Positions 1 through 64,000 of a DNA stretch of 64,000 nt are shown one piece after another. A model generated the notes under the pieces. The model saw only the letters and a list, made by a program, of their open reading frames with translations, was not told where the DNA came from and ran no database searches. Source of the DNA: Prosopocoilus inquinatus (lineage: Eukaryota > Arthropoda > Insecta > Coleoptera > Lucanidae); the NCBI GenBank assembly GCA_036172665.1, contig CM069874.1, forward strand, positions 50,636,707 to 50,700,706. The letters are read 5' to 3'. The translations under genes were made by a program, and so were the position numbers. Each line of letters starts with the position of its first letter. Positions within the stretch are counted from its first letter, which is position 1.

Positions 1-51
1 TCTAATGACTGAGAAGAAATTTTCCTTTTTATCAATCGAAATTACTTACAG

Positions 52-176
52 GTATAGTAATGGCAGAAGTTCTCTCTATACGACCGAAACCCTTGGATGT
101 TTTAGTTGACCACCCCTTTTTCATGGTGATTCAGAGAAAACAAGAGATATTGTTTCTGGGAAGGATTGTCGAATAG
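52..176 (+). CDS. Serpin alternative 3' exon A1 (reactive loop and C-terminus)
   Basis: This is a terminal coding exon of a serpin (serine protease inhibitor). The acceptor is ttacttacag. The first two bases, gt, complete a codon begun upstream, giving Gly if the donor base is G. The 41 residues start GIVMAEVLSIR and contain VDHPFF followed by LFLGRIVE and TAG, which is the serpin C-terminal signature (xDHPF ... LFxGRV). In the family this segment holds the reactive-centre loop that sets protease specificity, then the last strands of the fold. By spacing to VDHPF the scissile P1 residue is probably the Arg of SIRPK, which is an inference. An AATAAA lies at 248-253. The serpin body exons are outside the window to the left. 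No other family fits as well. Confidence 0.85.
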
Positions 177-391
177 ATATTGTTATGTCTGTGTAAAATA
201 CTTGAGGTGGTGGAATTCTGCTTATTATAAAACTGTATTTTCTTCTAAATAAATATTTCCAATTATCTTGAAGTTACTTTATTCGAATAGATATTGTCAT
301 GTCTGAGTAAAATACTTGAGGTGGTGGAATTCTGCTTGTTACAAAACTGCATTTTCTTTTCTTTCCAAATGATCTTGAAGTTACTTTATTC
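171..391 (+). repeat. Tandem duplication after exon A1
   Basis: The end of exon A1 and its 3' flank are partly duplicated in tandem. Positions 171-284 and 285-391 both start gaatagatattg, contain the motif cttgaggtggtggaattctg, and end in a cttgaagttactttatt-like stretch. The second copy has lost the AATAAA-bearing part. The other A exons have a single copy of this flank, so the duplication is specific to A1. Confidence 0.8.
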
Positions 392-768
392 TAGTTTTAC
401 GAGAGTTGAAGAATGTAGAAACAATTTACTTTTCATCGGCCTGTTTTAGGACAGAATTGTTACACGAAAAACATGAAAAATGTTTACACAATTAAGATTT
501 CTTTATTTAAAATATTTTTGGTCTACTGTCCTAAAGAAACGCTGGGTTAAAAAAATTTTAACTTAAGCTAGCGGATATATTTCAATTATACCTTTATCCC
601 GAATAGTCAGGTTTCTTTTCTTCGAAGACTTAAAATATTTAATCCTTTTATAACCCAAGATTCGCTTGAAAAGGGAAACGTGCAGGATGGCGAGCTGAAA
701 TCATAAAACATTAATACATTTATTGTTATTTCAAAAGGGTGTCATATGTTATTAAGTTTTTGTTTCAG

Positions 769-923
769 GAATAATTTCTGTGGGTTATTCTCTACATTAC
801 ATCCCTCCTGAGCCGAAGGTGTTCGTCGCCGATCATCCCTTCATCGCAGTATTACAGGCTTCGACTGTAGATCGAGAATTTTATATATTATTCCAAGGCA
901 AACTATCAAATCCAACTTCCTGA
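769..923 (+). CDS. Serpin alternative 3' exon B1
   Basis: This is an alternative terminal exon of the same serpin, of a second type. The acceptor is tttttgtttcag and the phase matches the A exons (ga completes a split codon, Gly if the donor base is G). The 51 residues read GIISVGYSLHY, then IPPEPKVFVADHPF, then a strand ending LFQGKLSNPTS and TGA. ADHPF and LFQGK are the serpin hallmarks, and the IPPE stretch resembles the prime side of typical serpin loops. The P1 residue is uncertain and probably within LHY. Compared with B2 and B3, the loop is one residue longer. AATAAA occurs across the stop (923-928) and again at 999-1004, as expected of a last exon. Confidence 0.85.
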
Positions 924-1059
924 ATAAAACTGACAAAATAAGTAAGATGATTTAGTGGTGGATATTTTGATTGCTTTTTTTTTTCCTTTTGCGGATAAAA
1001 TAAACGTTTAAGTTTTCAGAATATTTGTTTTATTTCTAATTTAGGTAGGTAGGTATGTA

Positions 1060-2400
1060 CGTAATATTTTAAAATTTCTATTCGGATTGTTTTTAGTATT
1101 CTTATGAGATTTTCATATTTTTTACACAGGTCAATAGAAAACAATAAATTGATACCAGCAGTGCAAGTCGTAAGAGTCATTTTGCTTTTATTATACAGTG
1201 TGTAATCAAATTAGTTTCACATATTAATACTGCAAGTTCCTCATCGTGTAAGAGAATTAATGCCGCAACTACCAAAAGTCTAGCTCCAAAAAAAAAAATT
1301 ACCTATTGGAGGAGTATTGACTCTTTTGTTTGAGAACTTCTGGTCGGCCGTTCACAAAAACAACATTATAAAACAAAATTCAAGGTCAATTGCTTGATCG
1401 CATTTTGAAAGCACAATAAAATAGAATCACCGACCCATTAAAGACGAGCGTTCAAATTTACAACTTCTCGGTCGTAGCGCGTGTGTGCATTATGGTTAAA
1501 GGAGAACAATTTAAATCTGCTTGCATTGATCAGAATTAAATCTGTTTCATTAGATAATCGACAATAATTAGAATTTGACATCCTGGTCTTTGTAAACCAA
1601 TAGTACACAGGATTTACAGTGCTAATTTTGCGTATTAAAATGATTTAAAAAAATTATTAGTCGCTTTGATTGATTGTCACTTTGTTAATTATTTCAATTA
1701 TTTCCACTAACGAATACGTTTCTTCGTAGCTCGAGTTCGATGACGCTTTAATGTTTTGGTTCCACAAAATAATAAAAGCGAGGACTGCATTCAATAACGA
1801 TTTTCCGAAATGCAGAAAGAAAAGACATTCTTAAACATTTTGCATAATAAAGAAATAACAATGCAGTTTATTGACGACCAGCAAATAAAGTACACGATGA
1901 ATACGTATGAATTAGTAAAATAATTTTAGAAAATGGAATTTCTAATTTTTATTTATTTTTACAGTTTTGTGAGCAGAAAACTATTGAAAATCACGTAAAA
2001 ATTGAGAAAAATTGATTAATTTAATAACACGATGGATATTTATAATTCTCTTCCGTTATGGAATTACATAAGCGAAGAATTTAACCCAGTGCCCTTCAGT
2101 TCAATGACGCTTTATTATTTAACGACGTTTTATGATGCGCTTGTAGAAACTAAAACACGGCCAATCAGAGGTTTTCAAACAAAAAGTCTCCGGGCTCTAG
2201 GGGGAGGGGGGGTTAATTTCTTTAATTTTTCACCAATAAAATCCATATTTGCAGAAATCACTTTCTTAAGTGATAAAGAACTTACAGTTTTAATATGTGA
2301 AACTTATTTGATTACATGCTGTATATTAATATACACGATTCAGAAATGTCTCCCGATATTTATAGGGTGACTAAAACATCAAAAAATACGGACATGTTTA
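1060..2400. other. AT-rich spacer, no gene recognised
   Basis: I see no recognisable coding segment or structured element here. The 112-codon open frame at 2032-2370 has no recognisable motif, contains a run of glycines from a g-rich stretch, and is not supported as a gene. This is presumably intron between block 1 and the palindromic insertion. Confidence 0.5.
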
Positions 2401-4190
2401 TATATACAGGTGTCCCAGAGCTCCGTAAAAGTTCCACAACTTTCTTGCTGTACCAGGTGTCGACTCAATTTTTTTTTTTTGTATAATAGAAGTACTTTCA
2501 TTGCACATTTTAAAATTATTTTCGTTTGAATACAGGGTGTCCAAGTATTATAAAAATATTAAAGTTACGTTTTTTTAAATTGAAACACCCCATTTTGACT
2601 TCATTTTTGGACTCTACACTAAATTCTGCGTTAAATTTATTTGAGTCATTTTTAAGTATCAATCATATTTATTGATGTGAGTCAATTTTTTCTTAAAAAT
2701 TTCCGGATGCAAGGTTCCATTCAAAAATTCGTAACTTCTAAACCACTAAAGATAACGCAACCGATTTTTTTTTCAGTCAATGCCAAGTCTGTGGCCAATC
2801 ATTCGAAATCAAATCAAGTCATGAAGGAATGTTCCAAGGCTTACTACGATTTTTTGAAGATGAATAATTATAAATAACAAAAATTCCATTTTTTCAAGTA
2901 GAATACCCTATATGTTTTCACACCATTCCATAGCGTTTTTGATAAGCTTTTCAATGATATACAGTTTGCAGGATCCAATTCTGATATTCGACAAATTATT
3001 GAGAAAGTAGTAATTTTTAGATGTAAATATTTAATAAACAACTGAAAGTTTCTGGTGCATTGGTGCCAAATTGAAAAGCGATTCTTATTTTAAAACAACG
3101 TCGCATTAATTACGGATATATTGTGTCAAAAAGTGCGAATTTCATTAGTTTAATATTTTATTCGCTGTGCATAATTATGCGCGATCGATTAGTAAAATTC
3201 TAACTTGAGTACTCAGGAAATCTCACGAGAAACTGATTTGTATGTCACTTTCAAATTTTATCTTGACTACTCGGAAAATCTCAAAAGAAACTGACTTGTA
3301 TATCGGTTTCCCCCGAGTACTCAAGTTAGAATTTCCATGAGTCATCAATTGAACTTCTAATTCACGCAATCTGGGAGGATAAATTTGAAATTAAAGCCGC
3401 AGTCCTACTGATTGATCGCGGATAATCATGCACAGCGAATAAAATATTAAACTAATGAAATTCGCACTTTTTGACACAGTGTATCCGTAACTGGTGCGAC
3501 GTTGGTTGAAAATTTTAATCGATTTTCATTATGGCACCAAACTACTAGAAACTTTCAGTTGTTTATTAAATATTTACATTTAAAAATTACTATTTTCTCA
3601 ATAACTTGTCGAATATCAAAACTGGACCCTACAAACTGTATATCATTGAAAAGCTTGTTAAAAACGCTATAGAATGGTGTAAAAATATACAGGGTCTTCT
3701 ATTTGAAAAAATGGAGTTTTTACTATTTATAATTATTCATAATCAAAAAATCGTAGTATGCCTTGAAACAACCCTTCACGACTCGGCTTGATCTCGAAAG
3801 ACTGGCCGCAGCCTTGCCATTGACTAAAAAAGAATCGGTTGCGTTATCTTTAGTGGTTTAGAAGTTACGAATTTTTGAATGGAACCTTGCATCCGGGAAT
3901 TTTCAAGAAAAAATTGACTCACATCAAAAAGTACGATTGATACGTAAAAATGACTCAAATAAATTTAACGCGGAATTTAGTGTCCAAAAATGAAGTCAAA
4001 ATGGGGTGTTTCAATTTAAAAAAACGTAACTTTAATATTTTTATAATACTTGGACAGCCTGTATTCAAACAAAAATAATTTTAAAATGTGCAATGGAAGC
4101 GCTTCTATTACACAAAAAAAATTTGAGTCGATACCTGGAATAGCAAGAAAGTAATGGAACTTTTACGGAGCTCTGGGACAGCCTGTATAT
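2401..4190. mobile_element. 1.8-kb long palindromic element
   Basis: The left half (about 2401-3250) is repeated in inverted orientation in the right half (about 3350-4190). The ends read tatacaggtgtcccagagct on the left and the matching complement agctctgggacagcctgtata on the right (up to 4190). The arms stay colinear for about 800 bases with scattered mismatches, and the unpaired centre lies near 3240-3370. Both ends abut TA-rich sequence, which is compatible with a TA target. The short open frames inside (2677-2877, 3606-3791) are mirror pieces of the repeat and not genes. It resembles a foldback or long-TIR non-autonomous DNA element; no family is assigned. Confidence 0.8.
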
Positions 4191-4220
4191 AGTATATATA
4201 TATATATATATATATATATT
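4191..4220. repeat. (TA)n microsatellite
   Basis: An uninterrupted run of alternating t and a immediately follows the palindromic element. It may be the element's target or a later expansion. Confidence 0.85.
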
Positions 4221-4324
4221 TCTTTTTTTCAAAAATTAAGGAAGTTACATACAACCCCTGATAGAGGGGTGAAAAATATCGTTTTCTGACAATACCTTTT
4301 TACCTTTTTTTTTTAAACATGAAT

Positions 4325-4530
4325 TCTCTCAAAGATGGATTGGTAGAGGCGGACCAATAAGAACGGCCTCCTCAATCACCCGATTTAACAAGAATCGATT
4401 TTTTTTCTTTGGGGTTATGTGAAAGATCAGATTTATAGCATACCTCCAACTACCAATGAGAATATGAAAATTAGAATCAGGGAAGCCTTTCAGAATGTCG
4501 ATATGAATTTTCTTAGAAATGTTTTCTAAG
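4325..4530 (+). pseudogene. 3' scrap of a Tc1/mariner-type transposase
   Basis: Across two shifted frames the segment gives WIGRGGPI, then PQSPDLT and IDFF, then a stretch like YVKDQIYS, then NMKIRIREAFQNVD. This order is characteristic of the C-terminal catalytic part of a widespread insect DDE transposase group (IS630/Tc1/mariner superfamily, the type often annotated DUF4817), where SPDLxPLDFFLWG carries the last acidic residue. Frameshifts break it and no start is present. It sits between the palindromic element and serpin block 2. Confidence 0.65.
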
Positions 4531-4635
4531 ACTTTCTAATAGCGTGCAATAATTTATTTTTGTTTTCCTTTGTTCAGTCAAAGCGCATAAGATATCTATT
4601 CGTAGATAATCTTCATTTTTGTTTTAAATAATTTG

Positions 4636-4712
4636 TTGCAAATCGTTTTTGATTGCAGTGAATCCTAATGCAATGTCAGGTCAAAAGCGATCGTAGGATG
4701 TCGCTGTTTAAA
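4636..4712. repeat. Fragment of the dispersed hairpin family
   Basis: This short stretch starts gcaaatcgtttttgattgca and continues with the motif tgcaatgtcaggtcaaaa, ending at gatgtcgctg. It shares both end motifs with the larger copies at 13743-14095 and 22955-23728, but the middle is missing. Confidence 0.65.
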
Positions 4713-6025
4713 CTATTCCTTAATTTTTGTGTCGATAATCACTTCATTTTATTTTGATTACTGTTTTTTTTTTTATTATTCATTATGTTATGACCTTTTC
4801 TAATGATTTGATTTATGTTACTGACTGATCCGGTAGAGAACATTGGTTACTGATTTTTATTTCATTTTCATTTGCGTTACCTGTTTGCTTTTCCTGCTTG
4901 TATTCTTTTCCTAATTTCTACTAAATATAATTTTAGAAAAAGTTTAATAAAAATAATTCCTAGAGGTGATATCAGATAAACGCACATTTAATAAAATCCG
5001 TCAAGATTTTTTTTATGTAGAAAACTTATTCTCTTTTCATAAAACAAATTTAGAGATATTTTTGGATTTTTTTTTTGTATTGGAAAATGTAGGTGAATAG
5101 TGGCAGAGCCAGAACCAAATTCTAAACGGTAAGAAAACTGCAACAGGAATTTTTGGCTACTTAACTCTGTTAGAAAACTACTAACAAAGAAATTTAAACT
5201 ACGGTCTTGTGTGGTTTTCAATTTTCCTCGCTCTTATTCTGCAATAAAAGTTGTAACTGTCGAGTCCTTGTAAGGTTGTTTCATGTTTTCGTTAGTTGTT
5301 TAATCACACTTAATCCCTACGTTTTTAACCCCAACAAAAGAAAAATTTTGATTCACTTTATTTACAAATCTTTGCTAATTCTTCTGCACGAAACGTTTTA
5401 ATTATAAAAAAAATGTTGTTTTCGCCTTTTAATGTGTGTTTCGTAACTTTCATGTGCGGCTATGTGAAAAAAGGTGAAGGTTATATTTATTACAAATTTT
5501 GTTTATTATTTCATAATGAAAGCTATTTAAACAATGTAGAAAATTTATTTATTTATTTAGACTTGGAAATTGTGACAAAAATAATACATTTACTTTCTAG
5601 GGAGTAAAAGTGATGACTCACTTCCTAGGGAGTTTCATTATATTGAGACTTAGCTTAGGGCAAACATTTGTTTTGATTTTTCACTAACATTTCTTTCAAA
5701 TAATAAACTAAAATTCATTTTAAAAGTAAGTTTAGGTAATCAAATGATGAATGTCATTGGCCACTAATTTTCGAAATTAATTGAATTATCGAAAAAACAC
5801 ATACACACACGGGTTTGATTTTTTTATTCCTAAAAGTGTGTGTTCTTTTGATTTTTCTATCCTTGATCGTGAATAAAATAGTATTTACACCTAAGAAAAG
5901 AATGCAGCTCTTTCCTTGAGGTATTAACTAATTAACCCTCAGGCTACAAGTTACACCCTCAAGAAAAATAACGCATTTGCTCTATCGGTCTATAATATAC
6001 CGTTGGATAAATTTATATGTTTCAG

Positions 6026-6171
6026 CTTTAGGAATCACTGCTGACGCGGTTTTTCAAGCAATACAATACGAAATGATCGTGGACCATACATTTATGATTT
6101 TTATTCAGGATCAATCTAATGGAAGATCTAAGCTTATATTCCAAGGCAGAGTTAATGAACCTATTTACTAA
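6026..6171 (+). CDS. Serpin alternative 3' exon C1
   Basis: This is a third type of serpin terminal exon. The acceptor is tatatgtttcag, in the same phase as A and B; ct completes the split codon, giving Ala if the donor base is G. There are 48 residues: a loop containing ITADAVFQAIQY, then VDHTF, then FIQDQSNG, and the closing LIFQGRVNEPIY before TAA. The GRVNEP end is typical of serpins. The usual Pro of DHPF is Thr here, and C2 shares this. An AATAAA lies at 6277-6282. P1 is not clear from spacing. The loop differs strongly from C2 although the rest is almost the same. Confidence 0.85.
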
Positions 6172-7123
6172 AAATATTTAACAATTGTATCACTTTTGTT
6201 GTAATTTTTACGACAATTGCAAACTGTATTGCATCGTATTGTTCATAATTAATTATCATCAATTATGTAGCACTAAAATAAAAAAGATAGCATACAGGGA
6301 AACATTTAATTATTTTTTTCTTTCTAAATTTTTACGCCAATTTAACATTATGTTCTAATACTTTGGAAGTTTATGTGAACGTGTTGAGCGAAAACCGATT
6401 TTTTAAATAAATCTAAAAGCTTGAAGAATAAAAATAAAATATCATGTAAGAGTCGAACACTATAATTCAATGCAAAGAGAAATTCTCTATAGTAAAGGTA
6501 TGCGTATACAGTGTCTTTCAAAATGTGTGCTACAAATGGGATTTTGTAATCGATTTTTTGTAAACATTTATTGGCGCTCGACGCTTCTGCATCCCTTAAA
6601 GTCAACCTGGGAAACGTCAGATAAAATTTATCTTCAACGGTATACAACGTGGACGTGGAGAAATGAAGACCACTTCAGAGTAAAATGACCTTATACATAG
6701 ATACAGGAAAATGTCAAGAGAAAGGGTCGTTCAGAATTATTGAACGTTCTAGCTAAATATGAAAATCATCCTCCTATGTCAAAAATAAAAAAAATAATTG
6801 TGAATCACTCTTTATACGCTGTATTAGGAAATACTGGTGGGATTAAAGTGACAGTCAAAATAATGTAAATAAACGAAATTCGTTCTAATGTTTCAAATAC
6901 TTCATTTGGTTCCGAGTGATTATATCAATGTATTCTGAAACTTTGTGCTTTCTTGTAGAATTCATCATTCATTGCCGTTTCGAGCATCCCCTGGATAGCT
7001 ATTTCAGTCCTAATTGGAACTGTATTTAAAAACATAAATCTTTATTATGATGCAATCTTATCCTCAGACTAATCTAATGACTGAGAAGAAGTTCTCCTTT
7101 TTATCGATCGAAATTACTTACAG

Positions 7124-7246
7124 GTTTAGTAATGGTTGAAGTTTTCTCTATACGACTGAAACTCTTGAATGGTTTAGTTGACCATCCCTTTTTCATAGTA
7201 ATTCAGAGAAAATAAGATATTGTTTCTGGGCAGGATTGTCGAATAA
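7124..7246 (+). pseudogene. Serpin alternative exon A2, broken
   Basis: This is a type A exon with a good acceptor (ttacttacag) and the start GLVMVEVFSIR, then LVDHPFFIVIQRK. A 2-base deletion relative to A1 (caagag becomes aag-like) brings TAA into frame at 7213-7215. The LFLGRIVE end is then out of frame, although its bases are still present to 7246. If spliced it would give a serpin lacking the last strand, so it is probably non-functional. The hAT element begins about 90 bases downstream, and no clean AATAAA is seen before it. Confidence 0.8.
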
Positions 7247-8302
7247 ATACTGTTATGTCTGTGTAAAATACTTGATGTGGTGGAATACTACTTATTACAG
7301 AACTGTATTTTCTTTTTCCAAATAAGTATTTAGAATTTAGTGCTGTTGCAAACCGTATGTATTCGTTAATGAGTAACGGGTATAACATGAGACTCAAAGT
7401 ACCGATTCGTTACTTGTTAAAACATTTCGTTACTCGTATGACCAAAGCGCATGATTTGATACGAAAGAGGTACGAAAGAATTCGAGCTCCCGATCAATCC
7501 GTATTTTCAGTTATAAGTTGCTTATCTCGTATGTGCCTCTACAGGTTACGTAGTCATTTTTAGTAAGTGGCAATTGTTTTTTTAAGTATTTTATAATAAA
7601 AAGAGTTGTGGTGAATTAGTACGAAAATTTACAACTTGGAGTGTAATGCGAATGATAATTTCTATAAATAGAGAAGACGTTCCGCGCCTTTGAACGTGCG
7701 AAGTTAGGGGGTGTACAAGTTCGATGCAATACAACAACATTCGAAGTGGACTCAAAGCTGATAATAAACAAAATTATTTTTTCCTATAGCGAACGTTACA
7801 GTGTGCTTTGTTCAACTCAAAACAGTCCATAAAACGGAATTTGAACAGCAAGCGTAGATAAAGTAATTTTCGTTTTATTAAAAATTTATTTAGACAAATA
7901 TCGTTTATTAATAATTCTATTAAAATTTAAAATATTCCTTGTTTTGATTGGACTTCTTGAATACAAATTAAAATATTTACACACTTTAAGTGTTTAGCAC
8001 TTCAATTGCATTGATTCTGACCAATTGCCCGACTGCATTAATTTCGTTTTTTATTAGTGCAATTATGGAAAGAAAAAGGAGTAAACTTTGGAGTTTTTTT
8101 TTTTTTACTAAAGTATCAGAAAATAAAGCCAAGTGTGACGTGTGTCAATCTTCCTATTCAGTAAAAGGTGGTTCAACAACCAATTTGAAAAAAACATTTA
8201 GTAACCAAACACCGCCCGTCTTATGACGCTACATTCCTTCCAACATCCTCTAATTCTTCCTTATCCTTACCACCATCGCCCACGTTACCGACTTCGTCTT
8301 CA

Positions 8303-9217
8303 AGGCAACTTAATAGATTGCAAGAAAGTGCTGGAAGCGTCGCACAATTCGTCAGAGAAGGCCCTCTGTTAGAAAGACCATGCAACCCAACCCAACTTAG
8401 GGTCTAGGACAATTCGCCATCTCCGATTTGTCGTCGCCAATTCACCGTCGCCGATTCGTCGTAGGTACAATTCACCGCCAGAAAACTCGCCGTCGGTAAA
8501 TTCCCGTCAGCGATTAAAGTTTTAATTAATGGAAAATAAAATAATTTGTTATTAATTAAATGTGATACATAGATAAAGAAACAGATAAAAAAATTTGGTC
8601 TTCCAGGAAGTATTTCTTATTCTTCTGGGTGTTCGCAAAATCCCTCCAATTCTTCTTTTTTATATTTTCAGATTCTGCTCAAAATTATATTGATTTTCAT
8701 ATCAATCAAAATCACTACACATCAAAAGTCGACTGCTTTCAAAATATAGATTCATGAAGTTCGTCGTTTAAAATTATAAATTGAAAAAGGAGTTCCATTA
8801 AAAAGAAATAGAATTATGATTATGCGTACGTACAGTACCAATTTTTTCGTAGTTTTGTGTCTTACGGTGGTCGCATTGTAATTAGGAATTTATTTTAACT
8901 TGAAATAGAAAAACAATAGTAAAGTCCATTTTAATTTACTTGAAACGTACTGAAATTATAGTTATTTTCTTCAGTTCGTAGGTATAACTTGGATATTATC
9001 TAAAATGGTCAGAAAGTGTTTTAAAGCTTATCAAGCTAAATAAAGCAGTAACATGTGACGGCGAATTGGGCGGACGGTAAATTGGATCGACGGCGAATTG
9101 GTTCTACAACGAATTGGCGACGGTGAATCGTCCCATCCCTCCCAACTTAATAGTTTGCAAGAAAATGTGGGAAGCGTCGTATAATCCATCAGAGAAGGCG
9201 CTCCGTTAAAAAATCTA
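8303..9217 (+). repeat. Diverged 75-base direct repeat flanking the nested element
   Basis: The stretch at 8303-8378 (aacttaatagattgcaagaa, then ggaagcgtcg and tcagagaaggc) recurs at about 9146-9217 with roughly ten differences. The two copies lie on either side of the element at 8397-9131. They are too diverged to be a recent target duplication. An older tandem duplication in the transposase linker, later split by the insertion, is more likely. Confidence 0.65.
8397..9131. mobile_element. Nested element with cgattcgtcg-rich terminal inverted repeats
   Basis: The left end (gggtctaggacaattcgcc and repeats of a cgccaattcaccgtcgcc-like motif) is inverted at the right end (ggcgacggtgaatcgtccc). 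Both ends contain several short reiterations of the same motif, and the middle is plain AT-rich DNA with no coding capacity. It is flanked by cccaactta on both sides, a probable 8-9 base target duplication. It sits in the linker region of the hAT transposase. I cannot assign the superfamily. Confidence 0.65.
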
Positions 9218-9607
9218 AAACAAACAGGCGTTTCGATGTTTATAAGGGAACTTATACATGTCGCACAGGGAAAAAAAAATAATGATTTAATCCTAAAACT
9301 GATTATTAAAGATCTCCAGCCATTTTCTGTAGTAGAGAATTAGGGTTTTAAGGATTTATTAAATTATCTTGAACCCAATTATAAAATGCCGTCAAGATTT
9401 TTATTAAGTAATAATTTGCTTGATACTCAGTATATATTGGGCCAAAGAAAAATTGAAAAATGAATTAAGTCGCACCTCATATGTATCATTAACGATGATT
9501 ACCTCATGCGCAACAACTTCGAATTTAGCAGTCACCGCGCATTACATTTTGGACGATGTTTGGAAATTGCGTTCAGCACTCTTAGGCTGTTTTGAATGTC
9601 ACGAGCG

Positions 9608-9910
9608 ACATACTGCTGAATATATATATTTTTTTTATCTATGGTGTTTGCCCAACGGGGTCCTAAGTCATAGACTTGTCAGGACCTCGGGAGCAGGGGA
9701 GTGTATTTTTGTGCGTGCAAAGTGTTCCATAGCTTTGTTACTTCCAAACCTCCTCGCCGTTGAAGGGGAAGTAGTGTCGAATTTTCTCCCGAACACTAAA
9801 GGGTACCCGAAGTGAGTAACAACCCTCGAGAAATATCTTGAGCGGAGTGCGAACCCACGATCTTACGATTGCAAGGCCGGTCCCTTACCACTGGACCGTT
9901 CAGGCGTTAA
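9608..9910 (-). mobile_element. tRNA-derived SINE
   Basis: On the minus strand the segment starts with a tRNA-like head. It has an A box in ccagtggtaagggaccgg and a B box in gtgggttcgcactcc, the two internal promoter elements of RNA polymerase III. A non-tRNA body of about 230 bases follows, running to the tract near 9610. It interrupts the hAT transposase frame, with aatata at both edges as a possible short target duplication. The 131-codon open frame on the plus strand at 9420-9815 is a chance reading across the SINE and the transposase. Confidence 0.7.
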
Positions 9911-10570
9911 TATAAAACAAAAATTGATTGATATCACCACTCAATGGGAAATAAATGATAAAATCTGTGTCTGCGTAACAGACAACGCAGCAAACGTGAA
10001 AGCAGCAATAAGATTGTCGGAATGGGAGCATTTGTCATGTATTGCTTATACTCTAAATTTAATAGTTCGTGCCGGTCTTGAAGTCATACAGGACATTATC
10101 AAGAAAATCAAATCTATTGTCGAACATTTCCATAGGAGCCCTTTGGCTACAAAGCAATTCTTTAGTGTGCAGGAGCAACTAAGACTAACACAAAAAGCAC
10201 TGAAACTCAAAATTGATGTTATAACCCGTTGGAATAGTACCTTAGATATGATAGAAAGAGTAGCTAATTTGCAAGAACCTACAGAAGCTGCACTGGGTTT
10301 ATTGCACAACCCTGTGCAAAATTTATCAGATAGCGAATGGCAGGTTCTTCCAGAAATTATAAAAATTTTAAAACCATTTAAACAACTTACGGAAGAAATG
10401 TCATTTGAAAATGAGGTAACTATTTCAAAAGTTTTGGCCGTCAATAATAGCGTTTTCCAAATGTTAGCCAATTTACGTAGGACTTTAACCAGCATTTTAT
10501 CAAAAAATTTACTTTATGAACTAATTGCTGAATTCAACAGCAGATTCAGAAACAGTTCGCGAGATCCATT

Positions 10571-10690
10571 GTTGTCAAAGGCAGCTCTTTTGGATCCAAG
10601 ATCCAAGAGGCAAGCTTTTATTGACGATCTGTTGTCAAAGGCAGCTCTTTTGGATCCAAGGTTCAAAAGGCAAGCTTTTATTGACGATGT
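10571..10690 (+). repeat. In-frame 60-base tandem duplication in the hAT transposase
   Basis: Two adjacent 60-base copies differ at a few positions. They each encode the LLDPR(S/F)KRQAFIDD segment, a conserved part of hAT transposases that normally occurs once. The frame is kept. Confidence 0.9.
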
Positions 10691-11124
10691 TTCTGATGAG
10701 TATGTCAAAAGTTCTTTAGAAACTGAATTACACAATATCACCATTACATGCATATCAGAAAACCAGGAAAAAGAACCAAATTTGATCTAAAATCAAGTTC
10801 CTATACATCAGTTACTACTATCAGTGTCTTGACAATCCGCCAATACATAGAAGAAAAGCAAGTTTCAAGGAAAAAAAAAAATCCATTGAACTGGTGGCAC
10901 ACACGTAGAATAGTTTATCCACATCTTGCTGATTTAGCAAAAAAAATATTTGTCTGTTCTGGCTACATCGGTACCGCCGGAGAGAATCTTTTCCAAATCA
11001 GGTCAAATACTATCCGACAAACGTGCTTCACTAAAACCAAAACGTATGGAGAAAATATTGTTTCTAAATATAAATCAAAGATTCCTTTAATTATCAGAAA
11101 GGAAAATTTAACCACATTTTGATA

Positions 11125-11455
11125 TTTATTTATTAAAAAGAAATTAATGTTTATTTATTTGTTATAAAGAAATTATTGTTTATATATTTGTTATAAATTA
11201 ATGTTTATTTATTTGTTATAAATTATTGTTTATTTATTTGTTATAAAAATTTTATTTATTTATTGTAAAGAAATTATTATTTGAAATTTGTTTTTTATTG
11301 GAAATTATTATTATTATTTCATAGGAAATTCTAGATTTATTTTTTATAGGAAATTATTAATTCATTTTTATAGGAGATTATCGATTTATTTTTATAAGAA
11401 AGTATTAATTTATTTTAAATAAAACTTATTTTTTAAATGATTACTTATTCTTATT
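11125..11455 (+). repeat. Tandem AT-rich repeats at the hAT end
   Basis: Repeats of about 25-35 bases built on gtttatttatttgttataaa decay into taggaaattattaattta-like units. They separate the hAT coding remnant from serpin block 3. Confidence 0.8.
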
Positions 11456-12178
11456 GATTATTTTATATTAAGACTCACTTTATTTACAAACCTTGCTAAT
11501 TCTTCTGCACGAAACGTTTTTAATTAAAAAAAAAATGTTCTTTTCGCCTTTTAATGTGTGTTTCGTAACTTTCATGTGCGTATCTATGTGAAAAAAGGTG
11601 ATGGTTATACTTATTACATAATTTACATAATTTTATTTATTATTTCATAATGGAAGCTATTTAAACAATGTAGAAAATTTATTTATTCACGACCGAGTGT
11701 AGGCAACAGTTTCTATTACTTGGAAATTGTGACAAAACTAATACTTTTACTTTCTAAGGAGTAAATGTGAGGACTTACTTCCTTGGGAGTTTCATTATAT
11801 TCAGACTTAGCTTAGGGCAAACTTTTGTTTTGATTTTTCACTAATATTTCTTTCAAATAATAAACTCAAATTCATTTTAAACGTAAGTTTAGGTAATCAA
11901 ATGATGAATGTCATTGGCTACTAACTTTCGAAATTAATTGAATTGTCGAAAGAAACACACACACGGGTAACATTTCTTTATTCTTAAATGTATGTGTTCT
12001 TTTGATTCTTCTACTCTTGATCGTGAATAAAATAGTATGTACACCTAAGAAAAGAATGTTGCTCTTTCCTTGAGGTATTAACTAATTAACCCTTAGGCTA
12101 TAAGTTACACCTCAAGAAAAATGACGCATTTACTCTACCGGTCTATAGTATACCTTTGGATAAATTAATATGTTTCAG

Positions 12179-12324
12179 GTTTAGGAATCACCGCTGAATC
12201 GTCTTTTGAAGAAAAACAACACGAAATGATCGTGGACCATACATTTATGATTTTTATTCAGGATCAATCTAATGGAAGATCAAAGCTTTTATTCCAAGGC
12301 AGAATTAATGAGCCAACCTACTGA
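12179..12324 (+). CDS. Serpin alternative 3' exon C2
   Basis: This is the second type C serpin terminal exon. The acceptor is aatatgtttcag; gt completes the split codon, giving Gly if the donor base is G. There are 48 residues with a loop containing ITAESSFEEKQH, then the same EMIVDHTFMIFIQDQSNG as C1, then LLFQGRINEPTY and TGA. An AATAAA lies at 12430-12435. In the loop, 7 of the 9 residues DAVFQAIQY of C1 are replaced, while the next 22 residues are identical. The loop is more acidic than in C1. P1 is uncertain; Lys of EKQ or a neighbour is possible. Confidence 0.85.
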
Positions 12325-13278
12325 AAGTATTTAACAGTTGTATCACTTTTGATGTAATTTTTACAACTGCAAACTGTATTGCAAAGCATTGTTCATAATT
12401 AATTATCATCATTAATTATGTAGCATTAAAATAAAAGAAATGGCATGCAAGGAGAAATTTATTTTATTTTTCCTTATTATTCAGAAATATTTTTGTGCGT
12501 ATTTCGCATTATGTTCTAAAACTTTGGAAGTTTATGTGAACATGTTGAGCGAAGACCATTGTTCTACATAAATCTAAAAACTTGAAGAATAAAAATAAAA
12601 TATAATGTAAGAGTCGAACACTATAATTCAATGCAAAGAGAAATTCTCTATAGTAAAGTTATGCATATACAGCGTCTTTCAAAATGTGTGCTACAAATGG
12701 GATTTTGTAATTGATTTTTTGTAAACATTTATTGGCGCTCGACGCTTCTGCATCCCTTAAAGTCAACCTGGGGAACGTCAGATATAATTTGTCTTCAACG
12801 GTATACAACGTGGACGTGGAGAAATGAAGATCACTTCAGAGTAAAAAGACCTTACAGATACAGGAAAATGTCATAAGAAAGAGTCGTTCAGAATTATTGA
12901 AATTTCTAGCTAAATATGAAAATCATTCTCCTATGTCAAAAATGAAAAAATCATTGTAAATCATCTTTATGCGCTGTATTAGGAAATATTGGTGGAATTA
13001 AAGTGTCGGCAAAAATAATGTGAATACACGAAATTCGTTCTAATGTTTCAATTACTTCATTTGGTTCTGAGTGATTATTTCAATGCGTTCTGAAACTTTG
13101 TGCTTTCTTGTAGAATTCATCATTCATTGCCGTTTCGAGCATCCCCTGGATAGCTATTTCAGTCCCAATTAGAATTGTATTTAAAAGCATAAATCTTTAT
13201 TATGATGCAATCTTATCCATAGACTAATCTAATGACTGAGAAGAAATTTTCCTTTTTATCAATCGAAATTAATTATAG

Positions 13279-13403
13279 GTTTAGTAATGGCTGAAGTTCT
13301 CTCTATACAACCGAAACCCTTGGATGTTTTAGTTGACCACCCCTTTTTCATGGTGATTCAGAGAAAACAAGAGATATTGTTTTTGGGCAGGATTGTCGAA
13401 TAG
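13279..13403 (+). CDS. Serpin alternative 3' exon A3
   Basis: This is a type A exon with 41 residues starting GLVMAEVLSIQ and ending LFLGRIVE and TAG. The acceptor ttaattatag differs from the ttacttacag of A1 and A2. The likely P1 position holds Gln (SIQPK) where A1 has Arg. The predicted protein is identical to that of A4, and the exons differ by one silent base (ttg or ctg for Leu). An AATAAA lies at 13475-13480. Confidence 0.85.
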
Positions 13404-13742
13404 ATATTGTTATGTCTGTGTAAAATACTTGTGGTGGTGCAATTCTGCTTATTACAAAACTGTATTTTTTTCTAAATAAATATTTCCAATTATCTTGTAG
13501 TTACTTTATTCTAGTTTTACGAGAGTTGAAGAATATAGAAACAATTTTTTTTTTCATCGACATTGCATAGTAACAAAGAATGCCTGTTTTAGGGCAGAAT
13601 TGTTATATGAAAAGCCTATGAAAAATGTTTACTCAATTAAAATTTTTTTATTTAAAATATTTTGTGTTGGTCTTCTAAAGAAATGCTGGGTTAAAGAAAT
13701 GGAAACTTCATCTAGCGGATGTATTTCAATTATATCTTTATC

Positions 13743-14095
13743 AGATAAAACAGCGACATCCTACGATCGCTTTTTGACCTGACATTGCAGTAGGATAGAC
13801 AAATTGAAGCGAATTTGCTCCTAATAAGTCCCCCATGCAAGGCGGCCATGCTTGCTATCAAAGCATAATGAGTTTTAAAAAAAATTTGTTGCAAATCGTT
13901 TTTGATTGCAGTAAAAACCTCGAGCAGCCTCTGTACAGCTGTTTCAGCCCTGCTTGGGCTTCGTCAGCAGAGACGTAGCTCGACATTTCCACTGCAAACA
14001 AAAACGACTTGTCCAAGCAGGGCTGAAACAGCTGTACAGAGGCTGTTCGAGGTTTTCACTGCAATCAAAAACGACTTGCAACAAAATTTTTTTGA
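13743..14095. mobile_element. Hairpin-family element in the A-B spacer
   Basis: The element begins agataaaacagcgacatcct and contains ctaataagtcccccatgcaa. It then has an internal hairpin built on cctcgagcagcctctgtaca and its complement, the loop containing gcagagacgtagctcgaca. Flanking cttTATC-like bases on both sides suggest a short target duplication. Related copies lie at 22955-23728, 44761-44865 and 4636-4712. It has no coding capacity: the open frame at 13902-14123 is a reading of the hairpin. Confidence 0.75.
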
Positions 14096-14112
14096 AACTT
14101 TATCCATAATAG

Positions 14113-15057
14113 TGTCACGATAAGGATTTAATTTTTAGCCTAAAATTAATAATTATAAAATGTAAAGGTATCGCGACGAAAAATTTCCGCGAGGAATAAA
14201 GTAGAACAATTAAGACAGCAATCTTGCGAAATCTAAGCTACAAGCGGTTCACGTTTCATAACAAAACACGCGCTATATGTGGGACAAATTAATACAACAG
14301 GTGACGAAAGGAGAACACAGAAACATGTCATAACAGTCGAATAGACAGATTTTCGCCTATATAACGTACGGAAGAAGATTGGAAGGCAGTCGAACCCGAC
14401 TCCGGTAGGCTTAGTGCCTACTGTAAGAAGGGCAGCCGCCCTCGCAGTCGAACCAGCCGTCGACTCAAGTAGGCCTAGTGCCAACTTCCCCGGGAGGACC
14501 TTCCTCACCGACGCCGTGCGGCCACCGCCGCGTCGGAACGCTGCCCGTTCCACGGAGGCATCCTCACCGACGCCTTGTTGCCGCCACCCTCATCAGGACG
14601 CTGCCCGTTCCACGGAGGCATCCTCACCGACGCCTTGCTGCCGCCACCCTCATCAGGACGCTGCCGTTTCCAAGAAGGATCATCATCACCGACGCCTTGT
14701 TGCCGCCACCCTCATCAGGACGCTGCCCGTTCCACGGAGGCATCCTCACCGACGCCTTGCTGCCGCCACCCTCATCAGGACATCTCATCGCAATTACTGC
14801 AGCCCTCGAGATTGCCCTGGATCCGGTTAGCCGAATCGTCGGATCTCTTCAACCCCAGCACAGAGGGATTCCTCATCCTCGCTGTCGCAGCCGACCCGTC
14901 GCGATTACGAGAATCACGAAAACGCACCCCCGCACATTTAAAGATCGTCCGCCGATAGATAATAATATTCATTAAATAAAGGTATACATTGTTTTGGTAA
15001 ACTGTGTTTTCAAGCTCTACCACTGAGAACCAGATACCTACCCCTAACCACGTGACA
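14113..15057. mobile_element. 945-bp solo LTR, gypsy-like
   Basis: The segment starts TGTCACG and ends CGTGACA, which is a perfect 7-base terminal inverted repeat of the TG...CA type. It is flanked by ATAG on both sides (14109-14112 and 15058-15061), a 4-base target duplication of gypsy type. It holds a TATA box (14358-14364) and an AATAAA (14975-14980) in the right order for an LTR on the plus strand. No internal retroviral-type genes are next to it, so it is a solo LTR left by recombination. The open frames of 100-165 codons inside come from its tandem repeats and are not genes. Confidence 0.8.
14490..14790 (+). repeat. 60-base GC-rich tandem repeat inside the solo LTR
   Basis: About four and a half copies of a 60-base unit lie here, with the motif cgacgccttgctgccgccac and ggacgctgcccgttccacgg. 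The first copy is degenerate and the third has a variant aagaaggatcatcatc. As 60 is a multiple of three, all forward frames stay open across it. It is strikingly GC-rich against an AT-rich background. Confidence 0.9.
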
Positions 15058-15227
15058 ATAGTCAAGTTTCTTTTCCTTGAAGACCTAAAATATTTAATCC
15101 TTTTATAATCCAAGCTTCGCTTGAAAAGGGAAACGTGCGTGCAGGATGGCGAGCTGAAATCATAAAACACTAATACATTTATCGTTTTTTCAAAAGGATG
15201 TCAAATATTACTAAGCTTTTGTTTCAG

Positions 15228-15379
15228 GAATAATTTTTGAGGGTTACTCTATGCATCTCCCTGCTGAGCCGAAGGTGTTCGTCGCCGATCATCCCTTCGT
15301 CGCAATATTACAGGCTTCGTCTGTAGATGGAGAATTTTATATGTTATTCCAAGGCAGACTATCAAATCCATCTTCCTGA
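15228..15379 (+). CDS. Serpin alternative 3' exon B2
   Basis: This is a type B serpin terminal exon. The acceptor is cttttgtttcag, with the same phase as the others. The 50 residues start GIIFEGYSMHL, then PAEPKVFVADHPF, then LQASSVDGEF, then LFQGRLSNPSS and TGA. The loop is one residue shorter than in B1 and carries Glu at position 5. P1 is probably near MHL. AATAAA lies at 15461-15466, just after a g-homopolymer. Confidence 0.85.
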
Positions 15380-16428
15380 ACGAAACTGAAAAGATAAGTA
15401 AGATGGTTTGGTGGTTGAGATTTTCGTTGTTTTTGTTTTTTTTTGGGGGGGGGGGGATAAAATAAACATTTAAGTTTTCAGAATATTTGTTTGTTTTGGG
15501 ATCAAATAAATGTTTGAGTCTTGAATATTTGTTTTATTTCTAATTTATTACGAGCGCTTAAGCAACCGTGTCAGTGACTCCAAAATCGGCTTGCGTTTTA
15601 TGTAATCTATATCAGATGTTAAAAACGTCATTCACAAGAGCGTTTTCTAAAACGTTCAAGCGCTCGATTTTTCTAACGTCGCGAATAGAACTTATCGGTT
15701 TCCTTAATTTTTGTGTTTTTTCTTTTCTATTATTTATTATGTTATGTCTTTTCCTAATGATTTGATTTATGTTACTGACTGACCCGATAGAGGACATTGG
15801 TTATTGATTTTTATTTCATTTTTATTTGCGTTACTCGTTTGCATTTTCTGCTTTTCCTAATTCGTACTAAATATAATTTTAGAAAAAAGTCAATAAAAAT
15901 AATTCCTAGGGGTGATTTCAGATAAACACACATTTAATAAAATCCGTCAAGATTTCTTTTATGTAGGAAACTTATTCTCTTTTCATAAAACAAATTTAGA
16001 GATATTTTTGGATTTTTTTTTTATTGGAAGATGTAGGTGGATAGTGGCAGAACAAGAACCAAATTCTAAACGATAAAAAAACTACAAGAGGAATTTTTGG
16101 CTACTTAACTCTGTTAGAAAACTACTAATAAAGAAATTTAAACTACGGTCTTGTGTGGTTTTCAATTTTCCTCGCTCTTATTCTGCAATAAAAGTTGTAA
16201 CTGTCGAGTCTTTGTAAGGTTGTTTCATGTTTTCGTTAGTTGTTTAATCACACATAATCCCTACGTTTTTAACCCCAACAAAAGAAAAACTATGACTCAC
16301 TTTATTTACAAATCTTTGCTAATTCTTCTGCACGAAGGTTTTTAATTATAAAAAATGTTCTTTTCACCTCTTACTAATCTAATGACTGAGAAGAAATTTT
16401 CCTTTTTATCAATCGAAATTAATTATAG

Positions 16429-16553
16429 GTTTAGTAATGGCTGAAGTTCTCTCTATACAACCGAAACCCTTGGATGTTTTAGTTGACCACCCCTTTTTCA
16501 TGGTGATTCAGAGAAAACAAGAGATATTGTTTCTGGGCAGGATTGTCGAATAG
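16429..16553 (+). CDS. Serpin alternative 3' exon A4
   Basis: This is a type A exon with acceptor ttaattatag and 41 residues from GLVMAEVLSIQ to LFLGRIVE and TAG. It is the same protein as A3, with Gln at the likely P1. The upstream flank is also nearly the same as at A3, so the copy is recent or has been homogenised. The 3' flank has aataagt instead of a clean AATAAA at the place where A3 has its signal, so its own polyadenylation is less certain. Confidence 0.85.
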
Positions 16554-17063
16554 ATACTGTTATGTCTGTGTAAAATAATTGAGGTGGCGGAATTCTGCTT
16601 ATAGCAGAACTGTATTTTCTTTCTCCAAATAAGTATTTAGAATTATCTTGGAGTTACTTAGTAGTTAAATTATCCTAGTTTTACGAGAGTTGAAGAATAT
16701 AGAAACAATTTTCTTTTCATCGACAGTGTATATTAACAAAGAAAAGTGATTTTAGGACAGAATTGTTACACGAAAAGCCTACAAAAATGTTTACTCAGCT
16801 AAAATTTCTTTATTTAAAATATTTTTGGTTTATTCCTAAAGAAACGCTAGTTAAAAAAATGTTAACTTCATCTAGCCCAACTATACCTTTATCCCGAATA
16901 GTCAAGTTTCTTTTCCTTGAAGACCTGAAATATTTTATTCTTTTATAATCCAAGCTTCGCTTGAAAAGGGAAACGTTCAGAATGGCGAGCTGAAATCATA
17001 AAACACTAATACATTTATCGTTTCTTCAAAAGGATGTCAAATATTACTAAGTTTTTGTTTCAG

Positions 17064-17215
17064 GAATAATTTTTAAGGGTTACTCTATGCATCTCCCTGC
17101 TGAGCCGGAGGTGTTCGTCGCCAATCATCCCTTCGTCGCAGTATTACAGGCTTCGTCTGTAGATGGAGAATTTTATATGTTATTCCAAGGCAGACTATCA
17201 AATCCATCTTCCTGA
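17064..17215 (+). CDS. Serpin alternative 3' exon B3
   Basis: This is a type B exon with acceptor tttttgtttcag and 50 residues. It is like B2 except for Lys instead of Glu in the loop (IIFKGYSMHL), Glu instead of Lys in PAEPE, Val for Ile, and Asn for Asp in the signature (ANHPF instead of ADHPF). It ends LFQGRLSNPSS and TGA. AATAAA lies at 17283-17288. Loop charges thus swap between B2 and B3 while most other residues match. Confidence 0.85.
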
Positions 17216-17399
17216 ACGAAACTGAAAAGACAAGTAAGATGGTTTGGTGGTTGAGATTTTTGTTGGTGTTTTTTTGGGATCAAATAAATGTTTCAGTTTT
17301 GAATATTTGTGTTATTTCTAATTTAAGGGCGATTCTGTACTTGCGCTTTATGTAATCTGTATCAGATGTTAAAAACGTCGTGTTTTAGAAGCAGAAATC

Positions 17400-20300
17400 A
17401 AATGGAAGCAAGAACATTGGAGAATTTTTAATTGAAAAATTAAAGGAAAGATGATTGTAATTCTCCGACAAACTAAAATCAGTAAAAAAAAGTTCATATC
17501 GCAGCTCAGAAAAAATGGTGAAAAAGAATTTGAAAAAAAAATTAACAAAGGCTTAGATAAGAAATAATTACATTTTAAAGGACATATAAAAAATAAAAGA
17601 AAACAAACAGTATTCGGGATAAACAAAAAATCAAAGTTCAAAAATCAGCATCTATGAGCTTGATGAATAAAAAGTAAGCTTTGGCTGATTAACAAAAGCA
17701 AAAGCTGTAACAGCAAATTTTTTAAGAAAAAACAGTGACTGAATTATTATATTGAATGAAAATCCCAAGCATTTACTAGCTTTCCGGCTCCGTTGAAGCA
17801 ATTGCTAAGCACTATTTGCGCCGAGTTGGATATCTGCTTAGTTGAAGGATTTGATTCATTAAATAGTCTTCCGAATAAGATTCGTAGTCAATGTTGTGCC
17901 GATCATTTCTGCGGTGATGCAACTCATGTCAACGGCGATCTAGAGTTTTATTCGTGCTGCGCACTCGCCAAATTCATATACCAGCGCCGTTGACATTCGT
18001 AGGATCATGTTAATTGGGTAGGCCCCCAAACAGTATTAGTCCAGCGCCTTCAAAGTTTAAGGTCTGCCCATGTGCACAGGCTTGATCATATGAAGGCTAC
18101 AGGGGTAAAAAGATGATTGTACAAAATCCACCATTTTGAAATAAAGATGAGCAACTGCATTGACCGTTCTGGTCAGGTAGGCGTTCCTTAGTGCACGCTT
18201 GTTGAGGGTGTTGTGGTTGTTTGTTTGGTTGGTAACGCTTGCCCGATGTCATGTGGTATTTCAGCGGAGGGTTTCCTTCCTTTTTCGACGGCGAACAAGT
18301 GTGCGGTGAATTAGCGATCACGTCTCTGAAGCGTTGTGAGCTAGGTGTTATTTGGATCGATTTTGTTGATGGAGCAGTGAGCCGACCGTGTTGATTGGAT
18401 TACAGTCAAATCATTAGTTACTGTCTTAGCAGGTTGTGAGACTTTGTTCGGCTTTGAGGAACGTGTGAATCCTTCCCGGCTTGCTGTATTTCAGTAAAAT
18501 AAGCGCCATGTTGATTCTGTATTTTGTTCCTTGGTTGTTTTCCACGTGCGTTTACCGCTCGTGGTCGCAAATTTCACACATTTTTTTCCTTCTATTAAGT
18601 AGTTTCGAGCATATTTTCATCACCGAATCAGTGCCGCCTCGCTTATTTCGTGCTTTCTATCGAAAAAAATAAGTTAGACTGTTCCCGTTTTCGGGTTGCA
18701 ACGGCGACCCATCGACGTTCCGCCCTAGAGGGATTGAGTAAGAAATTTCGTTCTTTTTGTTTTCGTCCTCGGAGACGTGTTACGTGACGTCAGTCCACGG
18801 GCGTGCTTCGAGCCAGTGGCGGGTCCCGTGTGGGCCTACAGTTTCACCGACGAATTCGGCGGGAGGGAGCGTTTGTTTGTTTGAGTTTGCTGCGATGACG
18901 TAATCGAGGGAGTTTCTGTTTTCCTTTTTTTTGTAATCAAATGGAATTTATTTACACTGTTGTTGTTCTTTATTTGGCAAATTTTACTAGTGTTTGTTAA
19001 CTGTTAATTTTGGAGTCTCTCTCCTTATTGTTTTTTATCGTTTTCTTTTTACTTTCATTTACTTGGTCTGTGCGCTTCACACTTTAATTTTTGGATATTC
19101 CTTTTGATGTTAAGTGATCCCACTCACACCGATGCGCCAACGCCCTTTGAGTTGGGCAGTGTAAATTCGAGTGTTTTGATATTTTTTCGTCGGTTAACCT
19201 TATTAGGGGTCGTGCACATTTTGGTTCATTTTATCCGAGTGCTTTAAAACATTTTGTTTTTAGCCGAACCTAAACATCTTTCTTGCGAGCTTATACTTTC
19301 GGGAAGAAACTCAAAGATCAGCTCCGGGCCTTGTTTATTAATTTCATTTGGGTACGTATGGTGTACCCAAATGACATAGCGGGTCAGTGTTGCCAACTTA
19401 GCGGATTTCCCGCTAGTTCTAGCTTAGTTGAAATCATATCTGGAGTCAGAATTTTCCATCTAGCTGCTGGCAGATTTTCTTAGCTTATTTTCGCGTTTTC
19501 TTCGGCAGAAATATGACTTATAAATGTTATAAAAAATTCATATGACTTGTAAATTTTATAAAAAAATATATGATAGTAACAAAGTTAGAATTGACAAGCA
19601 ATGACTTATCTATTTCAACTATGATGTCCTACAAATTTAGAAACTATCCTAGAAAGTTATAATCTATCCTAGAACGTTAAAAACTGTCCTAGAAAATTAG
19701 AAACTATTCCAGGACATCAGAAGTTACAAAAATTAGATGGCGTAATGACAAGCATTTGTTTCAAGATTCCTAAGCAATGTTGCCATCTTGACAAACTTAT
19801 CTCTAGTAGTGATGTTTAATCAGTGATTGTGACCCTCTTACGATAAATGAGGCACGTCTGATGTGTGCTTAGCCGTTTACAAAACTTGAAAATTGATTTT
19901 TTTTTTTTTCATTAAATAAACTTGTTGGCAGTAGCTAACTCATGAGGTGGGTTGAGCAACTGCTAAATGTCAAATGATTTAAAGGCTTATGGGGTCTATT
20001 CTGTATCAAAACCGTTAAATTTAAAGGGATGTTAAATTTTGTTGCTATGGTAACAACCCATCATGGAACTGCCTTTTAAATTTTAAAGGACCTCTGAATT
20101 TTAACAGTCCGCTAAAAAGTTACAGAAAACGCCACTATTACAACTTAGATATAGCTTATTTATTCAAAATTTGACGGATTTGCATGCTCTATCTGGCGGA
20201 TTAATTTTATGGTAGTTGGCAATGCTGCAGCGAATCCTGGAGAGTTGTACTTCAGGGCATTTTCCCGGCCGTGTGTTGCCCTTTTCTTGGGTTGCGTAAT

Positions 20301-21060
20301 ATTTACTGGATGGCGGTCTTAATCGTAATATCTTCTGATTCCCCCACGGCGTCTCCACTGAGTGGTCACAGTTACGTATCTCCTCTTCACACCTTAGTCT
20401 CTGAGGGAATGATCGACCTTACTTCCAGAGGCACGGTAAGTTACAGTTGGGTCAGCCCCACAAACTGTGGGTCAAAACACGCTGAGCGCTCCTTTCTTTA
20501 CCACGTAACAAATAATTCTTTGGAACAAAAATGGAAAGGAATATTGTTGAAACAGAATATTTCAGAATACAGAATTATGTATGCATTTAGAAACCACATA
20601 TCAATTTGACACTGGGACCTTGGGAATGGGAATTTAATAAACAGTAACTTTTTTTCAGAAAATGAGTTACGCACACACTACAGTTTCTAATAACATACTT
20701 AACCTCTGGAATACATTTCACGGACTTCATCTTAATATAATTAAAAAATAATTGACAATTGAAAAACCCGATTTCATATTGTTATCAAGTTATTTAGCAT
20801 TTCAGAGATAAACTGTGCTTTAATGACTTTTGCGTTCTGTTGAACAATTCTGTTTTAGTGACTTGGTGCAGTTTACCTCTCAGGTATTGATATTACTATC
20901 TTACTGAATAAATCCGTGCGATTTTATTTTGGTATTTAAAGTATTTTGACATTAAATTTATGATGTTTTATTTGTTAGAACTTACACATCAGGATGTACC
21001 TAAATATTAATTATTTTGTTGCATGCTTAACGGCCTGTTTGGTAGTTAATAATGCAGCAT
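17400..21060. other. Intron spacer between B3 and D; no gene recognised
   Basis: No coding exon is recognised. Positions 17400-17760 are AT-rich. From about 17760 to 18950 the base composition is clearly richer in G and C, with many CpG. Around 19360-19480 and 20160-20470 are moderately GC-rich stretches with the open frame 20271-20609, which has no recognisable motif. Some of this may be unidentified mobile DNA. Confidence 0.5.
18690..18925. promoter_or_regulatory. CpG-rich stretch with CRE-like sites
   Basis: Within an AT-rich window this stretch has many CpG dinucleotides. It contains a perfect palindromic CRE, TGACGTCA (18785-18792), and a second CRE-like TGACGTAA (18896-18903). CRE sites bind bZIP factors of the CREB/ATF group and are common in promoters. 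Whether this is a promoter within the serpin intron, or the control region of an old mobile element, cannot be told. Confidence 0.3.
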
Positions 21061-21061
21061 C

Positions 21062-21140
21062 TGTGTGGCCAAGTAGTTAGCATCAAACTAGCTGTGACTT
21101 TTACCACTAACAAGTCAGGGGTTCAAGTCCGAAGCAAAAA
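21062..21140 (+). mobile_element. Possible tRNA-derived SINE head
   Basis: The stretch has a possible A box in tggccaagtagttagcatc and a B box in ggggttcaagtccgaagc, followed by an a-rich run. The stems of a true tRNA do not pair well, so it is not called a tRNA gene. It lies about 300 bases before serpin exon D. Confidence 0.4.
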
Positions 21141-21437
21141 AGCTCTTTTTCTAATTTTTTTTAACGATACCTTTCGAATTAAATAAGATTTGAGAAAAAA
21201 AAGAAAAAGAAACTTTGTTGTTGTGACGGTTATTTTACGGTGTAATTGTTTATTTAGTGAGGTATTCGTAGATTGACCAAACGTCCCGTTTTCTCCGGGA
21301 CAGTCCCGTATTTCCGTGTACATTGATCATCACGTTGTTTCACAAATTTCCCAAGTTTGTGCCTTTTTTTTGCAAAAAGAGAACACTCAATGATTTATTA
21401 TTTTACAGCTGAAATCATTTGAAAGTTTTTGTTTCAG

Positions 21438-21622
21438 AGGGAGGGCTAATGTTTTTCTGTGCGTCGGGTCCTGAGGAGTTCCTCGCCGACCATCCCTTCA
21501 TAGCTCTCTTGCAGAGTTCCACTGAGGATGGAGAAGTTTGCATATTATTCCAAGGCAGGCTAGCGAATTTAATTCACCGAAAAAAACTGAAGAATCGGAT
21601 ATTTGCGTGGTTGAAATTTTGA
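21438..21622 (+). CDS. Serpin alternative 3' exon D (extended C-terminus)
   Basis: This is a fourth type of serpin terminal exon, the last in the array. The acceptor is tttttgtttcag, and ag completes the split codon (Glu if the donor base is G). Its 61 residues start EGGLMFFCASG, then PEEFLADHPFIALLQSSTEDGE, then ILFQGRLAN. The type B stop is absent: the usual NPSS end is replaced by NLIHRKK and a basic, aromatic tail ending AWLKF before TGA. It carries two Cys, one in the loop. Its closest relative is type B by upstream intron (gctgaaatcatt, gtttttgtttcag) and framework. AATAAA lies at 21639-21644. It could be functional or a decaying copy. Confidence 0.8.
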
Positions 21623-21734
21623 ATGGTTTTTCAGAATTAAATAAACGTTTCGGCCTACAAAATTTATTTAATATATTTAATGTGTTAGTGTTTTACTAAA
21701 CAATATAATATTTAAATGTTAACTAAAATGTTTT

Positions 21735-21968
21735 TACTTAATATCTTACATTTTTCATTTTCATAGCACCAAATATTTGTTTTTTTAGTAACATGGGGAT
21801 CATAAATATTGTAATTGTTCTGGGTAACGAAGGAATAAGCTGTTTAACCACCCAATTTTGAATTGCATCTGCAGTCATAGTTTTATGATGGTCTTTGCCA
21901 TCGTTCGTTGAGTCAATTAACGAGTCACACCCTTCCAAAAGCCCAGTTTTGAACCCGCATGCAGTATT
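21735..21968 (-). pseudogene. Fragment of a Tc1/mariner-type transposase
   Basis: On the minus strand the frame gives GFKTGLLEGCDSLIDSTN, then DGKDHHKTMTADAIQNWVVK, then LIPSLPRTI. This is the run before the second catalytic Asp in insect IS630/Tc1/mariner-type transposases, where ...DYH..M....F..W....L.P.LP precedes the VMDNAPYH motif. Here that motif is degraded (IFMIPMLL). Both ends are missing. It lies just after the exon D polyadenylation signal. Confidence 0.6.
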
Positions 21969-22363
21969 TTAAAATGGTTGTATCTTATTAAACTCTGTAA
22001 TTGTAAATGTACTGTGTAATATTTGATAAGTTTATTGATATATATGAATTCTTTCTATTATGAAGGTACAGTTTTTCTTTAATATTTTGCACCTTATGTA
22101 GGGGTTTTACAGCTCAAATCATTTGAGAGGTCGCTGTGTGCAAAAAATAGGTCGCTGTTTTCAAAAGAAAGGCCGATTGTCATTCGTCATTTGCAGAATT
22201 TCAAAACAAAGGCCGCTGCATGCATTTAAAAGGTCGATGTGTACATTATAATGAAATTTACATTTTATATAAAACACACTTAATTTTAAATCCTTGGTCA
22301 GAGCAGCAGAGTTTTCATCAACCCATTTACAAATTCAAAAATATCGTAAAATATTTCATAAAA

Positions 22364-22456
22364 ATAAATTGGGTGAGTGCCTAAGGAAACTGCCTTTTGT
22401 CACACATTGATCTTCAACAGTCCAAAATTTATGAAAATTAACTTTAAGTTATCAAT
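22364..22456 (+). repeat. Target-site duplication, left copy (93 bp)
   Basis: The stretch starts ataaattgggtgagtgccta and ends taagttatcaat. It recurs at 25360-25452 with one base different. The two copies abut the two ends of the LINE between them. Confidence 0.85.
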
Positions 22457-22785
22457 AATAATAATGTGTATTGGTTCAAAAAAAGTAACCAAACGGTTCT
22501 AGATCAGCAGTCCCAAAAGGATATGCAGCTCTTCCTCTAAAACCTTTAGGTTGAAAGTAAATACAAATAAATACATTGTAAAATGGCAATAAACAAAAAT
22601 GACAAATATGACAGATTAATGAGAGATTAAGTATTAGTTTACATAAATATTTCTGAGTAAGCTGTTGTACACAATGAATACAAATAATACAAAAATCAAA
22701 TATCTTTGAGAAATACAGATACTGAGTTAATAATCAGAAAAATAACCAGAGCACAAACTACCAAAAAGTCACCAAAAAGGTAGAG

Positions 22786-25359
22786 TTATTGAAAACGAAG
22801 CAACATCTGACGCCTGAAAGATGAAACTGTACAAGATTTAAGATTAACAGGAATATTATTATAAGTTTTAACTATATTGTACGTAAACGATCTGTGATAA
22901 AGAGAAGTATGATGCGCAGGAGGCGTAAGTAAACCTTTATTCCTAATATTTATAGAAAAAAATTTTTTTTTTTAGAAAAAATTTGTGCAAATCTTGATTG
23001 CAGTGAAAACCTCGAGCAGCCTCTGGACAGCTGTTTCAGCCCTGCTTGGGGCTTCTTCAGCAGAGACGTAGCTCGACATTCCCACTGCAGACCAAAAACG
23101 ACTTGCACAATTTATTCGCAATTGCGATGTAAGAGTGATGAACAGATAAAATAGCGACATCTTACTATCGCTTTTTGACCTGACATTGCAGTAGGATAGA
23201 CAAATTGAAGCGGGATTTGCTCCTAATAAGTCCCCCTTGCAAGGCGGCCATGCTTGCTGTCAAAGCATAATGAAAATTTTTAGAAAAATTTTGTGCAAAT
23301 CGTTCTTGATTGCAGTGAAAATCTCGAGCAGCCTCTGGACAGCTGTTTCAGCCCTGCTTGGGGCTTCTTCAGCAGAGACGTAGCTCGACATTTCCACTGC
23401 AAACAAAAACGACTTGCCCAATTTATTCGCAATTGCGATGTAAGAGTGATGAACAGATAAAATAGTGACATCTTACTATCGCTTTTTGACCTGAAGAAGC
23501 CCCAAGCAGGGCTGAAACAGCTGCCCAGAGGCTGCTCGAGGTTTTCACTGCAATCAAGAACGATTTGCACAAAATTTTTCTAAAAATTTTCATTATGCTT
23601 TGACAGCAAGCATGGCCGCCTTGCATGGGGGACTTATTAGGAGCAAATCCCGCTTCAATTTGTCTATCCTACTGCAATGTCAGGTCAAAAAGCGATAGTA
23701 AGATGTCGCTATTTTATCTGTTCATCCTAATATTTATGTTATGAACTGACGTTCTGAAAGAAATTTTATCGTAAAGGTAAGGAGGTATTTCACTTTGTAT
23801 AATTTTATAGAAAAATACAGCAGAGTGCAACTGACGTCGTTGGATCATATTTAACCAATTTGCCCTTGCAAGAAAATGTGAGGTATGGTCCCTGCGCCTA
23901 AGGCCGTATATAAAACGCAAACAAGAATTTTGAACTTTCTGAATTCTGGATATGTTGACACTGTCCAAGCACGGACCGTAGATCACATCGCCATAATTAA
24001 ACTGCGAGAGTACTAAAGAGTTGCATAACATTTTGCGAGCGACCATGTTCAGGAATTGTTTGCTGTTGTAAAGTATTTTCAATTTACAATAGGATTTTTG
24101 GATTAATTTACTTACGTGTTTTAAATCTCAGATTTGTGTCAACATAAAGACCCAAATGTTTAGCGCAATCAGTAATTACTAAAGATATGTCTTTAACACA
24201 TATATTTATTTTATTTACTATTGTACTGCGCGCCTTATTTCTGCCAAATACAACTGCACAACATTTATTGGTATTTATTGCTAAGCAATGATCTGCGGAA
24301 GTAGTGATAATTTGATCCAAATCAGAGTTAGTTTGTGTAATAGCTTCATTAATATTATTTAGATCAAAATGATGCCAGAAGTTGAGTGTCATCGGCATAT
24401 AGTTGACATTTACAAAATTCAAGGTTATTGAAAATAAAACTAGTGTAAATTGAATATAGAATTGGCTCGAGGATACTTCCCTGAGGAACTCCCGATTTAA
24501 GTTCTTGAGATATTGACTTAGTATTTTTGTACACGACTTTTTGGGACCTATTCAATAAGTAACTACTGAAAAATGCAACTGCCGAATCGCTAAGACCAAT
24601 GTAATGAAGAATGGATAAAAGTAAATTATGGTCAACCGTGTCAAAAGCCTTAGAAAAATCAAGTAGAACTAACACCGTTATTTTATTCTCATCTACAGCT
24701 TTACAAATATCATCAATGATTAGAGAGAGTGCAGTTGTGGAACTGAACCCGGGGCGAAAACCTGATTGAAAGGACGGAAGCAGTTGAAATTTATTTAAAT
24801 GTAAACTTAATTGATCCAATACACACTTTTCTACTATTTTAGATATAACAGGTAATATACTAATGGGTCTAAGATCTTTATATTCATGGGGTTCGGAAAC
24901 TTTTGCCAAAGGCAAGACATATGCTTCTTTCCAACAATCAGGATAGACATTATTCAATAAACAGAAATTGCCAATATAAGTAATGTACGAAGTTAAGAAA
25001 GGACAACACAAACGAAGCATATGTGCATTGATTTCGTCCGATCCACATGCTTTTGTTTTAATACTATTAAGTTGTTTGTAAATTACCTCTTCAGAAACGA
25101 TTTTAAGTGTAAAAAGGTCAGAAAAGTCCATAGCAGTAGAAGTCTTGTAAAAATTATTTAAATTAGGATTCGGGCTTCGAATATTACCGGGATTCAAAAA
25201 ATAAGTATTTAAATTGTTAACATCACATAGGTGAGTAGGTAATTCAACAGAGCGCTTTTTAGTGTATATTTTTAAATCTCGGAGATCTTTCCAAACTTCT
25301 TGCGGTGTATTATGTTGCAGGCTGTAGTTAACGTATGCTCTTTTTTCACGACGATAAAT
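22786..25359 (-). pseudogene. Reverse transcriptase of LINE 1 (broken)
   Basis: The frame enters at the 5' truncation and runs to 24364 with LRPISILPVISKIVEK, FQSGFRPGFSSTTAL, LDFSKAFDTVDHNLLL, GVPQGSIL and YADDTQL. These are the finger and palm motifs of a LINE reverse transcriptase, with the catalytic YADD kept. A frameshift leads to 24422-24108 (NTNKCCAVVFG, KHLGLYVDTNLRFK) and another to 24082 onwards (LSQFNYGDVIYGPCLD). The last 50 codons lie beyond the hairpin insertion, ending at a stop near 22786. The endonuclease domain is absent because of the truncation. Confidence 0.85.
22955..23728. mobile_element. Large compound hairpin-family element inside LINE 1
   Basis: The insertion holds two direct copies of a module (start cctcgagcagcctctggaca, then agagacgtagctcgacat, then gcgacatcttactatcgctt). 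An inverted module of the same parts follows, so most of the segment can fold on itself. The LINE coding sequence is interrupted within VHNINI and resumes after the element; cctaatatttat is present on both sides as a target duplication. Open frames here (22972-23160, 23280-23570, 23423-23626) are readings of the hairpin and not genes. Confidence 0.8.
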
Positions 25360-25452
25360 ATAAATTGGGTGAGTGCCTAAGGAAACTTCCTTTTGTCACA
25401 CATTGATCTTCAACAGTCCAAAATTTATGAAAATTAACTTTAAGTTATCAAT
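25360..25452 (+). repeat. Target-site duplication, right copy (93 bp)
   Basis: This is the partner of 22364-22456. It matches throughout except for cttcct instead of ctgcct. Confidence 0.85.
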
Positions 25453-25489
25453 TCACTCAAAAATAAGCAAAAACAGTGACTAATTACCG

Positions 25490-25622
25490 ATTTCTTCACC
25501 TCCTGATAAATTTATCTGCCAAGTATTATCCGTGGAAACCATTGTATCGATAATAGTTTCAGAGGATACTACTTGGCAGATAAATTTATCCACAGGTGAA
25601 GAAATCGGGCCTAAGGGTCGGT
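25490..25622. mobile_element. MITE-like inverted repeat
   Basis: The left arm (cgatttcttcacctcctgat, aaatttatctgccaagta) is inverted in the right arm (tacttggcagataaattt, aggtgaagaaatcg). The arms are about 50 bases with few mismatches around a 30-base loop. It has no coding capacity. Confidence 0.8.
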
Positions 25623-25746
25623 ATTTTCATCTCTCAGTAACTTTAATAGTTGATTTATTCCCATAGTTACAATTATAGAGACAATTACTTCTATAGGAAT
25701 TAATCAACGGTTAAAGTTAATCAGAGATTGAAAGATTGGGCCTAAA
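25604..25746. mobile_element. Second MITE-like inverted repeat with gggccta ends
   Basis: The ends are gggcctaagggtcggtattt on the left and gattgggcctaa on the right. The inner parts of the arms (agtaactttaatagttgatt and its imperfect complement) pair over about 50 bases. It shares the gggccta end with the adjacent element, so the two may be related. Confidence 0.65.
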
Positions 25747-25889
25747 TCGAATTAAACAAGACAGAAATTAAATTGATTAAACAAAAGTAAAACGAAATTA
25801 TGCAAACGTGACTTGACTTATTTGACGTTTGAATGGAAATAATGTTCCAGAATATACGATTCGCAACGATCATCCCTGATGAATACTGA

Positions 25890-26128
25890 AATCATCGCAG
25901 ATGAAGTTGTCCACATTGCGAGAGTCGTATAGAATAATATGCCATGTCCAGGGGTTCTATCGTGCAAGTAGCAAGGTGATTTCTTAACGAGCAGCAAGGC
26001 AGCCTGATGCAGGACCTAGGGCTGGTCAATCGTCTGGTCGTGTTTGTAGCTCAGAGTAATCCGATAAAAAAAACTTGCGGGTAAAAAGCAGCAAAGCAAA
26101 AGTAGCCCAGTCAGTCCCCTATAAAAGG
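25890..26128 (+). repeat. Direct repeat, copy 1 (about 235 bp)
   Basis: The copy shares ggggttctatcgtgcaag, aaggtgatttcttaacgagc, agcaaggcagcctgatgcag and gggctggtcaatcg with positions 26395-26632. The two copies bracket 270 bases of other sequence that contains a short open frame (26216-26401) with no recognisable motif. Confidence 0.8.
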
Positions 26129-26394
26129 TTTATAAACGGTAGAATCGACTGACCTTGGCGATAACTTGAGTATTCGCACACGAAGAAGTGCAACTTCGCT
26201 TTCGATTAAGCTGGCGTGATAGGAGATTATGATAACCTTAACGGCTCCCAACGTTTTGGAGCGAAGATGAATGCAGCTGAACACGACAAATACTGGTTAA
26301 TACTGGACTTTAGGATAACTTGCGAGGAAAGGCTAAACGGGAGGTCGGTGGAGTCCCACCTCTATGGCGAATACAAAAAGGAAAGGTTTCATTG

Positions 26395-26632
26395 CGGATA
26401 AAGTTGTCCACGTTGCGAGGGTCATACAGAACAATGTGCCATGTCTAGGGGTTCTATCGTGCAAGCAGCAAGGTGATTTCTTAACGAGCAGCAAGGCAGC
26501 CTGATGCAGGAACTAGATATTTGACAGGTCGAGCGGCCTAGGGCTGGTCAATCGCCTGGACGTAATTTAGCTCAGAGTGATTCGATAAAAACTTACGGGT
26601 AAAAAGGAGCGAAGCAAAAGTTACCAAGTCAA
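26395..26632 (+). repeat. Direct repeat, copy 2 (about 235 bp)
   Basis: This is the partner of copy 1, with an extra segment (atatttgacaggtcgagcgg) after the shared gcaggaac. The layout of two repeats around a short core resembles a miniature LTR element, but no TG...CA ends or primer site were confirmed, so a plain duplication is equally possible. Confidence 0.8.
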
Positions 26633-26639
26633 TTTCATT

Positions 26640-27985
26640 TCTTGAGTGGTTTCATTTACAAATTGTAAACGTGACTATGGATTCTCAGATTCGAATGTAG
26701 CAGCAGTGTTTTATGTTAAAATAAATTCACGGTATATTAATAACCAAAGGTTATTGAAAAAAGTTGTAGATTTAGAAAATAATGTTGCAATTAATAGAAT
26801 AATCGAATTGAAGTTATTTCCTAGTTCTGAACAACTTTTCTTAATAACCTCTCATGATAAAACAAGGCCTAATATAATTTTCTTAATTCTTTTGCTACTT
26901 GTTTTTGATTGTAGTAGACCATGGTTTGTAACGCAAATGTCTTAAAAATCGAAAATGTTGGTTTTAAAAAATCGAACAAATGGCGAAAATCTAAAATCGA
27001 TCTGTTAATAAATTTGAAAACCTTACAACTTTTGCATTTAACATTTTTCTTTAGCTATTAAAATGAAGCCTCTAGATAAAGTGCAAAATATAACAAAAAC
27101 CTGTACATCAACTCCAATTTAGAGTCATTATAAAATAGTTGTATTTTATTAAATATTGTAACTATTGTATATTTACTAAAATTGAATTAGGCAATATTTG
27201 TCAAGTGCGTTGCTAAATATGAACTTTGCTACCTCCTAGTATATAGTATATAATAGTATAGCTAGCGGGATCCTGGGACAGTTCGACCTTGAAAAAAATT
27301 GCAGATGGCATGTGTCCATCCGAAGTGACCATCGTTGAAAGTCAAAGTGCAATCTTGCTTAAATTTTTTATGAACTTTTTTACGTTTATTTCTGTAAATA
27401 TTACAAGAAAATATTTTTAAGGACTTTTTTCCCATCAAAGAACTTATGAAAATTAATTACTCTTTGTAATTGTCATTTATATATTTTTGTGAAACTGCAA
27501 GACTAAATATCAATAATTTATAAACTAAATTTAAAATCTGTAAATTTCGAAAGAAAAAGTAAACTCGGTTTGCTTGCAATTTTGTAATAATAATATGCTC
27601 GTTTTTTTGCATAAGAAATACTGCTTGTAATTAAGATTCGTAAGTGTGGTATTTCAGAAGCAATGTCAGCAAAATTATTTCTTGTTCGAGCAATGACTGA
27701 ACGACGTTGTAATTTTACCTTAAGACAGGTCAGGAGAGAAAATGATAAAATTTTTCGCTGTAGATAAACTGTCAATTTATTTATATATTTCTTTAAAGAA
27801 AAAGCTAAATGTACATTTTTACATATATTCTACTAGAGAAATAATTGTTTGTCATGTATTTTCAAATACACCAGATCACAACAGACATCTTATGTTAAAT
27901 AATTAAAATTGTTTCGGAGAGCAAAGAAACCGTTGTCACGGCGAATTGTCCACGATAGTTCGGTCACTTGACCGATTAATTATGC
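26640..27985. other. AT-rich spacer with a dispersed repeat piece
   Basis: The open frame 26646-26945 (99 codons) has no recognisable motif. The piece at about 27025-27240 (cctctagataaagtgcaaaa, aaaacctgtaca, and gctaaatatgaactttgcta) is related to 34140-34270 and 62860-62960, so it is an unnamed interspersed repeat. Nothing else was recognised. Confidence 0.55.
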
Positions 27986-27991
27986 ATTAAG

Positions 27992-28238
27992 ATCACCTTT
28001 TTTTTGAAAACGTGGTATTTGACCGGGTTTATAGGACAAAAAGAAAGATTCTAAATCATTCAGCTGACCAGTTTCGGTTTTTATTCTAAACCTTCATCAG
28101 AGCCACAGATTAAAACAAAATCTAATCTGAGGCTTTGACGAAGGTTTAGAATAAAACCGAAACTGGTCAGTTGAATGATTTAGAATCTTTTTTTTTGTTC
28201 TAAAAATCCGATCAACTACCACGTTTTCAAAATTTAAT
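27992..28238. mobile_element. Foldback MITE of about 245 bp
   Basis: The left arm contains acgtggtatttgaccgggtt, agattctaaatcattcagct, accagtttcggtttttattc and taaaccttcatcagagcc. The right arm is the inverted version ending ccgatcaactaccacgttttc. The arms are about 100 bases around a short centre. It has no coding capacity. Confidence 0.85.
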
Positions 28239-28689
28239 AAACAGGACGCCAATTTCATTTATTATTAAATGCAGTCCTCGTGCTAGATTCGTATTTTCCG
28301 GTTTTCGCAAACTCAAATTCGTATGTCACTACGTAAAACATTGGATCCAGTCCACCCCTGCCATCTTGTTAATGTCCCAACTTGCTGGGTCTTTCTGTTC
28401 TATTCGTGTAATCAAATACCAGAATCATTAAGTCTTTATACGAAAGACCATTTTGAAGTTTTGAGCTAATCAAATCATAAAATTATTGACGTTTCCTTCG
28501 TTATATATATTTACCTGTCTGCTACATATAAAAAGAATTATCATTGTATAAAAGAAATGAAGATTTTCAGTTACAATACCCGTAACAAGAATGATTTGTT
28601 AACTAATCACAGTCGAATGCAGAGGTCGAGAGATGGTGTCAATTATTTTGATATTAAATTTTTTTAACGTTTTACCACACAATATTTAA

Positions 28690-29017
28690 ATTCTTACAAC
28701 TCTACAATTTAAAACCACCATAAAAAATTATCTCTTGCAAAAAGCATTCTTCAATATTGATGAATTTTTAAATAATGACTTCATTGACTTAATTCCGCCA
28801 ACTTGTACTTCTCAGCAGGCTGGTCACTAGTTACCAACTACCTCTCAAATTTTCTTTATTGTGTATGTTGTGGCCGTAGTATGTATTTTTAAATTTGACT
28901 TTTACTATGCCTTGTACGCTTTGTAATATCCTTGTTGTTTTTTATACTTTCCTTTGACGTGTGAAAATTCCCTTGGAATGTTTATCACCAATAAATATTA
29001 TTCTTATTATTGTTATT
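28690..29017 (+). mobile_element. LINE 3'-end fragment
   Basis: About 45 codons (FKTTIKNYLLQKAFFNIDEF) resemble the last residues of CR1/jockey-like LINE proteins, where a ...FK..lK.YLL...F.s.dEFL run is usual. A 3' untranslated part follows and ends caataaatattattcttatt, like the (ATT)n tails of the other LINEs in this window. It is strongly 5'-truncated. Confidence 0.6.
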
Positions 29018-29051
29018 GATCTACATATGTATATGTCGTAGGCATTTTAAC

Positions 29052-30325
29052 TAATCCGTATTTTTGCAAATACACTGGTAATTTTTCAAAATACCGCAAT
29101 CTTATGCAATCTTACTAATAAAAATAAGTAATTTTGTAAAATTCTCAAGCACATTCGTAATTTTGAATACGAGTTGCTGTTTATGCAATCTTACTATAGG
29201 ATTTTAGTAATTTTGCAAAAATTGTAATGCATTTCGATAGAATTGGGTACCTTTTAAAGTTTAACCGACTTTATCCATTAACTTTAGAAATTTTGCAAAG
29301 ATGGTTTTAGTGTTATATGAATGGCATTTGAACCACATTAGCTTAGCTTTGAAATTAGAGAATATGCGGCAATTATTGTCGATAACGTACTTACAGTTTT
29401 ACTTTATTAGTCAGTTCTGCTAGTAATTGAAACATTTTAAGGCTCAATTCTCACCCGAGCAGCGCGTCGCGTCGCGTCATATTTTTACATGTAATTTTTT
29501 GACATAAAATGCTGCCGAGTGAGAATTGCTTCCTTTAGAACCATGACAACTTTCAGAGGCAGCAAAATGCCTGTTGCTTCTTCAAGTTTTCATGGTTTTA
29601 AATGGAGTTATTCTTATTTCGCCGCATTTTGTGTCAAAAAATTACATGTAAAAGCATAGGAATCAAAATGACGCGGCGTAACGCGCTGCCCACTTGAGAA
29701 TTGAGCCTAATTTGGATATTATGACAATAGGTTACAATAGAGTTAATGTGAAACAAAAAAAAAAGAAGTTAAATGCTTTTTTTATTGCAAATAGGCATTA
29801 AGTGTTGACTACAAAAAATCAGCAAAATATTTCCATATGCCTATTGCACAATTCATTTGTTTATTTAATCAAGTTGAAGACTGATGTCAGTCACTTAGAA
29901 GAAATAAACACTCGTCTTCGACTGATGGTTTCTAACACAAGTTCTCATAAATAACTATCCAATTTTTAGTACAACTGATTAATAAACTAAAAAAAAGTAT
30001 ACACGTTACCGACAATAATTATCTTATATTATCTAATTTGAAACCAAAGCTAATACTAGGTATTACTAAAACCATATTTGCAAAATTTTTAAAGGTGAAT
30101 AATGTTGGTTAAACTTTAAGAAGTACCCAACCTTACTGAAACATATTAGAATTTTTGCAAAATAACTAAAATCCTATAGTAAGATTGCATAAACATCAAC
30201 TCGTATCCAGTATTACGAATGTGCTTGGGAATTACTTGTTTTTATTAGTAAGATTGCAATGCATATATTCCACATCAACTCGGTGTTTTGCAAAATTACT
30301 AGGGTCTTTGCAAAAATACGGATTA
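29052..30325. mobile_element. Long-TIR foldback element with nested MITE
   Basis: Bases 29052-29320 (taatccgtatttttgcaaa, tatgcaatcttactaataaa, gcacattcgtaat, ctataggattttagtaattt) are found inverted at 30050-30325, ending at tttgcaaaaatacggatta. The arms are about 270 bases and imperfect. The inside holds the Harbinger-like MITE at 29441-29707 and AT-rich DNA without coding capacity. The open frame 30185-30442 is a reading of the right arm. Confidence 0.75.
29441..29707. mobile_element. PIF/Harbinger-like MITE, 267 bp
   Basis: The terminal inverted repeat is ggctcaattctca, with TAA on both sides (29438-29440 and 29708-29710), as expected of the 3-base TWA target of PIF/Harbinger. The arms extend inward through gcagcgcgt..., acatgtaattttttgaca and atgctgcc with mismatches. 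It has no coding capacity. It lies inside the larger foldback element, so it inserted later. Confidence 0.75.
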
Positions 30326-30345
30326 TTCAAAATTCCTGCGAAATA

Positions 30346-30790
30346 TATACAGGGTGAGTTTAGCACGGGGATCTTGGAAACTAGCAGAGCTAGGGAGACA
30401 CTTAAATGGGGAAAGATTTGTAGCTTTAGGTGGTCAGTTTAATGTTTTTAGTTTCTTACTTAAAGTTCAAGGCTGGCTAGATATTTCGAAAAAACGAATT
30501 TTTTGTAATTTTGTTATATGCATATTGCTCGGTTATTCTATTCTTGATTTTAAAGAAAAGTTGTAAAGGCAAAAGTTGTACAAAATTATGTTCTTAATTA
30601 AATAGTCAAACTAAATTTTCCGTGTAAATTCCTAATTTTGAGTTATGACATAAACATCGTTTTTTTTTAATGGAAACCCTTGTAGACAGTGATTTTAAAA
30701 AATTGCATTTTTTTACTTTTCCAACGATGTATCATTCGATATGTTTATTTAAAAATTTGGCAGTTTCAGTTTTCAAATCTCTAACATCAG
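30346..30790. repeat. Dispersed repeat with tacagggtg head, copy 1
   Basis: The segment starts atatacagggtgagtttagc and later has a t-run followed by aatggaaaccc and a short ...gcatttttttac... stretch. The same order of parts (tgtacagggtggat, t-run, aatggaaatc) occurs at 48290-48700. It is non-coding. Confidence 0.5.
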
Positions 30791-31416
30791 CTCATATTCT
30801 TGGTTAAACGCTTGCCGAAATGTGTGCTTTGTTGAATAAACTTCTGGTCTAGGCTGTTTCTTCAGCCGGTAAAATAAAGCAGCGTGCTTAATTCAATAAA
30901 TTTCCGCAGTTTTTCTTCACTGAAACTTTCGTCTTCCCTTATCCTCTTGTAAGTCCTCAACATATGAATCTGTGAACACTGTTCATTTGTTCCCCCTGTA
31001 AAATGTTCGAAGGTACCCCATGTGTATACATTAAAATTATGTTTCATGTGTTGGTAATACTGCAACCACAGAACAAATACAAATATCACGTATTGTTAAC
31101 CTAACCTTTCCCATTTAAGAGTCTCGATGAAATTAAAATTAATATTATTGTTTTCTAGATATCACAACATATGTATGTAAAATATTACAACAAAACCATA
31201 AAATGTTTTTGGTACTTGGTAAGACGTCACTACAACAGACACTGCCTTCTGTAACAGTCACTTTCATTACCACACGATTTCAGAACAATACTAGTCACAA
31301 AGCGGCAAATTTGGACGCTGTTCAATAGTGTCCCATGTTCAAAGGTACCCCCCTCACCACTATATTATGAAGAAATGAAACACAGCGTATGTACCAGGTA
31401 TAGGCTAATTTATGTA

Positions 31417-34119
31417 GGGGAAGATGGTATATATTGGGACAGATTTTCTTAAATGTTCATAAACTGAATAATTTTATAAATATAGATCTGGTATTTAACT
31501 GTAGGATGTATTTTATGTTTGTCTGTCTAGAAATACACAGATCAGCTAATAAAAGAGAAATATGTGAAAATGAAACCACATGTACCACAATACACCACCT
31601 GTTTCACAATATACCACCTCCTGGTACATAGTGGGACAGGTAATTTATAATAAAAAAAGTAAGTAATGCAAAATTTTATTGACAGTATCGTGAAATAACG
31701 AACTAACAAGATAATATGTATAGTAGGAACAAGAAGGATTAAACTTAAAATGCACTTTGCAGATATAATAAAAACTACATAGAAAATGCATTACACAATT
31801 AAATGTTATAATTGCTAAAATCAAATTCAAACTTAAACTGCTTTAAGGCCCTTTTTGTACCTCCTATGGTAATTGGGTCTGGTAGCTTACAAATCACATC
31901 CTGCTCTCCTACACAGTCTTCGTCCTCTTTTTCGGGAAATATAAATCTAGACTGCGACATCTTCTTAAGAAAATTAACAAAATATTCATCGTCTACTATT
32001 TTCAAAACTTTTCCAACATAATGTTTAACATATCTTTTGTGCGGATACTGCACTAGAACAAAATCGTTTAATTTTAATTGACTGTTACTCAAGATTTCTT
32101 CTTCAGGACATGATATGTCTGTGGAGTCATCGCATGTAACATTATCTTCAAAATCGCTATCGCTTGATGATTCTACAATTTTTCTTTTTATGCTTGTGGC
32201 TTTTCGTTTTCTTTCTAATTTTATCTTTTGTTGTCTATCTTTTTCTTCTTCGGTCTTTGCTTTTTCTTCAATATTTGGTGTGTCGGTCAAAACCTTTGAT
32301 TCTGCCTTTTTTCTTCCTCTCCGCGTTGCTTTTCTTTCAGGGGCTTTTACGTGCGGTCTCACTTCTTCTGGAGTAACGAATTTCTTTTCAATCTGCTTTA
32401 CTTTCGGTGTTATAACATTACCACTTTCTTCTGACAGTCCTTTTACATGCACGTCATCGCTTTCTGCAGAAGCTGTAATTCTGTTATTTCCTTCAGTTCG
32501 ACTTGTAGAAGGTTGCGATTCCTTTTGTTCATCTCTTATTGGTCGGTCTGTGACATAAGAACTCATAAAATCTGACTCATTAAACACTCCTGAATTAAAA
32601 GGAGCGATTCCTGTACAGTCAAATCCTTTGGTAATATTTGAGGGAACAAACGCTTGCGGAAAAGCTTTTCCAACTATTTCGCAAATATTATAAATGTTTA
32701 CAGGTGTTCCTGGGTGATTTAACATCCAATCATCAGTTGCCCTATTGTAATGCGCTTTGAACGGTCCAAAGCATGTTACGTCAAGCGGCTGTAACTTATG
32801 GCTACAATGGGGTGGCAGAGTCAAAAGAACTACACCACTTTGTTTACAAAATTTTAAAACATGGTAGTCGCAATGACTTTCATGGTTGTCTGATATGAGT
32901 AAAATTTTGTTTTCGACACTGCACCTTGAAACTGCAACCAATGTTTTACAAACTTTAAAAAATTCTCAGCTGTCATCCATCCGCGTTTATGTGCCTCTCC
33001 TTTGGAACCAGGTGGAGCGCCGTTAAGCATGTGAGGTTTGAAGAACTGTCTTGGAAATACAAAGAACGGTGGTATGTAAGTACCGTTTGCACAAATGGCT
33101 ACACACATAGTGACCAGAGTTCCTCTTTCACCACTGGTTACTTTTCCTACTTGCTTTTGTCCACTGCTAGCTATTATTTTTGGAGGTCTATGTACAGTTG
33201 TAACTGCTGTCTCGTCACAGTTGTATATTTCATTAGTACCAAAGTTATGTTTGACCAACACTTCTTGCAGGTTGTTAAAAAATTTGGTCACATTATATTT
33301 ATTAAAGCTCGTAGCACGACTAAGACTCGTGGTTTCAGGTGCCCTTAAACTTAAAGTATGTTGTCGCTTAAGGAATAACCGAATCCATTCTAAACCAGCT
33401 TCTTCATTGTTATGCCAAGATGCGGGAATAATTTTTTTGTTAGCTACTGCAAACTTATAGGCAAATTTACGGGTAGCTTTAATAGTAAGCCCGTAACACA
33501 TTCTTGAAGCTTTTGTAAGATATTCAGCTAAAGATTGTTCTTCTTGTTCGTCAAATATTTGAATAAAACCATGTTTTCTTTTAAAATTATATCCTTGTTT
33601 CTCAGCTTCGGTAGTGTTTTTGTACTTTGCCACCATTCTATGTAGAGCAGATTTGCTTATTTCATATAAGTTTGCTGCAGATCTTAGCGATAGTTCTCCT
33701 GATTCAACTCTTCTAACGGCTTCTTTCATTCTTCTGCCATAATCTTCATGAAATATTCTACTCTTTTCTATATTTTTTGCCTGGTCTTTCCTACTATTCT
33801 TTGGCATCTGTTAAAAATAGATCTATGTATAATAAATCACCAAATCCACATAGTTTACTTTAGGTGGTGTGTAGTGGGACATGTCCCACTATATACCGCC
33901 TGTCAATGTCCCAGCGCGAAAAAAGTTCATGCGCTGGTAAAACACAAAGTCGCCATAACAAAATCTGTAAAGTCGGTATTTAAGGAAACTGTATAGCCAA
34001 GATAATAATACCCTTGAATGAATATTTTTACCACAAAAAGCTTAAGCTAGTGTTTAATAGAGGGCTCAGAACAATCGTGTCCCAATATATACCATGTCCC
34101 AGTATATACCACTTTCCCC
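31417..34119 (-). mobile_element. Pogo/Tigger DNA transposon, 2.7 kb, both ends present
   Basis: The left end ggggaagatggtatatattg is inverted at the right end (tatataccactttcccc), and TA lies on both sides (31415-31416 and 34120-34121). Subterminal copies of tataccac and gtgggaca follow at both ends. It contains one transposase gene on the minus strand with a single frameshift. Both ends, the target duplication and almost the whole coding region are kept, so it is one of the youngest elements in the window. Confidence 0.9.
31799..33807 (-). pseudogene. Pogo/Tigger transposase, one frameshift
   Basis: This would be the DDE transposase that moves the element. The start ATG is at 33807 (MPKNSRKD). 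The N-terminus has a pipsqueak-type helix-turn-helix (GELSLRSAANLYEISKSALH), then a CENP-B-like DNA-binding part (LEWIRLFLKRQHTLSLR). The catalytic domain has NCDETAV (first Asp), LLISDNHESH (second Asp) and HKLQPLDV (third Asp). A charged linker and a C-terminal region (NDFVLVQYP, FSNYNI end) typical of this group follow. The frame shifts once near 32935-32945, just before the second Asp; the downstream frame (32941-31799) is intact. About 665 codons in all. Confidence 0.9.
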
Positions 34120-34121
34120 TA

Positions 34122-37100
34122 TAATATTAATAGCATAAAAGAACCTGTACATTTTAAAATTTAAAATCACAATTTAAAATAACAGTTGCATTTTGTTATT
34201 GTATATGTACTAAAATTGGATTAGGTAATATTTCTTAAGTGAATTGATAAATATGAACTTTACTACCTCCTAATACGCAGGGACAATTTATATTATAATA
34301 TATTTTTCTAAAATAATACTTCTAGTAATTGACATGGTAGAGTTTAATAACGTATACTTAGTTGTTACACAATTACATGACTTTTTTATTTATTTATTAC
34401 TGTAGACGTGAAGGCTAAATATATTATAGTAATTATTATTAAATATTGTTATGTTATGTCTACGCAATTCAGCGACATTCTGTATATGACTGTGTTGAAT
34501 AAAAATCGCTTATACTATGTAGCTTTTCCTTATTTTTTCAAAATACCGTTTATTTTCTAGTAAAATTTATTGATTTTCATGTTTTTCATTGACTTTTTAT
34601 TTACAATCAAAACGTCTTGTGAGCGAAGTTCAACCTTCGTCAACTCTCAATGAATTAAATATGTAAATACGTACTGCAATAAGTAGCAGCAGTTGTTGCC
34701 TCTTTTCTGGATTTAATGCTTTTCGAAACGTTTCATCAAAGTTTCAAGCAATATTATGAAATACTCCTACCAATTTATTAAATCGAGGATTACGGTTCTC
34801 AATCAACCATTTATCGATTACAGTTTATGTCTGATGCCGTCAATTTTTAAAAAGTTTCAAGCTCGCGCGAGCCCCCGAGAGTTTCATTTGCTGCAAGAGT
34901 TCGACATTCACGGACTTAAACCTGCGTCCCGTTATCTGCCCGCAACAGCTAAAAAGAATACAAATACAATATACTCTAATCATCGATGCGGAACGGGAAC
35001 GAAAACAATCGTTTTCTTCATCTGTGTTCTACCCGCGAGCTCGTTCTTTCGAGATTATCATCTGCCAGTCATCGAAGAACTAAAGAGCCTCTCGGTGCGA
35101 TACCAACCCAGGCAGACATTGCCTTGCAAAGTTAAAAGCAATTATTTCCTCCTCTGCGCATTATTTGACAAACATATTTTATTTTTATAATTTCTCAACT
35201 CATTCCACCTCCTTTCCTCGAAAGTTATGGAATCACGGAAAGTTACGAAAAAACAATTCATAACAAAAGAATACACGACGCATTTCAAAAATCAACCTTC
35301 TTTGAATCCAAAACGAATGGAAATCACGGTCCATTTCTTACCTATAGGTACCCGAACGTAGCAAACTTGTATTGAAAACTATGTTTCTGTGATTTCTGCT
35401 CGCCATTTGAATATACAAAAATCGCAATGGTGTTAAAGAAAAGAAAAAATTATGGACAATGTTATGGTGTTAAAATTATTCCTAAATAATACTTTCGGAA
35501 TATAAATAAAATTCTCAAATTTTAAACGAAAAATTTAGTCGCCTATGTCAGGTTTCAAACTTTGAGTTGTTTCAATTAATGGAAAATAATTTATACGTCA
35601 GTCAAAAAGTATTATGAATTATTGTACAGAGCAAGTAACAGATAGGTACTCTTGTCATTTAAGTTATAACAATTCCTTCTTTATTATAATGATAATAGTA
35701 TTCTACATCATTGCATACAAAAATACTGTTCTTTTTGATACTATCAATACCTAAACTTGAAATGATGCCATGGGCAATCAATGCCGACATATGTCGATAT
35801 TAAATCAGTTTTAAATTCAATTGTACTAAGAATTAAATAAGTTTAACACTGTTCAAAAATAGGTAGCACACAACTGTAAAGAATATTAAAAAAAAAACAT
35901 CAATTTCACAAATTCAGTTGCCATCAACATTGTATTAAAATTAACAAGAATAGTAGGAAAGTATTTTGTGAAGCAATGAAGGAGCAAAGAAATAAATCCT
36001 AACAGTTTTTCATCGTCAGTATGCTACACAGGTGAATGGAATTTTATTTTGAATAAGAAGCATATTGTACAAAATTCTGGTTATTGAATTGCAAACTTCA
36101 AATCTGACGTACCAAGGCGACTACATTTTTCATTTGAAATTTAATTTGTATTTCAAAAGTATTAACAGAATAGGAATAATTTTAACACGATTACATTGGC
36201 CTTAATTTTATCTTTCATTTAATACCATTACCATTTTTGTATCTTTAAATGGCGAGCAGTAATCTACACAAACGTAGTCCTCAATGGAACTTTGCTATGT
36301 TCGGGTTTGAAACTTTCCACCCAGTATATACACAAGTCTGAAGTTCTAATGAATGAATTGCGTATTATACATTTTTTTCCCACAGAAAGCCCTAAATAAA
36401 AACGTTTTAGATTCTTGTCTAGTCTTGTCACTAGTGTCTCGTTCTATTCCATGCGAGTTCATTCCCCTTGTGACGTAATACAGTATTTAGGTACTAGTGC
36501 CCATCAACCAATTTATATCTGAATCTTTAATTCATTTTATCTCAAGTACTATAGCAGGAGAGAGGTTTATTGGCAATTGAAAATTTTTGTCCAGGCTGTT
36601 TTAGTAACGTATTTATCCGCAGGAGTAATTGTAAATTTGGCGCGAATGAAATGTCACATGTCAATGTTAATTGCTTTAGTGATGGCGGTGATGGTGATCG
36701 TTTAAGTAAATTAAAGAACTGGCACAAATATAATGGGTTAAATCAAATTGTCCGATAAATAAACATTGTTGATCATTAAATTATTTTTGTGTGACCAGAG
36801 AATAGTCTCTAATATAAACAGAGTTTGAGAAAAATGGAACTCACAAGATCTGCAAAACAAGATTTAAATGTGTAGTTATTGGGTGCAATTCATGTTCCAA
36901 TTAGACCAAATTTCCTTCAATTTGGAATTGGGGCTGCTAATTTAGGTAACGAAGTCCTGTGACAATTTCGATGCAAGAACATGTGGATGCGTCACACTGA
37001 TGAAAGGTTAGCATTACCGTTAGCAACATAACAATCCATAATAAGGTTTTTATTTTACCAAGTTAACAATGGCAGTAAAATATAAATTGTTACAGATATG

Positions 37101-37470
37101 TGTATCCAGGACATGAATGCACGAAGATTAAATTAATACGGAGACTTAACCTGTATCCTACATCGTATTATCTACCGAGACAATTCATCATTTTAATAGA
37201 AATGAAAGTGCAGAAGGTAGGAGCTACAACTATGAAACAATCACTTTAAATAATTTTATTATTAAAGTGTAACAAGTATTATTATATCTGAGTGATTAGA
37301 TGATTTATAAAATTTAAAGGTGGTCGAAGTACAGTATTCTAAATAAAAAATTGTTAAAAGAAAGTGTAATTTGCAGTAATTTTGAAGATATTCGCACTTA
37401 AAGTCAAAAATAATGTGTACGGATAAAGAAAGAATGTATTAAATTGCAATTTTGAAAGCCTGATTTTCCG
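34122..37470. other. Spacer, no gene recognised
   Basis: A piece at 34140-34270 (aacctgtacat, gaactttactacctcctaat) is related to 27025-27240. The open frame 34756-35190 (144 codons, starting MKYSYQFIKSRITVL) lies in a stretch with normal codon use but has no motif I recognise and no clear neighbours, so it is not called a gene. The rest is AT-rich. Confidence 0.5.
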
Positions 37471-37617
37471 CTTCTTTAGGTTTTCTTCTCCACACATTCA
37501 TTTAGGTAATACGTTATATTCTGTAAAGACTTATAATGTATATTACAGCATATTAGAGTCTTTGCAGAATATAACATATTACTTAAATGAATGTATGGAG
37601 GAGGAAACCTAAAGAAT
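37471..37617. mobile_element. Short MITE with 60-base inverted repeats
   Basis: The left arm (cttctttaggttttcttctc, acacattcatttaggtaata, gttatattctgtaaagact) is inverted in the right arm (agtctttgcagaatataaca, acttaaatgaatgtatggag, ggaaacctaaagaat), leaving a centre of about 20 bases. Confidence 0.85.
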
Positions 37618-37884
37618 TATTTAAATTAAAAAGGCGCGTAAAAAAGCGAATAGAATAGTGGCGCCATCGCAACAGATAAATACGTTACTAAGTACTACGA
37701 CGTCATATTACGTGGACAAAAAATTTACATGGGAATTGGCTCTCTCTCCTGGTACTATGGATATTAAACGCCCTATGCGGAAAGGCTTTTTATTTTCTTT
37801 CTCTGTGTACTATCTGTGGTTAACGGGTCGGACACTTATTTAGAATCACCCAGTATCGTTTAAGATTACTACCTTCATTCACCC

Positions 37885-38030
37885 TTATGTCGTATCATTT
37901 TGTGTTATAAATAACCTACCGTTATCAATGATTTTACGTTATGTAATAGGAATTTGAATATGAAATCATCGATAGATAACGTCACGTTATGTACAACATA
38001 AAATGATATAGGGGCGAATCTTTATCATTT
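37885..38030. repeat. Imperfect inverted repeat
   Basis: The left part (cttatgtcgtatcattttgt, then gttatcaatgatttta) is loosely inverted in the right part (atcatcgatagataacgtca, then acataaaatgatatagggg). It is probably an old MITE. The arms have many mismatches. Confidence 0.45.
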
Positions 38031-38764
38031 CAAATTAAAAATAAACATGTAGAGCAGACTCCAAAATGGTCAATATTGTTTAATTTACAAAATGAAATTA
38101 TGTTTAATACGTTATTGTATTGACATCCTTGTATGTTGATTGTAATGCTGATAAAAAGATGGAGACCTTCCTTTCCATCGTTTTAAACTATTTTTACAGA
38201 TGCTTTCTACTCACACTTATAATTAAACAATATTTATTTCTCTAGAATTAGACAAATTAAAACCTTTGTGGAATTTTTTGCTAACAAAAAATGTTTAAAA
38301 AGGAACTTTTATCTTATAAAAATCAGTATAAAGTAACCTTACAATGTACTCAAAACATAATTCTCAAATAATACCATGTTATCTCCTGAATATATAATTA
38401 GAGCAGGCTCTGATATTTTCCGAAAAGTTGGCAACACAGGCTTACAAGTTGAAGTTAAAAATTTTAAGTGTCAGAATTGTGATATTTATTTTTCTTAATA
38501 ATTGATAATTAAGGCTCGGATTATATGCACGGAAAATTCGTAAAATATGTGCATATATATGCACGTATCTTCACAAAAATATGCACAAGATATTAAAAAA
38601 ATGCGCTTCAATATATGCCAAATGAAAGTCCATTCCAATTTAATAAACTAAAACATTTATTATTATTATTATACATTATAAAATACAACATTTAGCAATA
38701 TATCTGCGCTTATTCACAAAAATAACCGGAGTAATATATTTATGTACCTATTATATATCTATTT

Positions 38765-39690
38765 ATTATTATGAAAAAAATTGACAATTAGGTGTTTCTC
38801 TAACGAATGATCGTCTAGTAAATGTTTAAACGTCGAAAAAGATCGTTCAACATCGACGGAAGTAATGGGCACATATTTTAAATTGCTACAATATATGGAT
38901 CTAATTCAAGTTCATCGTCATCAACAAATTCCCCATTCAAAATTTTAGACACTTTTGACAGAATTTTGAATCCTTCATTTTTATTCAATACACTTCAGAA
39001 AAATTACTTGCAATAATCGCTAATTGATTTGGTATTACATTATTTTTGAAATTTTTGTTGGCTTCTTTAATAGAAGTAGCTTCGTCAGAGAATTCTAAAA
39101 TTAAATTTTTAATTTTTCCATAATTTTTTTAATAGAAAATTGCAGCATTTAGCCACGTACCCCACCTAGTAATTACTGGTTGTGGAGGCAACGGTAAACT
39201 CGGATATGATTCTTTATACAATTGAATCCGTAATGGCGCTTTAAAAAAAAAAATTTTACGTTGCTGATTAATTCATTTACAAGAGGAAATTGGTTTCTGA
39301 TTTCTTCGGCAACTCTGTTAATACCATGTGCCAAACAAGTGGTATAAATTAAATTAGGAAAAAATATTTTTAAATTTGCTTCATCAATAAAACAAGTTAC
39401 TGTACAATTGTTAGTTTTATCTAACTGCTTACAACTTATTAAATACGATTTGTCAACTTTGTCGGTGTCAAGACAACCAATTAACAGATTAGCAATATAT
39501 CGACCACAAGAGTCTATAGTGTCATCCACTTCAAAATAAAGCAAGTGGTTACCAATCAACGAACGAATTTCGGTATTTACCTCGGTGTAAATTTTGTACT
39601 TTTGATAATGGAATATTGGCGCTTAGGAATGGCTCACACAATTCCTTGGAGAACTCGTGTTCCGCTGTCTTTTTGTCCATGTTTTTAAAC
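38765..39690 (-). pseudogene. Degraded hAT-like transposase (CGGBP1-like group)
   Basis: Reading the minus strand, the order is: AEHEFSKELCEPFLSANIP, then DDTIDSCGRYIANLLIGCLD, SYLISCKQLDKTNN, then FFPNLIYTTCLAHGINRVAE, then a run ending VITRWGTWLNAAIFY. After a stop come EFSDEATSIKEANKNFKNNV and a C-terminal YVPITSVDVERSFS. This is the order of a hAT-superfamily transposase, with the dimerisation motif near the end. Stops and shifts occur throughout, and a segment between the catalytic part and the Thr-Cys-Leu-Ala-His region is missing. No terminal repeats were found. Confidence 0.75.
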
Positions 39691-39719
39691 CATTCAATAA
39701 GGCGACTTTTGAGAACCAT

Positions 39720-41000
39720 TTTCAGAGTTGAGTTTATTTAGTTTGTTCCGATGTAGCGTAGTATCTACATGCTGTTTAATTAAAAATTTATTCTCACATG
39801 ACACCTTAAAATAAAAAGAAAACATTATTTTACAAATTATGTTACAGAGAGATTTGTCTTGTAGAATCTCTCCTAATATTCGAAAAAAAGGATTAAACCA
39901 GTATCCATACAAATTAAATAACAAAATATAGATTGTATAAAGCACGAACATAACCTCAAATATGATAATTGTCAACTTATTATTTATTTCCCGTTGCATT
40001 CAACCGTACGGCATAAAATAGCACCAATCACAGCTTCCTCTAATTATGAATTCCATTGATCACCCGGTATGATGAGAGCAACTTGGATATGTATAAATGC
40101 TGAAATATGTCGCGATTCTCAAAATTTTTTGATTCACGAAGTATTGGCACGGAAAGGAACAGGTACGGTAAGCATAAGAGAGCCGATACGTTTTACATTT
40201 AAATATTTAATTAAATTAAAATACAATTAAAGTTAAAAGTAAGATTAGTGTCTAAGAATTCCTTTCGAAACTCTCTCGAGCCCATTGGCCCAACTAATTG
40301 TCACTTTTTCGAGAATATATTTATTACTCGTAGTCACTCGCTTGCTTGGCAAAATCGAACTTAAAAATAATTAATGTTTTTAGAATGTTGTCAGAGTACT
40401 TTGGCTCTTCATCCGAGGAAAACACATCAGTGCGACGCACTCGTTTCTACTACCAATCACTGGCTAACGGTGATTTACAACTGAATGAATACTAATTCAT
40501 CACTGAATGAATGATAATGAATGCATTGATTTATAAATTTTCGTTTTTAAACTGTCCGTGCAAGATGTGACGAAGTGCATTTCTTAAAGTTCCAGTCCAA
40601 AGATCGACGTATCAAAATAGTCAGCGTCTCGTTTCGAAATACATTTAATAAGCGAGCGCGTTAATATTGTTTTGAAAGAAATACAATCTGCTGGTGTGGC
40701 ATTATAAATAAGTAAGTTCAGACGACTTGAATTTCATTTGTCAACATGGAATTTCCTCTATTAAAACGTTAGCTTTGCGTACGTCTTATTGACCGAAAAG
40801 ATCTTTGATCTGCGAGTCTAGTAGACGTCGGCAATTCATGCTAGACAAATTAAGACCGTGTCGGTAACATACTTGTGAAATGCTAACTAGAAGATTTTGT
40901 TAATTAAACCTAAAAATAGGCGTGTTAAATTTTATGCAAATCTAAAAGTAAAAAACGAATTTAGAATATATTTTTTCAAACGTACCAGTATTAGACTAAT
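39720..41000. other. AT-rich spacer, no gene recognised
   Basis: No coding sequence, inverted repeat or RNA gene was recognised here. The minus-strand frame 39694-39999 has no recognisable motif. Confidence 0.5.
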
Positions 41001-41303
41001 AACTTTAATAAACACTTTGTTAAAACTGTCTACTATATTATTCAGCAGATTCCAAAATCTGATGATTCAATTCAGTCTCAGAACTCTGCAAAAAATACAA
41101 TTTTCTTAATTCCACTTACTCTTAAGGATATTGTTGCTATCATTAATACGGTGAAGCCGAAAAAAAAACACAGGACCCATTTGGGATAAACACTTTTCTT
41201 CTAAAAAATTGTTCTTCTTTGATCTCTGGTCCATTTGCCACACATGCAGTTTAGAAGGAAATTTTCCATCAACTTTAAAGTAAACTGAAGTAATTTCTTT
41301 ATA

Positions 41304-42586
41304 CGTGGGCTGCTGGAAAAGTTTCTGGAAACGGTATGAAAAAACGCATACGAAATTTGGTAAACGGTATCAGTGTTTTTCGAAGTATTCGCCTTTGACG
41401 TCAATACACTTTTGCATACGCTCGAACCAATTTCTAAAGCACGTTTTCCACTCTAAAGATGGTACCTCAGAAACTAGTGTCCGGAATGTTTCGACCGCTG
41501 CTTCAGCCGACGAAAATCTCTCACCACGCATTTTATTTTTGATATTTGGGAACAAAAAGAAATCATTAGGTGATAAATCAGGTGAATACGGACGTCAATG
41601 AGTCATTAATGCATCATTTTTGTTGGACAAAAAATCAACTGTTTGACGGGCTGAGTGAGAGCTGGCGTTGTCATGATGGAGAACAATTCGTCGATTTCGA
41701 TTGTTTCTTCTTATTTGATCGATGACTTCCGGCAAACAAATTGTAGTATACCAATCAGCATTCACGGTTTCTCGATCCTCTAAAGCCACGGTTGCTACAT
41801 GTCCAGTTAAACTAAAGAAACAAGCAATTATTTGCTTCGCAACACTGCGTGAACGGACAACTTTTGTTGGTTTTGGTTCATTTTGAAATACCCAAATGGT
41901 AGATTGTGGTTTACTTTCTGGCTCGTACGAATAGATCCACGTTTCGTCACCAGTAGCGATGTTATAAACTAAATTTGAATGACCTCCATTGAATTTCTTA
42001 AGCATTTCTTCGCACCATTTGAAACGATGACTGCTTTTGCGCTTCAGTTAAATTGTGTGGGATCCAACGACTGCAAAGCTTTCGTACGTTCAAATGATCA
42101 TGCAAAATCTGGTGTATTGCTTTCATGTCAATGCCTAAGGATGCTTGAATCTCACGGTACGTCACATGTCGATCTCGCTCAAGCGTTTCACGCACAGCAC
42201 CTACATTAGTGGCAACAACAGATGTTGATGGGCGACCTTCACGAAATTCGTCACTGAGAGAGGTACGTCCACCTGGAATTCGGCAAACCAATTATAAACA
42301 CTGCTCTTTGATGGTGCTTCATCTCTAAAAGCCAAATGAAGTCGATCGAGGCAATGTTTCGGCGTTAAACCACATTTGAAATCGTAAAGAATCATGGCAC
42401 GAAAATTTTCACGCGAGATTTCCGTGTTTAGACAAAATTACTTTTTCTCAAATCCTATACAAACAAAACTAGGAACTGTCAATAGAATTATAGGCGAAAA
42501 ACATCAAATTTTTCAAATATGACAGTTGATAAACGCTAACAATTCTAGACCTACTAGATTCCAGAAATTTTTTCCGCAGCCCAAGT
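41304..42586 (-). mobile_element. Full-length mariner, 1.28 kb, inside LINE 2
   Basis: The left end cgtgggctgctggaaaagtt is inverted at the right end (aattttttccgcagcccaag), with TA on both sides (41302-41303 and 42587-42588). The length is typical of mariner. It sits inside a reverse transcriptase codon run: removing it and one TA makes the flanking LINE frame continuous. Confidence 0.9.
41373..42415 (-). pseudogene. Mariner transposase, several frameshifts
   Basis: The N-terminal helix-turn-helix region is visible (ENFRAMILYDFKCGLTPKH, then SSVYNWFAEFQ), followed after a shift by SLSDEFREGRPSTSV and VTYREIQASLGI. The catalytic part has TGDETWIYSYEPE (first Asp) and VLHHDNASSHSA (second Asp), the DD34D mariner hallmark. 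The C-terminus (WKTCFRNWFERMQKCIDVKGEYFEK) is also kept after a further shift. At least three shifts exist (near 42265, 42000 and 41590), so it is dead although all parts are there. Confidence 0.9.
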
Positions 42587-43671
42587 ATAAAAAAATGAGT
42601 GATGACAATCCAAGAAAGTTTTGTCCTGTTTTTACCCAATCATGTTTCTCAAAAATTTTTGGAAAACATATATCTTTAAACCGGATCAAATATCTTAAAA
42701 TGTACAAGCTACTGTGTGACTTGCAGTTTTGCTTTCGGCGCAGTGGTGGAACTACAGATGCAATTTTGAGATTACTGGAGTTCGTGATATCTGCATTTGA
42801 AAAAGAGAGAGAGAGCTGTGTTAGTTTCTTTGCAGGTCTCTCGAGTGCATCAGATTGCGTGTCGCATCAGATTTTACTTTAAAAATTGAAAAATTTTAGT
42901 ATAAGAAGTAAGGGTTGGGATTTCATGTCTTCATACCTAAGTAATAAATATCAGAAGGTATATCACAATGGACGATGGAGTTCGAAACTTGGACTGAGAA
43001 GAGGAGTACCCCAAGGATCAAAACTTCGACGGCTCCTCTTCCTGCTGTATTGTCAATTTTGATTCATTAAGTAACTACAATTTTATTTGCAAATGACTCC
43101 AACTTTTTAATAATCAAAAGTTCTATTCCGGATTATACAGGTAACGTTCAGTATGTAAGAAGTAAAAGACTGGTTTAGTAAGAATGAATTGTATCAAAAT
43201 GATTCAAAGACAAAAAAAAATCCCTTTGTATAAACGCAACTTATAGAACTAATGTAAAATTTCTCGGCGTTGCAATAGGCCCAAGTTGAATTGGCAACCT
43301 TATATTTTTTAACTTGGTAAGAAATTATCTAAATCTGTCTTTGCGAGACGAAGTTTAACTTGTTTAGCAAGAGAAAACGTTGCAGTTTTGCTATATTATA
43401 GTCTGTTTCATTCTGGTATAATTTGTGGACTCATTGTGTGGGGAAATAATGCCCATCGACTCTTAAGGCTAGTCGAACCCTGCCTGCACTTTGAAATTTG
43501 CGTCTAATACGCAATACGCAACTACCAGAAGTACACCTGCGTTGCCAAGTTTAGGAATTTTTGTTTAGATCAGGGGAATTCTTACTTATAGAAAGCAGTA
43601 TAATTTATCGCTGGAAAGGGAAATTTTGCATCTGGCATCTGTTAAGAACTCTAGCGGCAACTCTCATGAAC

Positions 43672-43790
43672 GAATGTGAAAATACTTATTTCGCAAAAAA
43701 ACGATCTATGTGAAAATACTTACTTGGAAGAAAACGATCTAAGATAATTAACCTTTTGCGAAATAATTTTTTCCACATTCGTTAGTTATG
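43672..43790. repeat. Short inverted repeat
   Basis: The stretch cgaatgtgaaaatacttatt, followed by tcgcaaaa, is inverted at ttttgcgaaataattttttc followed by cacattcg. The inner part repeats gatctatgtgaaaatactta. It is small and has no other features. Confidence 0.6.
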
Positions 43791-44760
43791 TGTGATGGCA
43801 ACGGTATACGAACGCCGGATTCATAAGTAGAGGAGTATTTTTCGATTTTTTACGTCAGAAGGTTTAAGTCTTTCTCGATTTTAGGGGAGCTTTCCAAGGA
43901 TTCGGGGCAAGTTTTATCATTCCTGGCGTGATGTTGGCGGCGAGTACACAAAAGCTCTCCGAGTCATCTAGATTTAGCGACGAATCAGGTATGGAATGTT
44001 TCATACATCACGGACGCTCGTTGCCATATGTTTCAAACTTTATGTACTTATGTTACATGTATGTATTAATAAAATTATAATAATGTTTGATCTTTCCGGG
44101 ATATTATGTATTCTATAATCTAATAAACAATTATTACTATTCTATTATTATTATAGGTTGTCATGTCATCTCGAAAAACTATTTAAGATATTAAACTTTT
44201 GTTCAAGCAAAAGTTGTTGTTTCTTTTTAAAAAAAACCTATTCAATTATACCCAATTTCACATTTCCATACATTCCGATCTAAAATTTCAAAGTTCGTCT
44301 CTGTTACACCTACTACCAGTTGACCTTGACAGATAATTATATCGTCATTATATAGCTTTTTGTTATTAATCTTTTTTTGCAACTTCCCTCGACGTTATAC
44401 TTTCAAGAAAATGGAGTGATCTGAAATACCTGGTATACCTGGTATAGCTTTCTAGATGGAAAATAAAAAAGTTTTTTTCTCGTTGTCATGGAAACCAAAA
44501 TTAACAATTGATACGTATACGGACTCGTAATGCTCCGTAGATTTTAAATATGTAAAAATATATAGGGTGTTCTATTTAAAATAAGAAAGTTGATATCTCT
44601 TCCGGCGAAACTGGAATTTCTATGACGACTATCAGTATGTCAAAAAATTCCATTTTTTGCTTAGTTTATTGCCTCCAAAATTCAGGTTCATCAATTAATA
44701 AATAAAGGTTCTAGAATGGTGAGCACATGGCGCGGGACACCGGTATAGTTTAAATCTGTT

Positions 44761-44865
44761 GCATGGGGGACTCATTAGGAGCAAATCCCGCTTCAATTTG
44801 TCTATCCTACTGCAATGTTAGGTCAAAAAGCGATAGTAAGATGTCGCTATTTTATATGAAATATT
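44761..44865. repeat. Fragment of the dispersed hairpin family
   Basis: The stretch has catgggggactcattaggag, cccgcttcaatttgtctatc and gcgatagtaagatgtcgcta. It matches the right end of the element in LINE 1 (about 23617-23715) with few differences. Confidence 0.85.
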
Positions 44866-45243
44866 TAATATTTACACACAACTAAATCTGCACTGGCAAA
44901 TTATTTTTTTAATAATAATTGGTACAGGAGTCGACACGTTTGTTTGTTATTAAAAATTGGAAAAATACAATAAATAATAAGCAACTTAAACCGAAAGAAA
45001 CGAGATATGTGATCAAAATGGTAACGTATAGTGTGCACGTAAAATTTGGAAAAATTAGCATAAAAGTAAATATTTGATTTTTAAGAAAATTTCAAAAACA
45101 GGTCAATTTTCAATTTATGCTGTGTATTCTTTGGAGTATTACAGGAAAGAAGGATGACGCCATTAATATGTGTTTTTAATGGCAACATATTTCAATAGCC
45201 TCCCTAATTCTCAAAACGGTGTTATACAAACTTTGACTCATTT

Positions 45244-48049
45244 CATAATAATAATAATAATAATAATAATAATAGTATTTATTTCAAAACAACTGAACAA
45301 AAAACAGTACAGGTTTGAAAACGTCCAAAAGTTGAATAAGAAATATGTTTACATTCCTGATGCATTATAATAATCTAGTAAGTTGTAAGGTTCTACATCC
45401 ACCAGAAAATTAAAGATGCTTCGCTTCATTTCACTTGAATTTCTCAATTTTCTAATATTAGCCGGCAAATTATTAAACAATTTCATGCAACTGTACAAAG
45501 CGCTATTTTCAAATTTCGTAAGCCTGTGAGGAGGATAAAGGAAGTAGTCAATATTTCTGGTGTTGTATTTGTTTAATGTCTTGTTTTCAAAATTAATAAA
45601 AAGATGCCTATTTTTGAACGAAAAAGATAGACATTTATAAATATATATGCCATAAACTGTCAAAATGTGACTATTTTTAAAAATACCTCTGCAGGATTGA
45701 CGACACGACATTTTATGAATAATACGTATAGCTTTCTTCTGCATGACAAAAACATTCTTTACATGACTACTATTCCCCCAGAAGATTATCCCATATTATA
45801 AGTGTGAGTAGAAATTTGCGAAGTACATAGTTCTTAGTATTTCTGCGCTAGTGTATTCGCTCAGAGTTCTTAAAGCAAAACAAACTGAACTTAGTTTGTT
45901 ACACAGATGGTCCAAATGATAAGTCCAATTTAGAGTTTCGTCCAAAGAAACACCTAGATATCGCACACTGCTTTTAAGTAAGTTGTTTTTATTGTTTATT
46001 CTTATCACATGTGGAGTTTCACAGAAATGTTTCGTTTTAAATAGAACACAATTTGTTTTGGATTCATTTAAAATTAAGTTGTTTTGAGAAAACCATTGAT
46101 CCATGTTTTGCAAACATTCTTCACCTTGTTTAGGAATATCTGGGAACGTTTCTCCGGTTATTAAAGCACATGTGTCATCTGCATAGTTATAGATGTTACA
46201 GAAGGAATTCTGCGCAGCGTGTGGAAGATCATTCATATACAGAATGAACAGCAACGGGCCCAGAATGCTTCCTTGCGGTACTCCCCGGGTAATTTCAATT
46301 AGACTAGATTGTGTTGTCTCATTTTTATCTCTTAAAATTACCTTTTGTAACCTATGGGAAAGATAAGATTTGATCCAATCAAGAGCCAAACCACGGATGC
46401 CATATTGATGTAACTTATTTAAAAGAATGTTATGATCGAGAGTATCGAAGGCCTTACTTAAGTCAAGAAAAAAACCGCAAACAAGATTTCCTTTTTCCCA
46501 GTTGTTAAAAATATTTGACGTGAAGACGAATAAGGCGGTTTCAATGTTTCTACCCTTAAAAATTACCTTTTTTAAGAATCGGTGTGACAACAGCAACCTT
46601 GAGGCTATCAGGAAAAATGCCAGTCGGTAAGGATGTATTTATAATTTTCACTAGAGGCTCGACAAACGTATGAATGCATTTTTTCAATAAAAACATTGGG
46701 AAGTTGTCATGCCCAGCACTTTTTTTGTTTTTGGATGTTCTCACCACTTCAAGAATCTCTCCTTCAGTAACAGGAGAAAGATATAGGGATTTGTTATTGA
46801 AATACATGGTGCCCTCTGTCGGATCGAGTACAGAATTTTTCTCGTCGAGTAAGTTTTGTGCACATGTGGCGAAGTACTCGTTGAATTCATCTGCTGAGAG
46901 TCCATTAAATTCATTTTCAACGGTGTTTTTCTCTAAAGCCGCAGAAATTATAGACCACATCGTTTTTAACTTATTGTCTGAGTGTAAAATCAGATGATCA
47001 TAATACTTGGATCTTTGTTGTTTTAGTAGGAAGTTGTACCTATTCTTGGTTTTCTTGTAGGCTATCTCGGCTTTAGAGTCAAAATTTTTCAGGATATACA
47101 ATAAATCTAATTCTTTTTGGCACTGTTCGATTTCAAGAATAATGGTAATTTTTGTTACCTTAGGGTTAACTGATTTTAACGTAAGTGGGAAATGTAAGTT
47201 GAAGTTTTTTGCAATCAAAGCAGAGAAAACATCCCATTTGTCGTTGATGTTAGAATATTCATCAATTATGCTCCAGTCTTGTGATCGTAAGTCGTTCTTA
47301 AAGTTGTTAATGTTAGTTTCATTAAAGTTTCGTGTGTGAATTTGAAGTTTCTCTTCCTTCATTTGAGGATCGCTAAAGCGAACGACTTGTGCCGTGTGAT
47401 CAGAAAAGTGAGAAGGAATAATGTGTGTTTCAACATTTTGAATGTTAGTTACTATGTTATCGATGCAAGTCTCAGAAGTAATTGTGATACGTGTTGGACT
47501 GTGTATTGCAGGCTACAGATTAAACGAATCAAGTAAACGTAACAGATCCTTTACAACGTGTGTGTCGCTCATCGTATTGATATTAAAGTCCCCAGATATA
47601 ATGAAGAAGCATTGACTGGTAGATAGTATTTCCAACAAGAGTTCAAAAATTTCGAAGAAAGTTGGTATGTTGCCGCCAGGGGGTCTGTACAGTGCCACAA
47701 CAATAATTTTATTCTTAAGATGTACATCCGCAGCACATAGCTCTATTTCATAAGGTTTTGAAATATTGTTGATGGTTGTATTTCTTCTATATTTCAGACT
47801 AGTATGAACATAAACGGCAGTACCACCATGTTTTTGCTTTTCTCTACAGAAAGAAGACGCTAATTTGAAGTTAGAAATAACAATCTGAGAAAGTTCATTA
47901 ACAGATTGCCAATGTTCCCTTAAGCAAAGAATTTTACAGGCTCTATGTGAATTGACGAAAACATTTAGTTCATTTACACAAATGGACAGACATTGGATAT
48001 TTTGATGGATCAGTTCCATTGGTTCAGTGTTCAGAGATTTTTGTGTCAC
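45244..48049 (-). mobile_element. LINE 4, endonuclease plus reverse transcriptase
   Basis: This is a non-LTR retrotransposon in minus orientation. Its 3' end has an (ATT)n tail at about 45244-45275, seen as repeated aat on the plus strand, preceded on the element strand by gaaataaatact. Its coding part carries an apurinic-type endonuclease domain and a reverse transcriptase, so it is longer than the others. The 5' end is not defined: coding ends at 48049 and no 5' boundary was seen. It belongs to the CR1/jockey group; the clade is not assigned. Confidence 0.85.
45349..48049 (-). pseudogene. LINE 4 endonuclease-reverse transcriptase, broken
   Basis: The endonuclease part (48049-47513) has IHQNIQCLS, REHWQS, VALYRPPGG and ISGDFNIN. 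It runs into an in-frame TAG and then continues in the same frame (PTRITITSETCIDNIV, SDHTAQ). The reverse transcriptase part has VVTPILKKG and then skips directly to GRNIETALF. The stretch that normally carries YRPIS and the QFGFR motif is thus deleted (near 46556-46565). LDLSKAFDTLDHNILL, GVPQGSILGPLLF and YADDTCAL are intact. A one-base shift near 45796 separates the C-terminal part (YGIIFWG, QKKAIRIIH). One stop, one internal deletion and one shift make it dead. Confidence 0.85.
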
Positions 48050-48289
48050 GTTGACCGTACTTTCCTCAGTAGGCGGTATAAAAAACGGTTTTTTTTAGGA
48101 AAATTAGTAATATAAACGTTAACTGTAGAAGTCTTTCTCACGTTGTACAAGACTTTGTACAAATTTTGATAGATGTAAAATTGCTCTAAGAGACTACGCC
48201 TCACAGGTATTCAAAATGTGCATCTCCATCTCCTTGTTTCCAACACTATACCGCTTTCTATCTTGTATGTTCTCTCTGAACATCAACCA

Positions 48290-48700
48290 CCTGTACAGGG
48301 TGGATTAATTTCGATATCTCTTATGGGCATCTCCGTAATTATAAGAGATAGAAAAAAAAACTAGTCTCGATCTCTTTTTTGGAGATTAAGTCAATAGTGT
48401 AAACAAAAATTGGCTATGTTCTTTTGTTTTCAAGTTATAGGCATAAATTTCCATTTTTGACTTTTCGTTTTTCGGTCATATCTCGTTTATTTCTAGAGAT
48501 ATTAAAAATGTGCTTGAACATTATTGGGATACTTTTTGGAATACAATTCAGTGGTGTAGTTGATTTTTTAATATTTACTTAAATTTTCGAGATATAACAT
48601 AAAGTTTTTTTTTTTTAATGGAAATCATAGTAGGCAATCCCTGCATTAAATAGAGATTTTTTTCTGTTTTCAAAAATATATACATTGTTGGGTTTATTTT
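48290..48700. repeat. Dispersed repeat with tacagggtg head, copy 2
   Basis: The segment starts cctgtacagggtggattaat, contains a long t-run followed by aatggaaatcatagtaggca, and fades near 48700. It is related to 30346-30790 by the same order of parts. Confidence 0.5.
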
Positions 48701-51700
48701 TTATAATTAATAGAAAAAACTGTCATTTTAGTTATTATTTGTGTGCAAATAAAAAACGTCAGTATAAATACACGAAATGTGTGTATTTTCCGATGGTTAC
48801 CGTAAAACAGCCAAAAAATTTTGGAGGTCTCACTTGTTTGGAACTGTTGATATATGCGAGAGAGAAATACTAGCAAAGTCGCAACGGCTTCCTATAGTCG
48901 ACACCGACACCGCGCTGAGTTCCGCAGTCAAACTCATTTCGTAACGTTTGATAATAATAATCAATAATCACTGATATCGTTTAGTAATTTTTTATTTAAA
49001 ATTTTAATTTACTGAGGGAATTAATGTTACATTTATTTAAATACTGCTCTACCTTAAGCGCGTCAATCGAAGAGGCGGCTGGCGTTGTAAAAACACACTT
49101 AAGAAATGCAAACACAATTTATTTATTATTTGTGAAAGATGGATGACGATGATGTGATTGTTTAACTCATCCGCAATTTTAAGGCGCATTGTTCATCCGG
49201 TAATTATAATCGCCGGCCTATAATTTGAAAATACTTAAAAATGTAATTACTTACTTGGAGTGAGGTTACATTGTTTTAATAAATCCAGGCGGGTTTAAAA
49301 TGTTGATTGACCGGAAGATTTCATAATCGAATTAATTGAAATGCAATTTGTAAGATTGATTCTTTTTTAATACTTCGTGAAGATAAATATTAACTTACGT
49401 AAACCGAAAGTTTTCAAAATTCAGCATGCAGATATTTGCCAAGTGGCTGTGAGACTTCCGGCAGGTCTTTTTACATGTTTGCAAAAGCCTTTACGATCTG
49501 TTAATACGCATCAAACGAATCAAACATATGTTCGTTCACGACAGGGTTCATGCACGAGGTTAAACCACGTTAAACACTGACCGACTGACCTATTTTCGTG
49601 TCGTCGTTCAAACAGGCAGCCGCGTGCACGAGAGGTTAGCCACTTACACTCCTTAGTTACGCCAGCAGTTCTCAAACGGTTTGGCGAAAATCTGCCAATG
49701 CGTTTTTCTCGAAAATTATTAACTTTCTGTTAAGGACATATGAGATCAATGATGCATTACAGATTTAAATATTTGCACACAGTAAAAGAATAGCCTGTAT
49801 ACACTTACGTACTTAAGGTTCAACTTATTTCTAGACTCTCTCTACTGTGAATTTTTTGTAGGTAATTGGTGGAGGAGCCGTGAATGCTTAGTGTGAGTTA
49901 AACAAGTGATTTGAAAGTTCAATATATTTATGAATGAGTTAAAGTTAATAGTTAATATTTAAGTAAAAACATTTCTAATTTATTTATTATTAAAAATTGG
50001 AAGCGAATTAATTTCTCTTGGCAAGCAATTATTTATTTATTTATTACTTTGTCTGAATATACAGAAATCTTAGTTAACTCAACAGCGTGAGTTAATAATT
50101 TCCTGCATCGCATAGGTTTCATCTGACGTGGAAGATAAATACAGGAGGAGACGGGCAATAAATTTGCGAGCATATCATGTCGCGCGATTGTTTATTTACA
50201 CAGCAACATTTGCATATCGCCGTGTTCCGTTTTGTAAAAAAAGTTTATTGTCTAACTGTATTGTGTAAGACAGCGCGCATTACCTTAGAAAATTCCTGTG
50301 CGCTTACGACAACTATTTAGTTGATGGAGCTCGGAGCGATAATATTGAATGAAGAAAATGTTTTCCTAACAATAACATAAAAAAATAAAATAAAAGTTAG
50401 AGAAGTGTACTTTCGTAGCAAATGTGGGATGTTGAAACTCAAATACTGCACTCATAATACGAGAGGTGTTCAATAAAGGCTCAGAGTGTTACTGTCACAG
50501 CTTTCCTTACAAAAACAAGTGCATGAAAATATATTTTTCTCCTTGAATGTACTCTTCCTTAAGTGAAATACACTTGTCCCTGGCCTGCGTTTTTTTAAAT
50601 AATTTTTTCTAATAACGACTCCTAAAGGAATCTTGGTTATTTTAATTTTGTAAAATAAGTTTTACTATAACGGGTGTTTATGAAATAATTGCAGAAATTT
50701 ACATAACAATACATCACCATAAATGGGGAAGATTGAACTTACATTTCCTTAGCAAGTTTTACACATTTCGAGAAAATCGCAGTTGAAAATCAGGCAAGAA
50801 ATAATCGTACGTCTTTGTGTTGAGGTAGGTCAAGAAAAAGAAATTCCATTGGAACAAAAAACAGAAGTGCAATCGAGCAGTGACCTTGGCCGAAGTCGAG
50901 AGGCCAATAAAACCGTTGTTTTTATCGTCGCAATAAGTCGTATTACAGCTGAGCGAAGGAATTTGCTTCATTTTTTATTATTATGACACGCAGTTTATTA
51001 TTCCTTAGTCGTTGGGATCAACAGTTTAGTTTGTGAAAAGTGGTAGAACGAGTTAAAGCTAAACATGTTTACTATCTACATAATATTATTACCTAATAAA
51101 ATGCCGCAGTTCACGAACGGCGACAGAACAACATTTCAGAGGAGTGTATTCATAATGCCGTCGACAGTTTTTGCGCTAATCCTGACATGCACACGAACAC
51201 AAGAATCATTTTTTCGCCGAGCTCGTCTGTGTGTCGCTAATGATGAACAATTGTTGACGACAATAAACTTGTAGATAAGTAATTAAAAAGCAGCTTAGAG
51301 CGAAATACTTCGGTCCAGTTTCCCAGGCAGCCGACCTCTTATATTCCCATTTGCGGATGACTCTACAAGCTACAAGAAAACTATGGCTTTCTTTATCCGT
51401 TCCTTTTTATGAACACCCGTTACTTAAGTTTCTCAAACTATTTTTAAATTTCGGTCAAAAGTGGCAAATTAAACTTCCGAAACTCAAAAAATAGTTTTAT
51501 CACTATTACTTGCAGTCTAGTTTTCGATAATTTGGTTGTCATTGTGATTGCAGTCCAATTGCTATCCAAAACCCACTGTGCCATGAAACTATGCTGTCAT
51601 ATTCCAAATATCCTCCAGAATAGTAAAAGTGTGTTGCAATTTCTTTTTGATTGGTATTGCTCAAGCATTCTCCGGACGAAATCACACACACGTCGACACC

Positions 51701-52960
51701 AAAATAACGGATGTCTCATCGAAAGTCGGTTCCACATTTGCTGTCCTCAAATCGCATCGTCACAGACAATAGAACATCGACAGAGCATCGTTCTAATAGG
51801 TAAGTCATACGTAAGACAAAAGAAATGAACCCTGACTAAAATTGAGCCTAAAAGCCTGTACTAAAATCCGAAAGTACTGTCGGATCTGCTTCGACAGTCC
51901 TTTAGACGGAATAAAGTAATAGGATTTCTTAGATGTTTTATAAAATCTTTATATTTCATTTTCTGCTTAATCTGAAACGTTCTGTCGATTCAGCATCCCA
52001 GGCAGCTCCGGTCCGAGGCCGTAAAAAGACAAGGCAAAATGACATCGTTACGCCATCTAGTTTTTGAAAGCGTCTAGGGTAGAAGTTCGTTACCTTGCTG
52101 AACTTGTTTACGTGAATAATGTATTACAGTTGTCACTCCATAGTATCGCGAAAAGATTTCTGCGCCTTCACCAAGTCACGCAGACACTTCCGGGTTTGTA
52201 GGGGCGTAGGTAGAGCTTTAGAAATCGAATAAAAAAATATAGAATCTTATTTCACAATAACTGGTTAAATTAATCTTCGGGGAAGGGGTTTTATCAGTTC
52301 GGGGGTTCCTTCTGTCCTCGACGAAGATACGATAGTCCTCCGCTGTGTCACGACGGAGCGGGTGATCATGCCAAGTGGATGTACTTTGGCGTTCTTGCAG
52401 GAACTCGGTAGTCTCGAGGTTTGAGGTGTTCCGCTGTGCATTTTTCGACGGCGGTTCCTCGGGGTGTTCACTTACCCGGACTGGACTATTGGAGGTTGTA
52501 GCGATACCTCGGGGTTGTTAAGATATCTTGCTCTCCTTTAGCGGTGAGGCGGCGACAGAATCTGTGCCAACAACGTTGTTCTTGTGGTGACGGAGTAGTT
52601 GTTGACTTCATGAACGTCGGTGCTGCGATTAAAGTCCAGGAATGACGACGGAGACGGACGGTTTCTTGAAGCAAATCGTGTTACCAGTTAAAGTTCAGAA
52701 TTTAGCTCGGATTATTTATACCGGTTTGTTTGCAAACATACACAAAACATTGCTTGCTTAACTAGGTCTCGTTACAGCTTTGAAATAACACTGGGTGTGC
52801 GGAATGATTGCAATGCTGGCGTCCTAGTTTCATAACTCGCGCGTTGTGTTCGCTAAGTTTTGGAATTACGTAAAACGAATTCGATTACGCACTGATTATA
52901 CATAAAGTTTAAGTGTGGTAATTATTTCCGTATTTTTTTAAATCGTTCTATTGAAAGTCT
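48700..52960. other. Spacer, no gene recognised
   Basis: Several short open frames occur (for example 51532-51828 and 50783-50986) without recognisable motifs. The stretch at 52280-52680 is GC-richer and has open frames on the minus strand, again without motifs. No RNA gene or structured element was recognised. Confidence 0.5.
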
Positions 52961-52966
52961 AATCAA

Positions 52967-53000
52967 CAGATAAAATAGCGACATCAAAATTTTTCTGAAA
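52967..53000. repeat. Terminal scrap of the hairpin family
   Basis: The stretch aacagataaaatagcgacat followed by caaaatttttctgaaa has the end motif and the inner a-rich junction of the family joined directly. It looks like a solo end left by deletion. Confidence 0.55.
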
Positions 53001-53344
53001 ATCTAATCGTAACAATAGTAACGTCCTTGGTACAACATTGCATTTTTCGACGAATAACGTTATTTCCAGAACTAGTTCCATTTTGTTAAGAAGAAACAAG
53101 AGGATTGAAACAATCTACAAACGAATTTAGGATTGCACCGACAGAGATCGAAAAAAGACGGACGAATCCATTCTAGCGAAAATCAAACGACTGTGAGAGA
53201 AAATAAGAAAAAAAGCAAAAAAAAAACTGAAAAGACGAATTTTATGCACACACAAAGAAAATCGACATAAAAATAATTTTAAAAAGAAACAAAAATTATT
53301 TTTTGATAAAGATGGAAAAAGCAGAAGAAAATTGAAACGGGTGA

Positions 53345-53992
53345 CATTGAAATACGAGAAAAAGAATGAACGAAAAACAAATGAAGTCTAGGTACTATCC
53401 TCCGAAATTGAAAAAATGAGAAAACAAAAGACTAACAACAGTGTGTTTTATTTCTCTTTGTTTTTTCTAGTTAATTAAAAAAAAAATTATTTATTATTTT
53501 TCAAATTTTTATTAACAGAGCTTAATTTTGAAGTTTTTTTTTTAATTTTAGGCAAAAGCAAAATTATAGCTCAATCGTCTTATCTTTTATTTTGCAATGC
53601 AAAATTAAATCTCGTTTTTCTTGTATTCTTGTTTTACTGCCAACTGCGCGTTTGTCTTTTGTTTCTTTTTTTAATTTACATTTACTAGCAAGTGGTTTTT
53701 AAGTTTTATTTTTTAATTTAATGCAAAAGAAAAATCAAATTTTTATTATCAGTTTTATCGAAATTTTAGTAAACAAGTAATTTTAATAATTTATTTGTCC
53801 TATTATTATTAATTCTGTTATTATTCTTATTATTATTAATTTAAAAGAAAAGAGAGGCTGTCACCTAAGGAAAGGAAAATTGAAATGCCCGAAATAGAAT
53901 GAAGGAAAAACAAATGAAGTCTGTTATTCTCCGGAAAAATTGAAACAATGAAAACACAAAAGACACAATGGTGGGTTTTATTTCTCTTGGTC
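53345..53992 (+). repeat. Partial direct repeat, two 110-base copies
   Basis: The stretch at about 53355-53470 (aaaacaaatgaagtct, then ttttatttctctttgttttt) recurs at 53880-53992 with differences. It lies in AT-rich, purine-rich sequence without coding capacity. Confidence 0.55.
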
Positions 53993-54168
53993 TTTTCTAG
54001 TTCATTTTTATTTTTGACTCGTTTTTACTTTCCCTTTTCTTTACACAAGCAGCGAAAATTCATTCCATTGTTTCATTTTTTAATCTTATTTCGTATCTTA
54101 TTTTGTCAAATCAGACTTGTTTTGTTTTTTGGTTGACCTAATTTTTCAGGATTAACCGTTTATTTTTC

Positions 54169-54241
54169 TTGTAGCACTTATTGTCCACGAAAAAGTAAAC
54201 AAGAAGCAGGTTTACTTTTTCGTGGACAATAAGTGCTACAA
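54169..54241. repeat. Near-perfect 32-base-arm hairpin
   Basis: The arm ttgtagcacttattgtccac, continuing through gaaaaagtaaac, is followed after the 9-base loop aagaagcag by its exact complement ending gtgctacaa. The second copy of the surrounding repeat (near 55090) has only the right arm. The hairpin is therefore specific to the first copy. Confidence 0.95.
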
Positions 54242-54922
54242 ATGAAAAAAACAGAAAACTGCACGAGAGACAAATATTGAAAGAAAAAAAAACAAAAGAG
54301 AACTGCGAAAACAACGAAATAGGTATAGAATTACAACAACAAAAAATAATTACGACAGGAAAAAAAGTGGCCAATTATTATTAGAATTACTTTTATTTTA
54401 TTTGGACATTGTAGCGTTTTTTAGAAAAGTTTATTAATACAAAATCAAATTAAACTCTTATTCTAAATAAAAACAATATTGATAAAATAAAAAATAAACT
54501 CATGAAAGAAGTATTAAGCGAATGGTCGGCCCTGTATTCATTACGCTTCCTACTATGAAGAATTAAAGACCGAGGATTCAAATCAAGTCAAAACGTGAAA
54601 GTGCATGATCGCTAACTCGTATGGCTCCCTCCCACCAGTCTCATGTACGAGATTCCGTCCTCTATTTATAAGATTTTTTTTTAAACAAATCATTGTGGTG
54701 ACAATTGATAAAATTAATATTTGTACCCAAATATTGTGCCTAAGCCTACTAAGCAGAAACTAATTTCAGGGTTTAAATCAACTGGGTTTGTAAAATTTGC
54801 AAAAATTTATTACAAAGTGACAGAGGCAGTTTATCATAAAGTATGTCAATTGGTTAATTCAACTCTCCTCTGTCAGGTTTTTACAAATGTTGTACAAGAA
54901 ATATAGATGTTCGATTGATAAT
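54190..54922 (+). repeat. Tandem-like duplication, copy 1 (about 730 bp)
   Basis: The copy shares long runs with 55080-55905, for example gtggccaattattattagaa, gcgaatggtcggccctgtat, gatcgctaactcgta and caggttt-like ends. They differ at scattered positions. No coding capacity was seen; the open frame 54721-54906 is not supported. Confidence 0.85.
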
Positions 54923-55079
54923 GAGTTTTTGCGGAATTATTTATTCGCATTTTGTTTTTGGTCTTCCTGGTCCTGATCTCTTTTTTGTTTTGTTTTTTTT
55001 TAGCATTGCTTGCTTGCCTTTTCTGTAAAACTTCTGTTTTTTACTGAATTATTTATACGTACTTTGTCTATCTCTCGTG

Positions 55080-55905
55080 ATCTGCTTCTTGTTTACTTTT
55101 TCGTGGATAATAAGTGCTACAAATGAAAAAACAGAAAACTGCACGAGAGACAAATATTGAAAGAAAAAAAAAACAAAAGAGAACTGCGAAAACAACAACG
55201 AAATAGGTACAGAATTACAACAACAAAAAATAATTACGACAGGAAAAAAGGTGGCCAATTATTATTAGAATTACTTTTATTTTATTTGGACATTGTAGCG
55301 TTTTTTTAGAAAACTGTATTAATACAAAATCAAATTAAACTCTTATTCTAAGTAAAAACAATACTGATAAAATAAAAAATAAACTCAAGAAAGAAGTATT
55401 AAGCGAATGGTCGGCCCTGTATTCATTACGCTTCCTACTATGATGAATTAAAGACCGAGGATTCAAATCAAGTCAAAACGTGAAAGTGCATGATCGCTAA
55501 CTCGTACGGCTCCCTTCCACCAGTCTCATGTACGAAATTCCGTCCTCTATTTATAACATTTTTTTAAACAAATCATTGTACTGACAATTGATAAAATTAA
55601 TACTTGTACTCAAATATTGTGCCTAAGCCTACCAAGCAGAAACTAATTTCAGGGTTTAAATCAACTGGGTTTGTAAAATTTGCAAAAATTTATGACAAAG
55701 TGACAGAGGTAGTTTATCATAAAGTATGTTAATTGGTTAATTCAACTCTCCTCTGTCAGCTTTTTACAAATTTTGTACAAGAAATATCACCGTGCTATGC
55801 AGGCCTCAATTGAAGTAACCTTCTTTTGAGGTGCATCTTAAAAATAGAAACACAAGACTGTAAACAATCTATATAATAAGAATCGATGTTCGATTGATAA
55901 TTCAT
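55080..55905 (+). repeat. Tandem-like duplication, copy 2
   Basis: This is the partner of 54190-54922. Near the end it has about 95 extra bases (starting caccgtgctatgcaggcctc) before the shared gatgttcgattgataat. Either copy 2 gained or copy 1 lost this piece. Confidence 0.85.
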
Positions 55906-56474
55906 GTCAAAACAAGTGTTTGTATGGGTTGTAATTACGTAATTAACTGCATAATAACATTAAAAATAGGATTATTTAAAAAAAATCAATATGTACAGTG
56001 AGACCTCGAAATATTCTCAAACTTCCAATGAGATCGACTTTCAGAACTTAATTTCATTTTAATTATCAGAAACAAATGAATGTGTCCTGTTCCAAAATAA
56101 ACGATCCACTTTAGGATGTTGTTTGTTTTCTGCCTTGTCTAATTTGAGAGTAATTGCTTGAACAATGAAGCACCTCGATTGTAGATAGGGCTAAAACAAA
56201 AATACACGGAAGGTTACTAACCCAAGATAAAAAGCTAAAAATAAATTAATTACTACCGATCTTACCACGGATTAAAACGCATTACAAGATAAGAGAGAAA
56301 CGCACGCGTAATTTAACCTGCAGTCGGAAAGTTTACTTTTGCCGACAAATTAAAACAGGCAAATAATTAAAAGAAACCAAAAAATAAATTGTTTGCATTT
56401 GAAATTATTGTTTTCAATTTTTTTTAATGCTTATTTGTGTTATTAAGGACGCAAAATCTAAAATAATGAAATAA

Positions 56475-57844
56475 TTAAAATACATTATCAATTTTTGTGT
56501 ATCGCATGGTGTTTGTCCTGATACATGGAAAAAAGCTGTAGTTTTATCTCTTCCAAAAAATAGTAACCCTTCTTCTTTACAAAACCTGAGACCAATTAGT
56601 ATTTTCCCACTTCTTTCTAAGGTCTTAGAGAAGGTCTTAGATGCCCAAGTTCGTAAGCATTTGTGCAGTTTTAATTTGCTTTTAAGTACACAGTCAGGCT
56701 TTAGGCTTGGGTACAGTTGCTCTACGGTATTAGCTGCTGTTACGGATAAAATCTTCAGTTGTCTTGATAGTGGCAATGTCGCTGTACTTGTCCTTCTGGA
56801 TTTTTCTAAATCTTTTGACCTGATTAATCATGAATTACTTTTGGCTATTCTACATTATATGGGTTTCAATGAAAGCAGTTTCAAACTTTTCAGAAATTAT
56901 CTTCATAGTAGAACTCAGAGGGTCAAGCAAGGTGACAATTGCTCTCAAATTATGCAGGTGAAGTCGGGAGTGCCGCAGAGGAGTGTCATTGGCCCTTTGA
57001 TGTTTGCAATTTTTTCGACTTATTTATTTGAGTCTATAAATTTCTTTAACTATTATTTGTATGCTGTTGACACTCAGCTACTATGTTATTTTCCGATGTC
57101 TAATTTGCAACATCCAGTTATCAAAATGAATTTAGATTTGCAACAACTTCACAAGTCTGTTACTAATCATGGCTTACGTCTTAATCCTTCAAAATCTTAC
57201 TACATGGTTTTCTGCAAAGAAAAATACAGAGCCTCTGTAACCAGTCAAATCTCGCTACATATTAACACATTACATACATCCTTACGATCAACTGATTGTG
57301 TAAAAAATCTAGGGCTGCTTATGGACAATAAGTTGCGTTTTAAGAGTCATGTCTCTAATATTGCTGGAAAAGCATTCGGCAAATTAAAAGTACTCTTTGG
57401 TTGCAAAGCAGTTTCAAACACAAATCTTCGCAAAACACTATGTGAAGCATTAGTTTTGTCCAACTTTAACTACTGTGATACGGTTTACGGCCCTTGCCTT
57501 GATAGTGTGGACAAAATTCGTATACAGAGAGTGCAGAATGCCTGTCTGAGGTTGATCTATGGTATCAGACGAAGGTAACGTATTTCGCACACACTTGAGT
57601 GGGCTAAATGGTTAAATATGCAACAAAGACGGAATTTTTACTGTGCAGTCTTTTATCATAAAATAATTTTGTCTAAGACTCCGCAGTATCTATATAATGA
57701 AATATCATTTCGTGCTGATGTTCATAACATCAATGTTAGGAGCAGAGGTCTTCTCACATCGCCTCTCCACCGCACCGCTGTTTTCCAGCGATCTTTTTCT
57801 TTTAACATTGCAAAAATTTATAATCCTGTTCCTACAGAACTGTA
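56475..57844 (+). pseudogene. LINE 3 reverse transcriptase, broken
   Basis: The frame enters without a start at the truncation and has CPDTWKKAVVLSLPK, LRPISIFPLLSKVLEKV, TQSGFRLGYS, LDFSKSFDLINHELLL and GVPQRSVIGPLMF. The catalytic box is YAVDTQL: one of the two Asp of YADD is Val, which removes activity. Further on are RLNPSKSYYMVF and KNLGLLMDNKLRFKSH. An in-frame TAA at 57576-57578 interrupts it after YGIRRR, and the same frame continues to 57844 (WLNMQQRRNFYCAV, VHNINVRSRG). The tail beyond carries no domain. Confidence 0.9.
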
Positions 57845-58192
57845 AAGTATAGCTTTGCCTAACTTTAGGAGTAGATTACGTGACATGTCCCTGTGCTAGT
57901 CTGCTGTGATGTATGTGCTGTCTCTTTGCTGGAGCCACGTCTATTAATTATTATGTTTATACTTACCTGTATCTACTTGCTCGTTAATTAAATTCAATTA
58001 TTTTTCTCTTTTTGGGGACCAGGAAGTATAGCAGTGTACCTTTTTAGGTCACTGATCCTGGTTCCTTTGGCTACTGTTCTTTTATTGTACTTTATATGTA
58101 TGTTTATATTCGTAATGTGTATGAACATGTATGTATACTTTAGTCTTCGAGGGCCAATAAACATTATTATTATTATTATTATTATCAAAAAA
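56475..58192 (+). mobile_element. LINE 3, 5'-truncated, CR1/jockey-like
   Basis: This is a non-LTR retrotransposon in plus orientation. Coding sequence starts abruptly at about 56475, and the element ends caataaacattattattatt in an (ATT)n tail near 58192. It belongs to the same clade as LINE 1: the C-terminal run YGPCLDSV...I.R.QRVQNACLR is shared in order and spacing. Confidence 0.85.
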
Positions 58193-58264
58193 GACAAAAA
58201 AATATTGCTATATGGAAAAAGAAAATTTCCAGAGTTAAATTGTAGAGTGAGACACATTAAAATT

Positions 58265-58345
58265 CTATGGGTACGAACCCACACCTAGTTGTCCAGGCAA
58301 GCATCAAATCCCGCTGCCAACGGGCCCAACCAATGCTGCTATGTA
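58265..58345 (-). mobile_element. Possible tRNA-derived SINE head
   Basis: On the minus strand this gives an A box-like attggttgggcccgttggca and a B box in gtgggttcgtaccc. It starts about 75 bases after the LINE 3 tail. The body and boundaries are not defined. Confidence 0.35.
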
Positions 58346-58602
58346 ACTCCAAAAAATAATCTCCCCAATAAAATTTAAAGTTTCGATTTGAAAGGTAAAA
58401 ACAGTGCAACTCAATTTTATTTCACGTTTTTATTTTGTATTTGTGCTTGCTCGTTTACTTGTCCATGTACTTATTACGCCAAACCAAAATGTCTCTGGTT
58501 CGAAGAGTGCGTCGAAGAAAGCCACATCTACGCTAGTGTGTTCTTCCAGGCGGATCGTCACAGTCAGTTCAAGCTCACGCTTATCCAGCAAGCTGGTACA
58601 CC

Positions 58603-58678
58603 AGGACCGAACTTAACAGTAATCGCACGCATCAATAATTTTTTATTGGTGCGTGCGATTACTATTAAGTTCGGTCCT
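58603..58678. repeat. Strong hairpin 1 (36-base arms)
   Basis: The left arm aggaccgaacttaacagtaa, continuing tcgcacgcatcaataa, is matched by its complement ending agttcggtcct, with two mismatches and a loop of four t. An open frame crosses it but has no recognisable product. Confidence 0.95.
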
Positions 58679-58686
58679 CGTGTTAT

Positions 58687-58740
58687 TTATTTCCTATTTC
58701 TGTGGACGATCAAATGATCGTCCACAGAAATAGGAAATAA
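58687..58740. repeat. Strong hairpin 2 (26-base perfect arms)
   Basis: The left arm ttatttcctatttctgtgg, continuing acgatca, is followed by two bases and then its exact complement. It starts 8 bases after hairpin 1. Confidence 0.95.
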
Positions 58741-58744
58741 GCCG

Positions 58745-60620
58745 TCGGGGTCGCCTAAAAATGAGCCGTCGTGCCATCCAAAAGCCTGAATTAAAACTAA
58801 CTAAAAACCTGTAAGGGCAGAAAAGTTCGATAATAGTAATTTGCGCGAAAAAGAGAGCAACAGTCGCAAACATACCTGTCCTTCACAAGGGGACGAGGCT
58901 GAGACAACTCAGGTGAGTTTTCATTCCACCAGCGCCAAGTGAAAAGCGACGAAATGTCATACACTGAGGAAACCTCCCCGAGAACCAAAACTGTGTGGGC
59001 GAACACAACGCAAAACGGGGTAACAACCCCTCCAAACACCATATAGGCGCTGAGAACACTACAGGACGATTGATTCGCTCCAGGCGCGTCACAGATTAAT
59101 AAAGCCAAAACTGGCCGTACCCCTATCGAAGTCAGGAAAGATTTGCACGAAATCGAAATCATCGTGTCAGCATCAAGAGCGCACACAATAAAAGTTAAGG
59201 TAGGGAAGACCAATGACGTGAAAGATCAAATGTAAACGCAATTTAATCTGTTCGCCGTACAAAAAAAAAATTAATACACCCGACCGGATATAACAGCAAA
59301 ATTAAAAATGTAAACAAATCAACGAATGTAGACGCGGCGTGTTTCAAGTTTCTGCAGGTGGGCACTCAAAAAGGAAGTAAACGTCAAACCGGGATGATTG
59401 ATTTTTACGACGTAGCTATAGGGGTAGCTTTTTATCGCTCAAACACGCAAAATCACACGTGCGTTTTAGGAAGAAGCCACGCCTCTTTTGGCCATTTATG
59501 TACAATTTGCTATGACAACAAGAGGCGGCAAGTAGATCACAAAGGCGGTGTGCATTTGCATTTGCACCGACGTGACGCAAGCAGATGTTTACTACTGATG
59601 TCACAAATCATGCCCATAAATGTCAAATTGGTATTGTCCGACTTTTCTTTGATATTCATACAGCAGGCACGCAATAAGATAACTAACAACGTGGTGTTTA
59701 AATGTGACATGAAATAATGAACAGAGAATGCGCGAGAAATATCTCGCGTCTTTGCACTTTTCAACGATAATTTTGTAGTTTTTTAGTGACTTTTAACTAC
59801 CTATTCAAAACAGCCAACAACGTTCGAAAACTCGTTGTTGCCAACGTTTTTCTTAAAAAGTTAGCTAAGTTGTTAAGGTCACTAAATCAACACACTTACG
59901 TGTTCAGGTAAAGCCATCCCATTCCCATTCTAAGTTTATTGTGTAACAAATACAAATGTCACAAGAGCAACAAGGAAATTAACACTCTTAAGGAATTCTG
60001 TTTCCTACGATGGTAGTAGTTTACGACCGACTGTCTAGTCAAAAATATATTAGGTTATGTTATTCTGCGCAGCCGTAGTGTATTGCCATTTGTAAAATGT
60101 CACTTTGATTAACAAACATTTGACTGTGGTTTTTCTATCCCTAGATACGTTTATCAAAAATCATTAATATAGCTACCTGAACACAAAGTGTGTCGATTTA
60201 GAACCTTATAAAGAGTGCATTGACAGCGCCATCTATTGGCTGATCGCAACAATACGAGTTATGGAATGCTATTTCCTCTCGTCAAGTAACAAAAAATAGA
60301 GTTCTTGAATTTTTTACATTAAGAACGGTTTTAGCAAAAAAACGTTATTTTTACTTTTTTCCCTTTCACTGTTTAAGAAAAATAAAAAAAAAATTAAACG
60401 CAGTTATATTTCCAATTCAACAAGCTTTAAGAAAAAAAATATACTCTACATGCACTTCCATTAAAAAAAAATAGTTTGAGGTTATTTCACCCCCTCAAAT
60501 AATTAAAAAGTTAAAGAAACCCCTTTGTAATATGCGCTATTAAATGAAAATTGACCTGTTCCAAGAATATTTTTAGAAATCGTAATTTTCTAAGTTACCG
60601 AATTTATTCCAGTTAAACTT
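58745..60620. other. Spacer, no gene recognised
   Basis: The stretch 58750-59220 is richer in G and C, with open frames on the minus strand that have no recognisable motifs. The remaining part contains the open frame 59358-59717 without a recognisable motif and AT-rich DNA. Confidence 0.5.
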
Positions 60621-60624
60621 TCCA

Positions 60625-61890
60625 CTCTTTGTACAGGGTGGCCCAACGATGCGTATTTCTTCTGTGAGGCCCATAGGAAAAAAATTAGGGAAAAAATCGA
60701 TAAAGAATTTTATACTAGACAATACGCGGCATATTGTAAAATTATTTTGAAGTGTACAGAGTGATCAGAAAAATGGTGGTTCGTGGAAACTAATTTTTTT
60801 TTAATTGAACACCCTGTATATTTTTTGATATTTGGATGCGCCGCAATGAGCAGATTACAGCGGTATAAAGATATATTGATTTCATTGAAGTACTTTCGTA
60901 AAATAAATTTTGTTCTTGAAGAATTCTTCAAAAATTCAGTCAGTTTAAATTTGAATTACTGATTAATGAAATAACACAGACGAACGAAAATCTAAAACGA
61001 TATTTTTGGGACTCTGGCCTTTACGAAAATGTGAAAAAAATTAAGATATCTTTTTGCATTATCCCGAACGATCGATACTTACGAAACATCCGGTATCTAA
61101 TTTTTTTTAAATAGAACGGCCTACTTTTTATTTCAGAAATGGATAGCACTTAAATGTAGCTTTCTGCCGATATAAGGTTATATATCCTTATTTTTAATAA
61201 TTTCGTCACTAAACATTTTCTTTTTATAAATACTTTTAAATTATTTTTGGTAAAATAAATCCTATCGCGGCGATATTCAAATTAGAAATCTTTGACAGTA
61301 GAATCAAATGATCGAAAAATGACTTCGAATGATTGAATTTAGATAGGAAAGTAGCAATACTGGGTGTATAGTATAAACGCCGACCATTGAAATACTTATA
61401 AAAAGAAAATTTCTAGTGACGAAATTATTAAAAATAAAGATATATAACCTTATAGAAAGCTACATTTAAGTGCTATCCATTTCTGAAATAAAAAGTAGGT
61501 CGTTCCATTTAAAAAAAATGAGATACCGAAGGTTTCGTAAGTCTCGATCACTCGGTATAATGCAAAAAGATATCTTAATTTTGTTCACATTTTTATAAAG
61601 GCCAAAGTGCTAAAAATATCGTGTTAGATCTTCGTTCGTCTGTGTTACCTCAGTAATCAGAAATTCATATTCAAACTGACTGAATTTTTGCAAAATTCTT
61701 CAAGAAAAAAAAATTATTTTACGAAAGTTATTCAATGAAATCAATATATCTTTATACCGTTGTAATCAGCTCACTGTAACACATTCAAATATCTAAAAAT
61801 ATACAGGGTGTTCCATTAAAAAGAAAATAAATTTCCACGAACCACAATTTTCTGATCACTCTGTATAGTTCAAAATAATTTTATAATATG
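60625..61890. mobile_element. 1.25-kb long palindromic element
   Basis: The left half (from about 60730) is inverted in the right half. Matching pairs include gcggtataaagatatattga, gcacttaaatgtagctttct and aataatttcgtcact, with their complements at 61745, 61460 and 61420. The unpaired centre is near 61230-61400. Both halves carry accctgtatat or atatacagggtgttcc close to their outer ends. The build resembles the palindrome at 2401-4190, but the sequence differs. There is no coding capacity. Confidence 0.8.
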
Positions 61891-63120
61891 TATATGTATA
61901 TGAAAGATTCTTCCTTGAACTATCCATTTCATCATACTTATTTTTTAAGTCGATACCTAGAGTTTATCGAAATTTTAAAATTCGAAATTTCCTGCATTCT
62001 TTTAGAAGAAAGATTTATTAAAGAGAACCGTCTGTATTATTTATTAATTAATATCTATTAATGAATACAAAAGGCTTTAGAAAATGGACTCATACGGATT
62101 TTTATGTAGATTCCACTCATGTTCATTTAGTTTTGCAATAGCGTTTCATACCGGGTGAACAAAAATAAGATTGTTCAACGAACCGTAGTAGCGGGTAACG
62201 TATGAAATTTATTCTAGAATATATCGGACAGACAGGAAAGATGTGTGTTGTTTCGTTTGAAATAAACGCCCTTCTTTATTCTTCAGATAAAGGCAAATTT
62301 ACACATGACAACATCTATAATTAATTAATTACATGTTACCGAGTAAGATACAGGTTTTCTTTTATATATTTACTTTAGGAACTAAAGAAAAAACAAATCC
62401 AAATCCAAAAGTTGTACGGTTTTATGTATATTGTTTGCTAAGATGAAAGATCATTTTTTTCTGATTTCAAAAATGTGTTGATAATTGGAAGAGCCTTTTA
62501 TGAGATATTTGAAGTTAGAATACCAAAGAATTAATGTTTAAAATAATAAGGCGGAGTGGAATTTTGTTTTTTATTATTAATCTAACTAAAACAGGAATTT
62601 AGAACTTTTGCATCTTTCCAGGATGTCTTGATTGTTTAAAAGTCATTACGCTGATATTTTAAACTTAATTACAACACGAACGATCTCTCCAAATTTCAAC
62701 ATATTATATATTTTTCAAATCAAATAAACATAGTCTTTCATCTTACCAAACAATATACAGGCTGTTTCATTAAAAAAAAAAAAAACAAAAATTGTATTTT
62801 GTTCTCTAGTTTGCGATGCGCTTTTGTTTCTTCTGATAACTCTAAAAGATAATAGGCATAAAATCATACAACTTTTGCATTTAAACTTTTTCTGTAACTC
62901 CAAAAATAAGCCCTCTAGATAGGGTGCAAAACAAAAAAAAACCTGTACATATTTGTTATATACTTGATATAATTATTAATGTAATATGATTTAACTCAAC
63001 AAAGTAGTCCTAATATAACTCTGTAAAGTAGTTCCTTTGCGATATAATAGCGAAAGATAGTTTTTTTTTTAATTCCAAGAAGGAAACAAGTAGGCAAGTT
63101 CCTCTTTACTTCGAGTTAAA
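61890..63120. other. AT-rich spacer with a repeat piece
   Basis: A piece at 62745-62960 starts atatacaggctgtttcatta and ends with ccctctagatagggtgcaaa and aacctgtaca. It is related to the end of the 27025-27240 piece and is part of the tacaggg-type repeats. Nothing else was recognised. Confidence 0.5.
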
Positions 63121-63123
63121 TAA

Positions 63124-64000
63124 CTAAATCACTTAGACTTAGACGAGAAATTTCTAGAGCAATCCAGAAATTTCGACGAGAAACTTCTAGAACAGTCCGG
63201 AAATTTGAAGGGTGAATTTCTAGAACAGACGAAAGGACTCGAAGATAAACTAGTGGTAAAAATATCGGAAGAAACAAGAAACCTGCAAGAAAATGTGGAA
63301 GAAATAATATTCCAGCAGGATAACAAAATCAAAAATCTGGAACAAATCATGGCGGGGTTGCGAGTGTTCGGGGATCAGCCACCAGTAGAAGTACTAGAAA
63401 ATAATGAAACCCGAATTGTGGAAGGACCAGCAGAACATTCGAAATTGAAAATAAAACCACCGACGTTCGATGGAAAGTCTTCTTGGCCCAACTACTTCAA
63501 ACAGTTCGAAGCAGCAGCAAAGGCGAACAGATGGACAGCCAGCGAAAAAGCCACTTCGTTAATTGTGGCCTTGAGAGGGGACGCTATCGATGTGCTACAG
63601 ACGATGCCGCCAGAGGAACAAGAAGACTTCGACAAGCTGGTGAATAGGATGGAAATGCGTTACGGACAGGCCCATCTGACCGAGGTATACCATGCGCAGT
63701 TGAGGAATCGCTGTCAGAAAGCTGGAGAAAGTCTTCAGGAATTCGAAGCAGACGTAGCGCGTCTGGCCCAGTTGGCATATCACACAGCTCCTGTTGAATT
63801 CCTCAAATGTTTGACGGTGCAGACCTTCATAGATGGAATCCGTGACCCAGACAACCAGCAGGCATTGAGAATGACCCATCCGAAGACATCCAAGAACGCA
63901 TTGGCTTATGCCTTGGAATTTGAAGCGGCGAGACGAGTTTCAAGAGGGCATGTCAAGGTGCAAGCGGCTATGGACTTCCAAGAGGAAGAAGAGGAAGAGT
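63124..64000 (+). CDS. Gypsy-like LTR retrotransposon gag, partial
   Basis: An open frame runs from a stop at 63121-63123 to the right edge. The first part is coiled-coil-like, with repeats such as EKFLEQSRNF, EKLLEQSGN and EFLEQTKGLEDKL. The first ATG is at 63349 (MAGLRVFGD). Then KIKPPTFDGKSSWPNYFKQF, LIVALRGDAIDVLQ, RMEMRYG and FEADVARLAQLAY follow; these are typical of gag capsid regions of gypsy-type elements of insects. It ends in an acidic run cut by the window. Either translation starts upstream of the window's open part or the element is 5'-truncated, since no ATG precedes 63349 in frame. Codon use is GC-richer than in the spacer. Confidence 0.8.

Follow-up and report, generated by a model that had tools for sequence, protein, structure and literature searches.

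Drosophila melanogaster Spn42Da has two invariable core exons that are followed by four alternative loop exons, with the splice point in the hinge, and F359, F372 and G374 are named as part of a small conserved set that allows any of the loop exons to be fitted to the scaffold (PMC4006314). In a survey of insect C-terminally spliced serpins, the splice is at position +1 after the hinge in 161 of 192 genes, and Pteromalus puparum PpSerpin-1 is credited with 21 C-terminal forms backed by transcriptome data (PMC10513286). For Manduca sexta serpin-1, one source gives 14 copies of exon 9 that encode the loop and the C-terminus (PMC5691223). Among beetles, loop exon duplication with alternative splicing is given for 4 of 31 serpin genes of Tribolium castaneum in a 2007 account (PMC2375007).

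A locus of the beetle Prosopocoilus inquinatus was analysed here. The window, i.e., the whole stretch of 64,000 nt under analysis, is C6:50636707-50700706 of a 650 Mb genome, and it contains the last nine cassettes of an array plus a truncated one. From the sequence, we put at roughly 0.9 the probability that a single inhibitory serpin gene here swaps its reactive-centre loop and C-terminus by means of alternative exons.

Core exons and the hinge

The exons and the gene upstream of the window are as follows.

C6:50552764-50553656, plus strand: exon 1 of the serpin gene, the complete constitutive body exon
C6:50557696-50557837, plus strand: exon 2, the hinge exon, with a phase-1 donor at the serpin hinge
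C6:50452546-50465218: neighbouring tandem serpin gene with two cassettes, 100 kb further upstream

A sequence-only reading of the window had placed the constitutive exons beyond it, and had named a lack of upstream serpin exons as a finding that would tell against an alternative-exon array. A complete body exon and a phase-1 hinge exon are present upstream, on the same strand as the cassettes, which would share them. Exon 1 has a serpin domain above the Pfam cut-off (PF00079, 4.7e-82). It starts with IFGVILSCLVTA ahead of MAEDT, a hydrophobic, leader-like sequence; insect serpins of this type can have alternative N-terminal exons for secreted and cytosolic forms, and a scan for a signal-peptide exon upstream of exon 1 gave eight candidate pieces, none of which was established.

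The hinge of inhibitory serpins consists of small residues and follows the rule EEGxEAAAA. Exon 2 displays an inhibitory-type hinge, NEEGAEAAAATG, ends in EEGAEAAAATG and has the phase-1 donor ACT G/GTAAGT (slashes mark splice and cut sites). When the core was joined to five of the 26 cassettes, a complete serpin resulted each time, 373-387 aa in length. Among solved structures, isoform B of Drosophila melanogaster Spn42Da (Serpin 4), one of the two genes named in the sequence-only reading, matches best, at 7.4e-84; a weaker match, at 5.7e-71, is 1k9o "alaserpin", which we take to be Manduca serpin-1K. The upstream core, the complete joined serpins and the match to Spn42Da all favour the earlier proposal that loops may be swapped on a fixed scaffold. 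The second serpin gene upstream indicates that tandem gene duplication has occurred at the locus.

The cassette array

The array starts 78 kb left of the window and has 26 plus-strand cassettes of at least 40 aa, with 25 different C-termini, over 100 kb. Beyond these 26 there are one truncated cassette (window position 7124) and one doubtful remnant. The array is thus about 2.7 times the size visible in the window (27 cassettes including the truncated one, versus 10).

A profile was built from 60 cassettes of other proteins, taken from the 120 listed of 3,236 matches; the other 60 of the 120 were excluded as having no hinge pattern or no 35-70 aa tail. This profile was used to search 8,526 six-frame open reading frames of at least 20 aa in 264 kb. 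There were 29 matches of at least 13 bits, every one of them on the plus strand, and no other frame in the set exceeded 8.4 bits. The profile detected no cassette beyond type D in the rest of the window and the next 10 kb. A genome-wide search with the type B cassette at 769 gave ten matches from the best 12 candidates scored, and all ten fall within this locus or the serpin gene next to it (C6:50465084-50658274). A scattered genomic repeat family is rejected on this distribution, for the one cassette tried.

Every cassette comes with an acceptor, a loop of variable sequence, conserved strands of the forms [DN]x[PST]F and [LIF]FxG, and a separate stop. In an alignment of 25 cassettes (23 from this gene and 2 from the neighbouring gene), the invariant columns are F, F and G. 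Residues around the cut site are highly variable, and P1 is uncertain by at least one residue because loop lengths vary. The most proximal cassette of the array has a furin-type site, R-M-R-R/S, and ends in RDEL. The cassettes in the window are listed below, with profile scores in bits.

52..176, plus strand: type A1, GIVMAEVL/SIRPKPLDVLVDHPFFMVIQRKQEILFLGRIVE, stop TAG, 35.3 bits
769..923, plus strand: type B1, GIISVGYS/LHYIPPEPKVFVADHPFIAVLQASTVDREFYILFQGKLSNPTS, stop TGA, 50.0 bits; an AATAAA starts at the final base of the stop
6026..6171, plus strand: type C2, ALGITADA/VFQAIQYEMIVDHTFMIFIQDQSNGRSKLIFQGRVNEPIY, stop TAA, 28.7 bits
7124..7215, plus strand: truncated type A, a pseudo-exon with an in-frame stop after 30 codons and no LFxGR strand, 13.6 bits
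12179..12324, plus strand: type C3, GLGITAES/SFEEKQHEMIVDHTFMIFIQDQSNGRSKLLFQGRINEPTY, stop TGA, 34.6 bits
13279..13403, plus strand: type A2, GLVMAEVL/SIQPKPLDVLVDHPFFMVIQRKQEILFLGRIVE, stop TAG, 35.1 bits
15228..15379, plus strand: type B2, GIIFEGYS/MHLPAEPKVFVADHPFVAILQASSVDGEFYMLFQGRLSNPSS, stop TGA, 51.0 bits
16429..16553, plus strand: type A3, the same protein as A2, 35.1 bits
17064..17215, plus strand: type B3, GIIFKGYS/MHLPAEPEVFVANHPFVAVLQASSVDGEFYMLFQGRLSNPSS, stop TGA, 47.9 bits
21438..21622, plus strand: type D, related to B and the last found in the array, EGGLMFFC/ASGPEEFLADHPFIALLQSSTEDGEVCILFQGRLANLIHRKKLKNRIFAWLKF, 44.6 bits

The frame of type D is 14 codons longer because the stop of type B is absent there. 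An additional type C copy is found at -979, just outside the window. The sequence-only reading had counted ten exons in four types with one splice phase. Nine of the ten are intact, and the tenth, at 7124, is the pseudo-exon. The four types hold (A at 52, 7124, 13279 and 16429; B at 769, 15228 and 17064; C at 6026 and 12179; D at 21438). The nine acceptors it had named (52, 769, 6026, 12179, 13279, 15228, 16429, 17064 and 21438) are exact to the base, and each opens a frame that continues the phase-1 donor. It should be noted that acceptors were picked by eye to preserve the frame, with two re-picked, so that the agreement in phase is partly built in. The signature ascribed to all ten, ADHPF or VDHPF with LFLGR or LFQGR, is found in five (52, 13279, 15228, 16429 and 21438) and does not extend to the other five: type C has VDHTF, 6026 has IFQGR, 769 ends in LFQGK, 17064 has NHPF, and 7124 is without LFxGR.

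Duplication, transposon remnant and decay

The part of the array within the window is repeat-rich and recently duplicated. Two larger features are found between the cassettes.

5561..7356, plus strand: duplicated unit with C2 and the truncated A; its second copy is at 11718-13511, about 6.15 kb further on
7990..11090, plus strand: hAT-type transposon remnant with a broken frame, between cassettes 7124 and 12179

The two copies of the unit show 89-93% identity in five listed blocks (families D3, D5, D6, D7 and D9). Family D1 spans the cassette A end of the unit, and its identity to its reference copy is lower. The hAT remnant has a BED zinc finger at 7990-8223 (PF02892, E 1.1e-7) and a hAT dimerisation region at 10938-11087 (PF05699, E 3.6e-9); the longest frame between these domains, 9816-10787, gave no Pfam match at 0.001. 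With cassette starts 0.3-17.6 kb apart and this remnant between 7124 and 12179, the array is spread out and transposon-split, as had been described from the window. The array probably still expands by tandem duplication of kilobase units, with loss of members by decay.

Splice and polyadenylation signals

Branch-point, poly(A) and donor tests were run after the sequences had been inspected, and donor bit scores are based on rough weights. The cassette acceptors are T-rich, 0.57 versus 0.35 at 2,185 other YAG sites in the array. A CTAAY motif is found 10-60 nt upstream of the acceptor in 8 of 28 cassettes, compared with 7.6% of those other sites.

Among 21 non-redundant cassettes, including two of the neighbouring serpin gene, 11 have an AATAAA within 100 nt past the stop, versus 20% of random positions (p = 0.001). 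Within 60 nt the count is 8 of 21 versus 12% of random positions, with the reverse complement at 3 of 21; by 120 nt the motif and its reverse complement are equal (12 of 21 each). For AATAAA and ATTAAA together in all 28 cassettes, no excess is seen within 60 nt (9 versus 7, 9 and 8, the counts of three controls). Over 110-150 nt the antisense strand comes close, at 20 versus 15 and 21 versus 20. Thus the poly(A) evidence is weaker than p = 0.001 implies, and one control is ambiguous.

Donor scores after the stops are similar to those of random positions, with a slight excess at high scores: 7 of 21 cassettes have a site scoring at least 7/9 within 150 nt (22% by chance), and 6 of 21 have one of at least 7 bits within 200 nt (17%). 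No donor that reaches 8/9 is present within 300 nt in any of the 21, where about one is expected by chance. A donor of at least 4 bits within 100 nt is absent in 12 of 21; the donors of the two core exons reach 10.7 and 11.3. Copies of one type (A, B, C and the E pair) have weak donor-like sites in common past the stop. The E pair, for example, shares AAAGTGAGA, and type B copies have [TC]AAGTAAGA 18 nt beyond their stops. Such sharing is what common descent would give.

Substitution patterns

The type C loop displays 8-14 replacement versus 0-1 silent changes, and the type C framework 1-4 versus 0-4. In three pairs, which are non-independent, the uncorrected Fisher p values are 0.0004, 0.046 and 0.13 for loop against framework, and 0.04, 0.15 and 0.053 for loop against flanking intron. 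These values are suggestive of positive selection on the loop, in type C only. No such signal is present in types A and E, where loop dN/dS is 0.6-0.7 and the framework of type A and of the E pair has silent changes only (Nd 0, Sd 1-4), the truncated A copy being set apart in both comparisons. Loop dN/dS in type B is 1.2-1.7 for two pairs; its framework also has replacement changes only, 2-7 per pair with zero silent, and thus type B does not tell loop from framework.

Comparison with other serpins

The layout of two core exons, then loop exons, with the splice point in the hinge, is as in Spn42Da, and the invariant F, F and G of the beetle cassettes correspond to its F359, F372 and G374 (PMC4006314). 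The Spn42Da site R-R-K-R/A aligns gap-free with the beetle R-M-R-R/S. However, the loop exons are four in Spn42Da, and the beetle gene has its 26 cassettes over 100 kb. With PpSerpin-1 and its insect clade, the beetle gene shares the +1-after-hinge splice, a G/GTAAGT donor and TTNCAG acceptors, together with a conserved body and a variable tail (PMC10513286). The 21 PpSerpin-1 forms are transcript-backed, and the 26 beetle cassettes are candidates. Manduca serpin-1 and the beetle gene both have many alternative exons for the loop and C-terminus. In Manduca serpin-1 the exon 9 copies are internal and are followed by a shared exon 10, whereas each beetle cassette seems to end its own transcript. 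Tribolium castaneum has a/b pairs in the 2007 account, in contrast to the long array here (PMC2375007).

Among the matches listed, beetle relatives named "serine protease inhibitor 3/4" or "antichymotrypsin-2", isoforms Xn, have a body about 50-62% identical over nearly the whole length, and include Onthophagus, Diabrotica, Harmonia and Dendroctonus. By a count of names in the 120 listed of 3,236 matches, at least 21 beetle species have a related serpin with numbered isoforms. Of the 60 profile cassettes, which belong to other proteins, six end in HDEL, comparable to the RDEL of the proximal cassette. A protein collection searched with one window cassette (type B) gave no counterpart. A cassette tree keeps type A, type B plus type D, type C and the E pair as separate local groups; 52 of 84 inner branches are open, and the tree neither places the window cassettes among those of other beetles nor groups the RDEL cassette with the HDEL cassettes.

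Discussion

Under loop swapping in one gene, the hinge-exon donor would be spliced to one cassette per transcript, and cleavage and polyadenylation would probably follow just beyond the stop of the chosen cassette. Each RNA would then encode a serpin with a single bait loop. The proximal cassette, with R-M-R-R/S and RDEL, encodes a predicted ER-retained inhibitor of furin-type convertases, and the remaining cassettes may be directed at different proteases, perhaps including members of immune cascades.

The 3′ ends could be arranged otherwise, as in Manduca serpin-1, each cassette being an internal exon, mutually exclusive with the others and joined to a common 3′ UTR exon; loop swapping would be unchanged. 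The high-scoring donor-like sites slightly above chance are in line with this, as is their placement at the same point in copies of one type (E pair and type B). However, the lack of any 8/9 donor, the 12 cassettes with no nearby donor of even 4 bits, and the AATAAA excess near the stop argue against a shared exon, which we hold to be unlikely. The cassettes look more like alternative terminal exons. The number of cassettes in use is a separate question. The distal ones, including most in the window, might be recent, decaying duplicates that are rarely or never spliced to a body 80-100 kb upstream. Consistent with this are the repeats and recent duplication of this section, one truncated cassette in ten, a last cassette without the type B stop, the two that encode the same protein, and the all-replacement framework changes of type B, which are not the mark of strong constraint. 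On the other hand, nine of ten retain the acceptor, the frame and the three invariant residues, type A, its truncated copy excepted, and the E pair show silent framework changes only, and the changes of type C are mostly in the loop; an array used only in part is quite improbable.

It might also be proposed that each cassette is what is left of a separate tandem serpin gene after loss of its body exons, and the second tandem gene with its two cassettes gives this some precedent. Yet a translated search of the 264 kb with the whole body revealed only two body and two hinge exons, and its other hits, with E of 4.0 and 6.3, were short and no better than chance. Separate degenerate genes are rejected on this search; the proposal is close to refuted, because no body-exon remnant above chance is found between cassettes, and it is now extremely improbable.

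The single-gene reading can be carried further, tentatively and with more doubt than confidence. The array would be among the largest of reactive loops, with 26 cassettes and 25 C-termini over 100 kb, each cassette being a terminal exon with a separate poly(A) site. The bait would depend on the distance covered by the polymerase and on the poly(A) site that prevails, the ER-retained furin inhibitor would be the proximal default, and the far end would be a nursery of duplicated loops, those of type C diverging under positive selection.

The beetle gene appears to be a large new case of the known insect loop-swapping arrangement, and a clean example of many protease inhibitors from one gene. Copies of several ages are found side by side, from a pair encoding the same protein to a pseudo-exon, and thus it can be traced within a single locus how alternative exons arise, diverge and die. 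Should each exon be terminal and have a poly(A) site of its own, the choice of bait would be tied to the choice of 3′ end, which, if true, would provide a testable mechanism for picking one exon in about 26.

The serpin core and its cassettes

The sequence-only reading had placed the constitutive exons of the serpin outside the window, and a serpin body exon and a hinge exon, together the core, are indeed present upstream on the plus strand, with a phase-1 donor. Candidate alternative exons, each with a reactive-centre loop, the serpin C-terminus and its own stop, are termed cassettes. Coordinates with C6 (the contig) or of eight digits are contig positions; others are window positions.

C6:50452546-50465218, second, related serpin gene (L009-L010), ~184 kb left of the window and 100 kb upstream of the core
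C6:50552764-50553656, plus strand, serpin body exon (exon 1), ATG at 50552802
C6:50557696-50557837, plus strand, hinge exon (exon 2), ending ...EEGAEAAAAT plus one base, G/GTAAGT
C6:50558690-50558856, most proximal cassette (L020), GGAIRMRR/SVFG..., C-terminal RDEL
C6:50636707-50700706, the window (genome of 649.6 Mb in 173 contigs)

The end of exon 2 is 78.9 kb from the left edge of the window, and joining the core to five different cassettes yields, in every case, a complete serpin (373-387 aa). Among the best 120 of 3,236 matches in the protein collection, the closest to the body display 64% identity. The named relatives are beetles (~50-62% identity), the exception being three rows from the stick insect Timema, at 52%. 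These matches make a beetle very probably the source of the DNA, and none of them comes from a close relative. The second serpin gene has a body that is 76% identical, as well as a hinge exon of its own and two cassettes, of which one is 71% identical to the big-array cassette at 50583207.

A profile built from 60 cassettes of other proteins, taken from the 120 listed rows of the body search, was used to scan 264 kb in all six frames. All 29 matches of at least 13 bits are on the plus strand, and the remaining listed matches are at or below 8.4 bits. Downstream of the core, between 50558690 and 50658328, are found 26 cassettes of at least 40 aa, which encode 25 different tails and lie 0.3 to 17.6 kb apart from one start to the next. 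Besides these there are a truncated copy at 7124 and a doubtful remnant at 50620019 (4.8 bits). With the profile, no cassette was detected beyond that at 21438, either in the 42 kb up to the right edge of the window or in the next 10 kb.

Ten loop exons had been proposed at 52-21622. Nine are complete, and all nine listed acceptors are exact to the base; an in-frame stop truncates the tenth segment, at 7124. The serpin signature as first worded fits five of the ten segments and the other five deviate from it, while the relaxed pattern [DN]H[PT]F ... [LI]F[LQ]G[RK] matches 9/10. One phase is maintained throughout, the G of exon 2 completing the first codon of every cassette. Acceptors were picked by eye for frame continuity, two of them being re-picked, and the phase argument is therefore partly circular. 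In the 28 cassettes that include the two of the neighbouring gene, acceptors are nevertheless clearly T-rich (0.57 vs 0.35 at 2,185 other YAG sites), and CTAAY is found 10-60 nt upstream of the acceptor in 8/28 vs 7.6% of those sites.

Conserved and variable residues

Alignment of 25 of the 28 cassettes (two type A copies and one cassette crossing a locus border were left out) shows F, F and G as the only invariant columns, and one other column reaches at least 90%; these three residues are likewise kept when all 28 are aligned. They agree with H357-P358-F359, F372 and G374 of Drosophila Spn42Da, described in the available portion of PMC4006314 as conserved and required to accept loop exons. 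The region flanking the scissile bond is highly variable. Cassette residue 8, aligned to the P1 of Spn42Da, is represented by eight different residues across the 26; loop lengths vary by up to seven residues, and this P1 is therefore nominal only.

In the proximal cassette, R-M-R-R/S aligns onto R-R-K-R/A, the furin-type site of Spn42Da (PMC4006314, in the part available). HDEL ends are found in 6 of the 60 cassettes from other proteins. RDEL/HDEL-like tails hold proteins in the ER, and the proximal cassette is naturally read as encoding a predicted ER-retained convertase inhibitor.

Signals downstream of the stops

Judged from sequence signals, the cassettes are probably alternative terminal exons, each with its own poly(A) site, a reading to which we assign a probability of about 0.65. 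Among 21 non-redundant cassettes (19 of the array gene and 2 of the neighbouring gene), 11 carry AATAAA no more than 100 nt from the stop, vs 20% of random array positions (p = 0.001; p = 0.007 for 150 nt), and 13 carry AATAAA or ATTAAA, vs 31% (p = 0.003). Counts of AATAAA vs its reverse complement in the same 21 are 8 vs 3 (60 nt), 11 vs 6 (100 nt) and 12 vs 12 (120 nt). With both hexamers and all 28 cassettes, no excess is seen up to 60 nt (9, vs 7 upstream, 9 at 600 nt downstream and 8 antisense); the corresponding numbers are 20 vs 9, 10 and 15 within 110 nt, and 21 vs 13, 12 and 20 within 150 nt. Thus AT-rich sequence 3′ of the stops accounts for part of the excess.

No donor of 8/9 or better was found within 300 nt after the stop in any of the 21 (5% expected per place), and donors of 7/9 are present within 150 nt in 7/21 vs 22% expected. 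By a rough weight matrix, which scores the core donors at 10.7 and 11.3, 12/21 lack a donor of 4 bits within 100 nt, and 6/21 have one of at least 7 bits within 200 nt, vs 17% expected. Weak donor-like sites are common to copies of one type, as expected from descent.

Array growth and loop divergence

The window cassettes are of type A (52, 7124, 13279, 16429; the copy at 7124 is A'), B (769, 15228, 17064), C (6026, 12179) and D (21438), in the order A B / C A' / C A B / A B / D; one more C is situated a short way past the left edge. A unit of ~1.8 kb with C and A recurs 6.15 kb on, five blocks of it being 89-93% identical. Repeats of other stretches are spaced 10.9, 3.2 and 1.8 kb apart, and a hAT-type element is located between two copies. 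In addition, 4898-5353 is repeated at 15844-16297 (~450 bp, 93% identity), a position that directly precedes cassette 16429; this unit is therefore distinct from the 6.15 kb duplication.

Pairs of type C cassettes display 8-14 replacement vs 0-1 silent changes in the loop, and 1-4 vs 0-4 in the framework. The loop excess suggests selection for new loops, in samples that are tiny and dependent. Type A and the E pair (two related cassettes outside the window) are without a loop replacement excess of this kind, and in type B the framework changes are likewise replacement only.

Other elements in the window

2616-3983, probable fold-back transposon, in the interval from cassette 769 to cassette 6026; a large inverted repeat whose arms measure 429 nt (87% complementary) and 158 nt (95%)
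14502-14781, GC-rich tandem repeat in AT-rich surroundings, 60-base unit, 4.7 copies, 87% match
24364-25395 (minus), 45796-48094 (minus) and 56475-57578 (plus), reverse transcriptase fragments
31799-33810, minus strand, DDE_1 and HTH_psq domains (Pfam) in a pair of overlapping frames
41595-42047, minus strand, Mariner-like transposase fragment (PF01359, E 4e-4, under the Pfam cut-off)

Long overlapping open frames at 14502-14781 are probably a by-product of the tandem repeat. The reverse transcriptase fragments, with Pfam RVT_1 in three ORFs (the scan left out the two frames at 46556-48094), are probably of LINE-type elements, and the frames at 31799-33810 probably represent a pogo-like transposase whose reading frame is broken.

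Comparison with known serpin genes

The layout, two core exons followed by cassettes, is that of Spn42Da, in which two core exons precede the loop exons (PMC4006314, available text). The splice point is the one common to 161/192 insect serpin genes that undergo alternative splicing at the C-terminus, and donor and acceptor motifs match those reported; the wasp Pteromalus puparum PpSerpin-1 has 21 C-terminal forms (all from the accessible sections of PMC10513286). Manduca sexta serpin-1 is given as 14 copies in the portion available of PMC5691223. By the names in the best 120 of 3,236 rows, a related serpin with numbered isoforms is found in at least 21 beetle species. Therefore the array belongs to a known kind of serpin gene, and what is remarkable in it is its size and its visible recent expansion.
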